From Lepisosteus oculatus (lineage: Eukaryota; Chordata; Actinopteri; Semionotiformes; Lepisosteidae), in contig NC_090699.1 of NCBI RefSeq assembly GCF_040954835.1, forward strand, positions 14,997,817 through 15,061,816: 64,000 bases of DNA, given 5' to 3'. The number at the start of each line of letters is the position of its first letter. The first letter of the stretch is position 1. Positions 1-64,000 of this stretch are shown piece by piece. Below the pieces are notes generated by a model that was given only the letters and a program-made list of their open reading frames with translations, was not told the DNA's origin and did not search any database. The position numbers and the translations under genes are program-made.

Positions 1-1500
1 CAAAATAGGTTTAAAATGCAAAGAAAAATATTTACACGTTGCAGTTGTCCAAGGAACTACTGTGTATTTTAAGCATCCAAAGAAACATCATTTACAAGTG
101 CTGTAAATTCACAGTTGATTGTTCCAGCAATCTGTTTTAAAAGAGGTGTTCTGACATTGTAATCAGCTGGGTTGATCAACAAGTATTTCCTGTGAAGATC
201 ACAGGTCAGCGGCGTGTGTCAACAGTCACTGATAAATTCACTCACACTGCCCACCTGGGACTCCTGATCTTCTCCTGGTTTCTGAAGTTGCTGTCTTGTG
301 GGATTCCGTCGACTTCCTCTTGTACAGCCTAGACAAACCCATGCCTGTTCACTGGTCTCTTAGCCTAATCAGCCACAGTTTACCCCATACCATCCCAGCA
401 GTGGTGAATGACACAGCTACTTTAATTGTGCTGATTAAAAGTGGGGATCAGTAGGGCTTTTCACTGGTCTCTGAGTCCTGGAGGCCCATCGGGATAGCAG
501 TGTATGAAGGGTCCTCTCATAGTTCACTTGAACCACAGCAATGCAGTGTGTGCAAGGTAACAGCTGTGCTTTTGAGTTTGCAAGTAAATATTTTAATGTA
601 ATCAAGTCTTAAAGCCTTACCCCTTCCAGTGGAGGAATAACTGCTGATCAAGGTCATAAAAAGACAAGTTTAAGTCTTTAATTATTAAGTTTTTTATCCT
701 TCTCTCCGGTGAGGAAGCTTGGAGTTAAGAGATCTGATGAAATTAGTTATAAAGGGATGATGTGGAGCTGTTAGCTGTAAAAATTCCTTAGCTACAGTAC
801 TTTGATGTTGTTGTCAGAAAGGGTAATTTGTTATTTGAGGGAGAAAATGGTACAAAGCATTAGTTTCCTCGAAAATTATTGTAAACATTTTTTAGTGTTA
901 CTCTCGGTGGTGTTGGAGTCAAAGGAGAGTGTTAAATTTCAGGCAAAATCCTTTAGGAATGATGTTGTAATGACGACATCTGTAAAGTAATAGGTGGGGG
1001 TTAGAAAGCCTAGTTTTGAAAAAGATCGCTGAGAAGAGCTGGTTTAGTGAGAGAAGGGGTCACGTAGTCCAGGGAGGAGGAGAAGGAATGACAAAGGGAT
1101 TTAGAAAAAGATTTAGAGGAAGGCACATATGATATATGTGTATATATGTATACTGTACTGTATGAACCGTGATCTATGCATGAAAGAAAAATGAATGAAA
1201 AGGGTTCATTTATATTTTATAAATACACCTCTGCAATGATACTGACTGTACTGCAGTAGGTCAGAAAGAACATGAAATCTGCTGGGTGGCAGCTGTGTGC
1301 TGGAGTCTGGTTGTGAGAGTGTGGAGCTCTGCTTTTGTAGAAGGTCTCCTTCTACAATACAGAAAGCTGTAACAATAACATTATTATTACTTGCATTTGC
1401 ATCATCATATCTGTTGTTTCATTTGAATCTAGGCTTAGTGGAAATATGTAAAATGAAGGTCACAATGGCTAATCACACCTGCTAAACACAGAGAAGTGAG
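1..1500 (+). pseudogene. Relic 0: exon-less remnant of a PYD-B30.2 gene copy
   Basis: Positions 1-660 match the region upstream of gene B (about 18050-19810), including the 'cctgttcactggtctct' block near 345 and the 'ccttccagtggaggaataac' block near 625. Positions 1170-1325 match the intron just before the acidic exon of A, B, C and E. Near 1330-1345 the sequence jumps to intron sequence found after the DEFPRLL exon of gene A (about 10800). No PYD, acidic or mini-exon survives. The reading is a tandem copy whose exons were removed by at least two deletions. The stretch 680-1130 has no recognisable match to the other copies. Confidence 0.6.
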
Positions 1501-1539
1501 ATTAAGAACTTGTAAGTAGGAACTTAAACATATGGAACA

Positions 1540-2400
1540 CAAGCAGTTTATCATTCAAACGGTATGTACTGTGGTGTCTCCGGGGGAAAGGAAATTGTGG
1601 ATTACGCTCCAGGTATCCGAAGGCGATACCTCTACGTAGGGCCGTCAGCACCAGCATCGCTAAGGAGATGGTAAATCTCTTCACCTGTTTTGGCTTGCCG
1701 AAAGAAATATTAACTGACCAAGGAACTCAGTTCACTTCACACCTGATGCAAGAGAAAGCTAAACTCCTGAACATAAAATTCCTGAGAGCTTCAGTACAGC
1801 ATCCACAAACAGACGGGCTGGTGGAGAGATTTTAATAAAACCCAGAAGCAGATGCTGAAAAAGGTCTTGCAAGCCGACAGGAAAGACTGGGACTTGATCC
1901 TCCCTCTCCTGATATTTGCCATCCGAGAGGTACCCCAAGCCTCCACAGGGTTCTCCCCCTTCGAGTTATTATATGGGAGAACACCCAAGGAATCTTGCAT
2001 GTCGCCTGGGAAGTTTGGGAGTCACAGCGATTGTCGTCCCACAATGTGCTCGATTATGTCCATTCCCTTCAGGACAGGCTTGCACCACTAGCGGGGGATC
2101 ACCTACAGCGAGCGCAAGGCAGACAAAAGGAGTGCTATGATCGTTCAGTGCAGCAAAGCATCTTTCTCCCTGGGAATCGCGTAATGCTGCTACTGCCCTC
2201 ACCGGAGTGCAAGCTTTACGGGAGATGGCAGGGACCCTACGAAATCCGCGAACGGACCGAGCCAGTCACATACAGGGTATACCATCCGGACCACCGTAAA
2301 AAAGATATACCACGTGAACGCCCTGAAACCTTGGAGAGAACCCCATGTGGAGGAGACAGTCCCTGCATTGCTGGCCAGTGACTCTACCTCCTCTACCGTG
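1540..2400 (+). mobile_element. Gypsy-type LTR retrotransposon fragment: integrase core and C-terminus
   Basis: A plus-strand reading across about 1610-1830 gives the integrase core with TDQGTQFTS (an active-site Asp context) and HPQTDGLVERF. This is followed by a stop/frameshift near 1832-1836 and then by downstream integrase sequence at 1852-2091 (FAIREVPQASTGFSPFELLYG) and 1995-2381 (chromo-like/SH3-like tail with a GPYEI motif). These are typical of Ty3/Gypsy pol. No LTR, RT or protease is recognisable here, so it is a decayed internal fragment. It follows directly after relic 0. Confidence 0.85.
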
Positions 2401-2462
2401 GATATAATTTCTCTCTCTCCAAATCTCTCCCCCCCAGGATGTTGGAGCTGACGTTTGCAGCT

Positions 2463-2588
2463 ATGTGACGCAGTGGTGGCCTGGCACGGTGAACAGAGCT
2501 GCCAGCGCACCTCACCGTGCCAGGCCACCACTGCATCACACAGCTGCCAGCGCACCTCACCGTGCCAGGCCACCACTGCGTCACACAT
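2463..2588. repeat. Inverted repeat with a tandemly doubled right arm
   Basis: The left arm at about 2463-2492 contains 'cagtggtggcctggcacggt'. Its reverse complement 'accgtgccaggccaccactg' occurs twice, at about 2514 and 2559, because a 45-bp unit is repeated in tandem. The outer arms could form a long hairpin. It lies just after the Gypsy fragment and may be part of that element's remains. Confidence 0.8.
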
Positions 2589-2599
2589 ATTTCAGCGCC

Positions 2600-5500
2600 A
2601 TATATTTCATGGATATTATGGAATATAATGGATGGATATCTTAGTTATCTTTCTAGTTCACAGGTTTGCATGCATAATTTAATTTTGAAAGCCACTGAGA
2701 CATCGGGTACTACTGTTGTATTTATGAAAAAGAAACAAAACAAAAAACATACTAACAACTGTGCCATCCTACTCCTTAGTTAATACATTTTATTATTCAT
2801 AAACAGTTAACATTGTTAGCAAAATATTTTGAATTATATTTAACCCTATTTTTTCTTTAGTTTTGTATTTAACTTATTATATGATAGTCAGATATTTGAA
2901 CAATGAAAATATATTTTTACAAGATTTTACATTAAGCACTTAAAATTAATATGGTTAATAATAGTAAACTGTAACATGCTGTAACAAGACCGGTTAAACT
3001 GCGAAGAAAATGCTTTCAGAGAAAATGTTTCAGGTGTGAAGAACATAGATCTCCAATGCAATTTCAACCAAACCTGTTCCCACACACCCTGCCCCCACTA
3101 CCATTAGAATATACACAAACATTTTAGCGTTTCATTCTGAGCAGAAGACCCTCACACCTGAAGAGTGCTGGCTGTGACGAATTAAACCGGTTTTACAGGT
3201 TTCAATCACAGACCATGTGACATGGGAGTCAGGAAACTACAGTAACACACAGCGCCACCGGATTTGATAACGCTATAAAAACGCTATAAAATAATGTGAC
3301 TTGGCACAGAACAAGTTTACAGCACAGTACAAAAATAAATGCTGACCATGACTTTAGAAGCATAAATTGCCTTACACTCAATTTAAACACAAGCTGTCTT
3401 TAGCCCTCTAAGCTGGTTCATACAGAAATGTAGAGATCCAGGCTCAGAACACACAGCTTCATTAGCGAATACATATGCAGGACAACTAGAGAAGACGTTT
3501 TACAGAGGATGGATTTTTAGAAACATCCCATCAGTGACATCACTGAAGTCAACTCCTAGGTACTGTAACTGTCGTGTGGATAGTTTCACAAGAATCAGAC
3601 AAAGGTTTAAGCATCGCTTGTTCTAGATAAAACTGCAAAAAAAAAAACCAACAACCAATAATGTACTTCTTTGCGGCTCTGTTTGCCCAAATCATATATT
3701 CACAACGTGAAATCTAGAAAATAATATTACGTAACCAAAATCCGCAATATGGAAACAGAACCTGTGTAATTGTTGATAGATGATGTACTCGTAACATTTT
3801 TTCAAGACGAACTACAACATTTAAAAAATGACTTGTATGTACTTGATATCTCTAATCAATCCACGGGTCCCAGCACAAAACGAAACTAAAACGCATACCG
3901 TTTCGCGCTTCTTATTAGTTGCTCAAAAGTAATTTGACCGTATGAAATGCATAATATAAACCTAGAAACATATACGTGAGCAGTACTTAAGCACTGTAGT
4001 ATCGGTATTAAGACATACCTCTCAAATACTGTAAATCAAGTTAAAAATATCTCAAGACCGATTCTGGTCATAATGAAACCATGTTTCGTGTATGTTTTCT
4101 TTTTCATCTTGAAATAACTCATTTCTAAATACCTTTTTCACTGTTAACATCTTGCAGCAACTCTGCGACAAAATATACACTCTGACAGTTCATCCTGCTA
4201 CCAACATTAAATAAAACAAATCTTAAGATTTATATATTTATGTCTTTATTTAGTGGTTTCATTAGTGACAAAGGCTAAACTTTCTTGGAAAAATGTATTT
4301 TATGTGTTGCGGAAAAAACTGACTTGCTTTAACAAAATATGTTTACAAATCCTTTCACCTGGCATTTTCGTAGTTAGAAATTATGGAACGCTCTGTTAAA
4401 AGCAAGGGAGTTTTTATGTCCGTTGCAGTTCTTTTGCAACATGAATATAATTATATCGTTTTTAATTTCTTGAGATACGCGATTCCATATTATATTCCCT
4501 TTTAATCAAATTCTAAAAGTATGCTTGTTGACTCCGGTATCACGTTAGTTAAAGACTTCGAAGCTTACAATGTTTAGGGAGAAATGGAATACTGGTGTGT
4601 ATTTTTTTCTTTAAAGTACCGAGACCAGCCATATACTGTATGTTTATGTTCCAAAATTAATATCGTTTATGGCCTTCACACGCGTTACAGTATGCTCCTA
4701 TTCTTTTTATGCTCAGCTACTAAGATTTCCCTTCAGTGGTAAAATTCAATATCTACAACGGGCACAGCTTACAGCTTGTCCAAAGTCATCCATTATTAAT
4801 ACTATTAGTAATATCTTCAGTAAAGGCTTTGATGCATAAATATTTCTGATAAAGGTAGGTTGTGTACTTTTGTCCAACTGAGCAATCTTGCTTTCATAAA
4901 ATATACCAACATTTTAATGACTGATGATTAACATGCTGTAATACACAGTTCAAAATTAAAGGCTCAAATGCTGTAAATGAGAGGTTAAGCTCCCCCTGGC
5001 GGTTTTACAAGGCGACGCCGGATAGTTTCCGGCAGAGCGTCAAATGATACGTGACACCACGTGATACCGCGTGACACCGCGACACGCCCACCGGGGTATG
5101 CCGCGAAATACCTCACCCATTTTGAATGGCTGCATCTGTAGAATATGCATATAAACCTAACAGATCTTATCGAAAGGGTTATCAGAATACAAAAGATATA
5201 TATTCAATCAGTTACAAAGTGTTACACATATCAAGAGGACATACGTTCAGTATATCATTCATTAAGACCGTTTCGTAAATGAACTTTGTTATAACTTCTA
5301 CATTAGATACTCAAAACAAGTACATAACTCTTAGAAATTAAATTGATATCAACTGGTTGGGATAACAATTGAATTCTCAAGCTGTAATGCATTGAAGTTG
5401 AATACTCATCCAATCTCTGGGGATTCAGATCTCCTGCAGGCACAAAGAAACAGTTGCAGGCTGTTGCTGTCCAATCCGCGCTCTCTGGCTCGGTGCCAGG

Positions 5501-6399
5501 CTGTGCTGTGCGGCTTGCGACGGTGCGCTGCTGATGTTCACTGACCGGCTAGTTAGTGTTGGCTTTAACTAGCAAAGTTTGTGCACAGGAGAAAAGATGA
5601 CTGTGGGTCCCAGCAAGTCAGGAAGAGGACTGGTTCGTTCCTGATGAAGAGCTAGTTCTGAATAGTGATTCAGCTGTCCACAGTTCTGACCTGTTGACGA
5701 GGCCTGCTGCTGGTGCTAACCTCGGGTGGATCCTCTGGTTACTCTCTGGCAATCTCCGCTCTAGACTCTTAGAACAAAGGAAAGTTCTAGCACTCGGACA
5801 CACTGGTCGTTCCGTGGTTGTCCGGGCTGAGTCTCAGGATGGTCAGGAGGCGCGCTGCGAGAATGTCCTGCCCTTGGGAGCCTTCTGCTCCTGGGCCGTC
5901 CTGCCCTGGAATTCTCCTTTGAATTCCCTTTAGAATAGTCCACAGAATTCTCCACAGAATCCCTTCTGAATCTTACTGAATCTCTCAGGCTCTCTGTGTT
6001 GCCTGTTTTTACCTGGAGGAACTTCAGCTCGTTGATTGGCTGAAAGTTCCATGGGCATCAGAGTCCCACGTGGGTTACTCGGCCCTACCAGTCCCTGATT
6101 GGTTGATCAAGGTGAGATATGAGTCACTTACTCCTGACACTTAGGAATGCAGTCCAGATGTCCAACTGGCACTCCCTGGACAGATAGGCACCAATGGATG
6201 ACCATTGATCATGATAGCCAGGCTTAGCTAAGTGCATCCCCCTTTGGGAGCTGTCCTTTATCAAAGGAACCTTAAATCAGCCTGCATGAATAGTTTCTCT
6301 GTGGCTGCACCACAGAGATGAACAGAGAAATGGGGCCTCATTTGGGAAAGCTCAGAACACTTAATTCTTTCTTATTAATAAGCCTCGCCGCTACAGTAC
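2600..6399. other. Intergenic DNA upstream of gene A, no gene recognised
   Basis: About 3.8 kb of mostly AT-rich sequence with no ORF I can assign. A weak inverted pair is visible: 'accggtta' and 'ttcaggtgtgaag' near 2990-3045 face 'cacacctgaag' and 'aaaccggtt' near 3150-3195, which could be a MITE-like relic. About 4980-6395 is more GC-rich, unlike its flanks, and is not homologous to the regions upstream of genes B, C and E. It may be an inserted element that replaced the ancestral promoter-distal region. The short ORFs at 5618-5955 overlap on both strands and have no recognisable domain. Confidence 0.5.
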
Positions 6400-6407
6400 T
6401 ATAAATA
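6400..6407 (+). promoter_or_regulatory. TATA-like box of gene A
   Basis: TATAAATA lies 42 bp upstream of the PYD start codon. It is conserved at nearly the same distance in genes B, C and E even though upstream sequence differs in A. Homology between A and the other copies begins right at this motif. This would imply a very short 5' UTR. An alternative is that the motif lies inside a 5' UTR exon, because an acceptor-like 'ctacag' or 'tttacag' precedes it. Confidence 0.4.
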
Positions 6408-6441
6408 TCCACAGAGGAATTGGAGAAGAGATTTATAGAAA

Positions 6442-6709
6442 ATGAGCTCAACCATCAAGGACCGGATCATGGACAGCCTGGACAGTCTGGATTCAGACAG
6501 GTTGAAGAAATTCAAGGAGAAGCTCATTGATATGGGAAAAGATGGCCAGTTCCCTAGAGCAGAAGTCGAAAAATATGATACGGTAGACCTGGCAACACGT
6601 CTGATTGCTGTCTATCAGGAACATGGAGCAGTTGAAAACACAATTAAAATTCTGCGTAACATTCACGAAAACAAAATCGCTTCAGATCTGGAAAACAGGA
6701 TGAAAGTTG
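6442..6709 (+). CDS. Gene A exon: pyrin (PYD/DAPIN) domain
   Basis: 89 codons plus one base. The pattern fits fish PYDs: an N-terminal helix (IKDRIMDSLDSL), a DRLKKFKEKL helix 2, a basic FPRAEVEKYD segment, a DLATRLIAVYQEHGAV helix and a final helix ending near LENRM. The donor is g|gtaag at 6710. The following TAA belongs to the intron. Among the paralogs A is the most diverged, for example KDGQ where B and C have GGK, and VEKYDT where B has VINYDA. Confidence 0.85.
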
Positions 6710-9700
6710 GTAAGTTCTAAAGGTGATTATTTTAAATCAGATTTATGTTTTGGTTCTCTACTTCACAGAATAGTTAAAATCTAAGTACTATGATATACTG
6801 TATATGTACATTGTGTTGTATTCACCGTGATCTATGCATGAAAGAAAAACAAAAGAAAAGTGTTCATTTATATTTTATAAATACACCTGTGCAATGATAC
6901 TGACTGCACTGCAGTAGGTCAGAAAGATCATGAAACCTGCTGGGTGGCAGCTGAGTGCTGGAGTCTGGTTGTGAGAGTGTGGAGCTCCGTACTGTTACTG
7001 CAGTCATCACTGTTTCACCCGTACTGACATTTTCCTTCATTGTCATTGACAGATGACTCTTCCGACGAGGACGAGGATGATGAAGATGAGGATGAGGACG
7101 GTGAATATTTAACATTTATTTAACATTTTCAATATTTCAGAAGAGCTGCCATCTTGTCAGAACCTGCCATCCTCTCAGAACGTTTTGAATTAAGAAAATA
7201 CAGAGAGAACAAAATGATTTTTGATCTACTCCTTTAGTTGAAAAATCAGTAACACAATACCTATTAAATCTCTATCCTCTGTTTTCCTTTGCCTGCAGAT
7301 GACTTTGCTGGAGCTTTTGCTAACTAACTTAATTTTTTTTGGTTTTTGCATATTGTAAAACTGTTGCTGATTTATTAATACCTACAATTCTGAATAAGCA
7401 GGTATCTACTTCCTGTAATGGATATGAATTGTTGTGTACTGTAAACAGTTATGGGCGGCACGTTGGGAGACAGTAGTATATTGTGGTAGTAGAGACAGTG
7501 GTAATGTTACAGTAGTTGAGACAGTGGTAGTGGTAGTACTGACAATGGTAGTACTGACAGTGGTAGTGGTAGTGTCACAAAGCCTTCTTCAGGACCTTAT
7601 GCAGATGGCAGAATCCGGAGGGGAGTGAGAGAAAAAGACTAGGAAAAAGCCGGAGTGGGATCCGGCGAAGGGTCGGGGGAATAAAGAGGGTAACGGGGCC
7701 AGGCGCTCCCAGCCCTGGACCCAGATGGTCAGGAGCCAGTTGTGAAGTCGATGCCATCAAGGCCCTCCTGGACTCACTGCTAAACGGGCTTCCAGGCGTC
7801 CATCTTCCAAAGCTGAGCCCAGGCTGGTAGGAGCGTCTGGCTTTTGTAGGACTGGGGCTGGAACCGGAGGCAGGTGTAGGAAATCAAAGATAAACAAGAA
7901 AGGGCTTCCTTGTCCTTAAGAAGAAGGGTAATGGTGGTAGAGCAGAGAAGTGCAGAGACCTTTTTGTGGGCAGTGGCTCAAAAGGGGAGAAGGGGCACTT
8001 TCCGGGGCAGGATTTGTTACATTAGAGTATCCTGGATGTAAATCAGTGCCCACTTGTATTTCTGTGTTTTTTAATTTTACAGGAAGTTTGGATGTGACTT
8101 CAGAGGGATTATAATATTCACAACCTTGGCAAAAAATGGTTGTCCATAATTGCTGATTAACATAATTGCTGTTTGATTAACAGACAATATATTATACACC
8201 CTCTACTGAGCATATGAGTGATAACATAGGGCGTAATCTAGAAATATTTTTGAGGTGAAAAAAAGATGTTTAAAAAATATGCTGAACATGTGGGTCGAAT
8301 GTTAAGCCAGAATCGAATATCACCCCTAGGTTTTTTCATTTAGACTGAAGCTCAAGTACAGAACCATCTACAGATAGGGTTACAGGATTGGCATTACAAA
8401 GTTGATGGGGGGTGCCGATAAGCATGACTTCAGTCTTGTCGCAGTTCAGATGAAAGAAATTTTGAATCATCCAAGTTTTTGTCAGACATGCAATTAGATA
8501 AAATAGAGAAAGCCACATCAGTGTCAGGTTTGGTATGGATGTATCATCAGTATTATCAGCATGGAAATGATAGCTGAGGCCATGTGATCTTAAAAGCTGA
8601 CCAAGTGGAAATATGTGTTGTGTCAAACAAATGACAGCAATCTGGGTGTCAGTGTAGCAGAAGTCTTCTTTATTACATATGCATATGGGAGCCTACCTCT
8701 TGCAGGCCAGACTCAAAGAAGTATTACAAAGAGTGGTCTTTTTGTACAGTAAAGTCTGTAAAACTTGTCCATAAAAGGGATTTGACATCGGCTGTGGACA
8801 AGAGTTAAGCAAGTTTCTCATTGTTTTTGTAACACTGCCAGGAACATATGGCAGTTATGCCTTGCGATTACAACAGACATGACAGGTCAGCATATACAGA
8901 CAAATTGGAACTACATACTTTCACAACTGCTGGAGTGGAAAGTTTCAAGACAAGTGTTTAAGATATCAAAGACTTATAGAAGAATTAAGAATAATTTCTT
9001 CACATGTAAATGCCCAGTGTCGAGCCCTGAGGAACACCAGACTTAACAAGACCAATTTCAGACCTACTGTATACCCATTAAGACAGACAAAGTGACAGCG
9101 ATCAGTGATGTAAGACTTGAACCACTTGAGAGCAGTGTCAGAAACTCCAAACACAGTCTCAAGATGAGAAAGTAAGATGTTATGGTCAACAGTGTCAAAA
9201 GCAGCACTGAGATCAAGAAGGATGAGTATAGAAAGAGAACCAGAATCAGAAGCTATTAGAAGATCGTTAGTGACTTTGACCAGGGCAGTTTCTGTGCTGT
9301 GAAGTTGACGGAAGCCAGATTGGAGGGGTTCGAAAAGGCTGTTTGTCATGAGGTGGTTAGGTAACTGAAATGTGACAGCACGTTCCAGAATTTTTGGAAG
9401 AAAGGGTAAGTTGGAGATGGGGAGAACATTGTTTAGATTGTCGAGAGCCATGTTAGGCTTTTTTGGCATGGGGGTAATGGCAGCAGTTTTGAGGACCGTT
9501 GGTACAATGTCAGTGCTCAAGGATTCATTTATAATATTGAGGACAATGGGACAGAGAGAAGAGAAACAGGACTGAAATAAAGTGGTGGGAATGGGATCTA
9601 AAATAGATGTGGTGGGTTTCATGTGCGTAACTAGTTTATTAAGGGATGTTGAGTCCAGAAGAGAGATGTTGGAGAGAGAAGAACCAGAAAAGTTCCTTTT

Positions 9701-12700
9701 GTAACACATCTTAACAAGAGGACAAAGCATAAAAAAGTTACCAATTACATGCAATACCAAATGCAATCTCTTTCCATCTTAAGAGCAAGAGTTCACATGA
9801 TAGCACATCAAATCAAAGAATTTGATGGAATGGAATTACTACACACATAGACTGTATATTTTTTGTAAATAGGCTACAGGCAGTTTTGATTTTCATCAAA
9901 ACTTAAGTCATACAATATTTACCGATGTAATCGTTCTGTTTCTGAGGTGTACGTAGAATGTAGCCTAAGGAACTGGCTTTTTTGATGACCATTTACCACT
10001 AGTTGTGCCCCAGTTATGAAGCGATGCACTCCCATTAGCTGCCTCCCTAAATTCTCTTTTTTCTCTCTTCTTTTTTATTCTGAAGGCTCTCCTGTTTCTG
10101 TGACTGAATCATATATATACATATGTACTGTATAAAGAATACGCATGTCAGCTGTTTATATCAAATTCAAAAAGACTGGCTCGTCTACTCAGTTAACTAA
10201 ATTTTCTTAAGGAAATCTCAAATCTAACTAGTTAAGTAGCCATGCAGACATTAACTTGGCGAGTTCATCAGTTTGCAAACATAGAATAGGTGAATGAAAA
10301 TAGTCTTTCTTAAACACAAAGTGCTCAATATGACATCCTTGCTGTATTACTTTTGTACAGTCCTTCTGAAAAATCTGTGTATCGTCTCACTGTTCAAAAA
10401 TGTTTAACATGAGCACCACAGGTGTGAAGTCTGCATTGTACAGTATATTACACTGTTCCAAACATTTGATATAATGGTTGCACATTTCCACTAACTTTAT
10501 AATGTGATGTAGATTACTTTGCCTCAACAGTTTTGAAATAAGCATAACCTATAATATTTGATATGTACCATCCTACTCCTTTTAAGAGAAAGCAGTGGCT
10601 AGTTCTGTATTGCTAAAGCAGGACATAAACCTGTCTGACTTTTGTGTTTCACCTGCAGATGAGTTTCCAAGACTACTGTGTAAGTAGTTTGTTTGTGTGC
10701 CTTTGTGTTTTAACATTGCTATTTTTCTCCTGACGAGTCAGTAAGTTTAAAAAGATACATATTAGATTCTTTGGTACACATATTGTATGTGTAGGTGTGC
10801 TTCTACAACACTGAAAGCTGTGACAATAACACTATTATTTCTTGTACATGCATGCCATTACATCTGCTGTTTCCTTTGAATCTACACTTAAAGGAAACTT
10901 TGTATAGAATGTAGGTCACAATGGATTACGACACCTGCTAAACAAAAGTGAGATGTTTTTCAAGATTTTCAATATAAGTAGGGTCTAGTATTCAAACTGT
11001 ACTGTATGCTCATTAAACAAGAATCTCAGTTTAAATGAATATTAAAACCCGTCCAACACATGCTTTCCTCTATTTTGCCTGCAGGCCAGCTTGCTGTGGA
11101 CCTGGGTGAGTAGCCAAAGTGTTGCAGAACTTCATTTACATGATTCCTGAAAGAGCAGACTAACTGGACAGAGACACAATGCAGTCAATGCTGGAAAGGA
11201 TCAATGCTAACCACTGCTCCACCTTGCCGGCCTTATTACCAGCTCACAAGCCAGAACATTATTAAAATAAACAGTATTTTGTGTTTTGGGATGGTTTTCC
11301 TGGGATTATGTGCATTAAATTAAAATTCTGTAAAATTACTATGTAAGTGGTATGATGAGCAAAGTCAACAGCTGGTAGCCAACATCTGTAAGTAATCATA
11401 ATAAGATCAGATCCACACCAGAGATTCCTCTGCTGAGTGAAATATTAATAAGAAAATGAAAAAAAAAACAATGCAGAGGAAAAAAAAAACAATAAGAATC
11501 TCCCAGGTTATACACTACATGATGTAGGAAAATAGATTCTTCAGTATTAATTGTTGGTGTTCTTTGTAATTTCAAGAATTAATACAGAGATCATCCTGTT
11601 TGTTTTCACTACTGCCATGACAACAGTATTATTGGAATGTTCCAGTGCTGTAGTGACAGTAGCAGGAAAAGATGTAGTGACAAAAGTAGTGCAGTAGTGA
11701 CAGCAATAATCACAGTAATAGTGACAGTATTAGCAACAGTAGTGACAGCAGTGACTGTAGCAATAAATGTTGTAGAGACAGTAGTAGTATATAGTGGTAG
11801 TAGTGTCAGCAGTAGCAACTGCAAAAGTGACAGTAGAGACATTTTAAGTGACAGTATTAGTGAGAGCAGTAGTGACAGAAGTGACAGTAGTACTGACAGT
11901 AGTAGTGCAGTGGTGGCAGTAGTGACAGCAGTGGTGTGTGCCTGTGCTGTTGGTATCTCAGGGCTGAGTATCACTAGAAGATCAGTGTTTACAGGCTGAA
12001 TGTAATGTGAAATAATGAAAGTGTAACAAAGCATAGTTCAGGACTCTATGGAGACGGTATAATCTGGAAGTACTGTAAGTGGAGAAGAACATCAGGGGAA
12101 GGTACAGCAGGATAGGACAGGTTGATAGACAGGGAGGCATGATGACTGTGATCCGGTGCTCAGGTGGCGTGGTTCTGCCAAAAGTTCAGATAGTCCAAGT
12201 GGGGAATCCTGGGTGCAGTCCGAAGTCCAAAATCCATCCAAGACAAGACAAACACAGTTAAAATCAAGAACAGGATCTGGAACAGGGACAGGGAATAAAA
12301 CCAAGGTAATGAGGCCAGGCGCTCAGATAGTCAGGACGCCGCGGTGAAGCCGATGCCGTCGGGTCACTCCTGGCTAGGAATAGCAAGAGCAGCAGGCTTA
12401 AATAAGGAGACAGAACAGGGGGCAGGTACTCAACTACAATAGAAGGGATTACGATCGGGACAGAAAGTGAGTTCACTGCTATCTCCCCACCAGCACAAGG
12501 TAAGGAAAAAAGCACCTCTCAGTTATTTGATTTTTACAGAATTTTTTTTCTTATTTTACAGAAAGATGCAGACCAAGAGGTAAGGAAAATAGGCTTTGTT
12601 TTACTCAGCCAAAAAGGTTCAGTTGGATGTGTTCTACTTAGTAAGTTACACCATACCTGTATACTTAATACGTATTTCTTTAAATAATGTATGGATTAGA

Positions 12701-15078
12701 ATCTAATGCAATTATTGAATTTCATATTAGAAAATGTCTGTGTTTTATTGTTCCCTTAAATTTCAGAGATGTTCTTCTCCGCTGTGACATCAGTGGCTGT
12801 CCTAGTGAATAGGTTTCTCAGATTCTTTGTCCTCTGTAACGGTTTGATAAAGCACGCTCACTGACGTGCAAACAGCATCAATATGGTTGTTTCTGTTCAT
12901 GTCAAATGTGGGAGGAGTTTCTGAAATATCCCCTCCTGGGGGGGCAGGTTTGCTGTCCCAGGAGTCTGAATGATCTTCTAGATCCCATCTCCCCAAATAA
13001 AAGAGTGAGCAACACATCCTCTTTTACCCTTCTGTGTCGTTCCTTCCTTCTGTTCTTGAACTCTCTGATTTCTGTGCTGTTGGCATCTCAGCGCTGAGTA
13101 TCACTAGAAGATCAGTGTTTACAGGCTGCATGTGATGTGAGCTAATGAAAGAGAGTTCACGGCCATCTCCCTGCCAGCACAGGGCGAGGAAAAAAGAACC
13201 TCCCAGATCTCTGATACCTTTTTTCTTATTTTTACAGAAAGATGCAGACCTGCAGGTAAGGAAAATCTGTTTTGTATTACTCGGCCAAAAAGGTTCAGTT
13301 GGATGTGTTCTACTAAGTGAGTTATGCTATACCTATATACTTAATACATATTTCTTTAGATACTGTATGGATTAGAATCTAATGCAATTATTGAATTTCA
13401 TATTAGAAAATGTCTGTGTTTTATTGTTCCCTTAAATTCCAGAGATTTTCTCCTCCGCTGTGACATCAGTGGCTGTCCTAGTGAATAGGTTTCTCAGATT
13501 CTGCTTCTTTGTCTGTTGTAACGATTTGATAAAGTACTGCCATTGACGTGTAAACAACATCAATATGGTTGTTTCTGATCAGGCCAAATGTGGGAGGAGT
13601 TTCTGAAATATCCCCACCTTGGGGGGCAGGTTTACTGTCCCAGGAGCCTGAATTATCTTCTAGGTCCCATCTCCCCAATAAAACAATGAGCATCATATCC
13701 TCTTTTACCTTTCTCATTTCCTCCTTCTGTTCTTGAACTCTCTGTTGTTTCTGATATTTGCTAAGCAGTTTTTTTTGTTTTTAAAGAACACATAGAGTCA
13801 GAAACTTGGTTTTATGTCCCATGAGAAGACTGATGCCTTTATACAATTCAGTGTCCCCATTATATGTAGCCATTGATGTCACAGCTGGATATACTCACCC
13901 TGACACACAAGATCATCCTGCTGCACACCTGATCTCAACACAGACAGCAGTGAAGACACACCTGTTCGCATACCTGAACTCAACACAGACAGTAGTGAAG
14001 ACACACCTGTTCACACACCTGAACTCAACACAGACAGCAGTGAAGACACATCTGTTCACACACCTCATCTCAACACAGACAGCAGTGAGACACACCTGTT
14101 CACACACCTAATCTCAACACAGACAGCAGTGAAGACACATCTGTTCACACACCTCATCTCAACACAGACAGCAGTGAGACACACCTGTTCACACACCTGA
14201 ACTCAACGCAGACAGCAGTGAAGACACATCTGTTCACATACCTGATCTCAACACACACAGCAGTGAAGACACACCTGTTACTTCCTCCAGCTGACACAAA
14301 CAAAAATTCTGGAACAAAGTTTTCAGCTTTTGTTTCTTTCTCTTTACAGAACTTGAGAGTGCACACAGGAATGCAGGTGAGACTGTTTGGTTTCTCAAGC
14401 ATTCATCAATCTCATTAAAATATACAAAGTACAGGTTCAGTGCACTGGGATTACTTAACACTGTTCATCCACAGATCTTCTCATTCGTCTCCTTTCTTGT
14501 CTATAGTGGACGTGACTCTGGACCCCAGAACAGCTCATCCCAGCCTCATTGTGTCGAGGAATGGGAAACAAGTTAGACATGGTGACATACGACAGGATCT
14601 CCCCGACAATCCAGAGAGATTTACTTCCTGTGTCAATGTCCTGGGAAAGGATGGGTTCACCTCAGGTCGACACTACTGGGAGGTGAAGGTGAAAAATAAG
14701 TCCGCCTGGACTTTAGGAGTTGTCAGAGAGTCCATCAAAAGGAAGGGGCAGATCACACTGTGCCCTGAGGCTGGCATCTGGACTGTGTGGCTGAGGGGTG
14801 GGACATACACAGCAAATTCCACTGTCCCTGTTGACCTCCGGCTGGCCCAGAAGCCCCGGAAGGTGGGGGTGTATGTGGATTATGAGGGGGGGCAGGTCTC
14901 CTTTTACAATGTGGAGGAGGAGTCTCATATTTATACGTTCACTTGCAACTTCAGGGAGAAGATCTACCCGTTCTTCAGCCCCTGTACCAATGATGGGGGT
15001 GAAAACTCCAGTAGCCACTCACTGACAGGAGTGATGAAAGCTCCACTGATCATCACTCCTGTCAGTCCCTCTGAGTGA
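6442..15078 (+). CDS. Gene A: PYD-acidic-heptad-B30.2 protein (spliced, predicted)
   Basis: The predicted exons, all phase 1 at internal borders, are 6442-6709 (PYD), 7053-7100 (acidic), 10659-10679 (DEFPRLL), 11085-11105 (QLAVDL), 12562-12579 and/or 13238-13255 (ERCRP), 14350-14376 (ELESAHRNA) and 14507-15078 (B30.2). With one ERCRP exon this gives about 324 aa. PYD domains recruit ASC or other PYD partners; B30.2 domains bind ligands. I infer a cytosolic inflammasome-type sensor or regulator. A lacks the GKRKSYLKA and DESSKEK-type exons present in B, C and E. That interval is occupied by an LTR and a LINE. Because all exons are phase 1, the loss keeps the frame. A also carries a tandem duplication of the ERCRP exon and the alternative hydrophobic exon. 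The start ATG opens the PYD and matches the paralogs. Exon borders follow AG/GT sites but lack transcript support. Confidence 0.75.
7053..7100 (+). CDS. Gene A acidic exon
   Basis: Acceptor 'ttgacag' at 7046-7052 and donor gtgaat after 7100. The 48-bp phase 1-1 exon encodes an Asp/Glu stretch after DDSS. The paralogs have 51 bp because of one extra GAT repeat. The GAT/GAG/GAC run is prone to slippage. Confidence 0.75.
7299..7327 (+). CDS. Gene A alternative terminal exon (PYD-only isoform candidate)
   Basis: Acceptor 'ctgcag' precedes an in-phase reading DDFAGAFAN and then TAA. C and E keep the same exon as DDFVGALAK and then stop, and B has lost the acceptor. Splicing from the acidic exon into it would yield a roughly 115-aa PYD-acidic protein without B30.2. 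No canonical AATAAA is seen close downstream, so this could instead be a decayed exon. Confidence 0.4.
7470..7572. repeat. GTAGTGACA-type low-complexity array, gene A intron
   Basis: A short degenerate run of GTAGT, GACAGT and GGTAGT words in the intron after the alternative exon. Longer versions of the same array occur in the introns of B, C, D and E. Confidence 0.8.
7573..8021. mobile_element. Solo-LTR-like repeat
   Basis: Begins tgtcacaaag and ends tttgttaca (TG...CA). It contains the shared words 'gcagatggcagaatccgg' and 'ggggccaggcgctc'. The same repeat begins at 44809 in locus D at the same position in the GTAGT array, and similar family members lie at 12022, 29496 and about 31303. No clear target-site duplication is visible. 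Confidence 0.5.
8206..9707 (-). mobile_element. L2-clade LINE fragment (reverse transcriptase), minus strand
   Basis: The minus strand encodes RT palm sequence with PKILERAVTFQL, FEPLQSGFRQLHSTETAL and the catalytic-Asp motif LDLSAAFDTVDHNIL at about 9705-9100. A downstream part at 8626-8336 has a degenerate YADDT box (HFHADNTDDTS) and NCDKTEVMLIG. The 3' part of the LINE, present in locus D, is deleted here at about 8206, and an unrelated insert of about 330 bp (8630-8960) splits the RT. It is dead, and antisense to the host gene. Confidence 0.8.
8630..8960. mobile_element. Unclassified insertion inside the LINE RT
   Basis: Sequence between the LINE 'GVPQG'-type region and the YADDT-type region that does not fit the RT reading frame. 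The same insert is present in each of the three 2170-bp units of locus D, so the nested insertion predates the duplication of loci A and D. It starts near 'tgtgttgtgtcaaac'. The element family is not recognised. Confidence 0.45.
10659..10679 (+). CDS. Gene A mini-exon DEFPRLL
   Basis: A 21-bp phase 1-1 exon with acceptor ctgcag and donor gtaagt. It is homologous to the DKLLKQL/DELLKQL exon of B, C and E and to 51994-52014 in pseudogene D. Heptad-size exons like this sit before B30.2 in butyrophilin genes. Confidence 0.65.
11085..11105 (+). CDS. Gene A mini-exon QLAVDL
   Basis: A 21-bp phase 1-1 exon with acceptor cctgcag and donor gtgagt. It is conserved in B (25392-25412), C (36900-36920), D (52427-52447) and E (60584-60604), with both splice sites intact in all copies. 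Confidence 0.7.
11640..11935. repeat. GTAGTGACA-type array, gene A intron
   Basis: About 300 bp of degenerate (agtagtgac)-like repeats with tri- and hexanucleotide drift. The reading frames through it (Ser/Val/Thr or Leu/Thr rich on either strand) are low-complexity artefacts. Confidence 0.85.
12022..12462. mobile_element. Solo LTR with 5-bp target-site duplication
   Basis: Ends are tgtaacaaag...cgggaca (TG...CA, 441 bp), flanked by gaaag at 12017-12021 and 12463-12467. Gene C keeps the uninterrupted site 'aatgaaagtgagctcac' near 38325. A 'gcttaaataagg' box in the 3' part is shared with the 31303 element. It sits in the intron before the first ERCRP exon. Confidence 0.7.
12562..12579 (+). 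CDS. Gene A mini-exon ERCRPR (copy 1)
   Basis: An 18-bp phase 1-1 exon with acceptor tttacag and donor gtaagg. The duplicate is at 13238-13255. Including one or both copies keeps the frame. Confidence 0.6.
12767..12864 (+). CDS. Gene A alternative hydrophobic terminal exon, copy 1
   Basis: Acceptor tttcag, then in phase EMFFSAVTSVAVLVNRFLRF and a short tail ending in TGA. An AATAAA follows at 12996-13001. The same reading frame is preserved in 13443-13546, in C and in E despite intron drift, which argues for coding use. It would replace B30.2 with a hydrophobic tail. Confidence 0.5.
13238..13255 (+). CDS. Gene A mini-exon ERCRPA (copy 2)
   Basis: An 18-bp phase 1-1 exon with acceptor tttacag and donor gtaaggaaa. 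It is the second member of the duplicated exon pair. Confidence 0.6.
13443..13546 (+). CDS. Gene A alternative hydrophobic terminal exon, copy 2
   Basis: Acceptor attccag, then EIFSSAVTSVAVLVNRFLRF, a Cys/Phe-rich stretch CFFVCCN, and TGA. AATAAA is at 13677-13682. It is more like C and E than copy 1 is, which lacks two codons after RF. Confidence 0.5.
13918..14290. repeat. 43/45-bp minisatellite before the penultimate exon of gene A
   Basis: About eight units of the type 'ctgatctcaacacagacag' + 'cagtgaagacacacctgtt' + 'cacacac'. Two units are 43 bp (gtgagacac instead of gtgaagacac) and alternate with 45-bp units, giving an 88-bp higher-order repeat. Gene B (about 29410-29495) and C/E (about 39565-39640 and 63250-63325) have only about two units. 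Confidence 0.85.
14350..14376 (+). CDS. Gene A mini-exon ELESAHRNA
   Basis: A 27-bp phase 1-1 exon with acceptor ctttacag and donor gtgaga. It precedes B30.2. The paralogs read EFESARTNA (B) and EFERARRNA (C, E). The arrangement resembles the short exon next to B30.2 in butyrophilin genes. Confidence 0.7.
14507..15078 (+). CDS. Gene A exon: PRY-SPRY (B30.2) domain and stop
   Basis: Acceptor ctatag at 14501-14506. The exon starts VDVTLDPRTAHPSLIVS (PRY) and continues through RFTSCVNVLG, GRHYWEVKV, WTLGVV, VGVYVDYEGGQVSFYNV and YTFTCNF to IITPVSPSE and TGA. All landmark B30.2 motifs (LDP, WEV, LGV, DYE) are present. A has a 10-residue insertion near the C-terminus (SHSLTGVMKA) absent from B and C. 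The loop after ITL reads CPEAGIWTVWLRGGTYTANS, unlike B and C. A longer ORF starting at 14440 only reads back into the intron. Confidence 0.9.
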
Positions 15079-16850
15079 CACATAATATCTATAGGAGGGG
15101 CAGCATGTATAATAACTGTTGTGTATTTTGGGTTCATTGACTTTTTGTTCTGTTTGTGTTGTGTTGTTGACTAGTATGCATATTGTGTTCTGTTTTTTGA
15201 TCACGCAGTTTTGTGACTCGAGCTCCTTTTCTTCTGATTTCTGATTCCCTATAGGATCTAGCATTTCAAACATCACCATAGCCTGTGAGAGTTACAATAA
15301 TAACATTTACTGTAGATCAGCAATATCCAAAAGCAACATGGAATTATTACATTTGTGAAAGCTATCAGCCAGAGATTTTCATGAAAATCATTCTGCTTTC
15401 AAAGTTACTGTACTAATAAAAAAGTGAAGGCTGTACAAATTCTAAAGCTGATTATTTCGAAAAATAAATATGTTTTTTTCTGTATTTTAACCTGCCACCT
15501 CTGCTGCCTTTTAGTCTCTAGCAAAATTGTAAAGACAAAGAGAGGAAGTATTAAAATTACAATGAAAGCTAAAATAAAGTTTTCCTGTATATTGAAACAG
15601 TAATAATCTCTTATGTTCACATAACGGACTTAAGAAAACACTGTACAAACAACCCCAGTGAATGCACTTTCTCTGATTGTTTAGAGATTGTCCACACAGT
15701 ACAGCAGATGTAAGTGAGTTTATGATCGGTGACCTCAGGTCTATATGTGGAATAACTACATGCAGACAGCACCCCAGGTCCGGAACTGAACCCCAGACCC
15801 CAGCAATGAAAGGCAGCAATGCTGTTTCACAGATGTCGGAAGGGACGAACCGTGGAGAGACAGGAGAGCAGAAAAAGACCCTATGCATAGCGGAGGAACA
15901 GGGGTTAGCCCGGGCTCAGCAGTGCAGGAGTCGTATGCCCTCATGCAGCGGATGTGGGGTGATTTGGATGCTCGGCGGGTCTCAAGACATCTGAACGTCA
16001 ATGCTGAGTAAAGGTGAATGAGAGACACGGAAATATATAGCCCCAGAGAGAGAGACACCGGACAGCAAAGGACAGGAAACTAGGTACGGGATAGAGTAGG
16101 ATATCTGTGGGAGGGGCAGCATGTATAATAACGATTGTGTATTTTGGGTTCATTGACTTGCTGTTGTGTTTGTGTTGTGTTGTGGACTAGCAGGCATATT
16201 GTGCTATGTTTATTGATCAGACAGTTTCGTTACTCGATCTCCTTTTCCACTGATTTCTGATTCTCTATAGGAGCAAGCATTTCAAACATCCCCGCAGCCT
16301 GTGAGAATTAGAAAAAATAACATTTAGCGAAGCAATATCCAAAAGCAACATGGAATTATTAAATCAGTGAGGACTGTCAGCCAGAGATTTTCAAGAAAAT
16401 CATTATGCTTTCAAAGCTGCTAATCAAAAAGTGAAGGCTGCAAAAATCCTAAAACCGATTATTTAGAAAAATAAATTAAGTTTTTAAAATGTCCAGTTCA
16501 TTTTCTGTATTTTAACCTGTCCGCTGTACTGCCTCCTAGTCTCTCTCAAAAATGTAAAGACAAAGAGAGGAAGATACTGAAATTACAATGAAAGCTAAAA
16601 TAAATATTATCAGTATATTGAAAAATCTCCTTTGTTCACATAACGGTTGGACATAAGACAATAGAAACGACCCCAGTGAATGCTTTCTCTGATTGTTTAG
16701 AGATTTTCCACACAGTACAGCAGATGTAAGTGAGTTTATGATTGGTGACCTCAGCTCTATTTGTGGAATAATACATGCAGACAGCTCCCCAGGTCTGGAA
16801 CTGAACCCCAGACCCCAGCAATGAAACACAGCAATCCTGATCACTGCACC
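15079..16850 (+). repeat. Duplicated 3' flank of gene A
   Basis: The sequence following the stop ('ggaggggcagcatgtataat') recurs at about 16108, each time followed by the same 3' flank and by a block 'cacagtacagcagatgtaag' at 15695 and 16715. AATAAA at 15415-15420 is a candidate poly(A) signal for gene A. An interspersed segment (about 15812-16100) related to 52636-52949 separates the two copies. Single copies of the flank follow B30.2 in gene C (to about 41140). Confidence 0.65.
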
Positions 16851-17119
16851 CCCATGCTGCTTATCCCTTTAATCTGGAAATGCCCCTGCTCTACAAGACA
16901 GTAGCTGTTTATAAATAATTTTTTATCTGTTATGTGTTAAAAAAGCATGCTTCTCAATGAAATGGTATTCTTCTTTCTTAAATATATAATTTGTTCAGCA
17001 TTGGTACCACATTTTGTTCATTTGCTTTATGCTAAAAACGTGGATACCCACACTCTCAGTCAAACAGTAAACTGCTTACTGGATTCCTCACAGATAAATA
17101 AATCCACACTGGGGATTTG

Positions 17120-17400
17120 CTCATCCATCTAAACCTCTTCTAACCACTTCTCCTAATTCAGGGTCATGGCAGTACCCAGTCCCAACAAGCAACAGGAGAA
17201 AGACAGGATACACCCTGGACAGGACAACCACCCCATCACAGGGCAGGCAGACACACAGACACACAGACACACTGGACAGGACACCACCAGGAGGAAACCC
17301 ACATGAACACGGAGAACAGGCAAACTCCACAAAGACAGCACCCCAGGAATTAGGCCCAGGGCCGCAGCAATGTGAAACAACATTGCTCACCACTCTGCCA
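17120..17400 (-). mobile_element. SINE-like interspersed repeat, minus strand
   Basis: The block 'cacatgaacacggagaacag' + 'gcaaactccac' and the terminal 'accactctgccacc' resemble the common fish SINE/L2-tail module in reverse. Paralogous copies are at 53235-53515 and, more diverged, 41390-41690. Confidence 0.6.
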
Positions 17401-19446
17401 CCTTGGAATCTTCAAATGGAAGAACAAACTTTCTCTGGATTGAAATCCAGTCCAGTCCAGTCAAAGTCAAACCAAACCAGCCTCACGGGTTAAAAGGAAA
17501 TTTTTTGTTGTGTTACAAAAAGATTCAAAGTAAAGAAAGAAATATTCCTGAATAACAAACACATACAGTATCATACAGTATACGAAATACTATAAAATGA
17601 TGCACTACATTGAACACAGAATCCACCAATTTACCAATAAATACTTTAATACTGTAAATAGTTTTATAACAGTTGAGATGAGACACTGAATAGCCTCAGA
17701 GTAGATGCTACTGCAGAACTGCTCTAGATTTGAGACAGGAAACTCATTCACAATTTAAGAAGCTTGTGGTTAAGAAAAGGCTATAACAAAGATGAAAGCG
17801 GACTTAATATATGACAAGTGAAACAGAAACACGAAGGGTTTTACAAACTGACACCTCACCTCCGTGCTTCTTGTGTGACCTAAAGCACGTCCCTCTGCCT
17901 TTGTAATTATCTCTGAACTGCAGAGAAAAACCAAGGTCTGTCAACAGTTCTTCCACTTCCATTTTCCAGATCAAGTCTTCAAAATTGCCTTGACAGCAAA
18001 AGCAGAGACTTCTAATAAAATTATTACAATATAGCACCTATAAAAAAAAACTATTTTAAAATGCAGAGGAAAATATTTATACATTGCAGGTATAGGGAGA
18101 AGTCCAATTATTTCACTTAGATTAAGTGTTATTAAAGATTTCTAGTAAGGTTTGTGTGCCTTTACCTATAGCCTGTTGCTTGTTACAGGAATGTAGCTAA
18201 AGAGGAACCGTTCTGTGATCTCAGTCGCAGGATGATCTAAAGGTCTTTGTATGTGGGAAGACTTTCCTAGGACAGTCCAGATCCAGTTGTCCATAAGCCC
18301 TAAGATGGATGTCCACTGCAAGCTCCTGAATGTCCAGCAGATAGCCAAGATACCTGGGCTGGACATAATCTTAAAAGTCACAGGCCATGGACAATCATCA
18401 AAGAAGATTATCAACCAGCCAGAGACCTGACGGGAATGGGGACACACTCCACCTGGTAGCTTCTTGACCAATCACCAACTGTATTTTCCCCAGTTAAAAA
18501 GTTGTGCATCACCTCTAACTTTCCCGCTGAACCAATTTGGCTGACTGACAACAGAACCATGTGCCAGCCACACTTGTTGTCTAAACTTTGGTACTTAAAC
18601 GTTTTTCTGAAGCTCCAAGTTTGAGACTAAGCCAGTACTTAAAGACAGAATTATTTAAGCATCAATGCAGCAGAGCACAGATTGGACAGCACTGTGACAG
18701 ACACAGTCAGCTTTTCCCCTATCGGTCTCCGCTGGAGTTACGAATCCACGTTTGTGGTTGAGTATAATATAATATCGACTATTACTGTCCTCGAGAATTC
18801 TATTGTTACATTAACACATGTTGATACCAATTTAATTCATTTAAGTAACACTATTTACTTATTAGAACCTGAATATTGATGTGTTTATAAGGAGCTAGTG
18901 TAATTGATCTTGTACTATGTGTATTATCCTTGTTTTATGAAACATTCCTTTATACTCATTATAGCTCAATAATTCTCATGTGCCATCTGAATCAAATCCG
19001 ACTCTTGTGTATTTACCTCAAATGCTTTTATGTACAAATTGTTTTATACTTAAATAGATGCATTCTGTGTGTTGTGAATCCTCCTGAAGAGTCCCTGTTG
19101 TTCTGCTGATTGATTCCTAATAGCCAAAGTAAACTCACACTGTTTACTGTTACAACTAAATATTCTGTCAGTAAATTCACACAAAACCCCCAAACAGGTC
19201 TCCACTGGATTAAGGTATATTCCAAGCAATATAACTGCAGGCCAATAGACTCCACAGGTTAAGATTTGTCATCAGATGGGTTGATCAACAAATGTTTCCT
19301 GTAAGGTCACAGGTCAGCGGTGTGTATCTGTGGTCACTGATAAGTTCATACACACTCACTGTCCATGTGGGACTCCTGCTCTGCTCCTTGTGGGAGCAGT
19401 CTTGTGGGATTCTTCCCCATTGTCGTCATAAAGCCTGGAGAAGCCC

Positions 19447-19650
19447 GTGCCTGTTCACTGGTCTCTGAGCCCAAACAGCCACAGTTCACCCCAGATCACC
19501 CCAGCAGTGATTAATGTCAGAGGTACATTAATTGGGAGAACTGTTCACTGGTCTCTGAGCCCAGACAGTCACAGTTCACCCCAGATCACCCCAGCAGTGA
19601 TTAATGTCAGAGGTACATTAATTGTGAGAACTGTTCACTGGTGTCTGAGC
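19447..19650 (+). repeat. About 105-bp tandem duplication upstream of gene B
   Basis: 'gttcactggtctctgagccc' through 'aggtacattaattg' occurs twice here but once in C (31866) and E (55554). It lies about 800-1000 bp upstream of the PYD exon. Any reading frame through it is not supported as coding. Confidence 0.85.
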
Positions 19651-20385
19651 CCTGGAAGCCCATTGGGATTTTTATAGCTCATTCGAAAAACGGCAATGCA
19701 GTGTGTGCAGAGTAACAGCAGTGCTTTTGAGTTTTCAAGTGCATATCTTGATGTAATCAAGTCTCAAAGCCTTACCCCTTCCAGTGGAGGAATAACTGCT
19801 GATCAAAGTCATGAAAAGACAAAGTCTTGGAGGAATAACTGCTTATCTAATGAATTCCAAGGGGCAAGACGAGCTGTGGACTTTGTAACAGTTAACGCTT
19901 GTTTCGTTCTTACTGTACTGTAAATATTTTCACTGGAAAAAAATACTCTTGGTTCTCATTGTAGGAAATGATGTAATACTTGTTTAATGCAAGTGGAAAA
20001 AAATCCTGATTATCATGATCTTTAAATTGAACAATAAGAAAAATAATAACTGAATTTAGGAAGGTATGAGGTTTATTTAGGCAAGTAAAAGTTTTATTTA
20101 GCTCACCAGGACAGAAAAAAAGTTCTGACATAGCAGCTACCCAATATCCCACCCCAAGACACACTTGTGAAACAGCAGGTTTGAAGAGTGACTTCAGCAA
20201 GTCAAAACCACAGAGAAGAACTCTGACAGAGAGACGACATACATTCTGTAACTACTTATATATTGTACTGTAACTGTACCGTATAGTTTGCTAGAAATCA
20301 CCTCAGTTTTCATTTTTATTGGTATTCAACAAAGCAACTGGGTTAAACTTTAACTTTTTTTACAGTGCATTTGGTGTAATTGTGC

Positions 20386-20393
20386 TATAAATA
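20386..20393 (+). promoter_or_regulatory. TATA-like box of gene B
   Basis: TATAAATA 43 bp before the start codon, in a conserved context 'attgtgctataaatattcac' shared with C and E. It could be a core promoter with a very short 5' UTR. A 'tttttttacag' just upstream could instead be the acceptor of a leader exon. Confidence 0.4.
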
Positions 20394-20428
20394 TTCACAG
20401 AGAAACTGTGAGAAGAGCTTTATAGAAA

Positions 20429-20696
20429 ATGAGCTCAACCATCAAGGACCACATCATCCACAGCCTGGAGAGTCTGGATTCAGACAGGTTGAAGAGATTT
20501 AAGGACAAGCTCATTGACATGGGAGAAGGAGGCAAGTTCCCTAGAGCAGAAGTCATCAACTATGATGCTATAGAGCTGGCAACACGTCTGATTGCTGTCT
20601 ATCAGGAACACGGCGCTGTTAAAAAGACAATTGCAATTCTGCGTGGCATTCACGAAAACAAAGTCGCTTCAGATCTGGAAAGCAAGATAGAATGTG
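20429..20696 (+). CDS. Gene B exon: pyrin (PYD) domain
   Basis: MSSTIKDHIIHSLESL start, DRLKRFKDKLIDMG helix region, FPRAEVINYDAIELATRL, YQEHGAVKKTIAIL and an end in LESKIEC, then donor gtaagt. It has the same length and splice phase as A, C and E. The PYD surface is rich in Lys/Arg on helix 2 and Asp/Glu elsewhere, as expected for charge-driven PYD-PYD contact. Confidence 0.85.
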
Positions 20697-23600
20697 GTAA
20701 GTTCTAAAGGTGATTCTTTTAAAATCAGACTCATTTTTTGGTGTTTTACTTCACAGAATAGTTAAAAGCTTGTGTTGTTGTTCTTCTCTTTCTTAAAGAG
20801 AGGTTTCCTTTTCAGATCTATATTGAATGTCTCATCACAGTAAAAGAGGTTAAATATACAGTAGCTGTTCATTATTAGAGTATACTGATAGAAATGGAGG
20901 ATGTCATAACAAATAAGGGGACCTTATGTTTACTTAAGCTATGTATTCTGTTTTTAAAAACAAGCAAAATGCTTCATAAAACAAGTGTCTCTACACAGTT
21001 GTAAATGAAAGGTCAGGAGAGGGTCAAACCCTGATCTCACCCACTGACACCTTCCCATGTATGCACTTCATGAGCCTGTGTGACTCTCCTCCCTCCTGCA
21101 CGAGGTCATTGTGCTTCAGCAGCTTCCTGGCTCATCCAGACACACAGGTTGCCATTCTGACAGCCACTGGCAAGTTCAGAAAACAAGTTGAGATCAGGCC
21201 CCTACTCAGAACAGAAACTTGAGTCACTCATTGTGACTTTATTCTAGTTCTGGAGTTCTGTATGCACATTATCTACATATCGTGATATACTGTATATGTG
21301 CACTGTATTGTACCGTGATCTATGCATGAAAGAAAAACAAATGAAAAGTGTTCATTAATATTTTATAAATAAATCTGTGCAATGATACTGACTGCACTGC
21401 AGTAGGTCAGAAAGATCATGAAATCTGCTGGGTGGCAGCTGTGTGCTGGAGTCTGGTTGTGAGAGTGTGGAGCTCCGTACTGTTACTGCAGTCATCACTG
21501 TTTCACCCGTACTGACATTTTCCTTCATTGTCATTGACAGATGACTCTTCTGATGAGGACGAGGATGATGATGAAGATGAGGATGAGGAAGGTGAGTATT
21601 TAACATTTATTTAACATTTTCAATATGTCAGAAGAGCTGCCATCTTGTCAGAACCTGCCATCCTCTCACAATGTTTTGGATAATGAAGAACAGAGAACAG
21701 AGAGAACAAAACAATTTTCTGATCTGATCCTTCATTCCTGAGACTCATTCCTGTACCAGTAACACAATACCTATTAAATCTGTGTCCTCTGTTTTCCTTT
21801 GCCTTCTGATGACATTTTTCTGGAGCCTTAGCTAAGTAACTTGAGTGTTTTTGGTTTGAATCTGCTTCCTGTAGTGGACATGAATTGTTGGGTACTGTAC
21901 ACAGTTATGGTCAGAGCGTTGTTGGCATTGCTGACTTGCAGCGCTGAGGCCCTGGGTTCACTTCCGGATTGGGAGTGCTGTCTGTGTGGAGTTGACATGT
22001 TCTCCCCGTGTTGTTTCTGCAGCTGCTCTTATTTCCTCTGATAATCCAAAGACATGCTGACAGGTTAACTGGCTCCTGGGAAATCTTCTCTATGACTTTG
22101 ACATAAATCTGGGCCTTCATACCTGTTCTGTTTCTGATTTGATCTTAACAAAGCCCTTTGTTTCAGGGAAGAGAAAGAGCTATCTCAAGGCAGGTTAAAA
22201 TAACAATAAGTGGGTTCATCTCTAAAACCTCAATGGTCACAAACGTTGCTGCATTTCATTTCCTCTTAAATAAGAACGACTCATTACCAATCAACTGGTA
22301 GAACCTGCAGGACCAAGATAATGAGAAGGAATCAGCTCTTCATGGGATGAGCTTGTAAGGGATAATGAAAGTAAAATACATTCACACCTTCATGCCAGAT
22401 ACATGAGAACATAAGAAAGTGTGCAAAGAAGCGTGAGGCCACTTAGTCCATTTTGCTTGTATGGTTTTTAGTTTGAAAAACTATACTTCCTGTTCCTGAT
22501 GCTCACGAGAGGTTTACATTTCGGGGGCAGACTCTGTAATTTTGCAGTGAACAGTGGATTTTGTTACTTTCATTCACACGCTTATGAGACTGTTGCCTCA
22601 TTGACACTTGTTTTGGGATTTTCTTTTCTCCTCTGATATTTTGCTAGAGAATTGACTGCACTAGTGACAACAGTAGTGTACTGTAGTAGTGAGAGCTGTA
22701 GTGATAGTAGTGACAGAAGTAGTGTCAGTGGTAGTGGTAGTGACAGTAGTAGTGACTGCAGTGAAGTAGTGACAGTAGTATTAGAGGGAACGACAGTAGT
22801 AGTAATAGTAGTGACAGCAGAATTGGTATTAGTATCAGCGGTAGTGACTGCACTAAAATAGTGACAGTAGTGATAGAAGTAGTTCAGGCGGGTAGCTGCG
22901 TCAGCATGCATAGGCTGCAAAGGAACAAGTAATAGGTTTATTCCATGCTGAAAAAAAGAAGAAAGAGAACACAACGTTTCGCCAGTGGAGCCTTCTTCAG
23001 GTGTGAGAGAGACAAGGCAGTAGGCAAAGGTAATGTAGCAGGAGAACAAAGGTTGGGAGGGAGGAGGAGCGAGAGGTGGGAGCAGGGGACAGAAAGAGAG
23101 GCCAATCAAGAGGTGTAAAGTCAGAATGGGTGCAGAGAGGTGTGAAATGAAACTTCCAATGAATGGAGAAGATTTAAAAGAACAGTAGTCTGTCGTTAAG
23201 AGAAGGGAGAATGTGTGATCCTAGCTGCAGAATAATTTTGGTTTTGGTAGTCTTTCTGATGTATGAGTTCGGAAAACTGTCTTTGAGAACACAGACGGAG
23301 AGATTAGAGTGGTCGTGGCCGTCAGAGGTGAAATGAGAAACAATGGGCTTGGAGAGATCTTTAATCTTCACAGCCCTGACGTGTTCTCTGAAGTGGTCTC
23401 CGAGTCTCATTCCTGTTTCTCCAATGTAGATGGCTGGGCATTTGCTGCAAGAGACAAAGTAAATAAGGTTGCTGGAGGTGCAAGATGCCATCTGGGCGAT
23501 CCGGAATTGTCCTGAGGGGCCTTGAACGAGTGTGGTGTTGGATGTGTACTTGCAGGTGATACAGCAAGCTCTGTTGCATGGGAAACATCCTGGTGTAGAT

Positions 23601-26600
23601 GGTTGTTGAGGCCAGTCAAGGGAGCTGTGAACAAGAAGATTATGCAGATTAGGTGGTTGGCGATATGAGATGATGGGGCGATCAGAAAAGAGGGCCCCAA
23701 TGGAGGGATCATCCTGTTGGATGGAAAAGTTGTGGATAATAGTCCTGGGGATAGGAAGTGTGTTAGGGTGGTAGGGAAGCACCAAAGGAATGCAGTTGTT
23801 ACGTCGGGAGTTCCTGATCGGGTTGATGGTCCTGGGGGTGTTTTTGGCTCGGGCAAGGGCCCTGTCAATCACACTGCTGGGGTATCCTCTGTTGATGAAA
23901 AAGGAGTACATTTCGAGGGCTTGGTTCTCGAAGTCGATGTCGTCACTGCATAGTTGTCATAACCTAAGGAACTGTGAAAAAGGGAGAGAGTTTTTAGTGT
24001 GTTTGGGGTGAAATGAGCTGTACAGTAGTAGCTGTAGTAGTAGTGACAGTAGTGGCACTAATGATGATAGTAGTGACCGCAGTAGTGATCTCAAACTTCC
24101 ATCATCAGCATGAAAAATATAATTAAAAAAATACTGCAGGTCTTGATCTACAATAAATCTTTGCAAGGATGCTGTATATACAGTACAACAGGTCTGCTGT
24201 GTGCACTAACGAAACCAGGAGGATCACACAACAGATCATCAGTGCAATTACTGTTTTCAGCACTGATGAATTTTATCATGGTTTTTATTTTTCTTTATCT
24301 TTTTCTGACCTGTTTTTTTTATTTGTATTGACAGATGAGAGTTCTAAAGAGAAGGGTAAGTTTTAAACATTTTTGGTAACATAAGAGAAGGAAGAATTGC
24401 AACATTGAAATTCTTGATCATGGTTGAAGCATAACTTTCAGATGTTCACAATTTTTTCTTCAGATGATTGTATTTACTCCACAAAAAGTACTAGAAATGC
24501 CTGCGCTTTATATTTCAGTGCTCCTAACACAATATTGTAGCAGACGTGGAGTTAATAAAGGAATAACCATGGCAACATTCTTCAGTAGCGCGCGCACACA
24601 CACACTCTTTACTTAGAGACCTCAGTCAGCCAGTAACCAGGCAACAGAGACTTTAACACCAAACTCAAGAAGAGCTAAACACACACAAGCACAGTAATGG
24701 GAACATGTAGATTTAGGGTTAATAAGCCTCATGGGATGAAACAGGGGTAACCAACAGTCAACTATGTACACAATGCTTCTTAGTCTTTATTTACATAGTC
24801 AGGGTTAATTAGTGGTCATCCTGCAGACCCCCAGTCCATCCCCCAGCTACGTTTCCCAGCCGTTAGCCGGGTGTGCATCCGCCAAGACACCAGGCGTGGG
24901 CGCTACAATATTTCATATAATGGTTGCACATTTCCAGTAAGAATTTTAATGTGATGTACATTTCATCGTCTTGAACAGTTATGAAATATGCATAAACTAA
25001 ATTCAGTTGAACTATTGATTTGGTTCCCCTGAAGAGAAAGCAGTGAATAGGTCTGTATTGCTAAAGTAGAAGTTAAACCTGTGTGACTTTTGTGTTTTAC
25101 CCACAGATAAGCTTTTAAAACAACTGCGTAAGTACTCTGTCTTTGTGTGTCTTTGTGTTTTAACACTGCAATTGTCCTACCGATGAAAGTACTGATGTTT
25201 AGACAGACAGATGCTACAGTAGCGTCTTTTGGACTCATATGTGCATGTCTGCTTCTACTACACTGAAAGCTGTGACAATAACATAACCCAAGCAGTCTAG
25301 CATTCAAACTGCATGTACATTAAGCAAGAATCTCAGTTTAAATGAATATTAAAACCCGTCCAACACATGCTTTCCTCTATTTTGCCTGCAGGCCGGCTTG
25401 CTGTGGAGCTGGGTGAGTAGCCAAAGTGTTGCAGAACTTCATTTACAAGATTCCTGAAAGAGTAGACCAGGGGTTCTTAACCTTTTTGAGAGTTCGACCC
25501 TTTTTTGGGGTTACTAATATTTTGCGATTACCCGCCGCCCCGCCCGTCTCCACACACACAGACACATTTAAAAACTGTCATGTTGTATAAATTGTAAGCC
25601 TACTCACTTAATAATAATAATAACAACTATAATTTTAATTTATATACATTTTTACAGTGACAGTAGCAGTAATAGGTGTGATAATAGTAGTGCAGTAGTA
25701 TTGACAGTAGTGACATTATCAGTGACAGCATACTGACACTATTAGTGACAATGGTGGTGACAGTAGAAGTGCAGTAGTGGTAGTGACAGCAGTCTCGACA
25801 TCAGTAGGAACTGTAGTAGTGACAGCAGAAGTGGCTGCACTTTTGACAGTAAGTAGAGTCTTGACAGCAGTAGTGACAGTAGTACTGACAGTAGTAGTGC
25901 AGTGGTGGCAGTAGTGACAGTAGTAGTGTGTGCCTGTGCTGTTGGCATCTCATCTCAGGTCTGAGCATAGATGATCAGTGTTTACAGGCTGCTTAATACA
26001 TTTTGTTCTTTCTTTTTATAGAAAGATGCAGACCTGGAGGTAAGGAAATAATGTCCTCTGTAACAAAACTCCAATGGCTCAGTTGGGTGTTCTACTAAGT
26101 GTGTCTACTCAACTGTGTATTTAATACATATTTCATTCTTCTGTTGTGTCACAGGGAGGGCTGGAGGAGTGCCCAAGTGAATTCTTTCTAAATAGAATGA
26201 TGGCTCAGCCACAATAGCACTTAAGTGCCAAAGTGGTGGTTTATTTGGACACTGCTCCCCATAAACCAACAATACAATTACAGTATATATAGTGCAAAAT
26301 AAGAACTCAATAGAACAAAAATACACAAAAACTCACAAACACTTCCTCTGAGAGCTATAAGCCAGGAGTCCCACCACCCTTAGGTCCTATCAGCGAACTC
26401 AGCTGCCTGGCCCACAGTCAGGTGTTTTGGGTTCACCTCTGTCTGCTGCTTCCTCTGTCCTGCGGCCAAGTCATCCTTTTCCTCCTCCACCTTACACACC
26501 ATCAGCAAGGTCTGCCCAGGGCATTGTGTGTGTGAGGTGAAACACTATTGGTCTACATGTTTGAGGAACAACCAAACGCTTGTTCCCCGTCTCCCCGTTT

Positions 26601-29600
26601 GCGCCTGTCTCTCCAACTATTATCAATGGAATAAACAACCCCACAATGATATTCTGTTTTAGGATTCCTACTCTCCACACATTTTTAAACAACGGTTGCA
26701 GAGACAAGTCATCAAGCTGTAAAGAAGCAATGTTATCAGGACTTCTCATCCCTGGACAGCAAGACCAGATCCATCAATCTTAGACGTTGGAGTACCCAAT
26801 TATTTTGCAATGCGCCGCTGGCGGCGTGTTTTTCTTGGCCCTTTAGTTCCTCCCTCACACGGACTATCATCATTGACCGGGAGTGGCTGCAAACCAGCTC
26901 TTGCTTGGGCTTTTGTAAAGACCGCACATGATGTTTGTATCCTAGTTTGATTCTCAGAACTGTTCATTTTTTAACAAGTCTGTTATTACAGGCAGATTAT
27001 GTCTGCTGGCAGCTCTGGAACAACTCCTGCATTTAACAAGTACTGTACATCTGTGCATCCACCCCCACAGTTAGTTCTGTCATAGGGTGTTTCTGTTTTT
27101 CCCTATGTACACCTTAAATGATTGGTTTCCAAAATCAATTTTACTATCAGGGACAAGGGACTGTTTAACCAGAGTCATTGAACTGCCTGTATCCAGTAGA
27201 GCTGTTACTTCCTGACCATTAATTATAACAGGGCAATTTGCTAAATTACCAGCACTCTCACCATCTTTTTCCACCCAGGAAAGTCTCCCTCCCTTGGGAC
27301 ATAACAGAAACCAGATAGTTTCGGCTTACACACAGCGCAGGTAAAGACTTTATGTCCTGACTATGGTCTTCATCTTGGCCTCCCCCTGCATCCTTCTTGT
27401 CTCAGTAGTGCTACCATTAAGGTCCAGGCTGTCCCTGGTACCTCTGGGCATAGAAGATAAGTGTCGTTGATGTTCTCCTTGTTGGGCGTTGATGTATTGA
27501 AGAGCCAGCTTGGCTTCTGTCAACCCATTGGCTGGCTTACAGTATGTTCTTTCCCCCAGGTCCTGGTGTCACACATAGCAACTGCTCCCAAATGATGACC
27601 TTGGCAATCTCCTCTTTGTAACACTGCTCTGGGTGAATCCATCTTCTGTATAGACCGTTCAGGCCTTGTTGGTTTCCATAGGCATTTCTCCTGGTGGAAT
27701 TGTGGTCATCCTGAAACGCTGTCGGTATGTTTCTGGCGATATGTAAAATTTAGTAAGTAATGCTTCCTTTGGGTCACTGTACGTGTTGGATCGGTCCTCA
27801 TCCACGGCATTAATTCTCCAAGGCCTTGCCTGTGAGCAGAGGCACTAGCCAACAGGCCCACTCCTTCTCCGGCCAATTCCAGGTTCTGACCATGTGCTCA
27901 AATCGCTGGAGATAGTTTTTGATCTCCTCACCTTGCTGGTAGGGGGGCCATCTTAGGTTCTTTCCGGAACATGCTCTCTGCTGAAGCACGTGTAGCAGAC
28001 AAGGGTGTTGAACGCGGTGGACCCCGATCCTGATCTGATGTGGTGCGTTGTCATGGTGCTGGACTACCTGCTGTCTCCACGCTTCCTGGTGTTGCTCCCC
28101 AAGCCTGCGTAGCTAGTGCTACCCTGGGCACAACTAAGATCTCCTGAAGGGGGGATTAAAGTCCACGTAATTCTTCCAAATGCCCCTCCTCTCTCTTCTG
28201 TTGCCAAGACAGAAAGTCTTGGAGAAGGGCCACCATCTCCCCTTGAGGTTCTGTCATTGGTGCAGGTCCAACAGCTGTTGGTCGTAGAGAGGTGACTCTG
28301 GGCCACGCCCCCAGCTCCTCACAACATCCTTCCTCATCCACTTCCTCTGATGATGTCACGGTGCCCCAAGGCTCCTCTGCTTTGAGCTGTGGCAGTGCCT
28401 TTGCTTGTGAACGAAGGCCTGCCTGTTTTCTCCAGGGACACACTGTCCTTCGGCTAGCCATCCCATGGCTGCCACCATGGTACTGAATCTAACCATATTA
28501 GACGATTTCTGCATTTTAAAATATGTATTTAAAGTGGTTACCTTATATCCCAGAGATTTTCATCTCTGCTGTGCAGGTTTCTTAGATTCTGCTACTTAGT
28601 GCTCTGTAATATTTTGATAAAGTACTCCTGTTCATGTGTTCACGTTCATATGGTTATTATGGTTATCGTGCCCTCTCTGTGTTGTTTCTCCTTTGCTGCT
28701 TGGCAGCACTTTTGCATTAAAAATACATTTACCTAGCACTTTTCTGGACACTTCACTCAAAGCTTTTTACAGGAACAGGGACTCCCCTCCACCACCATTT
28801 ATTTGCTCCTGTGTGGATGATGTGCCATTATAATCATCACACATCACCATTCAGTAGGGAGGAGAACAGAGTGATGAATTCAGTTCACAGATGGGGGTTA
28901 GTTGGAGGCCATGACTGGTAAGGACCTGGGAGAAATTTAGTCAGGACAGTGCGGTAACACCTCTACTCTTTTCAAGAAACAGTCTGGGATTTACCTTCAA
29001 AAGGATGGCACCTTTATACAGTACCCATTCTGTGTATCCATTGATGTCACATTTCCTGTTTCATGTCTTGATTTGTCTTTATGTGGGAGTTTGCTCTCCA
29101 TAGCAGTTCCTGCATAGTCAGGTCTGCTCTTTCTATGGAGGCACCTGCTCCTCTGGCTTGTTGTTTTATGAGAAGGGGCTCTCTGAAGCAAGACCTTGAA
29201 GTCAGGATCCTGCTTGTATACTGAGGTCATAGCCCTCCTCACAGGAGTCTGAGCATTTTATCTGTCCCAGAGCTTCTGACTGTGAAGCAGTGAGGCAGAG
29301 CTGAGGCTCAGGGACAGAGAGCAGCTTAAACTCCACTGTGGGAGGAGCAGCATCACACAGCAGTTTCTCCTGCTGGACACACCCCCCCTGACACACAAGG
29401 TCACCCTGCTGAACACCTGATCTCAACACAGACAGCAGTAAAGACTCACCTGTTCACACATCCGATCTCAACACAGACAGTAACGAAGACACACCTGTTC
29501 ACCGGAAATATTAGTGAGGACCCTGTGCAGAAATACCAGGACGATCTCTAGAGGCGTAGTCGATATAACAATCTGAGGTCCAAAAGCTGAAGGGGAACAA

Positions 29601-30703
29601 GTACAAACCCAGAAGCGGAGCCATAAGCCTGGAGGAAGACAAGAGTTGAAACCAGAACAATAATCAAAGTACCAAAACCAAAACCAGGAGATGTGGTTGA
29701 AGAATAAACCAGGGTCAGGAAACCAAAAACCAAGTACTGTAGTAAGTAATAGCGAAAGACAAAGTAGATCTAACCAGGAAAAACCCTAATACTGAGCACA
29801 GGGGAGAGTGTGAAGCAGCATTAAATAGGCTGGGGTAAATGGGCTAATTGGGAACCGTGCTGGAATGCGAGGTGGAATGACGAGTCCTCCGGGGGCGTGG
29901 CGTAACAGACAGCAGTGAAAACAACCTGTTTTTATCTCCAGCTGGACACAGACAGAAATTTTGATGTTTTTTTTTCTGGAACTATCGTTTCTTTCTCTTT
30001 ACAGAATTTGAGAGCGCACGCACTAATGCAGGTGAGACTATTTGTTTTCTCAAGCATTCATCAATCTCATTAAAATATACAAAGTACAGGTTCAGTGAGC
30101 TGGGATTGCTTAACACTGTTCATCATCAGCTCTTCTCATTGGTCTCCTTTCTTGTCTATAGTGGACGTGACTCTGGACCCCAGAACAGCTCATCCCAGCC
30201 TCATTGTGTCGAGGAATGGGAAACAAGTTAGACATGGTGACATACGACAGGATCTCCCCGACAATCCAGAGAGATTTACTTCCTGTGTCGATGTCCTGGG
30301 AAAGGATGGGATCACCTCAGGTCGACACTACTGGGAGGTGAAAGTGAAAAATAAGTCAGCCTGGACTTTAGGAGTTGTCAGAGAGTCGATTAAAAGGAAG
30401 GGGCAGATCACACTGTCCCCTGAGAAAGGTTTCTGGACTGTGTGGCTGAGGAAAGGAAAGTATGAAGCAATAACAACCCCTTCTTTCGACCTCCCCCTGA
30501 CCATGAAGCCCCGGAAGGTGGGGGTGTATGTGGATTATGAGGGGGGGCAGGTCTCCTTTTACAATGTGGAGGAGGAGTCTCATATTTATACGTTCACTTG
30601 CAACTTCAGGGAGAAGATCTACCCTTTCTTCGGCCCCTGTACCAATGATGGGGGTAAAAACTCAGCCCCTCTGATCATCACTCCTGTCAGTCCCTCTGAG
30701 TGA
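20429..30703 (+). CDS. Gene B: PYD-acidic-heptad-B30.2 protein (spliced, predicted)
   Basis: Exons are 20429-20696 (PYD), 21541-21591 (acidic), 22167-22193 (GKRKSYLKA), 24336-24356 (DESSKEK), 25107-25127 (DKLLKQL), 25392-25412 (RRLAVEL), 26022-26039 (ERCRPG), 30005-30031 (EFESARTNA) and 30162-30703 (B30.2). They sum to 996 nt, or 331 aa. All internal borders are phase 1 with AG/GT sites, so any mini-exon can be skipped in frame. The linker exons join into an amphipathic LLKQL-RRLAVEL-ERCR run, a likely short coiled coil for oligomerisation. The role, inferred from domains, is PYD-mediated recruitment coupled to B30.2 ligand recognition. B has lost both alternative terminal exons. Its introns carry a Penelope-like element, a solo LTR and a Gypsy fragment. 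It is probably intact. Confidence 0.75.
21541..21591 (+). CDS. Gene B acidic exon
   Basis: A 51-bp phase 1-1 exon, acceptor attgacag and donor gtgagt, reading DSSDEDEDDDEDEDEE. It is uninterrupted by non-acidic residues after Ser-Ser. Confidence 0.75.
21905..22085 (+). mobile_element. SINE fragment, gene B intron
   Basis: 'gcgctgaggccctgggttca' resembles the B-box part of a tRNA-derived SINE, followed by the 'ttctccccgtgttg' module. C and E have the full version (34515-34830 and 58199-58514). B lacks the 3' part. Confidence 0.6.
22167..22193 (+). CDS. Gene B mini-exon GKRKSYLKA
   Basis: A 27-bp phase 1-1 exon, acceptor gtttcag and donor gttaaa with exon-terminal G. The short basic patch KRK follows directly on the acidic exon. 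In C and E the last exon base is A, weakening the donor. Gene A lacks this exon. Confidence 0.6.
22655..22885. repeat. GTAGTGACA-type array, gene B, left half
   Basis: A degenerate repeat split by the Penelope-like element. The right half resumes at about 24018-24090. Confidence 0.85.
22886..24017 (-). mobile_element. Penelope-like retroelement 3' part with GIY-YIG endonuclease
   Basis: The minus-strand ORF 23911-23174 (245 aa) carries a Cys-rich stretch (CFPCNRACCITCKY) followed by CPAIYIGETGMRLGDHF, the GIY-YIG-type endonuclease start characteristic of Penelope-like elements, and a HFTSDGHDHSNL segment. The RT domain is missing (5' truncated). The 3' terminus at about 22886-22985 ('gggtagctgcgtcagcatgc') is the same sequence that forms the small palindromes near 32641 and 56328. 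It inserted into the GTAGTGACA array. Confidence 0.85.
24018..24090. repeat. GTAGTGACA-type array, gene B, right half
   Basis: Continuation of the array interrupted by the Penelope-like element. Confidence 0.75.
24336..24356 (+). CDS. Gene B mini-exon DESSKEK
   Basis: A 21-bp phase 1-1 exon, acceptor ttgacag and donor gtaagt. C and E read EETSKEM at the homologous place. Confidence 0.65.
24536..24907. mobile_element. Solo LTR, 372 bp
   Basis: Ends are tgtagcagac...gggcgctaca, with inverted termini TGTAGC/GCTACA. It is flanked by atat (24532-24535 and 24908-24911). Genes C and E lack it: their intron reads 'cataatattttatg' uninterrupted near 36400. Confidence 0.7.
25107..25127 (+). CDS. Gene B mini-exon DKLLKQL
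   Basis: A 21-bp phase 1-1 exon, acceptor cccacag and donor gtaagt. It forms the first clear heptad of the linker. Confidence 0.7.
25392..25412 (+). CDS. Gene B mini-exon RRLAVEL
   Basis: A 21-bp phase 1-1 exon, acceptor cctgcag and donor gtgagt. Leu/Val spacing continues the heptad register. Confidence 0.7.
25655..25935. repeat. GTAGTGACA-type array, gene B second intronic array
   Basis: A degenerate array corresponding by position to 11640-11935 in A and 37620-37880 in C. Confidence 0.8.
26022..26039 (+). CDS. Gene B mini-exon ERCRPG
   Basis: An 18-bp phase 1-1 exon, acceptor tttatag and donor gtaagg, conserved in all copies. Confidence 0.65.
26145..28490 (-). mobile_element. Decayed Gypsy-type retroelement: gag, protease, integrase zinc region
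   Basis: Minus-strand readings in order from 28461: a gag-like N-terminal region with an EEMVALLQDF-type helix (28461-28064), a gag segment near 27960-27720, a retroviral-type aspartic protease with ALLDTGSSMTLV at about 27200, and an integrase zinc-region fragment (LVVPQTCRPIVFHLTHTMPW) at about 26570. RT and RNase H are deleted. The gag helix region is reminiscent of Gmr1/SCAN-type Gag, but this is a guess. It is inserted between the ERCRPG exon and the decayed alternative terminal exon of gene B. Confidence 0.7.
28554..28620 (+). pseudogene. Gene B decayed alternative hydrophobic exon
   Basis: 'ccagagattttcatctctgc' aligns with the terminal exon of C (38594), but about 30 bp coding for the hydrophobic core are deleted and a TAG arises within a few codons. 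B therefore cannot make the hydrophobic-tail isoform. Confidence 0.6.
29496..29907. mobile_element. Solo-LTR-like repeat inside the minisatellite
   Basis: TGTTCACCGG...GGCGTAACA ends (412 bp) interrupt the 45-bp minisatellite, which resumes as 'cagacagcagtgaaaac'. It has 'ggaccctgtgcag' near the start, as in related repeats at 7573, 12022 and 31303. The exact target duplication is obscured by the minisatellite. Confidence 0.45.
30005..30031 (+). CDS. Gene B mini-exon EFESARTNA
   Basis: A 27-bp phase 1-1 exon, acceptor ctttacag and donor gtgaga. Confidence 0.7.
30162..30703 (+). CDS. Gene B exon: PRY-SPRY (B30.2) domain and stop
   Basis: Acceptor tctatag. PRY starts VDVTLDPRTAHPSLIVS; SPRY landmarks are GRHYWEVKV, WTLGVV, VDYEGGQVSFYNV and FREKIYPFFGPC; it ends IITPVSPSE. 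The loop following ITL reads SPEKGFWTVWLRKGKYEA. First-loop residues are KNKSAW as in A, while the second loop resembles C. AATAAA at 30822-30827 is a candidate poly(A) signal. Confidence 0.9.
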
Positions 30704-31302
30704 CACACAACATCTGTGGAGGGGGCAGCATGTATAATAACTGCTGTGTATTTTGGGTTCACTAATTTGCCACAGATTGGGTGTACTATTATTTTGTGTT
30801 GGGTTTGTTGATCAAACAACAAATAAAATGCCTTCAGTTTTGTTACTCGAGCTTCACTCCAATTATTAAAATTCAATTATTTAATCTGTAAGGGCTGTCA
30901 GTCGGACAATATGATTTAAAAATTACTAGTAAAAAGTGAAGGTTGTAAAAATTCTAAAACCTTTTAGAAAAAAATCATTTTTTTTAAATTGTTGTTCATT
31001 TTATGTATTTTAACCTGCCTGCTCTTCCGTGTATCTAGCAACAATGTGAACAGAAAGGCACAAAGATACTGGAACTACACTGAAAACAAACATTAAGATT
31101 TATGTTGAAAAAGGGAATAAACTCCTTTCTTGACGTAACATTGGACTTAACCCTTTATTCTGTAGCTGTTTATTTATTATTTTTTATCTTGTGAGATTAA
31201 AGAAACATGCCTCTCAAAGAAATGGGTTTCGTTTTCAAAGAAATAATTTGTTTAGCATTGTTACCACATTTTGTTCTTTTGCTTTACTCAAAAGGCCAAA
31301 TT

Positions 31303-31828
31303 TGTAACGGGAGCCAGTTCAGACTCCCGTGTAGTGCATATTTTGGACCCTATGCAGACGGTAAAATCCGGAAGAGACTGGAGAAGGACAACAGGTAAAC
31401 ACGACAGGGTCAGGATTGGTTGACTGACAGGGGGTCGTGACAATGGTGAACTGGTGCTTGGGGGGCGTGGCACAGGCGAGCAAGTCCAAAACTATCCAGA
31501 AGGGGAAACCAGGGAGCAGTCCAAAAGTCCATAGCCGGCAGATCCATCCGAAACAAAAACTAGACAAGGATAAAAACCGGAACGGGATCCGGTGCAGGAA
31601 GAGGGAGAATAAAAATGGGATAACGGGGCCAGGCGCTCTGAGCCCCGGACTCAGCTGGGTCGGGACGCCGATAGGAGGCCTGTGCCCTCAAGCCGCGGAC
31701 TTGATGGTAGGCAGGCCGCCGGGCGTCCGTCTTCCAATGCAGAGCCGCGAGTAGCAAGAGCACCCAGCTTAAATAAGGAGGGGCAGGACTGAGGGCAGGT
31801 GCACAGAATCAGCAAAATGTGAAAGAGC
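31303..31828. mobile_element. LTR-like interspersed repeat replacing part of gene C's upstream block
   Basis: Starts tgtaacggga and contains 'ggaccctatgcagacggtaa', 'ggggccaggcgctct' and 'gcttaaataaggagggg', all shared with 12022-12462. An LTR 3' end may be at about 31804 (gtgcaca). On its right, homology to B/E upstream resumes at 31829, and on its left at about 31300 equals 17035, so about 2.4 kb of the ancestral block is missing. Confidence 0.55.
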
Positions 31829-32640
31829 TTCTTCCCCATTGTCGTCATAAAGCCTGGAGAAGCCCGTGCCTGTTCACTGGTCTCTGAGCCCAAACAGCCA
31901 CAGTTCACCCCAGATCACCCCAGCAGTGATTAATGTCAGAGGTACATTAATTGTGAGAACTGTTCACTGGTGTCTGAGCCCTGGAAGCCCATTGGGATGG
32001 CAGTGTGTGGGGATCCTCATTTTTATAGCTCATTCGAAAAACGACAATGCAGTGTGTGCAGAGTAACAGCAGTGCTTTTGAGTTTTCAGGTGCATATCTT
32101 GATGTAATCAAGTCTCAAAGCCTTACCCCTTCCAGTGGAGGAATAACTGCTGATCAAAGTCATGAAAAGACAAAGTCTTGGAGGCATAACTGCTTATCTA
32201 ATGAATTTCAAGGGGCAAGACGAGCTGTGGACTTTGTAACAGTTAACGCTTGTTTCGTTCTTACTGTACTGTAAATATTTTCACTGGAAAAAAATACTCT
32301 TGGTTCTCGTTGTAGGAAATGATGTAATACTTGTTTAATGCAAGTGGAAAAAATCCTGATTATCATGATCTTTAAATTGAACAATAAGAAAAATAATCAC
32401 TGAATTTAGGAAGGTATGAGGTTTATTTAGGCAAGTAAAAGTTTTATTTAGTTCATCAGGACAGGAAAAAAAATTCTGACATAGCAGCTACCCAAGATCC
32501 CGCCCCAAGACACACTTGTGAAACAGCAGGTTTGAAGAGTGACTTCAGCAAGTCAAAGCCACAGAGAAGAACTCTGACAGAGAGACGACAAGACAGACGA
32601 CATTCATACTATAACTACATATACAGTATATTGTACTGTA

Positions 32641-32788
32641 GTTCAGGTGGGTAGCTGCGTCAGCATGCGTAGGCTGCAAAGGAACAAGTAATAGGTTTAT
32701 TCCATGCTGAAAAAAAAGAAGAAAGAGAACACAACGTTTTGGTCGTTGTGTTCTCTTTCTTCTTTTTTTTCAGCATGGAATAAACCTA
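32641..32788. mobile_element. Penelope-derived palindromic insert with 14-bp target-site duplication
   Basis: Starts 'gttcaggtgggtagctgcgt' (the Penelope terminus seen at 22886), then two inverted arms 'ggtttattccatgctg...' and '...cagcatggaataaacc' around the 7-base loop TTTTGGT (32737-32743). It is flanked by tatattgtactgta at 32627-32640 and 32789-32802. Gene B has a single uninterrupted copy of that target (near 20259). Confidence 0.85.
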
Positions 32789-32915
32789 TATATTGTACTG
32801 TAACTGTACTGTATAGTTTGCTTGAAATCACCTCAGTTTTCATTTTTATTGGTATTCAACAGAGTAACTGGGTTGAACTTTAGCTTTTTTTACAGTGCAT
32901 TTGGCGTAATTGTGC

Positions 32916-32923
32916 TATAAATA
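32916..32923 (+). promoter_or_regulatory. TATA-like box of gene C
   Basis: TATAAATA 43 bp before the start codon, conserved with B and E. Confidence 0.4.
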
Positions 32924-32958
32924 TTCACAGAGAAACTGTGAGAAGAGCTTTATAGAAA

Positions 32959-33226
32959 ATGAGCTCAGCCATCAAGGACCACATCATCCACAGCCTGAAG
33001 AGTCTGGATTCAGACAGGTTGAAGAGATTTAAGGACAAGCTCATTGACATGGGAGGAGGAGGCAAGTTCCCTAGAGCAGAAGCAATCAACTATGATGCCA
33101 TAGAGCTGGCAACACGTCTGATTGCTGTCTATCAGGAACACGGCGCTGTTAAAAAGACAATTACAATTCTGCGTGGCATTCACGAAAACAAAGTCGCTTC
33201 AGATCTGGAAAGCAAGATAGAATGTG
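32959..33226 (+). CDS. Gene C exon: pyrin (PYD) domain
   Basis: MSSAIKDHIIHSLKSL start, then RLKRFKDKLIDMGGGGKF, AINYDAIELATRL and KKTITILRGIHENK. It differs from E by one visible residue, Arg versus His in ITIL(R/H)GI, from a CGT to CAT change at a CpG. Donor is gtaagt. Confidence 0.87.
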
Positions 33227-36200
33227 GTAAGTTCTAAAGGTGATTCTTTTAAAATCAGACTCATGTTTTGGTGTTTTACTTCACAGAATAGTTAAAAGCT
33301 TGTGTTGTTGTTCTTCTCTTTCTTAAAGAGAGGTTTCCTTTTCAGATCTATATTGAATGTCTCATCACAGTAAAAGAGGTTAAATATACAGTAGCTGTTC
33401 ATTATTAGAGTATACTGATAGAAATGGAGGATGTCATAACAAATAAGGGGACCTTATCTTTACTAAAGCTATGTATTCTGTTTTTAAAAACAAGCAAAAT
33501 GCTTCATAAAACAAGTGTCTCTACACAGTTGTAAATGAAAGGTCAGGAAAGGGTCAAACCCTGATCTCACCCACTGACACCTTCCCATGTATGCACTTCA
33601 TGAGCCTGTGTGACTCTCCTCCCTCCTACACGAAGTCATTGTGCTTCAGCAGCTTCCTGGCTCATCCAGACACACAGGTCACCATTCTGACAGCCACTGG
33701 CAAGTTCAGAAAACAAGTTCAGATCAGGCCCCTACTCAGAACAGAAACTTGAGTCACTCATTGTGACTATATTCTAGTTCTGGAGTTCTGTATGCACATT
33801 ATCTACATATCGTGATATACTGTATATGTGCACTGTATTGTACCGTGATCTATGCATGAAAGAAAAACAAATGAAAAGTGTTCATTTATATTTTATAAAT
33901 ACACCTCTGCAATGATACTGACTGTACTGCAGTAGGTCAGAAAGATCATGAAATCTGCTGGGTGGCAGCTGAGTGCTGGAGTCTGGTTGTGAAAGTGTGG
34001 AGCTCCGTACTGTTACTGCAGTCATCAGTGTTTCACCCGTACTGACATTTTCCTTCATTGTCATTGACAGATGACTCTTCTGATGAGGACGAGGATGATG
34101 ATGAAGATGAGGATGAGGACGGTGAGTATTTATCATTTATTTAACATTTTCAATATTTCAGAAGAGCTGCCATCTTGTCTGAACCTGCCATCCTCTCACA
34201 ATGTTTTTTTGATAATGAAGAACAGAGAACAGAGAGAACAAAACAATTTTCTGATCTGATCCTTCATTCCTGAGACTCTCAGCTTTAGACTGCTTTGAAA
34301 AAACCTGTACCAGTAACACAATACCTATTAAATCTCTATCCTCTGTTTTCCTTTGCCTGCAGATGACTTTGTTGGAGCCTTAGCTAAGTAACTTGAGTGT
34401 TTTTGGTTTGTGCAGATTGTAAAACTGCTGCTATATTTATTAATGCCTATAAGGCTGAATATGCAGGCATCTGTTTCCTGTAGTGGACATGAATTGTTGG
34501 GTACTGTACACAGTTATGGTCAGAGCGTTGTTGGCATTGCTGACTTGCAGCGCTGAGGCCCTGGGTTCACTTCCGGATTGGGAGTGCTGTCTGTGTGGAG
34601 TTGACATGTTCTCCCCGTGTTGTTTCTGCAGCTGCTCTTATTTCCTCTGATAATCCAAAGACATGCTGACAGGTTAACTGGCTCCTGGGAAATCTGGCCC
34701 TGGTGTGAGTCTGTCTGTGTGTCTTGTAATGGACTGGCATCCTGTGCAGGGTGTATCCTTGTGCCTGTTGCTTTCTGGGATAGGCTCTGACTTCCCTGTA
34801 GCCCATAAAGTGGTTAGAACATGGATGGACGGGTGAATAGATGCACACGAGCCCTGTTTTCAGTCTCACTGGCATCTTGTACAACAGCTCTTCTCTATGA
34901 CTTTGACATAAACCTGGGCCTTCATACCTGTTCTGTTTCTGATTTGATCTTAACAAAGCCCTTTGTTTCAGGGAAGAGAAAGAGCTATCTCAAGGCAAGT
35001 TAAAAAACCAATAAGTGGGTTCATCTCTAAAACCTCAATGGTCACAAAAGTTGCTGCATTTCATTTCCTCTTAAATAAGAACGACTCATTACCAATCAAC
35101 TGGTAGAACCTGCAGGACCAAGATAATGAGAAGGAATCTGCTCCTCATGGGATGAGCTTGTAAGGGATAATGAAAGTAAAATACATTCACACCTTCATGC
35201 CAGATACATGAGAACATAAGAAAGTGTGCAAAGAAGCGTGAGGCCACTTAGTCCATTTTGCTCATTTGGTTTTTAGTTTGAAAAACTATACAGTACTTCC
35301 TGTTCCTGATTCTCATGAGAGGTTTACATTTCGGGGGCAGACTGTGTTATTTTGCAGTGAACAGTGGATTTTGTTGCTTTCACTCACACACTTGTGAGAC
35401 TGTTGCCTCATTAACACTTGTTTTGAGATTTCCTTTTCCCCTCTGATATTTTGCTAGAGAATTGACTGCACTCGTGACAACAGTGGTGGTAGTAGTGACA
35501 GCTGCAGTGATAGTAGTGACTGCAGTAAAGTAGTGACAGTAGTATTAGAGGGAATGACAGTGGTAGTAATAGTAGTGACAGCAGCATTGGTGGTAGTTTC
35601 AGTGGTAGTGACTGCACTAAAATAGTGACAGTAGTGGTACAAGTAGTGACAGTAGTAGTGGTAGTAATGACAGTGGTATTGACAGCAGTAGTGACAACAA
35701 TACTTACTGCAGTAGCGGCTGCAGTAGTGACTGCAGTACAGTTGTAGTGCAGTAGTAGTAGTAATGACATTAGTAGTGATTGCAGTAGTGCTGTCAAACT
35801 TTCATCATAAAAAAAATTCAAAGATACTGCAGGTCTTGATCTACAATAAATGTTTGCAAGGATGATGTATGTGCAGCCGGCCTTTTGTGTGCACTAAAGA
35901 ATCCAGGAGGATCACACAAAAAATCATCAGTGCTATTACTGATTTCAGCACTGATATATTTTATCAAGCTTTTTATTTTCCTTTTTTTGACATGTTTTTT
36001 TATTTGCATTGACAGAAGAGACTTCTAAAGAGATGGGTAAGTTTTAAATATTTTTAGTAACAAGAGAAGGAATATTTTCAATATTGGAAACCTTAATACA
36101 CCTTAAGATGTTCCTTAAGATATGTCTTAATACACATCTGCACTATGCACGTTTTACCTAGTGTACCATTTTTTTGGTCTCACTACTACATATTTATTTT

Positions 36201-37318
36201 CCAGAAAATATATGTCATCCCTGTTGTCTACATTGTTTAGTGTTGTCTGTTGTACTGTGCATGTCCCGAGAGATCAGCGCGATTAAGAATTCCAATGTAC
36301 GTCTACATACAGTATGGCAATATACTACTCTACTCTCCCTCTCCTCCAAAAAAAAGGATTAGAGAAGTGTGCATTATATATTACAGTGCACCTAACATAA
36401 TATTTTATGTAATGCTTGAACATTTCCAATCAGAATTGTCATGCAATGTATTACCTTTCCATGCCTTAAACAGTTTTGAAACAAGCATGAAGTGAATTCA
36501 GTAGAACTACAGTATTTGATTTGAATCATCCTATTCCTCTGTAGAGAAAGCAGTGAATAGGTCTGTATTGCGGAAGTAGGAGTTAAACCTGTCTGACTTT
36601 TGTGTTTTACCCACAGATGAGCTTTTAAAACAACTGCGTAAGTACTCTGTCTGTGTGTGTCTTTGTGTTTTAACAGTAATGTTTCTACCAATGAAAGTAC
36701 TGATGTTTAGACAGACAGATGCTACAGTAGTGTCTTTTGGACTCATATGTGCAGGTCTGCTTCTACAACACTGAAAGCTGTGACAATAACATAACCCAAG
36801 CAGTCTAGCATTCAAACTGTATGTACATTAAACAAGAATCTTAGTTTTAATTAATATTAAAATCCATCCAACCCATGCTTTCCTTTATTTTGCCTGCAGG
36901 CCGGCTTGCTGTGGAGCTGGGTGAGTAGCCTATGTGTGCTGTTCTACCCTAAAATTTCTACTGAACTTCATTTACATGACTCCTGAAAGAGCAGACTAAC
37001 TGGACAGAGTGCAGTCAGTGCTGGAAGGGAGCAATGTTAGCCACAGCTCCACCTTGTCAGCCTTATTACCAGCTCACAAGTCAGAAAATTATTAAAATAA
37101 GCAGATGTTGGTGTTTTGGGATGATTATATGCATACAATTAAAATGATCTAAAATTACCATGTAAGTGGTATGATGAGCAGAGTCAACATCTGTAAATAA
37201 TCAGAACAAGATCAGATCCACACCAGAGATTCCTCTGCTGAGTGAAAAATTAATCAACTACACATAAATTACTTTTATTCAGTAAATATATTCTGAATAA
37301 TAATAATAATAATAATAA

Positions 37319-37349
<31 letters not shown>

Positions 37350-40300
37350 AAGAAATATTTTTAATGTTATATAATAATAATTACCTAAAAATAAAAAAAT
37401 GCTTTATTTCCACTATACTAATATACCACAGTTATTTACATTGAAGAAAAAAACAAAGCAGACAAAAAAAAACAGTAAGAATCTCCCAGATTATACACTA
37501 CCTGACAATCAAGAATATAGATTCTTCAGTACTAGTTAACCGTCTGTGTTGGTCTTCTTCATAATTTCAAGTAATAATACAGAGATCACTACTGCCATGA
37601 CAACAGTATTATTGCAATGTTGCAGAGCTGTAGTTACAGTAGCAGGAACAGGTGTTGGGACAATAGTAATGCAGTAGTGACAGCAGTATTCACAGTAATA
37701 GTGACAGCAGTGACTGCAGTAATAAACGTAGTAGAGACTGTAGCAGTACAGTATATAGTGGTAGTAGTGCCAGCAGTAGTAACTGCAAAAGTGACAGTAA
37801 AGTCATTATTAGTGACAGTTGTAGGGGATTTTGTGATTTTACTGGGAGAATCATTAATTGTAGCAGTAATCATGCGGTAGTTCGTTATGGCTTTTAGAAA
37901 ATCAATCGTCAGAACAACTAACAACGCACAGACACGGATTTGATGCACGAAACACATTTATTAAACATAAATTGTGCACCAAACATATATCAGTCTGCAT
38001 GGATACAGGCGGCAGACCTTGCTGTGAGGGTTATCAATATACAAGGTACACAATCTCAAAGAGATGCAAACACAAAGAGATACAGAACAGAGCATATATT
38101 TTAATACTGTATATCGTTCGGCTATACCAAATCGCTAGTCAGTGTCATTACCCACTGTTATACTAGACTCGGAAGTACAGCAGAAGCAACAGTAGGATCT
38201 ACAGTAGTAGTGCAGTGGTGGCAGTACTGACAGCAGTGGTTTGTGCCTGTACCCTTTGCATCTCAGAGCTGAGCATCAGTTCAAGATAAGATCAGTGTTT
38301 ACAGGTTGCACGTGATTTGAGCTAATGAAAGTGAGCTCACTGCCATCTCAATCTCTCAATCTCCCAGTTCTCTGATACCCTTTTTCTTATTGTTATAGAA
38401 AGATGCAGACCTGGAGGTAAGGAAAATATGTCCTGTTACGTAGTTCCAATACCTCAGTTGGATGTGTTCCACTAAGTGTATACCTGTATACTTAATACAT
38501 ATTTCTATAGATGCTGCATGGATTTGGATGTAATGCAATTATTGGATTTCATATTAGAAAATGTCTGCGTTTTATTTTTCCCTTAAATTCCAGAGATTTT
38601 CTTCTCCGCTGTGACATCAGTGGCTGTCCTAGTAAATAGGCTTCTCAGATTCTGCTTCTTTGTCTGCTGTAACGATTTGATAAAGCACTCTCACTGACAT
38701 GCAAACAGCATCAATATGGTTGTTTCTGTTCAAGTCAAAAGTGGTAGGAGTTTCTGAAATATCCCCACCTGGTGGGGCAGGTTTACTGTCCCAGGAGTCT
38801 GAATGATCCTCTAGATCTCATCTCCCCAAATAAAAGAGTGAGCATCACTCTTCCTGATATTTGCTAGGCAGCTCTTTTTCATTAATAAATAAATAATCCT
38901 TACACATATAGAGGCTTTTTAGGACACTGCACTCAAAGCTCTTCACAGATAACAGGGACTCCCCTCCACCAGCACCAATGCGCAGCCCCACCTGGATGAT
39001 GCAACAGCAGCCATAGAGTGATGAAGCCAGTTCAGAGACGGGGATAATTAGGAAGCCATGACTGGTAAAGGCCAGGGGGAAATTTGGCGGGGACATCAGG
39101 GTAACACCTCTACTCTTTTCGAAAAACACCCTGGGATTTTTAATGACCACATACAGTATAGTCTGGACCTCAGTTTTACTAAGACTGAAGCTTTTATACA
39201 GTACAGTCCCCATTGTGTATGTCTATTGATGTCACATTTTCAAGTCTGTCTGTAGCATGTTTTTCCTGGGAGTCAGGTCTGCTCTTTCTATGGAGGCACC
39301 TACTCCTCCAGCTTGTTGTTTTTTCAGAAGGAGCTCTCTGAAGCAAGACCTTGAAGTCAGGATCCTGCTTGTATACTGAGGTCATAGCCCTCCTCACAGG
39401 AGTCTGAGCCCTTTCTCTGTTCCAGAGCTTCTGACTGTGAAGCACTGAGGCAGAGCTGTGGCTCAGGGACAGAGAGCAGTTCAAACTCCACTGTGGGAGG
39501 AGCAGCATCACACAGCACTGTCTCCAGCTGGACACACCCCTGACACACAAGATCACCCTGCTGCACACCTGATCTCAACACAGACAGCAGTGAGACACAC
39601 CTGTTCACACACCTGATCTCAACACAGACAGCAGTGAAGACAATCTTATTTTATTTCCAGCTGCAAACTGATATAAAATTTGTTACAGTTTTTTTTCTTT
39701 TACTATCATTCCTTTCTCTTTACAGAATTTGAGAGGGCACGCAGGAATGCAGGTGAGACTGTTTGCTTTCTCAAGCATTCGTCAATCTCATTAAAATACA
39801 CAAAGTACAGGTTCAGTGCCCAGGGATTACTTAACACTGTTCATCCACAGATCTTCTCATTCGTCTCCTTTCTTGTCCATAGTGGACGTGACTCTGGACC
39901 CTAGAACAGCTCATCCCCGTCTCATTGTGTCTAGGAATGGGAAACAAGTCAGACATGGTGACATACGACAGGATCTCCCGGACAATCCAGAGAGATTTAC
40001 TTCCTGTGTCAATGTCCTGGGAAAGGATGGGATCACCTCAGGTCGACACTACTGGGAGGTGAAGGTTGGAAAGAAGACTGAGTGGGATTTAGGAGTTGTC
40101 AGAGAGTCTATCAAAAGGAAGGGGCAGATCACACTGAGTCCTGAGGATGGGTTCTGGATGGTGTGGTTGAGGGATGGAAGTTACAAAGCAATCACAACCC
40201 CTTCTGTCAAGCTACCCCTGACCATGAAGCCCCGGAAGGTGGGGGTGTATGTGGATTATGAGGGGGGGCAGGTCTCCTTTTACAATGTGGAGGAGGAGTC

Positions 40301-40424
40301 TCATATTTATACGTTCACTTGCAACTTCAGGGAGAAGATCTACCCTTTCTTCAGCCCCTGTAAAAATGATGGGGGTAAAAACTCAGCCCCACTGATCATC
40401 ACTCCTGTCAGTCCCTCTGAGTGA
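32959..40424 (+). CDS. Gene C: PYD-acidic-heptad-B30.2 protein (spliced, predicted)
   Basis: Exons are 32959-33226 (PYD), 34071-34121 (acidic), 34972-34998 (GKRKSYLKA), 36016-36036 (EETSKEM), 36617-36637 (DELLKQL), 36900-36920 (RRLAVEL), 38399-38416 (ERCRPG), 39726-39752 (EFERARRNA) and 39883-40424 (B30.2). They total 996 nt, or 331 aa. Both alternative terminal exons are intact (34363-34391; 38594-38697). The most compact copy, with few insertions, it is probably the best representative of the family. Weak point: the donor after GKRKSYLKA has A instead of G as last exon base. PYD and B30.2 imply a PYD-adaptor partner and a ligand, neither of which is identified. C and E are recent twins. Confidence 0.78.
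34071..34121 (+). CDS. Gene C acidic exon
   Basis: A 51-bp phase 1-1 exon, DSSDEDEDDDEDEDED, donor gtgagt. Confidence 0.75.
34363..34391 (+). CDS. Gene C alternative terminal exon (PYD-only isoform candidate)
   Basis: Acceptor 'gcctgcag', reading DDFVGALAK and then TAA. It is identical in E and similar in A. It would yield a PYD-acidic protein of about 115 aa, comparable in architecture to PYD-only regulators. No canonical poly(A) signal is seen nearby. Confidence 0.42.
34515..34830 (+). mobile_element. SINE, gene C intron
   Basis: A tRNA-like B-box 'ctgggttcac', the 'ggagttgacatgttctcccc' module, 'taatggactggcatcctgtg' and the tail 'gaacatggatgga'. This is the common fish SINE layout. The duplicate is at 58199-58514. 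Confidence 0.7.
34972..34998 (+). CDS. Gene C mini-exon GKRKSYLKA
   Basis: A 27-bp phase 1-1 exon. The donor gttaaa is preceded by A (B has G), so inclusion may be reduced. Skipping keeps the frame. Confidence 0.55.
35470..35790. repeat. GTAGTGACA-type array, gene C
   Basis: About 320 bp of degenerate repeat. The twin is at 59154-59474. ORFs on the minus strand (Leu/Thr/Val rich) are artefacts of the repeat. Confidence 0.85.
36016..36036 (+). CDS. Gene C mini-exon EETSKEM
   Basis: A 21-bp phase 1-1 exon, acceptor ttgacag and donor gtaagt. Confidence 0.65.
36617..36637 (+). CDS. Gene C mini-exon DELLKQL
   Basis: A 21-bp phase 1-1 exon, acceptor cccacag and donor gtaagt. Confidence 0.7.
36900..36920 (+). 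CDS. Gene C mini-exon RRLAVEL
   Basis: A 21-bp phase 1-1 exon, acceptor cctgcag and donor gtgagt. Confidence 0.7.
37296..37356. repeat. (AAT)n(AAG)n microsatellite
   Basis: Eight AAT units followed by eleven AAG units. Copy E (60980-61038) has seven and twelve with the same total length, consistent with a single T/G change at the boundary. Confidence 0.9.
37620..37880. repeat. GTAGTGACA-type array, gene C second array
   Basis: A degenerate array, followed at about 37880-38165 by unrelated intron sequence without a recognisable gene, and a short array again at 38170-38240. Confidence 0.8.
38399..38416 (+). CDS. Gene C mini-exon ERCRPG
   Basis: An 18-bp phase 1-1 exon, acceptor gttatag and donor gtaagg. 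Confidence 0.65.
38594..38697 (+). CDS. Gene C alternative hydrophobic terminal exon
   Basis: Acceptor attccag. EIFFSAVTSVAVLVNRLLRF continues with CFFVCC and ends in TGA. AATAAA is at 38829-38834. The hydrophobic run is interrupted by Asn-Arg and Arg, so a true transmembrane helix is uncertain; the vicinal cysteines could be lipidated. Reading frame and poly(A) signal are conserved with A (twice) and E. Confidence 0.52.
39726..39752 (+). CDS. Gene C mini-exon EFERARRNA
   Basis: A 27-bp phase 1-1 exon, acceptor ctttacag and donor gtgaga. It joins directly to VDVTLDP of B30.2. Confidence 0.72.
39883..40424 (+). CDS. Gene C exon: PRY-SPRY (B30.2) domain and stop
   Basis: Acceptor tccatag. It has the same framework as A and B, but the segment after HYWEVKV is GKKTEWDLG (A and B: KNKSAWTLG) and the second loop is SPEDGFWMVWLRDGSYKA. 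It ends IITPVSPSE. AATAAA at about 40740-40745 is a candidate poly(A) signal. Confidence 0.9.
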
Positions 40425-41389
40425 CACACAATATCTGTTGGAGGGGCAGCATGTATAATAACTGCTGTATCTTTTGGGTTCACTGATTTATCACAGATAG
40501 GTTGTACTATTATTTTGCATTGGGTTTGTTGATCCTGTAAGAAATGAAAGAGAAATCACTTTTACTTGAACTCTGTTTCCACTGATTTCTGATCCTCTGT
40601 AGGATCAAGCATTTCAAGCATCCCAACAGCCTCTGAGAGTTACAAAAATGACATTTAGATCAGCAAGATGAAATTATTAAATCTGTGATAGCTGTCAGCC
40701 AGAGATTTTCATGAAAATCATTATGCTTTCAAATCTAGTAATAAAAAAGTGAAAATTCATTCATTTAAAATTCATTTTTTTAATTATTGTTTTTTTATGT
40801 TTTAACCTTCCTGCTCATTCCTGTTTCTAGCAACAATGTAAGATAATGACAGAAAGATACTGAAAACTAAGTAAATATTTATGTTGAATAAAAGTAATAA
40901 TGTCCTTTATTCACCTAACATTGGACATAAGACAATACTGTACAAACAAGCAAAATAAATGTTCTTTCTCTGATTGTTTAGAGATTGTCCACACAGTACA
41001 GCAGATGTAAGTGAGTTTATGATTGGTGACCTCAGCTCTATTTGTGGAATAATACATGCAGACAGCTCCCCGGGTCTGGAACTGAACCCCAGACCCCAGC
41101 AATGAAAGACAGCAATGCTCATCACTGCACCACCATGATGCTTATCCCTTTATTCTGGAAATGTCCCTTCGCTATGAGATTGGAGCTGTTTATGAATATT
41201 TTTTTATCTGTTATGTGTTAAAATACAGGCTTCTCAATGAAACTGGGTTCTTCTTTCTTAAATAATTTGTTCATCAACGGTACCAAACTTGGATGCTGTC
41301 ACTCTCAGACAAACTGTAAACCGCTTATTGACTTCTGCACTAATAAATAAATCCATTTTGGGAATTTGCTAATCCATCCATACATCTTC

Positions 41390-41690
41390 TAAGCAGTCCT
41401 AATTCATGGACATAAGGTAGCAGGAGCCAGTCCAATAAGCAACAGGAGCAAGACAAGACACCCGTCTGTCTCAGGGCAGACACACAGACACACTCACATC
41501 AGGCCTAATGTTCCCAGGAACCAATTAACCTACCAGTGTGTGTTTGTAATGTGGGAGAAAACCAGAGTACCTGGAAAAAACCCATATGAGTACAGAGAAC
41601 AGGTAAACTCCACACAGACAGCACCCAAGGAACTGAACCCTGGGTCACAGCAATGCTCACTACCCTGTACCTACAGTAGGAATAATCTAA
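41390..41690 (-). mobile_element. SINE-like repeat, minus strand
   Basis: 'aggtaaactccacacagaca' and 'gaaccctgggtcacagcaat' in the reversed SINE layout, diverged from the 17120 copy. The rest of 40425-42260 is 3' flank of gene C with a CAATA-type microsatellite at about 42130-42215, and has no gene. Confidence 0.5.
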
Positions 41691-42519
41691 AGGCAGGACA
41701 TACTTTCAACAGATAAACATCACCAAAGCCACCGAGCACAAGTGGAGTTCTCTGGATTACAGTTGATCATTCCAAGTCCAGTCAAAGTCCATGTCACTGC
41801 CAAACCAACTGTATACAGGATATAGAGAATCTTTTGTGGAATACTCGAAATAACTATTTTAAAAAGATACAAAGAAGAAAAATAAAAAAAATAAATAAAA
41901 CGCCCACATACAGTGTCATATACAAAATACTATAAAATGCTGTGTTACATTGAAATTACCAATACTGCAAATACTTTAAGAAATAATTGTATGATAGTGT
42001 TGAGATGAGTCACTGAATAGGTTCAGGATACAGTAAGTGCTCTTCCAGAACTACTTTGTTCCAGATTAGGCACATCTTAGTCTTCTTCTCGAGCACAGGA
42101 GCTCAAACAGGGGAAAGAGCTGAGTATAATAACCACTAATACAATAATCAATACAATACAATTCAGAACAATACAATTGTACAATCAATACAATACAATA
42201 CAATATTGTACAATACTGTACTGTAACTGTACTGTATTAGCTTACTTGAAATCATTGGTATTTAAGGAAAGCTCAACCATCAAGGATCACATCATCAACA
42301 GCATTGACCATTTGGATTCAGACAGGTTGAAGAGACTTAAGAACAAGCTCTTTGGAAGATGAGGCCAGTTTCCTGGGGTGGAAGTAGCCAACTGTGACAA
42401 GATAGAACTGGTATTGTCTAATTGCTGTCCTTCAGGAATATGGTGAAGTTAGCCTGACATTTGGTGTATCATTCATGAAAACAGCTCAATCAGTTCAGAA
42501 CTGAAAAGCATGTTGGGAC

Positions 42520-43011
42520 TGTCATGCCCAGACAGGTAGCCCTTGGTAGCCAGGAGAGACTGCAGTGCTTCTCTGAACGAACACATTTCTCATTTCTCAT
42601 GTAGCTCCAATTGCTGGGTTGTGTGCATATTCACCCCTCCTTGACCATCTATAAATCACCCGAACTGCCATTAACCATTAACCACTACACTCTGGTCTGT
42701 CCCCGCGTCTCTCAGTTCTTATTATTATTAGTTATTCTTAAACTAATTCTAGAATAAACCCTCTTCCAGACTCCTAGCCCCAAACTCCAGTTACCTGAAC
42801 TTGCCTTGACCCTGTTCTGTCTGAAACATTCCCATGGGTTATTATCCTGCCTATATAACCAGCCTTTTTCCCAGCCTGGATCCAGCTCTGACATTTTTTC
42901 CTCTTTTCTCTATAATCTCCGACAGTTTCCGGAAATCGCGGACCATCTGCAGTTGGATTGCATTCCGGCCTTTAGATGTAGCAGTCAGTCTGAATAAACC
43001 ATGTCATAACA
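42520..43011. mobile_element. Solo-LTR-like insertion in the PYD exon of D
   Basis: Ends are tgtcatgccc...atgtcataaca (492 bp). The sequence right after it, 'gtaagtgctaaaggtgat', is the normal post-donor intron sequence. Flanking pentamers gggac/gcaac match only partly, so an old target duplication is possible. Confidence 0.55.
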
Positions 43012-43596
43012 GCAACATAGTAAGTGCTAAAGGTGATTTTTTTAAATATTCAGAGTTATGTTGTGGTTTTCTACTACACGGAATAGTTTTTTTACCCACT
43101 TATAGAGCGTTACCTTTTAAAATTTATATTGTATGTCCCATCACAGTAAAATAAGTTTAGATGTTTATTGTTTCAAAAAACTGACAAAAATTGAGAAAGT
43201 CATAACAAGTGAGGGGACCTTATCTTTACTAAACTAATCTTTCTTTAGTTAATAAGCAAAATGCTTCAGAAGACATCTCTCTCATCTCTCATCTCAGACA
43301 CAGTTTTAAATGAAAGGTCAGGAGGAGGTCAAGCCATAACCTCACACACTTACGAGTTTCTGTGTATGTTTCTCATTTTGTTTTCGCCTCCCTCTCACCA
43401 CCCAGTCATTGTGCTTGCAGCAGCTTCCTGGCTCATCCTTACAGAACAGATCGCCTTTCTGTCAGCCACTGGCAAGTTCAGAAAACAAGTTCAGATCATG
43501 CCCCTACTCAGAAAAGAAATGTGAGTCACTCATTGTGACTTTATTCTAGTTCTGGAGTTCTGTATGCATACGATTTACGTACCATGATGTATATAT

Positions 43597-44783
43597 GAAC
43601 AAGTAAAAGTTTATTCCATGCTGAAAAGGGAAGAAAAGAAACACAACGTTTCAGCTGTGGAGCCTTCTTTGGGTATGAGAAAGAGAGGGAAGTCGGTAGC
43701 GTATAAAGCATAGGAGAACACAGACTGAGAAATCAGAGTGATCATGGCCGTTAGAGGTGAAATGAGACTATGGGCTTGTAGAGATCTTTACTCCTGACAG
43801 TCATTGATGCAGTCTCTGAGTCTCCTTCTTATTTCCCCAATGTAGATGGTTGGGCATTGTCTGCAAGAGATGCAGTTAATAAGGTTGCTGGAGGTACAAG
43901 ATGTCATCTGAGCAATCCAGAATTGTTCTGAGCGTGGTGTTAGATATATATTTTCAGGTGATGCAGTTAGTTCTGTTGCAGGGGAAAGAGCCTGTTGTGG
44001 ATGGTTGTTGAGGGTGGTCAAAGGAGCTGTGAACAAGGAAGTTACACAGATTAGGTGGGCAGTGATATGAGATGATGGGAGGTCATAAAAAAGGGTACCA
44101 ATGGAAGGATCATCCTGTAAGATGGAAAGTTCTTGTTAATGGTCCTGGGGATAGAAAGTGTGTTAGGGTGGTAGGGAAGCACCAAAGGAATGTGGTTGTG
44201 AGGTGGTAAACTCATCACTTCCTGATTGAGTTTATGATCCTTGGTCTGTTTTTGGCTCAGGTGAGGGCCTTGTTGATAACATGGGTGGGGTATCCTCTGT
44301 TGATGAAAAAAGAGTGCATTTTGAGTGCTTGGTTTTGGAAAAACATGAGGAACATGTGAAAAAGGGAGAGAATTTTTAGAATTCCAGGTGGGTAGTTCAG
44401 GTGGGTATGTTTATTTAGTATGTTTAGGGTGAAATGAGCTGTACAGGATTTAGCTTTGTGAATCTGTGGGTTTGTAATAGACCAAAGTAGAGAGTCCTGG
44501 ATGGTTAGTGAATAAGTTTATGTCTAGAAACAGAAGAGTATTGGAAGATATGTTAACTGTATATTTGTGGGAAGGGTGGAAGTTGATGAAGTGATGCTGG
44601 AATTGTTCTAGCTGTTCATTAGAGCATGTGGCGGTACCGATGTAGTCATCGATGTATCGCCTGTAGAGGTCAGAGACAAAGCATGTGTACGAAGCGAAGA
44701 AGCATTCTTCTACCCAAAAATATTGGCATAGCTGGGTCCCATCCTGGTGCCCATGGCGACTCCACTAACCTGCTGATAAAAAA
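43597..44783 (-). mobile_element. Penelope-like retroelement, RT end and GIY-YIG region, decayed
   Basis: On the minus strand about 44760-44640 gives a GTRMGPSYANIF-type RT motif and RYIDDYIG (catalytic Asp pair), and about 44036-43788 gives CPTIYIGE, the GIY-YIG start. Multiple frameshifts. The 3' end 'ggagccttctttgggtatga' parallels the 22990 copy. It is longer than the element in gene B because part of RT survives. Confidence 0.8.
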
Positions 44784-44808
44784 AAGTAGTGACAGTGGTA
44801 GTGGTAGT

Positions 44809-45255
44809 GTCATAAAAGCTTTTTCAGGACCTCATGCAGATGGCAGAATCCGGAGGGGAGTGAGAGAAAAAGACTAGGAAAAAGCCGGAGTGGGATCCGG
44901 CGAAGGGTCGGGGGAATAAAGAGGGTAACGGGGCCAGGCGCTCCCAGCCCTGGACCCAGATGGTCAGGAGCCAGTTGTGAAGTCGATGCCATCAAGGCCC
45001 TCCTGGACTCACTGCTAGGCGGGCTTCCAGGTGTCCATCTTCCAAAGCTGAGCCCAGGCTGGTAGGAGCGTCTGGCTTTTGTAGGACTGGGGCTGGAACC
45101 GGAGGCAGGTGTAGGAAATCAAAGATAAACAAGAAAGGGCTTCCTTGTCCTTAAGAAGAAGGGTAATGGTGGTAGAGCAGAGAAGTGCAGAGACCTTTTT
45201 GTGGGCAGTGGCTCAAAAGGGGAGAAGAGGCACTTTCCGGGGCAGGATTTGTTAC
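44809..45255. mobile_element. Solo-LTR-like repeat in D (orthologous to 7573-8021)
   Basis: Same element, same neighbouring GTAGT array and same downstream sequence ('ttagagtatcctggat') as in gene A, showing a shared ancestral insertion. Its 3' portion is also inside each 2170-bp unit. Confidence 0.55.
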
Positions 45256-45444
45256 ATTAGAGTATCCTGGATCCAAATCAGTGCCCACTTATATTTCTGT
45301 GTTTTTTAATTTTACAGGAAGTTTGGATGTGACTTCAGAGGCATTATAATATTCACAACCTTGGCAAAAAATGGTTGTCCATAATTGCTGATTAACATAA
45401 TTGCTGTTTGATTAACAGACAATATATTATACACCGTCTACTGA

Positions 45445-46560
45445 GCATATACTTTATTTTCCTGATATAATAATCATCAACTTTATTTTATATAGCAACT
45501 TAAAGGGTGGCTTCTCGAAGCGCTTTACAGAATGACAACAACAATAAATACAAACAATACACAAGATAAAACACAATTACAATATACAGAGCAGACCATA
45601 GATGGTGGTACTAAGAAAAGCAGAGGGGTGAAGAATGGAACCAGTTAAGTAAAGGCTCTTCTAAAGAAGAAGGTTTTAAATCTGGATTTGAAGGAGTTTA
45701 GAGAAGGTGACTCTCTGATATCCTTGGGAAGAGAGTTCCAGAGTTTGGGGGCATAACAGGAGAGGACCCTGTCACCCATAGAATGAAGACGGGCTTGGGG
45801 GACAGTTAGAAGACCAGAATTAGAAGAGCGAAGGTTGTGAGGTGCGGAGTAGGGCGATGATAGTTCAGACAGGTACTGAGGTGCCAGGCCATGCAGAGCC
45901 TTATAGGTTAGAATGAGGATATTAAAGTCCACACGGAATTTGACAGGAAGCCAGTGCAGGGACCCCAGGATAGGAGTAATGTGAACACTTGCACTAGACC
46001 CATTCAGGATTCCGTCTGCTGAATTTTGGACACACTGCAGTTTTATCAATGTAGATTTAGATACCCCAGAGAGTAGAGCTCTACAGTAGTAAATTCGGGA
46101 GAACATAATTGTGTTGATCAGCTTTTCAGCCACAGTAAGTGATAACATAGGGCGTAATCTAGCGATATTTTTGAGGTGAAAAAAAGATGTTTAAAAAATG
46201 CTGAACATGTGGGTCGAATGTTAAGCCAGAATCAAATATCACCCCTAGGTTTTTTCATTTAGACTGAAGCTCAAGTACAGAACCATCTACAGACAGGGTT
46301 ACAGGAATGGCATTACAAAGTTGATGGAGGTGCCGATAAGCATGACTTCAGTCTTGTCGCAGTTAAGATGAAGGAAATTTTGAATCATCCAAGTTTTTGT
46401 CAGACATGCAATTAGATAAAATAGAGAAAGCTACATCGGGGTAAGGTTTGGTAAGGATGTATCATCAGTATTATCAGCATGGAAATGATAGCTGAGGCCA
46501 TGTGATCTTAAAAGCTGACCAAGTGGAAACATGTGTTGTGTCAAACAAATGACAGCAAAC
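45445..46560 (-). mobile_element. L2-clade LINE 3' part, unit 1
   Basis: Minus-strand ORF 46148-45645 (167 aa) is the RT C-terminal domain with LHWLPVKFRVDFNIL, LSCYAPKLWNSLP and FKSRFKTFFF. The 3' UTR 'tggcttctcgaagcgcttta' extends to about 45445. Further upstream on the same strand 'KTEVMLIG'-type sequence lies at about 46360. Gene A lacks the 3' 690 bp. Confidence 0.85.
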
Positions 46561-47814
46561 TGGGTGTCAGTGTAGCAGAAGTCTTCTTTATTACATATGC
46601 ATATGGGAGCCTACCTCTTGCAGGCCAGACTCAAAGAAGTATTACAAAGAGTGGTCTTTTTGTACAGTAAAGTCTGTAAAACTTGTCCATAAAAGGGATT
46701 TGACATCGGCTGTGGACATGAAGAAGAGTTAAGCAAGTTTCTCATTGTTTTTGTAACACTGCCAAGAACATATTGCAGTTATGCCTTGCGATTACAACAG
46801 ACATGACAGTTCAGCATATACAGACAAAAGTGGAACTACATACTTTCACAACTGCTGGAGTGGAAAGTTTCAAGACAAGTGTTTAAGATATCAAAGACTT
46901 ATAGAAGAATTAAGAATAATTTCTTCACATGTAAATGCCCAGTATCAAGCCCTGAGGAACACCAGACTTAACAAGACCAATTTCAGACCTACTATATACC
47001 CATTAAGACAGACAAAGTGACAGGGATCAGTGAGAGAAAAAGACTAGGAAAAAGCCGGAGTGGGATCCGGCGAAGGGTCGGGGGAATAAAGAGGGTAACG
47101 GGGCCAGGCGCTCCCAGCCCTGGACCCAGATGGTCAGGAGCCAGTTGTGAAGTCGATGCCATCAAGGCCCTCCTGGACTCACTGCTAGGCGGGCTTCCAG
47201 GCGTCCATCTTCCAAAGCTGAGCCCAGGCTGGTAGGAGCGTCTGGCTTTTGTAGGACTGGGGCTGGAACCGGAGGCAGGTGTAGGAAATCAAAGATAAAC
47301 AAGAAAGGGCTTCCTTGTCCTTAAGAAGAAGGGTAATGGTGGTAGAGCAGAGAAGTGCAGAGACCTTTTTGTGGGCAGTGGCTCAAAAGGGGAGAAGAGG
47401 CACTTTCCGGGGCAGGATTTGTTACATTAGAGTATCCTGGATCCAAATCAGTGCCCACTTATATTTCTGTGTTTTTTAATTTTACAGGAAGTTTGGATGT
47501 GACTTCAGAGGCATTATAATATTCACAACCTTGGCAAAAAATGGTTGTCCATAATTGCTGATTAACATAATTGCTGTTTGATTAACAGACAATATATTAT
47601 ACACCGTCTACTGAGCATATACTTTATTTTCCTGATATAATAATCATCAACTTTATTTTATATAGCAACTTAAAGGGTGGCTTCTCGAAGCGCTTTACAG
47701 AATGACAACAACAATAAATACAAACAATACACAAGATAAAACACAATTACAATATACAGAGCAGACCATAGATGGTGGTACTAAGAAAAGCAGAGGGGTG
47801 AAGAATGGAACCAG

Positions 47815-48318
47815 TTAAGTAAAGGCTCTTCTAAAGAAGAAGGTTTTAAATCTGGATTTGAAGGAGTTTAGAGAAGGTGACTCTCTGATATCCTTGGGAA
47901 GAGAGTTCCAGAGTTTGGGGGCATAACAGGAGAGGACCCTGTCACCCATAGAATGAAGACGGGCTTGGGGGACAGTTAGAAGACCAGAATTAGAAGAGCG
48001 AAGGTTGTGAGGTGCGGAGTAGGGCGATGATAGTTCAGACAGGTACTGAGGTGCCAGGCCATGCAGAGCCTTATAGGTTAGAATGAGGATATTAAAGTCC
48101 ACACGGAATTTGACAGGAAGCCAGTGCAGGGACCCCAGGATAGGAGTAATGTGAACACTTGCACTAGACCCATTCAGGATTCCGTCTGCTGAATTTTGGA
48201 CACACTGCAGTTTTATCAATGTAGATTTAGATACCCCAGAGATTAGAGCTCTACAGTAGTAAATTCGGGAGAACATAATTGTGTTGATCAGCTTTTCAGC
48301 CACAGTAAGTGATAACAT
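47815..48318 (-). mobile_element. L2-clade LINE ORF tail, unit 2
   Basis: Same 167-aa reading as unit 1, differing by Leu to Ile in CRAL(L/I)SG. Confidence 0.85.
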
Positions 48319-49984
48319 AGGGCGTAATCTAGCGATATTTTTGAGGTGAAAAAAAGATGTTTAAAAAATGCTGAACATGTGGGTCGAATGTTAAGCCAGA
48401 ATCAAATATCACCCCTAGGTTTTTTCATTTAGACTGAAGCTCAAGTACAGAACCATCTACAGACAGGGTTACAGGAATGGCATTACAAAGTTGATGGAGG
48501 TGCCGATAAGCATGACTTCAGTCTTGTCGCAGTTAAGATGAAGGAAATTTTGAATCATCCAAGTTTTTGTCAGACATGCAATTAGATAAAATAGAGAAAG
48601 CTACATCGGGGTAAGGTTTGGTAAGGATGTATTATCAGTATTATCAGCATGGAAATGATAGCTGAGGCCATGTGATCTTAAAAGCTGACCAAGTGGAAAC
48701 ATGTGTTGTGTCAAACAAATGACAGCAAACTGGGTGTCAGTGTAGCAGAAGTCTTCTTTATTACATATGCATATGGGAGCCTACCTCTTGCAGGCCAGAC
48801 TCAAAGAAGTATTACAAAGAGTGGTCTTTTTGTACAGTAAAGTCTGTAAAACTTGTCCATAAAAGGGATTTGACATCGGCTGTGGACATGAAGAAGAGTT
48901 AAGCAAGTTTCTCATTGTTTTTGTAACACTGCCAAGAACATATTGCAGTTATGCCTTGCGATTACAACAGACATGACAGGTCAGCATATACAGACAAAAG
49001 TGGAACTACATACTTTCACAACTGCTGGAGTGGAAAGTTTCAAGACAAGTGTTTAAGATATCAAAGACTTATAGAAGAATTAAGAATAATTTCTTCACAT
49101 GTAAATGCCCAGTATCAAGCCCTGAGGAACACCAGACTTAACAAGACCAATTTCAGACCTACTATATACCCATTAAGACAGACAAAGTGACAGGGATCAG
49201 TGAGAGAAAAAGACTAGGAAAAAGCCGGAGTGGGATCCGGCGAAGGGTCGGGGGAATAAAGAGGGTAACGGGGCCAGGCGCTCCCAGCCCTGGACCCAGA
49301 TGGTCAGGAGCCAGTTGTGAAGTCGATGCCATCAAGGCCCTCCTGGACTCACTGCTAGGCGGGCTTCCAGGCGTCCATCTTCCAAAGCTGAGCCCAGGCT
49401 GGTAGGAGCGTCTGGCTTTTGTAGGACTGGGGCTGGAACCGGAGGCAGGTGTAGGAAATCAAAGATAAACAAGAAAGGGCTTCCTTGTCCTTAAGAAGAA
49501 GGGTAATGGTGGTAGAGCAGAGAAGTGCAGAGACCTTTTTGTGGGCAGTGGCTCAAAAGGGGAGAAGAGGCACTTTCCGGGGCAGGATTTGTTACATTAG
49601 AGTATCCTGGATCCAAATCAGTGCCCACTTATATTTCTGTGTTTTTTAATTTTACAGGAAGTTTGGATGTGACTTCAGAGGCATTATAATATTCACAACC
49701 TTGGCAAAAAATGGTTGTCCATAATTGCTGATTAACATAATTGCTGTTTGATTAACAGACAATATATTATACACCGTCTACTGAGCATATACTTTATTTT
49801 CCTGATATAATAATCATCAACTTTATTTTATATAGCAACTTAAAGGGTGGCTTCTCGAAGCGCTTTACAGAATGACAACAACAATAAATACAAACAATAC
49901 ACAAGATAAAACACAATTACAATATACAGAGCAGACCATAGATGGTGGTACTAAGAAAAGCAGAGGGGTGAAGAATGGAACCAG

Positions 49985-50488
49985 TTAAGTAAAGGCTCTT
50001 CTAAAGAAGAAGGTTTTAAATCTGGATTTGAAGGAGTTTAGAGAAGGTGACTCTCTGATATCCTTGGGAAGAGAGTTCCAGAGTTTGGGGGCATAACAGG
50101 AGAGGACCCTGTCACCCATAGAATGAAGACGGGCTTGGGGGACAGTTAGAAGACCAGAATTAGAAGAGCAAAGGTTGTGAGGTGGGGAGTAGGGCGATAA
50201 TAGTTCAGACAGGTACTGAGGTGCCAGGCCATGCAGAGCCTTATAGGTTAGAATGAGGATATTAAAGTCCACACGGAATTTGACAGGAAGCCAGTGCAAG
50301 GATCCCAGGATAGGAGTAATGTGAACACTTGCACTAGACCCATTCAGGATTCCGTCTGCTGAATTTTGGACACACTGCAGTTTTATCAATGTAGATTTAG
50401 ATACCCCAGAGAGTAGAGCTCTACAGTAGTAAATTCGGGAGAACATAATTGTGTTGATCAGCTTTTCAGCCACAGTAAGTGATAACAT
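49985..50488 (-). mobile_element. L2-clade LINE ORF tail, unit 3
   Basis: Same 167-aa reading, with a few differences around LSELLSPYSPPHNLCSS. A 2-bp insertion follows its start on the minus strand. Confidence 0.85.
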
Positions 50489-51372
50489 ATAGGGCGTAAT
50501 CTAGCGATATTTTTGAGGTGAAAAAAAGATGTTTAAAAAATGCTGAACATGTGGGTCGAATGTTAAGCCAGAATCAAATATCACCCCTAGGTTTTTTCAT
50601 TTAGACTGAAGCTCAAGTACAGAACCATCTACAGACAGGGTTACAGGAATGGCATTACAAAGTTGATGGAGGTGCCGATAAGCATGACTTCAGTCTTGTC
50701 GCAGTTAAGATGAAGGAAATTTTGAATTATCCAAGTTTTTGTCAGACATGCAATTAGATAAAATAGAGAAAGCTACATCGGGGTAAGGTTTGGTAAGGAT
50801 GTATCATCAGTATTATCAGCATGGAAATGATAGCTGAGGCCATGTGATCTTAAAAGCTGACCAAGTGGAAACATGTGTTGTGTCAAACAAATGACAGCAA
50901 ACTGGGTGTCAGTGTAGCAGAAGTCTTCTTTATTACATATGCATATGGGAGCCTAGCTCTTGCAGGCCAGACTCAAAGAAGTATTACAAAGAGTGGTCTT
51001 TTTGTACAGTAAAGTCTGTAAAACTTGTCCATAAAAGGGATTTGACATCGGCTGTGGACATGAAGAAGAGTTAAGCAAGTTTCTCATTGTTTTTGTAACA
51101 CTGCCAGGAACATATTGCAGTTATGCCTTGCGATTACAACAGACATGACAGGTCAGCATATACAGACAAAAGTGGAACTACATACTTTCACAACTGCTGG
51201 AGTGGAAAGTTTCAAGACAAGTGTTTAAGATATCAAAGACTTATAGAAGAATTAAGAATAATTTCTTCACATGTAAATGCCCAGTATCGAGCCCTGAGGA
51301 ACACCAGACTTAACAAGACCAATTTCAGACCTACTATATACCCATTAAGACAGACAAAGTGACAGGGATCAG

Positions 51373-51974
51373 TGAGGTAAGACTTGAACCACTTGAGAGC
51401 AGTGTCAGAAACTCCAAACACAGTCTCAAGACGAGAAAGTAAGATGTTATGGTCAACAGTGTCAAAAGCAGCACTGAGATCAAGAAGGATGAGTATAGAA
51501 AGAGAACCAGAATCAGAAGCTATTAGAAGATCGTTAGTGACTTTGACCAGGGCAGTTTCTGTGCTGTGAAGTTGTTGGAAGCCAGATTGGAGGGGTTCGA
51601 AAAGGTTGTTTGTCATGAGGTGGTTACGTAACTGAAATGTGACAGCACGTTCCAGAATTTTTGGAAGAAAGGGTAAGTTGGAGATGGGGAGAACATTGTT
51701 TAGATTGTCGAGAGCCATGTTAGGCTTTTTTGGCATGGGGGTAATGGCAGCAGTTTTGAGGACCGTTAGTACAATGTCAGTGCTCAAGGATTCATTTATA
51801 ATATTGAGGACAACGGGACAGAGAGAAGAGAAACAGGACTGAAATAAAGTGGTGGGAATGGGATCTAAAATAGATGTGGTGGGTTTCATGTGTGTAACTA
51901 GTTTATTAAGGGATGTTGAGTCCAGAAGAGAGATGTTGGAGAGAGAAGAACCAGAAAAGTTCCTCTCGTAACAC
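51373..51974 (-). mobile_element. L2-clade LINE RT core at locus D
   Basis: The minus strand encodes LDLSAAFDTVDHNILL and upstream RT blocks, nearly identical to 9100-9707. The element's 5' truncation point is at about 51974, only about 20 bp from the acceptor of the DELPRLL exon. Confidence 0.8.
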
Positions 51975-51993
51975 TTTTGTGTTTCACCTACAG

Positions 51994-52014
51994 ATGAGCT
52001 TCCAAGACTACTGT
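51994..52014 (+). pseudogene. Pseudogene D mini-exon DELPRLL
   Basis: A 21-bp exon with intact acceptor ctacag and donor gtaagt, closest to gene A's DEFPRLL. Confidence 0.55.
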
Positions 52015-52426
52015 GTAAGTTGTTTGTCTGTGTGTCTATGTGTTTTAACATTGCTATTTTTCTCCTGATGAGTCAGTAAGTTTAAACAGATACATACTAG
52101 ATTCTTTGGTACACATTTTGTATGTGCAGGTGTGCTTCTACAACACTGAAAGCTGTGACAATAACACTATTATTTCTTGTACTGGCATGTCATCATATCT
52201 GCTGTTTCCTTTGAATCTACACTTAATGGAAACTTTGTATAGAATGTAGGTCACAATGGATAACGACGCCTGCTAAACAAATGTGAGATGTTTTTCAAGA
52301 TTTTCAATATAAGTAGGGACTAACAAGCAGTCTAATATTCAAACTGTATGATCATTAATCAAGAATCTCAGTTTAAATTAATATTAAAATCCATCCAACA
52401 CATGCTTTCCTTTATTTTGCCTGTAG

Positions 52427-52447
52427 GCCGGCTTGCTGTGGACCTGG
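52427..52447 (+). pseudogene. Pseudogene D mini-exon RLAVDL
   Basis: A 21-bp exon with acceptor ctgtag and donor gtgagt. It is the last surviving exon before the deletion junction. Confidence 0.55.
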
Positions 52448-52635
52448 GTGAGTAGCCAAAGTGTTGCAGAACTTCATTTTCATGATTCCTGAAAGAGTAG
52501 AGTAACACAGTACAGCAGATGTAAGTGAGCTTATGATTGGTGACCTCAGGTCTATTTGTGGAATAACTACATGCAGACAGCTCCCCAGGTCTGGAACTGA
52601 ACCCCAGACCCCAGCAATGAAAGGTAGCAATGCTG

Positions 52636-52949
52636 TGTCACGGATGTTGGAAGGGACAAACCGTGGAATGGCAGGAGAGTGAAAAAAGACCCATATGCGT
52701 AGCGGAGGAACGGGGGTTAGCCCGGGCTCAGCAGTTCAAGAGTCGGATAGAAACCAATGCCCTCAGGCAGTGGACATGGGGAGATGCTAGGCGGGTCTCA
52801 GGACATCTGAAACTCAATGCTGAACAAAGGTGAATGAGAGACCCGGAAATATATAGCCTCAGAGAGAGAGACACTGGAAGGACAGCAAAGCACAGGAAAC
52901 TAGGGACAGGAAAGAGTAGGAGTACCTTCTGGCTGCAGAGGGTGTGACA
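52636..52949. mobile_element. Solo LTR with perfect 5-bp target-site duplication
   Basis: Ends are tgtcacggatg...gggtgtgaca (314 bp), flanked by tgctg at 52631-52635 and 52950-52954. The relative in gene A's 3' flank (about 15812-16100) is less well bounded. Confidence 0.75.
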
Positions 52950-55900
52950 TGCTGTTCTCTGCACCACCGTGCTGCTTATCCCTTTATTCTGGAAATGCCC
53001 CTGCACTACAAGACAGTAGCTGTTTATAAATACTTTTTTATCTGTTATGTGTTAAAAAGGTATGCTTCTTAATGAAATGGGATTCTTCTTTCTTAAATAT
53101 ATAATTTGTTCAGCATTGGTACCACATTTTGTTCTTTTGCTTTATGCTAAAAACGTGGATACCCACACTCTCAGTCAAACAGTAAACTGCTTACTGGCTT
53201 CCTCACAGATAAATAAATCCACACTGGGGATTTGCTCATCCATCTAAACCTCTTCTAACCACTTCTCCTAATTCAGGGTCATGGCAGGAGCCAGTCCCAA
53301 CAAGCAACAGGAGAAAGACAGGATACACCCTGGACAGGACAACCACCCCATCACAGGGCAGGCAGACACACAGACACACAGACACACTGGACAGGACACC
53401 ACCAGGAGGAAACCCACATGAACACGGAGAACAGGCAAACTCCACAAAGACAGCACCCCAGGAATTAGGCCCAGGGCCGCAGCAATGTGAAACAACATTG
53501 CTCACCACTCTGCCACCTTGGAATCTTCAAATGGAAGAACAAACTTTCTCTGGATTGAAATCCAGTCCAGTCAAAGTCAAACCAACCCAACCTCAAGGGT
53601 TAAAAGGAAATTTTTTGTGGTGTTACAAAAAGATTCAAAGAAAGAAATATTCCTGAATAACAAACACATACAGTATCATACAGTATACGAAATACTATAA
53701 AATGATGCACTACATTGAACACAGAATCCACCAATTTACCAATAAATACTTTAATACTGTAAATAGTTTAATAACAGTTGAGATGAGACACTGAATAGCG
53801 TCAGAGTAGATGCTTCTGCAGAACTGCTCTAGATTTGAGACAGGAAACTCATTCGCAATTTAAGAAGCTTGTGGTTAAGAAAAGGCTATAACAAAGATGA
53901 AAGCGGACTGAAGATATGACAAGTGAAACAGAAACACGAAGGGTTTTACAAACTGACACCTCACCTCCGTGCTTCTTGTGTGATCTAAAGCACGTCCCTC
54001 TGCCTTTGTAATTATCTCTGAACTGCAGAGAAAAACCAAGGTCTGTCAACAGTTCTTCCACTTCCATTTTCCAGATCAAGTCTTCAAAATTGCCTTGACA
54101 GCAAAAGCAGAGACTTCTAATAAAATTATTACAATATAGCACCTATAAAAAAAACTATTTTAAAATGCAGAGGAAAATATTTATACATTGCAGGTATAGG
54201 GGGAAGTCCAATTATTTCACTTAGATTGTGTTATTAAAGATTTCTAGTAAGGTTTGTGTGCCTTTACCTATAGCCTGTTGCTTGTTACAGGAATGTAGCT
54301 AAAGAGGAACCGTTCTGTGATCTCAGTCGCAGGATGATCTAAAGGTCTTTGTATGTGGGAAGACTTTCCTAGGACAGTCCAGATCCAGTTGTCCATAAGC
54401 CCTAAGATGGATGTCCACTGCTAGCTCCTGGGTGTCCAGCAGAGAGCCATAGACAACGGGCTGGACATAATCATAAAAGTCACAGGACATGGACAATCAT
54501 CCAAGAAGATTATCAACCAGCCAGAGACCTGACGGGAATGGGGACACACTCCACCTGGTAGCTTCTTGACCAATCACCAACTGTATTTTCCCCAGTTAAA
54601 AAGTTGTGCATCACCTCTAACTTTCCCGCTGAACCAATTTGGCTGACTGACAACAGAACCATGTGCCAGCCACACTTGTTGTCTAAACTTTGGTACTTAA
54701 ACATTTTTCTGAAGCTCCAAGTTTGAGAGTAAGCCAGTACTTAAAGACAGAATTATTTAAGCATCAATGCAGCAGAGCACAGATTGGACAGCACTGTGAC
54801 AGACACAGTCAGCTTTTCCCCTATCGGTCTCCGCTGGAGTTACAAATCCACGTTTGTGGTTGAGTATAATATAATAACGACTATTACTGTCCGCGAGAAT
54901 TCAATTGTTGCATTAACACATGTTGATACTGTACCAATTTAATTCATTTAAGTAACACTATTTACTTATTAGAACCTGAATATTGATGTGTTTATAAGGA
55001 GCTAGTGTAATTGATCTTGTACTATGTGTATTATCCTTGTTTTATGAAACATTCCTTTATACTCATTATAGCTCAATAATTCTCATGTGCCATCTGAATC
55101 AAATCCGACTCTTGTGTATTTACCTCAAATGCTTTTATGTACAAATTGTTTTATACTTAAATAGATGCATTCTGTGTGTTGTGAATCCTCCTGAAGAGTC
55201 CCTGTTGTTCTGCTGATTGATTCCTAATAGCCAAAGTAAACTCACACTGTTTACTGTTACAACTAAATATTCTGTCAGTAAATTCACACAAAACCTCCAA
55301 ACAGGTCTCCACTGGATTAAGGTATATTCCAAGCAATATAACTGCAGGCAAATAGACTCCACAGGTTAAAATTTGTCATCAGATGGGTTGATCAACAAAT
55401 GTTTCCTGTAAGGTCACAGGTCAGCGGTGTGTATCTGTGGTCACTGATAAGTTCATACACACTCACTGTCCATGAGGGACTCCTGCTCTGCTCCTTGTGG
55501 GAGCAGTCTTGTGGGATTCTTCCCCATTGTCGTCATAAAGCCTGGAGAAGCCCGTGCTTGTTCACTGGTCTCTGAGCCCAAACAGCCACAGTTCACCCCA
55601 GATCACCCCAGCAGTGATTAATGTCAGAGGTACATTAATTGTGAGAACTGTTCACTGGTGTCTGAGCCCTGGAAGCCCATTGGGATGGCAGTGTGTGGGG
55701 ATCCTCATTTTTATAGCTCATTCGAAAAACGACAATGCAGTGTGTGCAGAGTAACAGCAGTGCTTTTGAGTTTTCAGGTGCATATCTTGATGTAATCAAG
55801 TCTCAAAGCCTTACTCCTTCCAGTGGAGGAATAACTGCTGATCAAAGTCATGAAAAGACAAAGTATTGGAGGCATAACTGCTTATCTAATGAATTCCAAG

Positions 55901-56327
55901 GGGCAAGACGAGCTGTGGACTTTGTAACAGTTAACGCTTGTTTCGTTCTTACTGTACTGTAAATATTTTCACTGGAAAAAAATACTCTTGGTTCTCATTG
56001 TAGGAAATGATGTAATACTTGTTTAATGCAAGTGGAAAAAATCCTGATTATCATGATCTTTAAATTGAACAATAAGAAAAATAATCACTGAATTTAGGAA
56101 GGTATGAGGTTTATTTAGGCAAGTAAAAGTTTTATTAAGTTCATCAGGACAGGAAAAAAGTTCTGACATAGCAGCTACCCAAGATCCCGCCCCAAGACAC
56201 ACTTGTGAAACAGCAGGTTTGAAGAGTGACGTCAGCAAGTCAAAGCCACAGAGAAGAACTCTGACAGAGAGACGACAAGACAGACGACATTCATACTATA
56301 ACTACATATACAGTATATTGTACTGTA

Positions 56328-56472
56328 GTTCAGGTGGGTAGCTGCGTCAGCATGCGTAGGCTGCAAAGGAACAAGTAATAGGTTTATTCCATGCTGAAAA
56401 AAAAGAAAGAGAACACAACGACCAAAACGTTGTGTTCTCTTTCTTCTTTTTTTTCAGCATGGAATAAACCTA
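56328..56472. mobile_element. Penelope-derived palindromic insert, copy E
   Basis: Same insert and target duplication (56314-56327; 56473-56486) as in C. The left arm lacks 3 bp, and the loop at 56421-56427 reads ACCAAAA, the reverse complement of TTTTGGT in C. Confidence 0.85.
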
Positions 56473-56599
56473 TATATTGTACTGTAACTGTACCGTATAG
56501 TTTGCTTGAAATCACCTCAGTTTTCATTTTTATTGGTATTCAACAGAGTAACTGGGTTGAACTTTAGCTTTTTTTGCAGTGCATTTGGCGTAATTGTGC

Positions 56600-56607
56600 T
56601 ATAAATA
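56600..56607 (+). promoter_or_regulatory. TATA-like box of gene E
   Basis: TATAAATA 43 bp before the start codon, same context as B and C. Confidence 0.4.
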
Positions 56608-56642
56608 TTCACAGAGAAACTGTGAGAAGAGCTTTATAGAAA

Positions 56643-56910
56643 ATGAGCTCAGCCATCAAGGACCACATCATCCACAGCCTGAAGAGTCTGGATTCAGACA
56701 GGTTGAAGAGATTTAAGGACAAGCTCATTGACATGGGAGGAGGAGGCAAGTTCCCTAGAGCAGAAGCAATCAACTATGATGCCATAGAGCTGGCAACACG
56801 TCTGATTGCTGTCTATCAGGAACACGGCGCTGTTAAAAAGACAATTACAATTCTGCATGGCATTCACGAAAACAAAGTCGCTTCAGATCTGGAAAGCAAG
56901 ATAGAATGTG
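56643..56910 (+). CDS. Gene E exon: pyrin (PYD) domain
   Basis: As gene C except for one Arg-to-His change in the last helix region; same length and donor. Confidence 0.87.
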
Positions 56911-59900
56911 GTAAGTTCTAAAGGTGATTCTTTTAAAATCAGACTCTTTTTTTGGTGTTTTACTTCACAGAATAGTTAAAAGCTTGTGTTGTTGTTCTTC
57001 TCTTTCTTAAAGAGAGGTTTCCTTTTCAGATCTATATTGAATGTCTCATCACAGTAAAAGAGGTTAAATATACAGTAGCTGCTCATTATTAGAGTATACT
57101 GATAGAAATGGAGGATGTCATAACAAATAAGGGGACCTTATCTTTACTAAAGCTATGTATTCTGTTTTTAAAAACAAGCAAAATGCTTCATAAAACAAGT
57201 GTCTCTACACAGTTGTAAATGAAAGGTCAGGAAAGGGTCAAACCCTGATCTCACCCACTGACACCTTCCCATGTATGCACTTCATGAGCCTGTGTGACTC
57301 TCCTCCCTCCTGCACGAAGTCATTGTGCTTCAGCAGCTTCCTGGCTCATCCAGACACACAGGTTGCCATTCTGACAGCCACTGGCAAGTTCAGAAAACAA
57401 GTTGAGATCAGGCCCCTACTCAGAACAGAAACTTGAGTCACTCATTGTGACTTTATTCTAGTTCTGGAGTTCTGTATGCACATTATCTACATATCGTGAT
57501 ATACTGTATATGTGCACTGTATTGTACCGTGATCTATGCATGAAAGAAAAACAAATGAAAAGTGTTCATTTATATTTTATAAATACACCTCTGCAATGAT
57601 ACTGACTGTACCGCAGTAGGTCAGAAAGATCATGAAATCTGCTGGGTGGCAGCTGAGTGCTGGAGTCTGGTTGTGAGAGTGTGGAGCTCCGTACTGTTAC
57701 TGCAGTCATCAGTGTTTCACCCGTACTGACATTTTCCTTCATTGTCATTGACAGATGACTCTTCTGATGAGGACGAGGATGATGATGAAGATGAGGATGA
57801 GGACGGTGAGTATTTATCATTTATTTAACATTTTCAATATTTCAGAAGAGCTGCCATCTTGTCTGAACCTGCCATCCTCTCACAATGTTTTTTTGATAAT
57901 GAAGAACAGAGAACAGAGAGAACAAAACAATTTTCTGATCTTATCCTTCATTCCTGAGACTCTCAGCTTTAGACTACTTTGAAAAAACCTTTACCAGTAA
58001 CACAATACCTATTAAATCTCTATCCTCTGTTTTCCTTTGCCTGCAGATGACTTTGTTGGAGCCTTAGCTAAGTAACTTGAGTGTTTTTGGTTTGTGCAGA
58101 TTGTAAAACTGCTGCTATATTTATTAATGCCTATAAGGCTGAATATGCAGGCATCTGTTTCCTGTAGTGGACATGAATTGTTGGGTACTGTACACAGTTA
58201 TGGTCAGAGCGTTGTTGGCATTGCTGACTTGCAGCGCTGAGGCCCTGGGTTCACTTCCGGATTGGGAGTGCTGTCTGTGTGGAGTTGACATGTTCTCCCC
58301 GTGTTGTTTCTGCAGCTGCTCTTATTTCCTCTGATAATCCAAAGACATGCTGACAGGTTAACTGGCTCCTGGGAAATCTGGCCCTGGTGTGAGTCTGTCT
58401 GTGTGTCTTGTAATGGACTGGCATCCTGTGCAGGGTGTATCCTTGTGCCTGTTGCTTTCTGGGATAGGCTCTGACTTCCCTGTAGCCCATAAAGTGGTTA
58501 GAACATGGATGGACGGGTGAATAGATGCACACGAGCCCTGTTTTCAGTCTCACTGGCATCTTGTACAACAGCTCTTCTCTATGACTTTGACATAAACCTG
58601 GGCCTTCATACCTGTTCTGTTTCTGATTTGATCTTAACAAAGCCCTTTGTTTCAGGGAAGAGAAAGAGCTATCTCAAGGCAAGTTAAAAAACCAATAAGT
58701 GGGTTCATCTCTAAAACCTCAATGGTCACAAAAGTTGCTGCATTTCATTTCCTCTTAAATAAGAACGACTCATTACCAATCAACTGGTAGAACCTGCAGG
58801 ACCAAGATAATGAGAAGGAATCTGCTCCTCATGGGATGAGCTTGTAAGGGATAATGAAAGTAAAATACATTCACACCTTCATGCCAGATACATGAGAACA
58901 TAAGAAAGTGTGCAAAGAAGCGTGAGGCCACTTAGTCCATTTTGCTCATTTGGTTTTTAGTTTGAAAAACTATACAGTACTTCCTGTTCCTGATTCTCAT
59001 GAGAGGTTTACATTTCGGGGGCAGACTGTGTAATTTTGCAGTGAACAGTGGATTTTGTTGCTTTCACTCACACACTTGTGAGACTGTTGCCTCATTAACA
59101 CTTGTTTTGAGATTTCCTTTTCCCCTCTGATATTTTGCTAGAGAATTGACTGCACTCGTGACAACAGTGGTGGTAGTAGTGACAGCTGCAGTGATAGTAG
59201 TGACTGCAGTAAAGTAGTGACAGTAGTATTAGAGGGAATGACAGTGGTAGTAATAGTAGTGACAGCAGAATTGGTGGTAGTTTCAGTGGTAGTGACTGCA
59301 CTAAAATAGTGACAGTAGTGGTACAAGTAGTGACAGTAGTAGTGGTAGTAATGACAGTGGTATTGACAGCAGTAGTGACAACAATACTTACTGCAGTAGC
59401 GGCTGCAGTAGTGACTGCAGTACAGTTGTAGTGCAGTAGTAGTAGTAATGACATTAGTAGTGATTGCAGTAGTGCTGTCAAACTTTCATCATAAAAAAAA
59501 TTCAAAGATACTGCAGGTCTTGATCTACAATAAATGTTTGCAAGGATGATGTATGTGCAGCCGGCCTTTTGTGTGCACTAAAGAATCCAGGAGGATCACA
59601 CAAAAAATCATCAGTGCTATTACTGATTTCAGCACTGATATATTTTATCAAGCTTTTTATTTTCCTTTTTTTGACATGTTTTTTTATTTGCATTGACAGA
59701 AGAGACTTCTAAAGAGATGGGTAAGTTTTAAATATTTTTAGTAACAAGAGAAGGAATATTTTCAATATTGGAAACCTTAATACACCTTAAGATGTTCCTT
59801 AAGATATGTCTTAATACACATCTGCACTATGCACGTTTTACCTAGTGTACCATTTTTTTGGTCTCACTACTACATATTTATTTTCCAGAAAATATATGTC

Positions 59901-60999
59901 ATCCCTGTTGTCTACATTGTTTAGTGTTGTCTGTTGTACTGTGCATGTCCCGAGAGATCAGCGCGATTAAGAATTCCAATGTACGTCTACATACAGTATG
60001 GCAATATACTACTCTACTCTCCCTCTCCTCCAAAAAAAAGGATTAGAGAAGTGTGCATTATATATTACAGTGCACCTAACATAATATTTTATGTAATGCT
60101 TGAACATTTCCAATCAGAATTGTCATGCAATGTATTACCTTTCCATGCCTTAAACAGTTTTGAAACAAGCATGAAGTGAATTCAGTAGAACTACAGTATT
60201 TGATTTGAATCATCCTATTCCTCTGTAGAGAAAGCAGTGAATAGGTCTGTATTGCGGAAGTAGGAGTTAAACCTGTCTGACTTTTGTGTTTTACCCACAG
60301 ATGAGCTTTTAAAACAACTGCGTAAGTACTCTGTCTGTGTGTGTCTTTGTGTTTTAACAGTAATGTTTCTACCAATGAAAGTACTGATGTTTAGACAGAC
60401 AGATGCTACAGTAGTGTCTTTTGGACTCATATGTGCAGGTCTGCTTCTACAACACTGAAAGCTGTGACAATAACATAACCCAAGCAGTCTAGCATTCAAA
60501 CTGTATGTACATTAAACAAGAATCTTAGTTTTAATTAATATTAAAATCCATCCAACCCATGCTTTCCTTTATTTTGCCTGCAGGCCGGCTTGCTGTGGAG
60601 CTGGGTGAGTAGCCTATGTGTGCTGTTCTACCCTAAAATTTCTACTGAACTTCATTTACATGACTCCTGAAAGAGCAGACTAACTGGACAGAGTGCAGTC
60701 AGTGCTGGAAGGGAGCAATGTTAGCCACAGCTCCACCTTGTCAGCCTTATTACCAGCTCACAAGTCAGAAAATTATTAAAATAAGCAGATGTTGGTGTTT
60801 TGGGATGATTATATGCATACAATTAAAATGATCTAAAATTACCATGTAAGTGGTATGATGAGCAGAGTCAACATCTGTAAATAATCAGAACAAGATCAGA
60901 TCCACACCAGAGATTCCTCTGCTGAGTGAAAAATTAATCAACTACACATAAATTACTTTTATTCAGTAAATATATTCTGAATAATAATAATAATAATAA

Positions 61000-61030
<31 letters not shown>

Positions 61031-64000
61031 AAGAAGAAATATTTTTAATGTTATATAATAATAATTACCTAAAAATAAAAAAATGCTTTATTTCCACTAT
61101 ACTAATATACCACAGTTATTTACATTGAAGAAAAAAACAAAGCAGACAAAAAAAAACAGTAAGAATCTCCCAGATTATACACTACCTGACAATCAAGAAT
61201 ATAGATTCTTCAGTACTAGTTAACCGTCTGTGTTGGTCTTCTTCATAATTTCAAGTAATAATACAGAGATCACTACTGCCATGACAACAGTATTATTGCA
61301 ATGTTGCAGAGCTGTAGTTACAGTAGCAGGAACAGGTGTTGGGACAATAGTAATGCAGTAGTGACAGCAGTATTCACAGTAATAGTGACAGCAGTGACTG
61401 CAGTAATAAACGTAGTAGAGACTGTAGCAGTACAGTATATAGTGGTAGTAGTGCCAGCAGTAGTAACTGCAAAAGTGACAGTAAAGTCATTATTAGTGAC
61501 AGTTGTAGGGGATTTTGTGATTTTACTGGGAGAATCATTAATTGTAGCAGTAATCATGCGGTAGTTCGTTATGGCTTTTAGAAAATCAATCGTCAGAACA
61601 ACTAACAACGCACAGACACGGATTTGATGCACGAAACACATTTATTAAACATAAATTGTGCACCAAACATATATCAGTCTGCATGGATACAGGCGGCAGA
61701 CCTTACTGTGAGGGTTATCAATATACAAGGTACACAATCTCAAAGAGATGCAAACACAAAGAGATACAGAACAGAGCATATATTTTAATACTGTATATCG
61801 TTCGGCTATACCAAATCGCTAGTCAGTGTCATTACCCACTGTTATACTAGACTCGGAAGTACAGCAGAAGCAACAGTAGGATCTACAGTAGTAGTGCAGT
61901 GGTGGCAGTACTGACAGCAGTGGTTTGTGCCTGTACCCTTTGCATCTCAGAGCTGAGCATCAGTTCAAGATAAGATCAGTGTTTACAGGTTGCACGTGAT
62001 TTGAGCTAATGAAAGTGAGCTCACTGCCATCTCAATCTCTCAATCTCCCAGTTCTCTGATACCCTTTTTCTTATTGTTATAGAAAGATGCAGACCTGGAG
62101 GTAAGGAAAATATGTCCTGTTACGTAGTTCCAATACCTCAGTTGGATGTGTTCCACTAAGTGTATACCTGTATACTTAATACATATTTCTATAGATGCTG
62201 CATGGATTTGGATGTAATGCAATTATTGGATTTCATATTAGAAAATGTCTGCGTTTTATTTTTCCCTTAAATTCCAGAGATTTTCTTCTCCGCTGTGACA
62301 TCAGTGGCTGTCCTAGTAAATAGGCTTCTCAGATTCTGCTTCTTTGTCTGCTGTAACGATTTGATAAAGCACTCTCACTGACATGCAAACAGCATCAATA
62401 TGGTTGTTTCTGTTCAAGTCAAAAGTGGTAGGAGTTTCTGAAATATCCCCACCTGGTGGGGCAGGTTTACTGTCCCAGGAGTCTGAATGATCCTCTAGAT
62501 CTCATCTCCCCAAATAAAAGAGTGAGCATCACTCTTCCTGATATTTGCTAGGCAGCTCTTTTTCATTAATAAATAAATAATCCTTACACATATAGAGGCT
62601 TTTTAGGACACTGCACTCAAAGCTCTTCACAGATAACAGGGACTCCCCTCCACCAGCACCAATGCGCAGCCCCACCTGGATGATGCAACAGCAGCCATAG
62701 AGTGATGAAGCCAGTTCAGAGACGGGGATAATTAGGAAGCCATGACTGGTAAAGGCCAGGGGGAAATTTGGCGGGGACATCAGGGTAACACCTCTACTCT
62801 TTTCGAAAAACACCCTGGGATTTTTAATGACCACATACAGTATAGTCTGGACCTCAGTTTTACTAAGACTGAAGCTTTTATACAGTACAGTCCCCATTGT
62901 GTATGTCTATTGATGTCACATTTTCAAGTCTGTCTGTAGCATGTTTTTCCTGGGAGTCAGGTCTGCTCTTTCTATGGAGGCACCTACTCCTCCAGCTTGT
63001 TGTTTTTTCAGAAGGAGCTCTCTGAAGCAAGACCTTGAAGTCAGGATCCTGCTTGTATACTGAGGTCATAGCCCTCCTCACAGGAGTCTGAGCCCTTTCT
63101 CTGTTCCAGAGCTTCTGACTGTGAAGCACTGAGGCAGAGCTGTGGCTCAGGGACAGAGAGCAGTTCAAACTCCACTGTGGGAGGAGCAGCATCACACAGC
63201 ACTGTCTCCAGCTGGACACACCCCTGACACACAAGATCACCCTGCTGCACACCTGATCTCAACACAGACAGCAGTGAGACACACCTGTTCACACACCTGA
63301 TCTCAACACAGACAGCAGTGAAGACAATCTTATTTTATTTCCAGCTGCAAACTGATATAAAATTTGTTACAGTTTTTTTTCTTTTACTATCATTCCTTTC
63401 TCTTTACAGAATTTGAGAGGGCACGCAGGAATGCAGGTGAGACTGTTTGCTTTCTCAAGCATTCGTCAATCTCATTAAAATACACAAAGTACAGGTTCAG
63501 TGCCCAGGGATTACTTAACACTGTTCATCCACAGATCTTCTCATTCGTCTCCTTTCTTGTCCATAGTGGACGTGACTCTGGACCCTAGAACAGCTCATCC
63601 CCGTCTCATTGTGTCTAGGAATGGGAAACAAGTCAGACATGGTGACATACGACAGGATCTCCCGGACAATCCAGAGAGATTTACTTCCTGTGTCAATGTC
63701 CTGGGAAAGGATGGGATCACCTCAGGTCGACACTACTGGGAGGTGAAGGTTGGAAAGAAGACTGAGTGGGATTTAGGAGTTGTCAGAGAGTCTATCAAAA
63801 GGAAGGGGCAGATCACACTGAGTCCTGAGGATGGGTTCTGGATGGTGTGGTTGAGGGATGGAAGTTACAAAGCAATCACAACCCCTTCTGTCAAGCTACC
63901 CCTGACCATGAAGCCCCGGAAGGTGGGGGTGTATGTGGATTATGAGGGGGGGCAGGTCTCCTTTTACAATGTGGAGGAGGAGTCTCATATTTATACGTTC
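56643..64000 (+). CDS. Gene E: PYD-acidic-heptad-B30.2 protein, 3' end beyond window
   Basis: Exons are 56643-56910 (PYD), 57755-57805 (acidic), 58656-58682 (GKRKSYLKA), 59700-59720 (EETSKEM), 60301-60321 (DELLKQL), 60584-60604 (RRLAVEL), 62083-62100 (ERCRPG), 63410-63436 (EFERARRNA) and 63567 onward (B30.2, cut by the window edge after SHIYTF). Alternative terminal exons are at 58047-58075 and 62278-62381, with AATAAA at 62513-62518. It is a twin of gene C at exon and intron level, with one PYD residue change (His for Arg in ITILHGI). Function is as for C. Near-identity means an assembly duplicate must be excluded, but distinct 5' flanks and the flipped palindrome loop argue for two loci or two haplotypes. 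Confidence 0.75.
57755..57805 (+). CDS. Gene E acidic exon
   Basis: A 51-bp phase 1-1 exon, same as in C. Confidence 0.75.
58047..58075 (+). CDS. Gene E alternative terminal exon (PYD-only isoform candidate)
   Basis: DDFVGALAK then TAA, acceptor cctgcag; same as in C. Confidence 0.42.
58199..58514 (+). mobile_element. SINE, gene E intron
   Basis: Duplicate of the gene C SINE. Confidence 0.7.
59154..59474. repeat. GTAGTGACA-type array, gene E
   Basis: Twin of 35470-35790. A second array is at 61304-61564. Confidence 0.85.
62278..62381 (+). CDS. Gene E alternative hydrophobic terminal exon
   Basis: Same as 38594-38697 in gene C, AATAAA at 62513-62518. Confidence 0.52.
63567..64000 (+). CDS. 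Gene E exon: PRY-SPRY (B30.2) domain, partial at window end
   Basis: Acceptor tccatag, VDVTLDPRTAHPRLIVS start, GKKTEW and SPEDGFWMVW loops as in C. The window ends inside the exon, after the EEESHIYTF region. Confidence 0.88.

Follow-up and report, generated by a model that had tools for sequence, protein, structure and literature searches.

Do the PYD and B30.2 exons that alternate along one strand of Lepisosteus oculatus DNA form a single gene family, and could its products work in the manner of pyrin, the human familial Mediterranean fever protein? For the window (the whole stretch analysed, 64,000 nt), the original prediction was of five PYD exons, one of them broken, and four B30.2 exons, joined by an acidic exon and phase-1 mini-exons of 18, 21 and 27 bp. 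Our analysis bore this out: the + strand carries four PYD exons that are open and a fifth that is broken, together with four B30.2 exons, and the proposed HMM search with PYD and SPRY profiles matched every open PYD exon and every B30.2 exon.

Exon structure and gene architecture

The Pfam PYRIN scores of the four open PYD exons were 60, 52.9, 49.3 and 48.5 bits (cut-off 22.9; E 2.5e-16 to 9.9e-13), and PRY plus SPRY matched all four B30.2 exons. The first unit, g1, opens with a PYD exon of 89 aa ending at a splice border with a phase 1 donor (6442..6709; E 2.5e-16), followed by an acidic exon of 48 bp with splice borders and an open spliced frame (7053..7100). The phase-1 mini-exons, with AG/GT borders, comprise two of 21 bp (EFPRLL, 10659..10679; QLAVDL, 11085..11105), two copies of the 18-bp exon (12562..12579 and 13238..13255) and one of 27 bp (LESAHRNA, 14350..14376), the latter also recovered in a genome-wide 27-bp search. 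The B30.2 exon including the stop (14507..15078; PRY E 1.4e-23, SPRY E 3.1e-27) carries a 10-aa insertion close to the C-terminus. Unit g2 consists of the PYD exon (20429..20696; E 4.3e-14), an acidic exon of 51 bp with splice borders (21541..21591), three 21-bp mini-exons (ESSKEK, 24335..24355; KLLKQL, 25107..25127; RLAVEL, 25392..25412), one 18-bp mini-exon (RCRPG, 26022..26039), the 27-bp mini-exon (FESARTNA, 30005..30031) and the B30.2 exon including the stop (30162..30703; PRY/SPRY). Unit g3 repeats this arrangement with its PYD exon (32959..33226; E 5.5e-13), 51-bp acidic exon with splice borders (34071..34121), 21-bp mini-exons (ETSKEM, 36016..36036; ELLKQL, 36617..36637; RLAVEL, 36900..36920), 18-bp mini-exon (RCRPG, 38399..38416), 27-bp mini-exon (FERARRNA, 39726..39752) and PRY/SPRY-matching B30.2 exon including the stop (39883..40424). 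In both units the mini-exons again have AG/GT borders, the 18- and 21-bp exons are in phase 1 and the 27-bp exon was found in the genome-wide search.

Downstream of g3 lies the broken PYD relic (42270..42510), a DNA match of 70-71% to the g1 and g3 PYD exons whose ORF has no Pfam match; a partial protein match covers 49 aa at 42270-42410 with 65% identity. The last unit, g5, has its PYD exon at 56643..56910 (E 9.9e-13), a 51-bp acidic exon (57755..57805), three 21-bp mini-exons (59700..59720, 60301..60321 and 60584..60604) and an 18-bp mini-exon (62083..62100), all from the acidic exon onwards read in an open spliced frame and, apart from the first 21-bp exon, called on splice borders too. Its 27-bp mini-exon (63410..63436) was identified by splice borders and the genome-wide search, and its PRY- and SPRY-matching B30.2 exon (63567..64000) runs past the window end and is complete in the flank, ending at 64108 in window numbering.

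The order of the mini-exons is identical in every unit, and splicing from the PYD through the acidic exon and mini-exons to B30.2 yields one open frame in 4/4 units, of 331 codons including the stop in g1 and 323 each in g2, g3 and g5. An in-frame stop stands two codons ahead of the ATG and the frame begins with the PYD. The mini-exons also passed a chance control, in which a strict pyrimidine rule was applied and only those meeting it were counted: the PYD-to-B30.2 introns of g1, g2 and g3 held 4, 3 and 3 candidates, compared with means of 0.10, 0.18 and 0.12 after dinucleotide shuffling, and the observed number was matched in 0, 1 and 0 of 200 shuffles, respectively. Over the whole window there were 14 candidates on the + strand and 0 on the - strand. 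We consider the gene architecture of PYD, acidic exon, mini-exons and B30.2 very likely. Upstream of the ATG, TATAAATA occurs at 42-43 bp in g1, g2, g3 and g5; by reading, it is also present in gC, gD and g6 of the wider cluster and absent from gA. No pattern was found among interferon-type promoter motifs.

The tandem cluster in the genome

The window belongs to a longer array on C4 (14.927-15.083 Mb), where 11 intact PYD exons and 11 B30.2 exons alternate across 156 kb. Exactly one B30.2 exon precedes the next intact PYD in 11/11 units, a count that leaves aside two broken PYD relics and draws on a genome list of B30.2 exons in which 150 of 356 candidates were scored. The B30.2 is full-length in ten of the units and truncated in gC. 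The 27-bp exon with its splice sites, allowing at most three mismatches, occurs 14 times in 1.2 Gb, every time inside the cluster, while the reversed control gave 0 occurrences; 11 of the 14 stand immediately upstream of the 11 cluster B30.2 exons. The predicted single tandem family with PYD linked to B30.2 is upheld by this pairing, and at the level of the DNA the cluster-private 27-bp exon ahead of each B30.2 exon speaks against separate PYD and B30.2 genes.

By eye, a possible 27-bp exon, its donor failing the rule of our script, was noted ahead of the B30.2 of L037, a gene without B-box at 8.55 Mb. This exon is only suggestive of a link with the butyrophilin-like layout: a relaxed rule yields four candidates in L037 and three in L036, so that both the presence in the former and the absence from the latter are weak.

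Domains between the PYD and B30.2

Fish NLRP3 and NLR-C proteins can bear both PYD and B30.2, according to two reports (PMC9978379, PMC6988351). The cluster genes resemble such NLRs in having the PYD at one end and B30.2 at the other, and might be PYD-NACHT-LRR-B30.2 genes with an overlooked middle, or their leftovers. In contrast to the fish NLRs, however, the cluster proteins total only 322-330 residues and show no NACHT: its P-loop motif was found in none of the six frames of 293.7 kb (without C4 14940001-14997816), and no open stretch on the + strand of the g1-g3 introns between PYD and B30.2 exceeds 138 aa, compared with a NACHT profile of 167 positions. An NLR origin was rejected on these grounds, and we regard this explanation as extremely improbable. 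Nor was a RING motif found in the parts of the cluster read, and gA/gB and g3 share no further exon-like segment beyond the listed exons and repeat-like stretches.

The B-box, which like RING and NACHT had not been visible to the original prediction, was not found among the 150 scored of 266 genome candidates in C4 14640947-15193471, nor was its motif, for which there was no positive control, in six frames of the same 293.7 kb (again without C4 14940001-14997816). Because the B-box is missing, we do not count these genes as members of MEFV/TRIM20. True orthologues that have lost the B-box and coiled coil would nevertheless combine PYD and B30.2 as observed here, and in the PDB the B30.2 domain matches pyrin best (194 bits; TRIM21 182, BTN3A1 168), with 91 of 174 aligned residues identical in g3 (52%, human pyrin SPRY chain); with few TRIM B30.2 domains in the PDB, this best match is weak. 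The cluster is flanked by a prostasin-like protease, and proteases of this kind also accompany MEFV at 16p13.3 in the human genome. Synteny with MEFV, considered on account of this gene, was not borne out, since the other flanking genes identified are PR-domain/zinc-finger and CLCA genes, which are not known as MEFV neighbours. Together with the nearest genomic B30.2 exons, which lie among local B-box exons, these points make orthology with MEFV improbable. A trim20 gene has been reported in pufferfish and not in zebrafish (PMC3137616).

Relatives and variable sites of the B30.2 domain

Outside the family, the closest B30.2 exons among the 150 scored of 356 are ten of 69-75% identity at C4 13.77-14.06 Mb. 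They are interspersed with at least eight B-box exons of TRIM-type genes (150 of 266 B-box candidates scored), about 1 Mb from the cluster; the TRIM subtype is perhaps TRIM39/bloodthirsty, which is a guess. Unlike these TRIM genes, those of the cluster lack a B-box and have a PYD and mini-exons. Butyrophilins have several very short heptad exons ahead of B30.2, and chicken BG genes have short heptad exons in the form of 21-nt repeats (PMC6790196 and PMC4046983, respectively). The short phase-1 heptad exons of the cluster genes likewise precede B30.2, and the PYD appears to stand in place of the butyrophilin Ig and transmembrane parts. The butyrophilin-style tail of the original prediction therefore holds as an exon layout and was rejected as descent of the B30.2 sequence, whose nearest relatives among the scored exons of the genome lie among B-box genes rather than with butyrophilin.

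Among g1, g2 and g3, 23 of the 27 variable residues fall within B30.2 residues 43-115, for which P = 4e-7 is indicative only, as the region was picked after the data had been seen. Positions 82 and 94-95, aligned to pyrin M680 and M694, are invariant among the three. An AlphaFold model of the B30.2 exon had a mean pLDDT of 34.3 and was set aside.

The PYD and its predicted ASC interface

By sequence identity, the cluster PYD is nearest to the ASC-type PYDs of the same genome: identity is 37-49% to three PYD exons on C30 and 22-40% to three on C2. ASC-type PYD and CARD exons are present in this genome; the PYD exons on C30 have a CARD exon in their midst and two of them by eye end in phase-1 donors as the cluster PYD exon does, and NACHT adjoins one C2 PYD exon. 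ASC (PYCARD) carries a CARD where the cluster genes carry B30.2. The AlphaFold model of the PYD (mean pLDDT 71.3) had the ASC PYD as its best Foldseek match (TM 0.70, E 1.7e-3). In a small PYD tree the family neighbours a weak group (0.605) of one C30 and two C2 PYDs, so the tree does not demonstrate an ASC origin.

The PYD could serve ASC in two opposite ways. We lean slightly towards activation of ASC rather than inhibition. As inhibitors or decoys, the proteins would act like PYD-only proteins in capping the PYD filaments of ASC or NLRs, but would be targeted by B30.2, which would set where or when they do so. They are indeed small PYD proteins in which no CARD, caspase or NACHT was found, and of the acidic positions that align with ASC interface residues, one is His in g2, g3, g5 and g6 and a second is Lys in g3 and g5. 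Moreover, PYD dN/dS among close copies is near-neutral to raised, at 0.41-2.73 for 12 of the 15 pairs, the other three being undefined (Nei-Gojobori estimates from a script of ours; the PYD offers few synonymous sites), values that would fit adaptation and relaxed constraint alike. However, g1 and gC retain both acidic residues. The seven PYD sequences compared also all conserve the positions matching ASC K21, K22 (K or R), K26, R41 and D48, which together with the acidic residues we take to be filament-interface positions. An inhibitory role appears rather unlikely.

Divergence and possible decay of the copies

A pseudogene array of functionless duplicates, maintained by recent tandem duplication, is suggested by the g3 and g5 blocks, which are 99.6% identical along 8 kb, by the broken PYD and the truncated B30.2, and by gA and gB, which look degenerate. 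The latter are old copies (PYD dS from gA to other copies 0.77-0.94), in which alignment with g3 still covers the PYD, B30.2 pieces and, splice flanks included, two of the three 18-bp exons, the remaining alignable stretches resembling dispersed or simple repeats. Nevertheless, frames are open and splice borders intact through all exons of the four units checked, the 27-bp exon is kept in all 11 cluster units, a copy also persisting in gA and gB, and B30.2 dN/dS, likewise by Nei-Gojobori, is 0.11-0.42 in six pairs. Decay as the general explanation is a poor candidate.

Proposed mode of action and significance

We consider it probable that the cluster is a tandem protein-coding family whose products, armed with B30.2, nucleate ASC and so operate in a pyrin-like way. 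If transcribed and spliced as the DNA suggests, each gene would give a protein of 322-330 residues, probably cytosolic, with an ASC-like PYD, an acidic patch, a heptad-like mini-exon linker and a C-terminal B30.2 domain. B30.2 would bind a microbial or altered-self target; several molecules gathered there, with the linker perhaps contributing, would align their PYDs and seed an ASC PYD filament, whereby inflammatory caspases would become active. The unit may have arisen when an ASC-type phase-1 PYD exon was placed ahead of phase-1 mini-exons and a TRIM-related B30.2 exon, and was presumably multiplied after assembly.

Like pyrin, these proteins would join an N-terminal PYD, predicted to meet ASC, to a C-terminal B30.2. 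Pyrin differs in its B-box zinc finger, not found in the gar cluster, and in a central helical scaffold or coiled coil of about 170 residues, where the cluster genes have the mini-exon linker and no long scaffold was seen; one study describes this scaffold as required for one tested binding (PMC4455283). Also unlike pyrin, the gar genes form 11 tandem units whose B30.2 has closer TRIM-type relatives on the same chromosome. No description of a family that joins PYD to B30.2 by mini-exons and lacks B-box and NACHT, and no named family of this layout, was met in our literature search, a weak negative as it covered few subscription papers and no preprints.

The cluster genes appear to be a pared-down counterpart of human pyrin that was built separately. 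Their PYD-B30.2 junction departs from the normal arrangement of pyrin; the chromosome that carries it has many B-box and B30.2 exons, and the matching exon phases are still visible. We tentatively suggest that a fish lineage built 'pyrin' once more out of local material, combining a PYD of ASC type with heptad mini-exons like those of butyrophilins and a B30.2 of TRIM type. With neither B-box nor scaffold, the unit would have been multiplied into a tandem set of single-chain triggers that lead from B30.2 to ASC and whose recognition loops diverge. If functional, the family would test the minimum needed for turning B30.2 recognition into ASC signalling, without a B-box or long coiled coil, and if the second building of pyrin is true, it would add a class of inflammasome receptors to the NLRs, AIM2-like receptors and pyrin.

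Results and Discussion

The window, placed at C4:14997817-15061816 in the 1.2-Gb genome, contains four units (g1, g2, g3 and g5) with PYD exons on the forward strand (6442-6709, 20429-20696, 32959-33226 and 56643-56910; Pfam PYRIN, 48.5-60 bits), each upstream of a B30.2 exon with PRY and SPRY matches on the same strand (14507-15078, 30162-30703, 39883-40424 and from 63567 to past the window end). The forward strand also carries a broken PYD at about 42270-42510. In all four units, an acidic exon of 51 bp (48 bp in g1) and a series of phase-1 mini-exons lie between the domains in identical order: 21-bp exons are present twice in g1 and three times in each of the others, 18-bp exons twice in g1 and once in each of the others, and a 27-bp exon once per unit. 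Spliced, the open frames comprise 331 codons for g1 and 323 codons for g2, g3 and g5, stop included. Since all acidic and mini-exon lengths are multiples of three, skipping of a single exon leaves the frame intact. The PYD start ATG of each unit is preceded by an in-frame stop two codons 5' and by TATAAATA 42-43 bp 5'; read by eye, a TATA of the TATAAATA type also occurs in the flanking copies gC, gD and g6 and is missing from gA. Imperfect AGTGACAGTAGT-type repeats were noted in unit introns at 11826-11936, 22653-22817, 25656-25928, 35474-35696 and 59158-59380.

With a strict rule (acceptor and donor, length 18, 21 or 27, open phase-1 frame), four, three and three mini-exon candidates were found in the PYD-to-B30.2 introns of g1, g2 and g3, respectively. 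Dinucleotide shuffles (200 per intron) gave a mean of 0.10-0.18 candidates and reached the observed count 0, 1 and 0 times, and across the entire window the rule returned 14 candidates on the forward and none on the reverse strand. The genome-wide scan with the 27-bp exon is a stronger test than the shuffles: with acceptor, donor and up to three mismatches, the exon occurs 14 times in 1.2 Gb, always on the forward strand of C4 at 14.789-15.083 Mb, and the reversed pattern had no occurrence in the 1.2-Gb genome. As the pattern was built from family copies, their recovery follows by construction and the informative part is the absence elsewhere.

The PYRIN profile gave 37 matches in the genome (all 46 candidates scored), 13 of them on C4 at 14.78-15.08 Mb, and the search with the g3 B30.2 covered the best 150 scored of 356 candidates. 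Between 14.927 and 15.083 Mb, PYD and B30.2 matches alternate, 11 of each (B30.2 among the 150 scored of 356), with the PYD first and 3.2-9.7 kb from its B30.2. The PYD count excludes two broken relics 3' of the g3 and g5 B30.2, neither of which is among the profile matches. Ten of the 11 B30.2 are full length, that of gC (14931130) being truncated, and the 27-bp exon lies directly upstream of all 11. Farther left, the PYD exons of the old, degenerate-looking copies gA and gB are followed only by B30.2 fragments, and in gB the normal start is gone. Cluster DNA was read directly at C4 14740001-14940000 and 14997817-15111500. Block duplication is partly recent, with 99.6% identity between the g3 block and the g5 block across 8 kb. 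Left of the cluster lie at least two copies of PR-domain and zinc-finger ORFs (L035 and L034, C4:14720001-14740000), presumably PRDM9-like. Seven tandem ORFs of 207-228 aa, spaced mostly by about 1.65 kb, occupy C4:14893046-14903525 (L024-L025); the single one tried against Pfam had zero matches.

No B-box was found in C4 14640947-15193471 among the 150 scored of 266 genome-wide candidates. B-box, RING and NACHT P-loop motifs, used without a positive control, gave zero hits in a six-frame search of 93.7 kb and a further 200 kb. The longest forward-strand open stretch in the introns of g1-g3 is 138 aa, which is short for NACHT (profile of 167 positions).

Mobile elements are also present. A reverse transcriptase ORF of a LINE-like element (8966-9778, reverse strand; RVT_1, E 9.8e-13) sits in the g1 intron that separates the acidic exon from the first 21-bp exon. 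The stretch 44785-51974 holds three copies, nearly identical and spaced by about 2.17 kb, that are 96-99% identical to a single counterpart at 7550-9707, with reverse-strand ORFs resembling the reverse transcriptase ORF of that region. Integrase-like ORFs of a mobile element lie at the left edge (1506-2381), one with weak Pfam matches below cut-off.

PYD dS is 0.77-0.94 from gA to the others and 0-0.17 among the others. Between gA/gB and g3, the PYD, the 18-bp exons with splice flanks (two of three), B30.2 pieces and stretches resembling dispersed or simple repeats are still alignable, and gA/gB retain the 27-bp exon. This pattern indicates that mini-exons were preserved and most intron sequence was not. 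Judged from these alignments, the linkage of PYD, mini-exons and B30.2 predates the latest duplications.

B30.2 dN/dS is 0.11-0.42 in six pairs among g1, g2, g3 and g6. Among close PYD copies it ranges from 0.41 to 2.73 in 12 pairs and is undefined in the other three of 15; to gA it is 0.37-0.46. In strongly differing B30.2 copies, silent and replacement changes are both concentrated mid-domain, as expected if gene conversion evens the ends or the middle was imported. Residues 43-115, a range picked post hoc, hold 23 of the 27 positions variable among g1, g2 and g3 and include those aligned to pyrin M680 and M694 (82 and 94-95), which are invariant. A role of pyrin M694 in ligand binding has been suggested (PMC4455283).

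Origin of the domains

Eight loci excised from the 37 PYD matches, seven of them outside the window, formed the comparison set. Family PYDs are 37-49% identical to three C30 PYD exons versus 22-40% to three C2 exons; a CARD exon lies amid the C30 PYDs, and the L008 exon on C2 has a NACHT next to it. Two C30 exons (L004 and L006) have phase-1 donors as in the family, read by eye. In a tree of ten PYDs (family node 0.991) the neighbour groups two C2 PYDs with L006 of C30 (0.755; joint node 0.605), and with a tree this weak the ASC link rests on identity. The AlphaFold model (mean pLDDT 71.3) best matched the ASC PYD in Foldseek (TM 0.70, E 1.7e-3), closely followed by the pyrin, NLRP3 and NLRP6 PYDs. 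The C30 region itself (C30:9384464-9394736; L001, L006, L004), three tandem PYD exons with the CARD exon among them, is perhaps a small ASC gene cluster; its L001 (C30:9391518-9394736) has a PYD ORF with a stop immediately past the domain, possibly a PYD-only protein adjoining ASC-type genes. Fourteen weak PYRIN matches (30-36 bits) across 2.4 Mb at C14:35.07-37.44 Mb perhaps mark NLR arrays.

The best PDB sequence matches of the B30.2 were pyrin (194 bits; 91 of 174 residues identical to one chain), TRIM21 (182) and BTN3A1 (168). Its ten nearest non-family relatives of one group (69-75%, among 150 scored of 356) lie at C4 13.77-14.06 Mb, interspersed with eight B-box exons (among 150 scored of 266); some B30.2 of this group have no B-box partner among the matches listed. 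TRIM-type pairs flank the cluster on either side, at 14.64 and 15.19 Mb. More remote relatives (56-64%) form a group at C4 8.5-8.7 Mb, in which no B-box appears among the 150 scored of 266. One member carries, upstream of its B30.2, a weak candidate 27-bp exon that is in phase 1 and has a full pyrimidine tract; for one gene with B30.2 in the 13.9-Mb group, the 760 bp read showed no convincing 27-bp exon, a weak result. The family thus looks like a mosaic of an ASC-like PYD, a butyrophilin-like mini-exon layout and a TRIM-type B30.2.

In the sections of the literature consulted, pyrin is placed at the tetrapod base, as the product of recombination between an NLR and an adjacent gene of TRIM type (PMC4852459), trim20 is reported in pufferfish and not in zebrafish (PMC3137616), TRIM20 was not found in birds (PMC10445537), and fish NLRs bear PYD and/or B30.2 (PMC9978379, PMC6988351); those sections do not describe the PYD-mini-exon-B30.2 layout. 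Predicted proteins of related fishes may already carry automatic names.

Proposed mechanism

The B30.2 would bind a target, and clustering of the chains, perhaps helped by the linker, would line up the PYDs and seed ASC. For pyrin, one tested binding is reported to require dimerisation via a long scaffold (PMC4455283). Unlike in pyrin, such a scaffold is not seen in this family, thus avidity would need to come from the target or the PYD. The basic ASC interface positions are kept in the family PYDs. One acidic interface position is His in g2, g3, g5 and g6 and another is Lys in g3 and g5, hence the copies may vary in polarity or act as caps.
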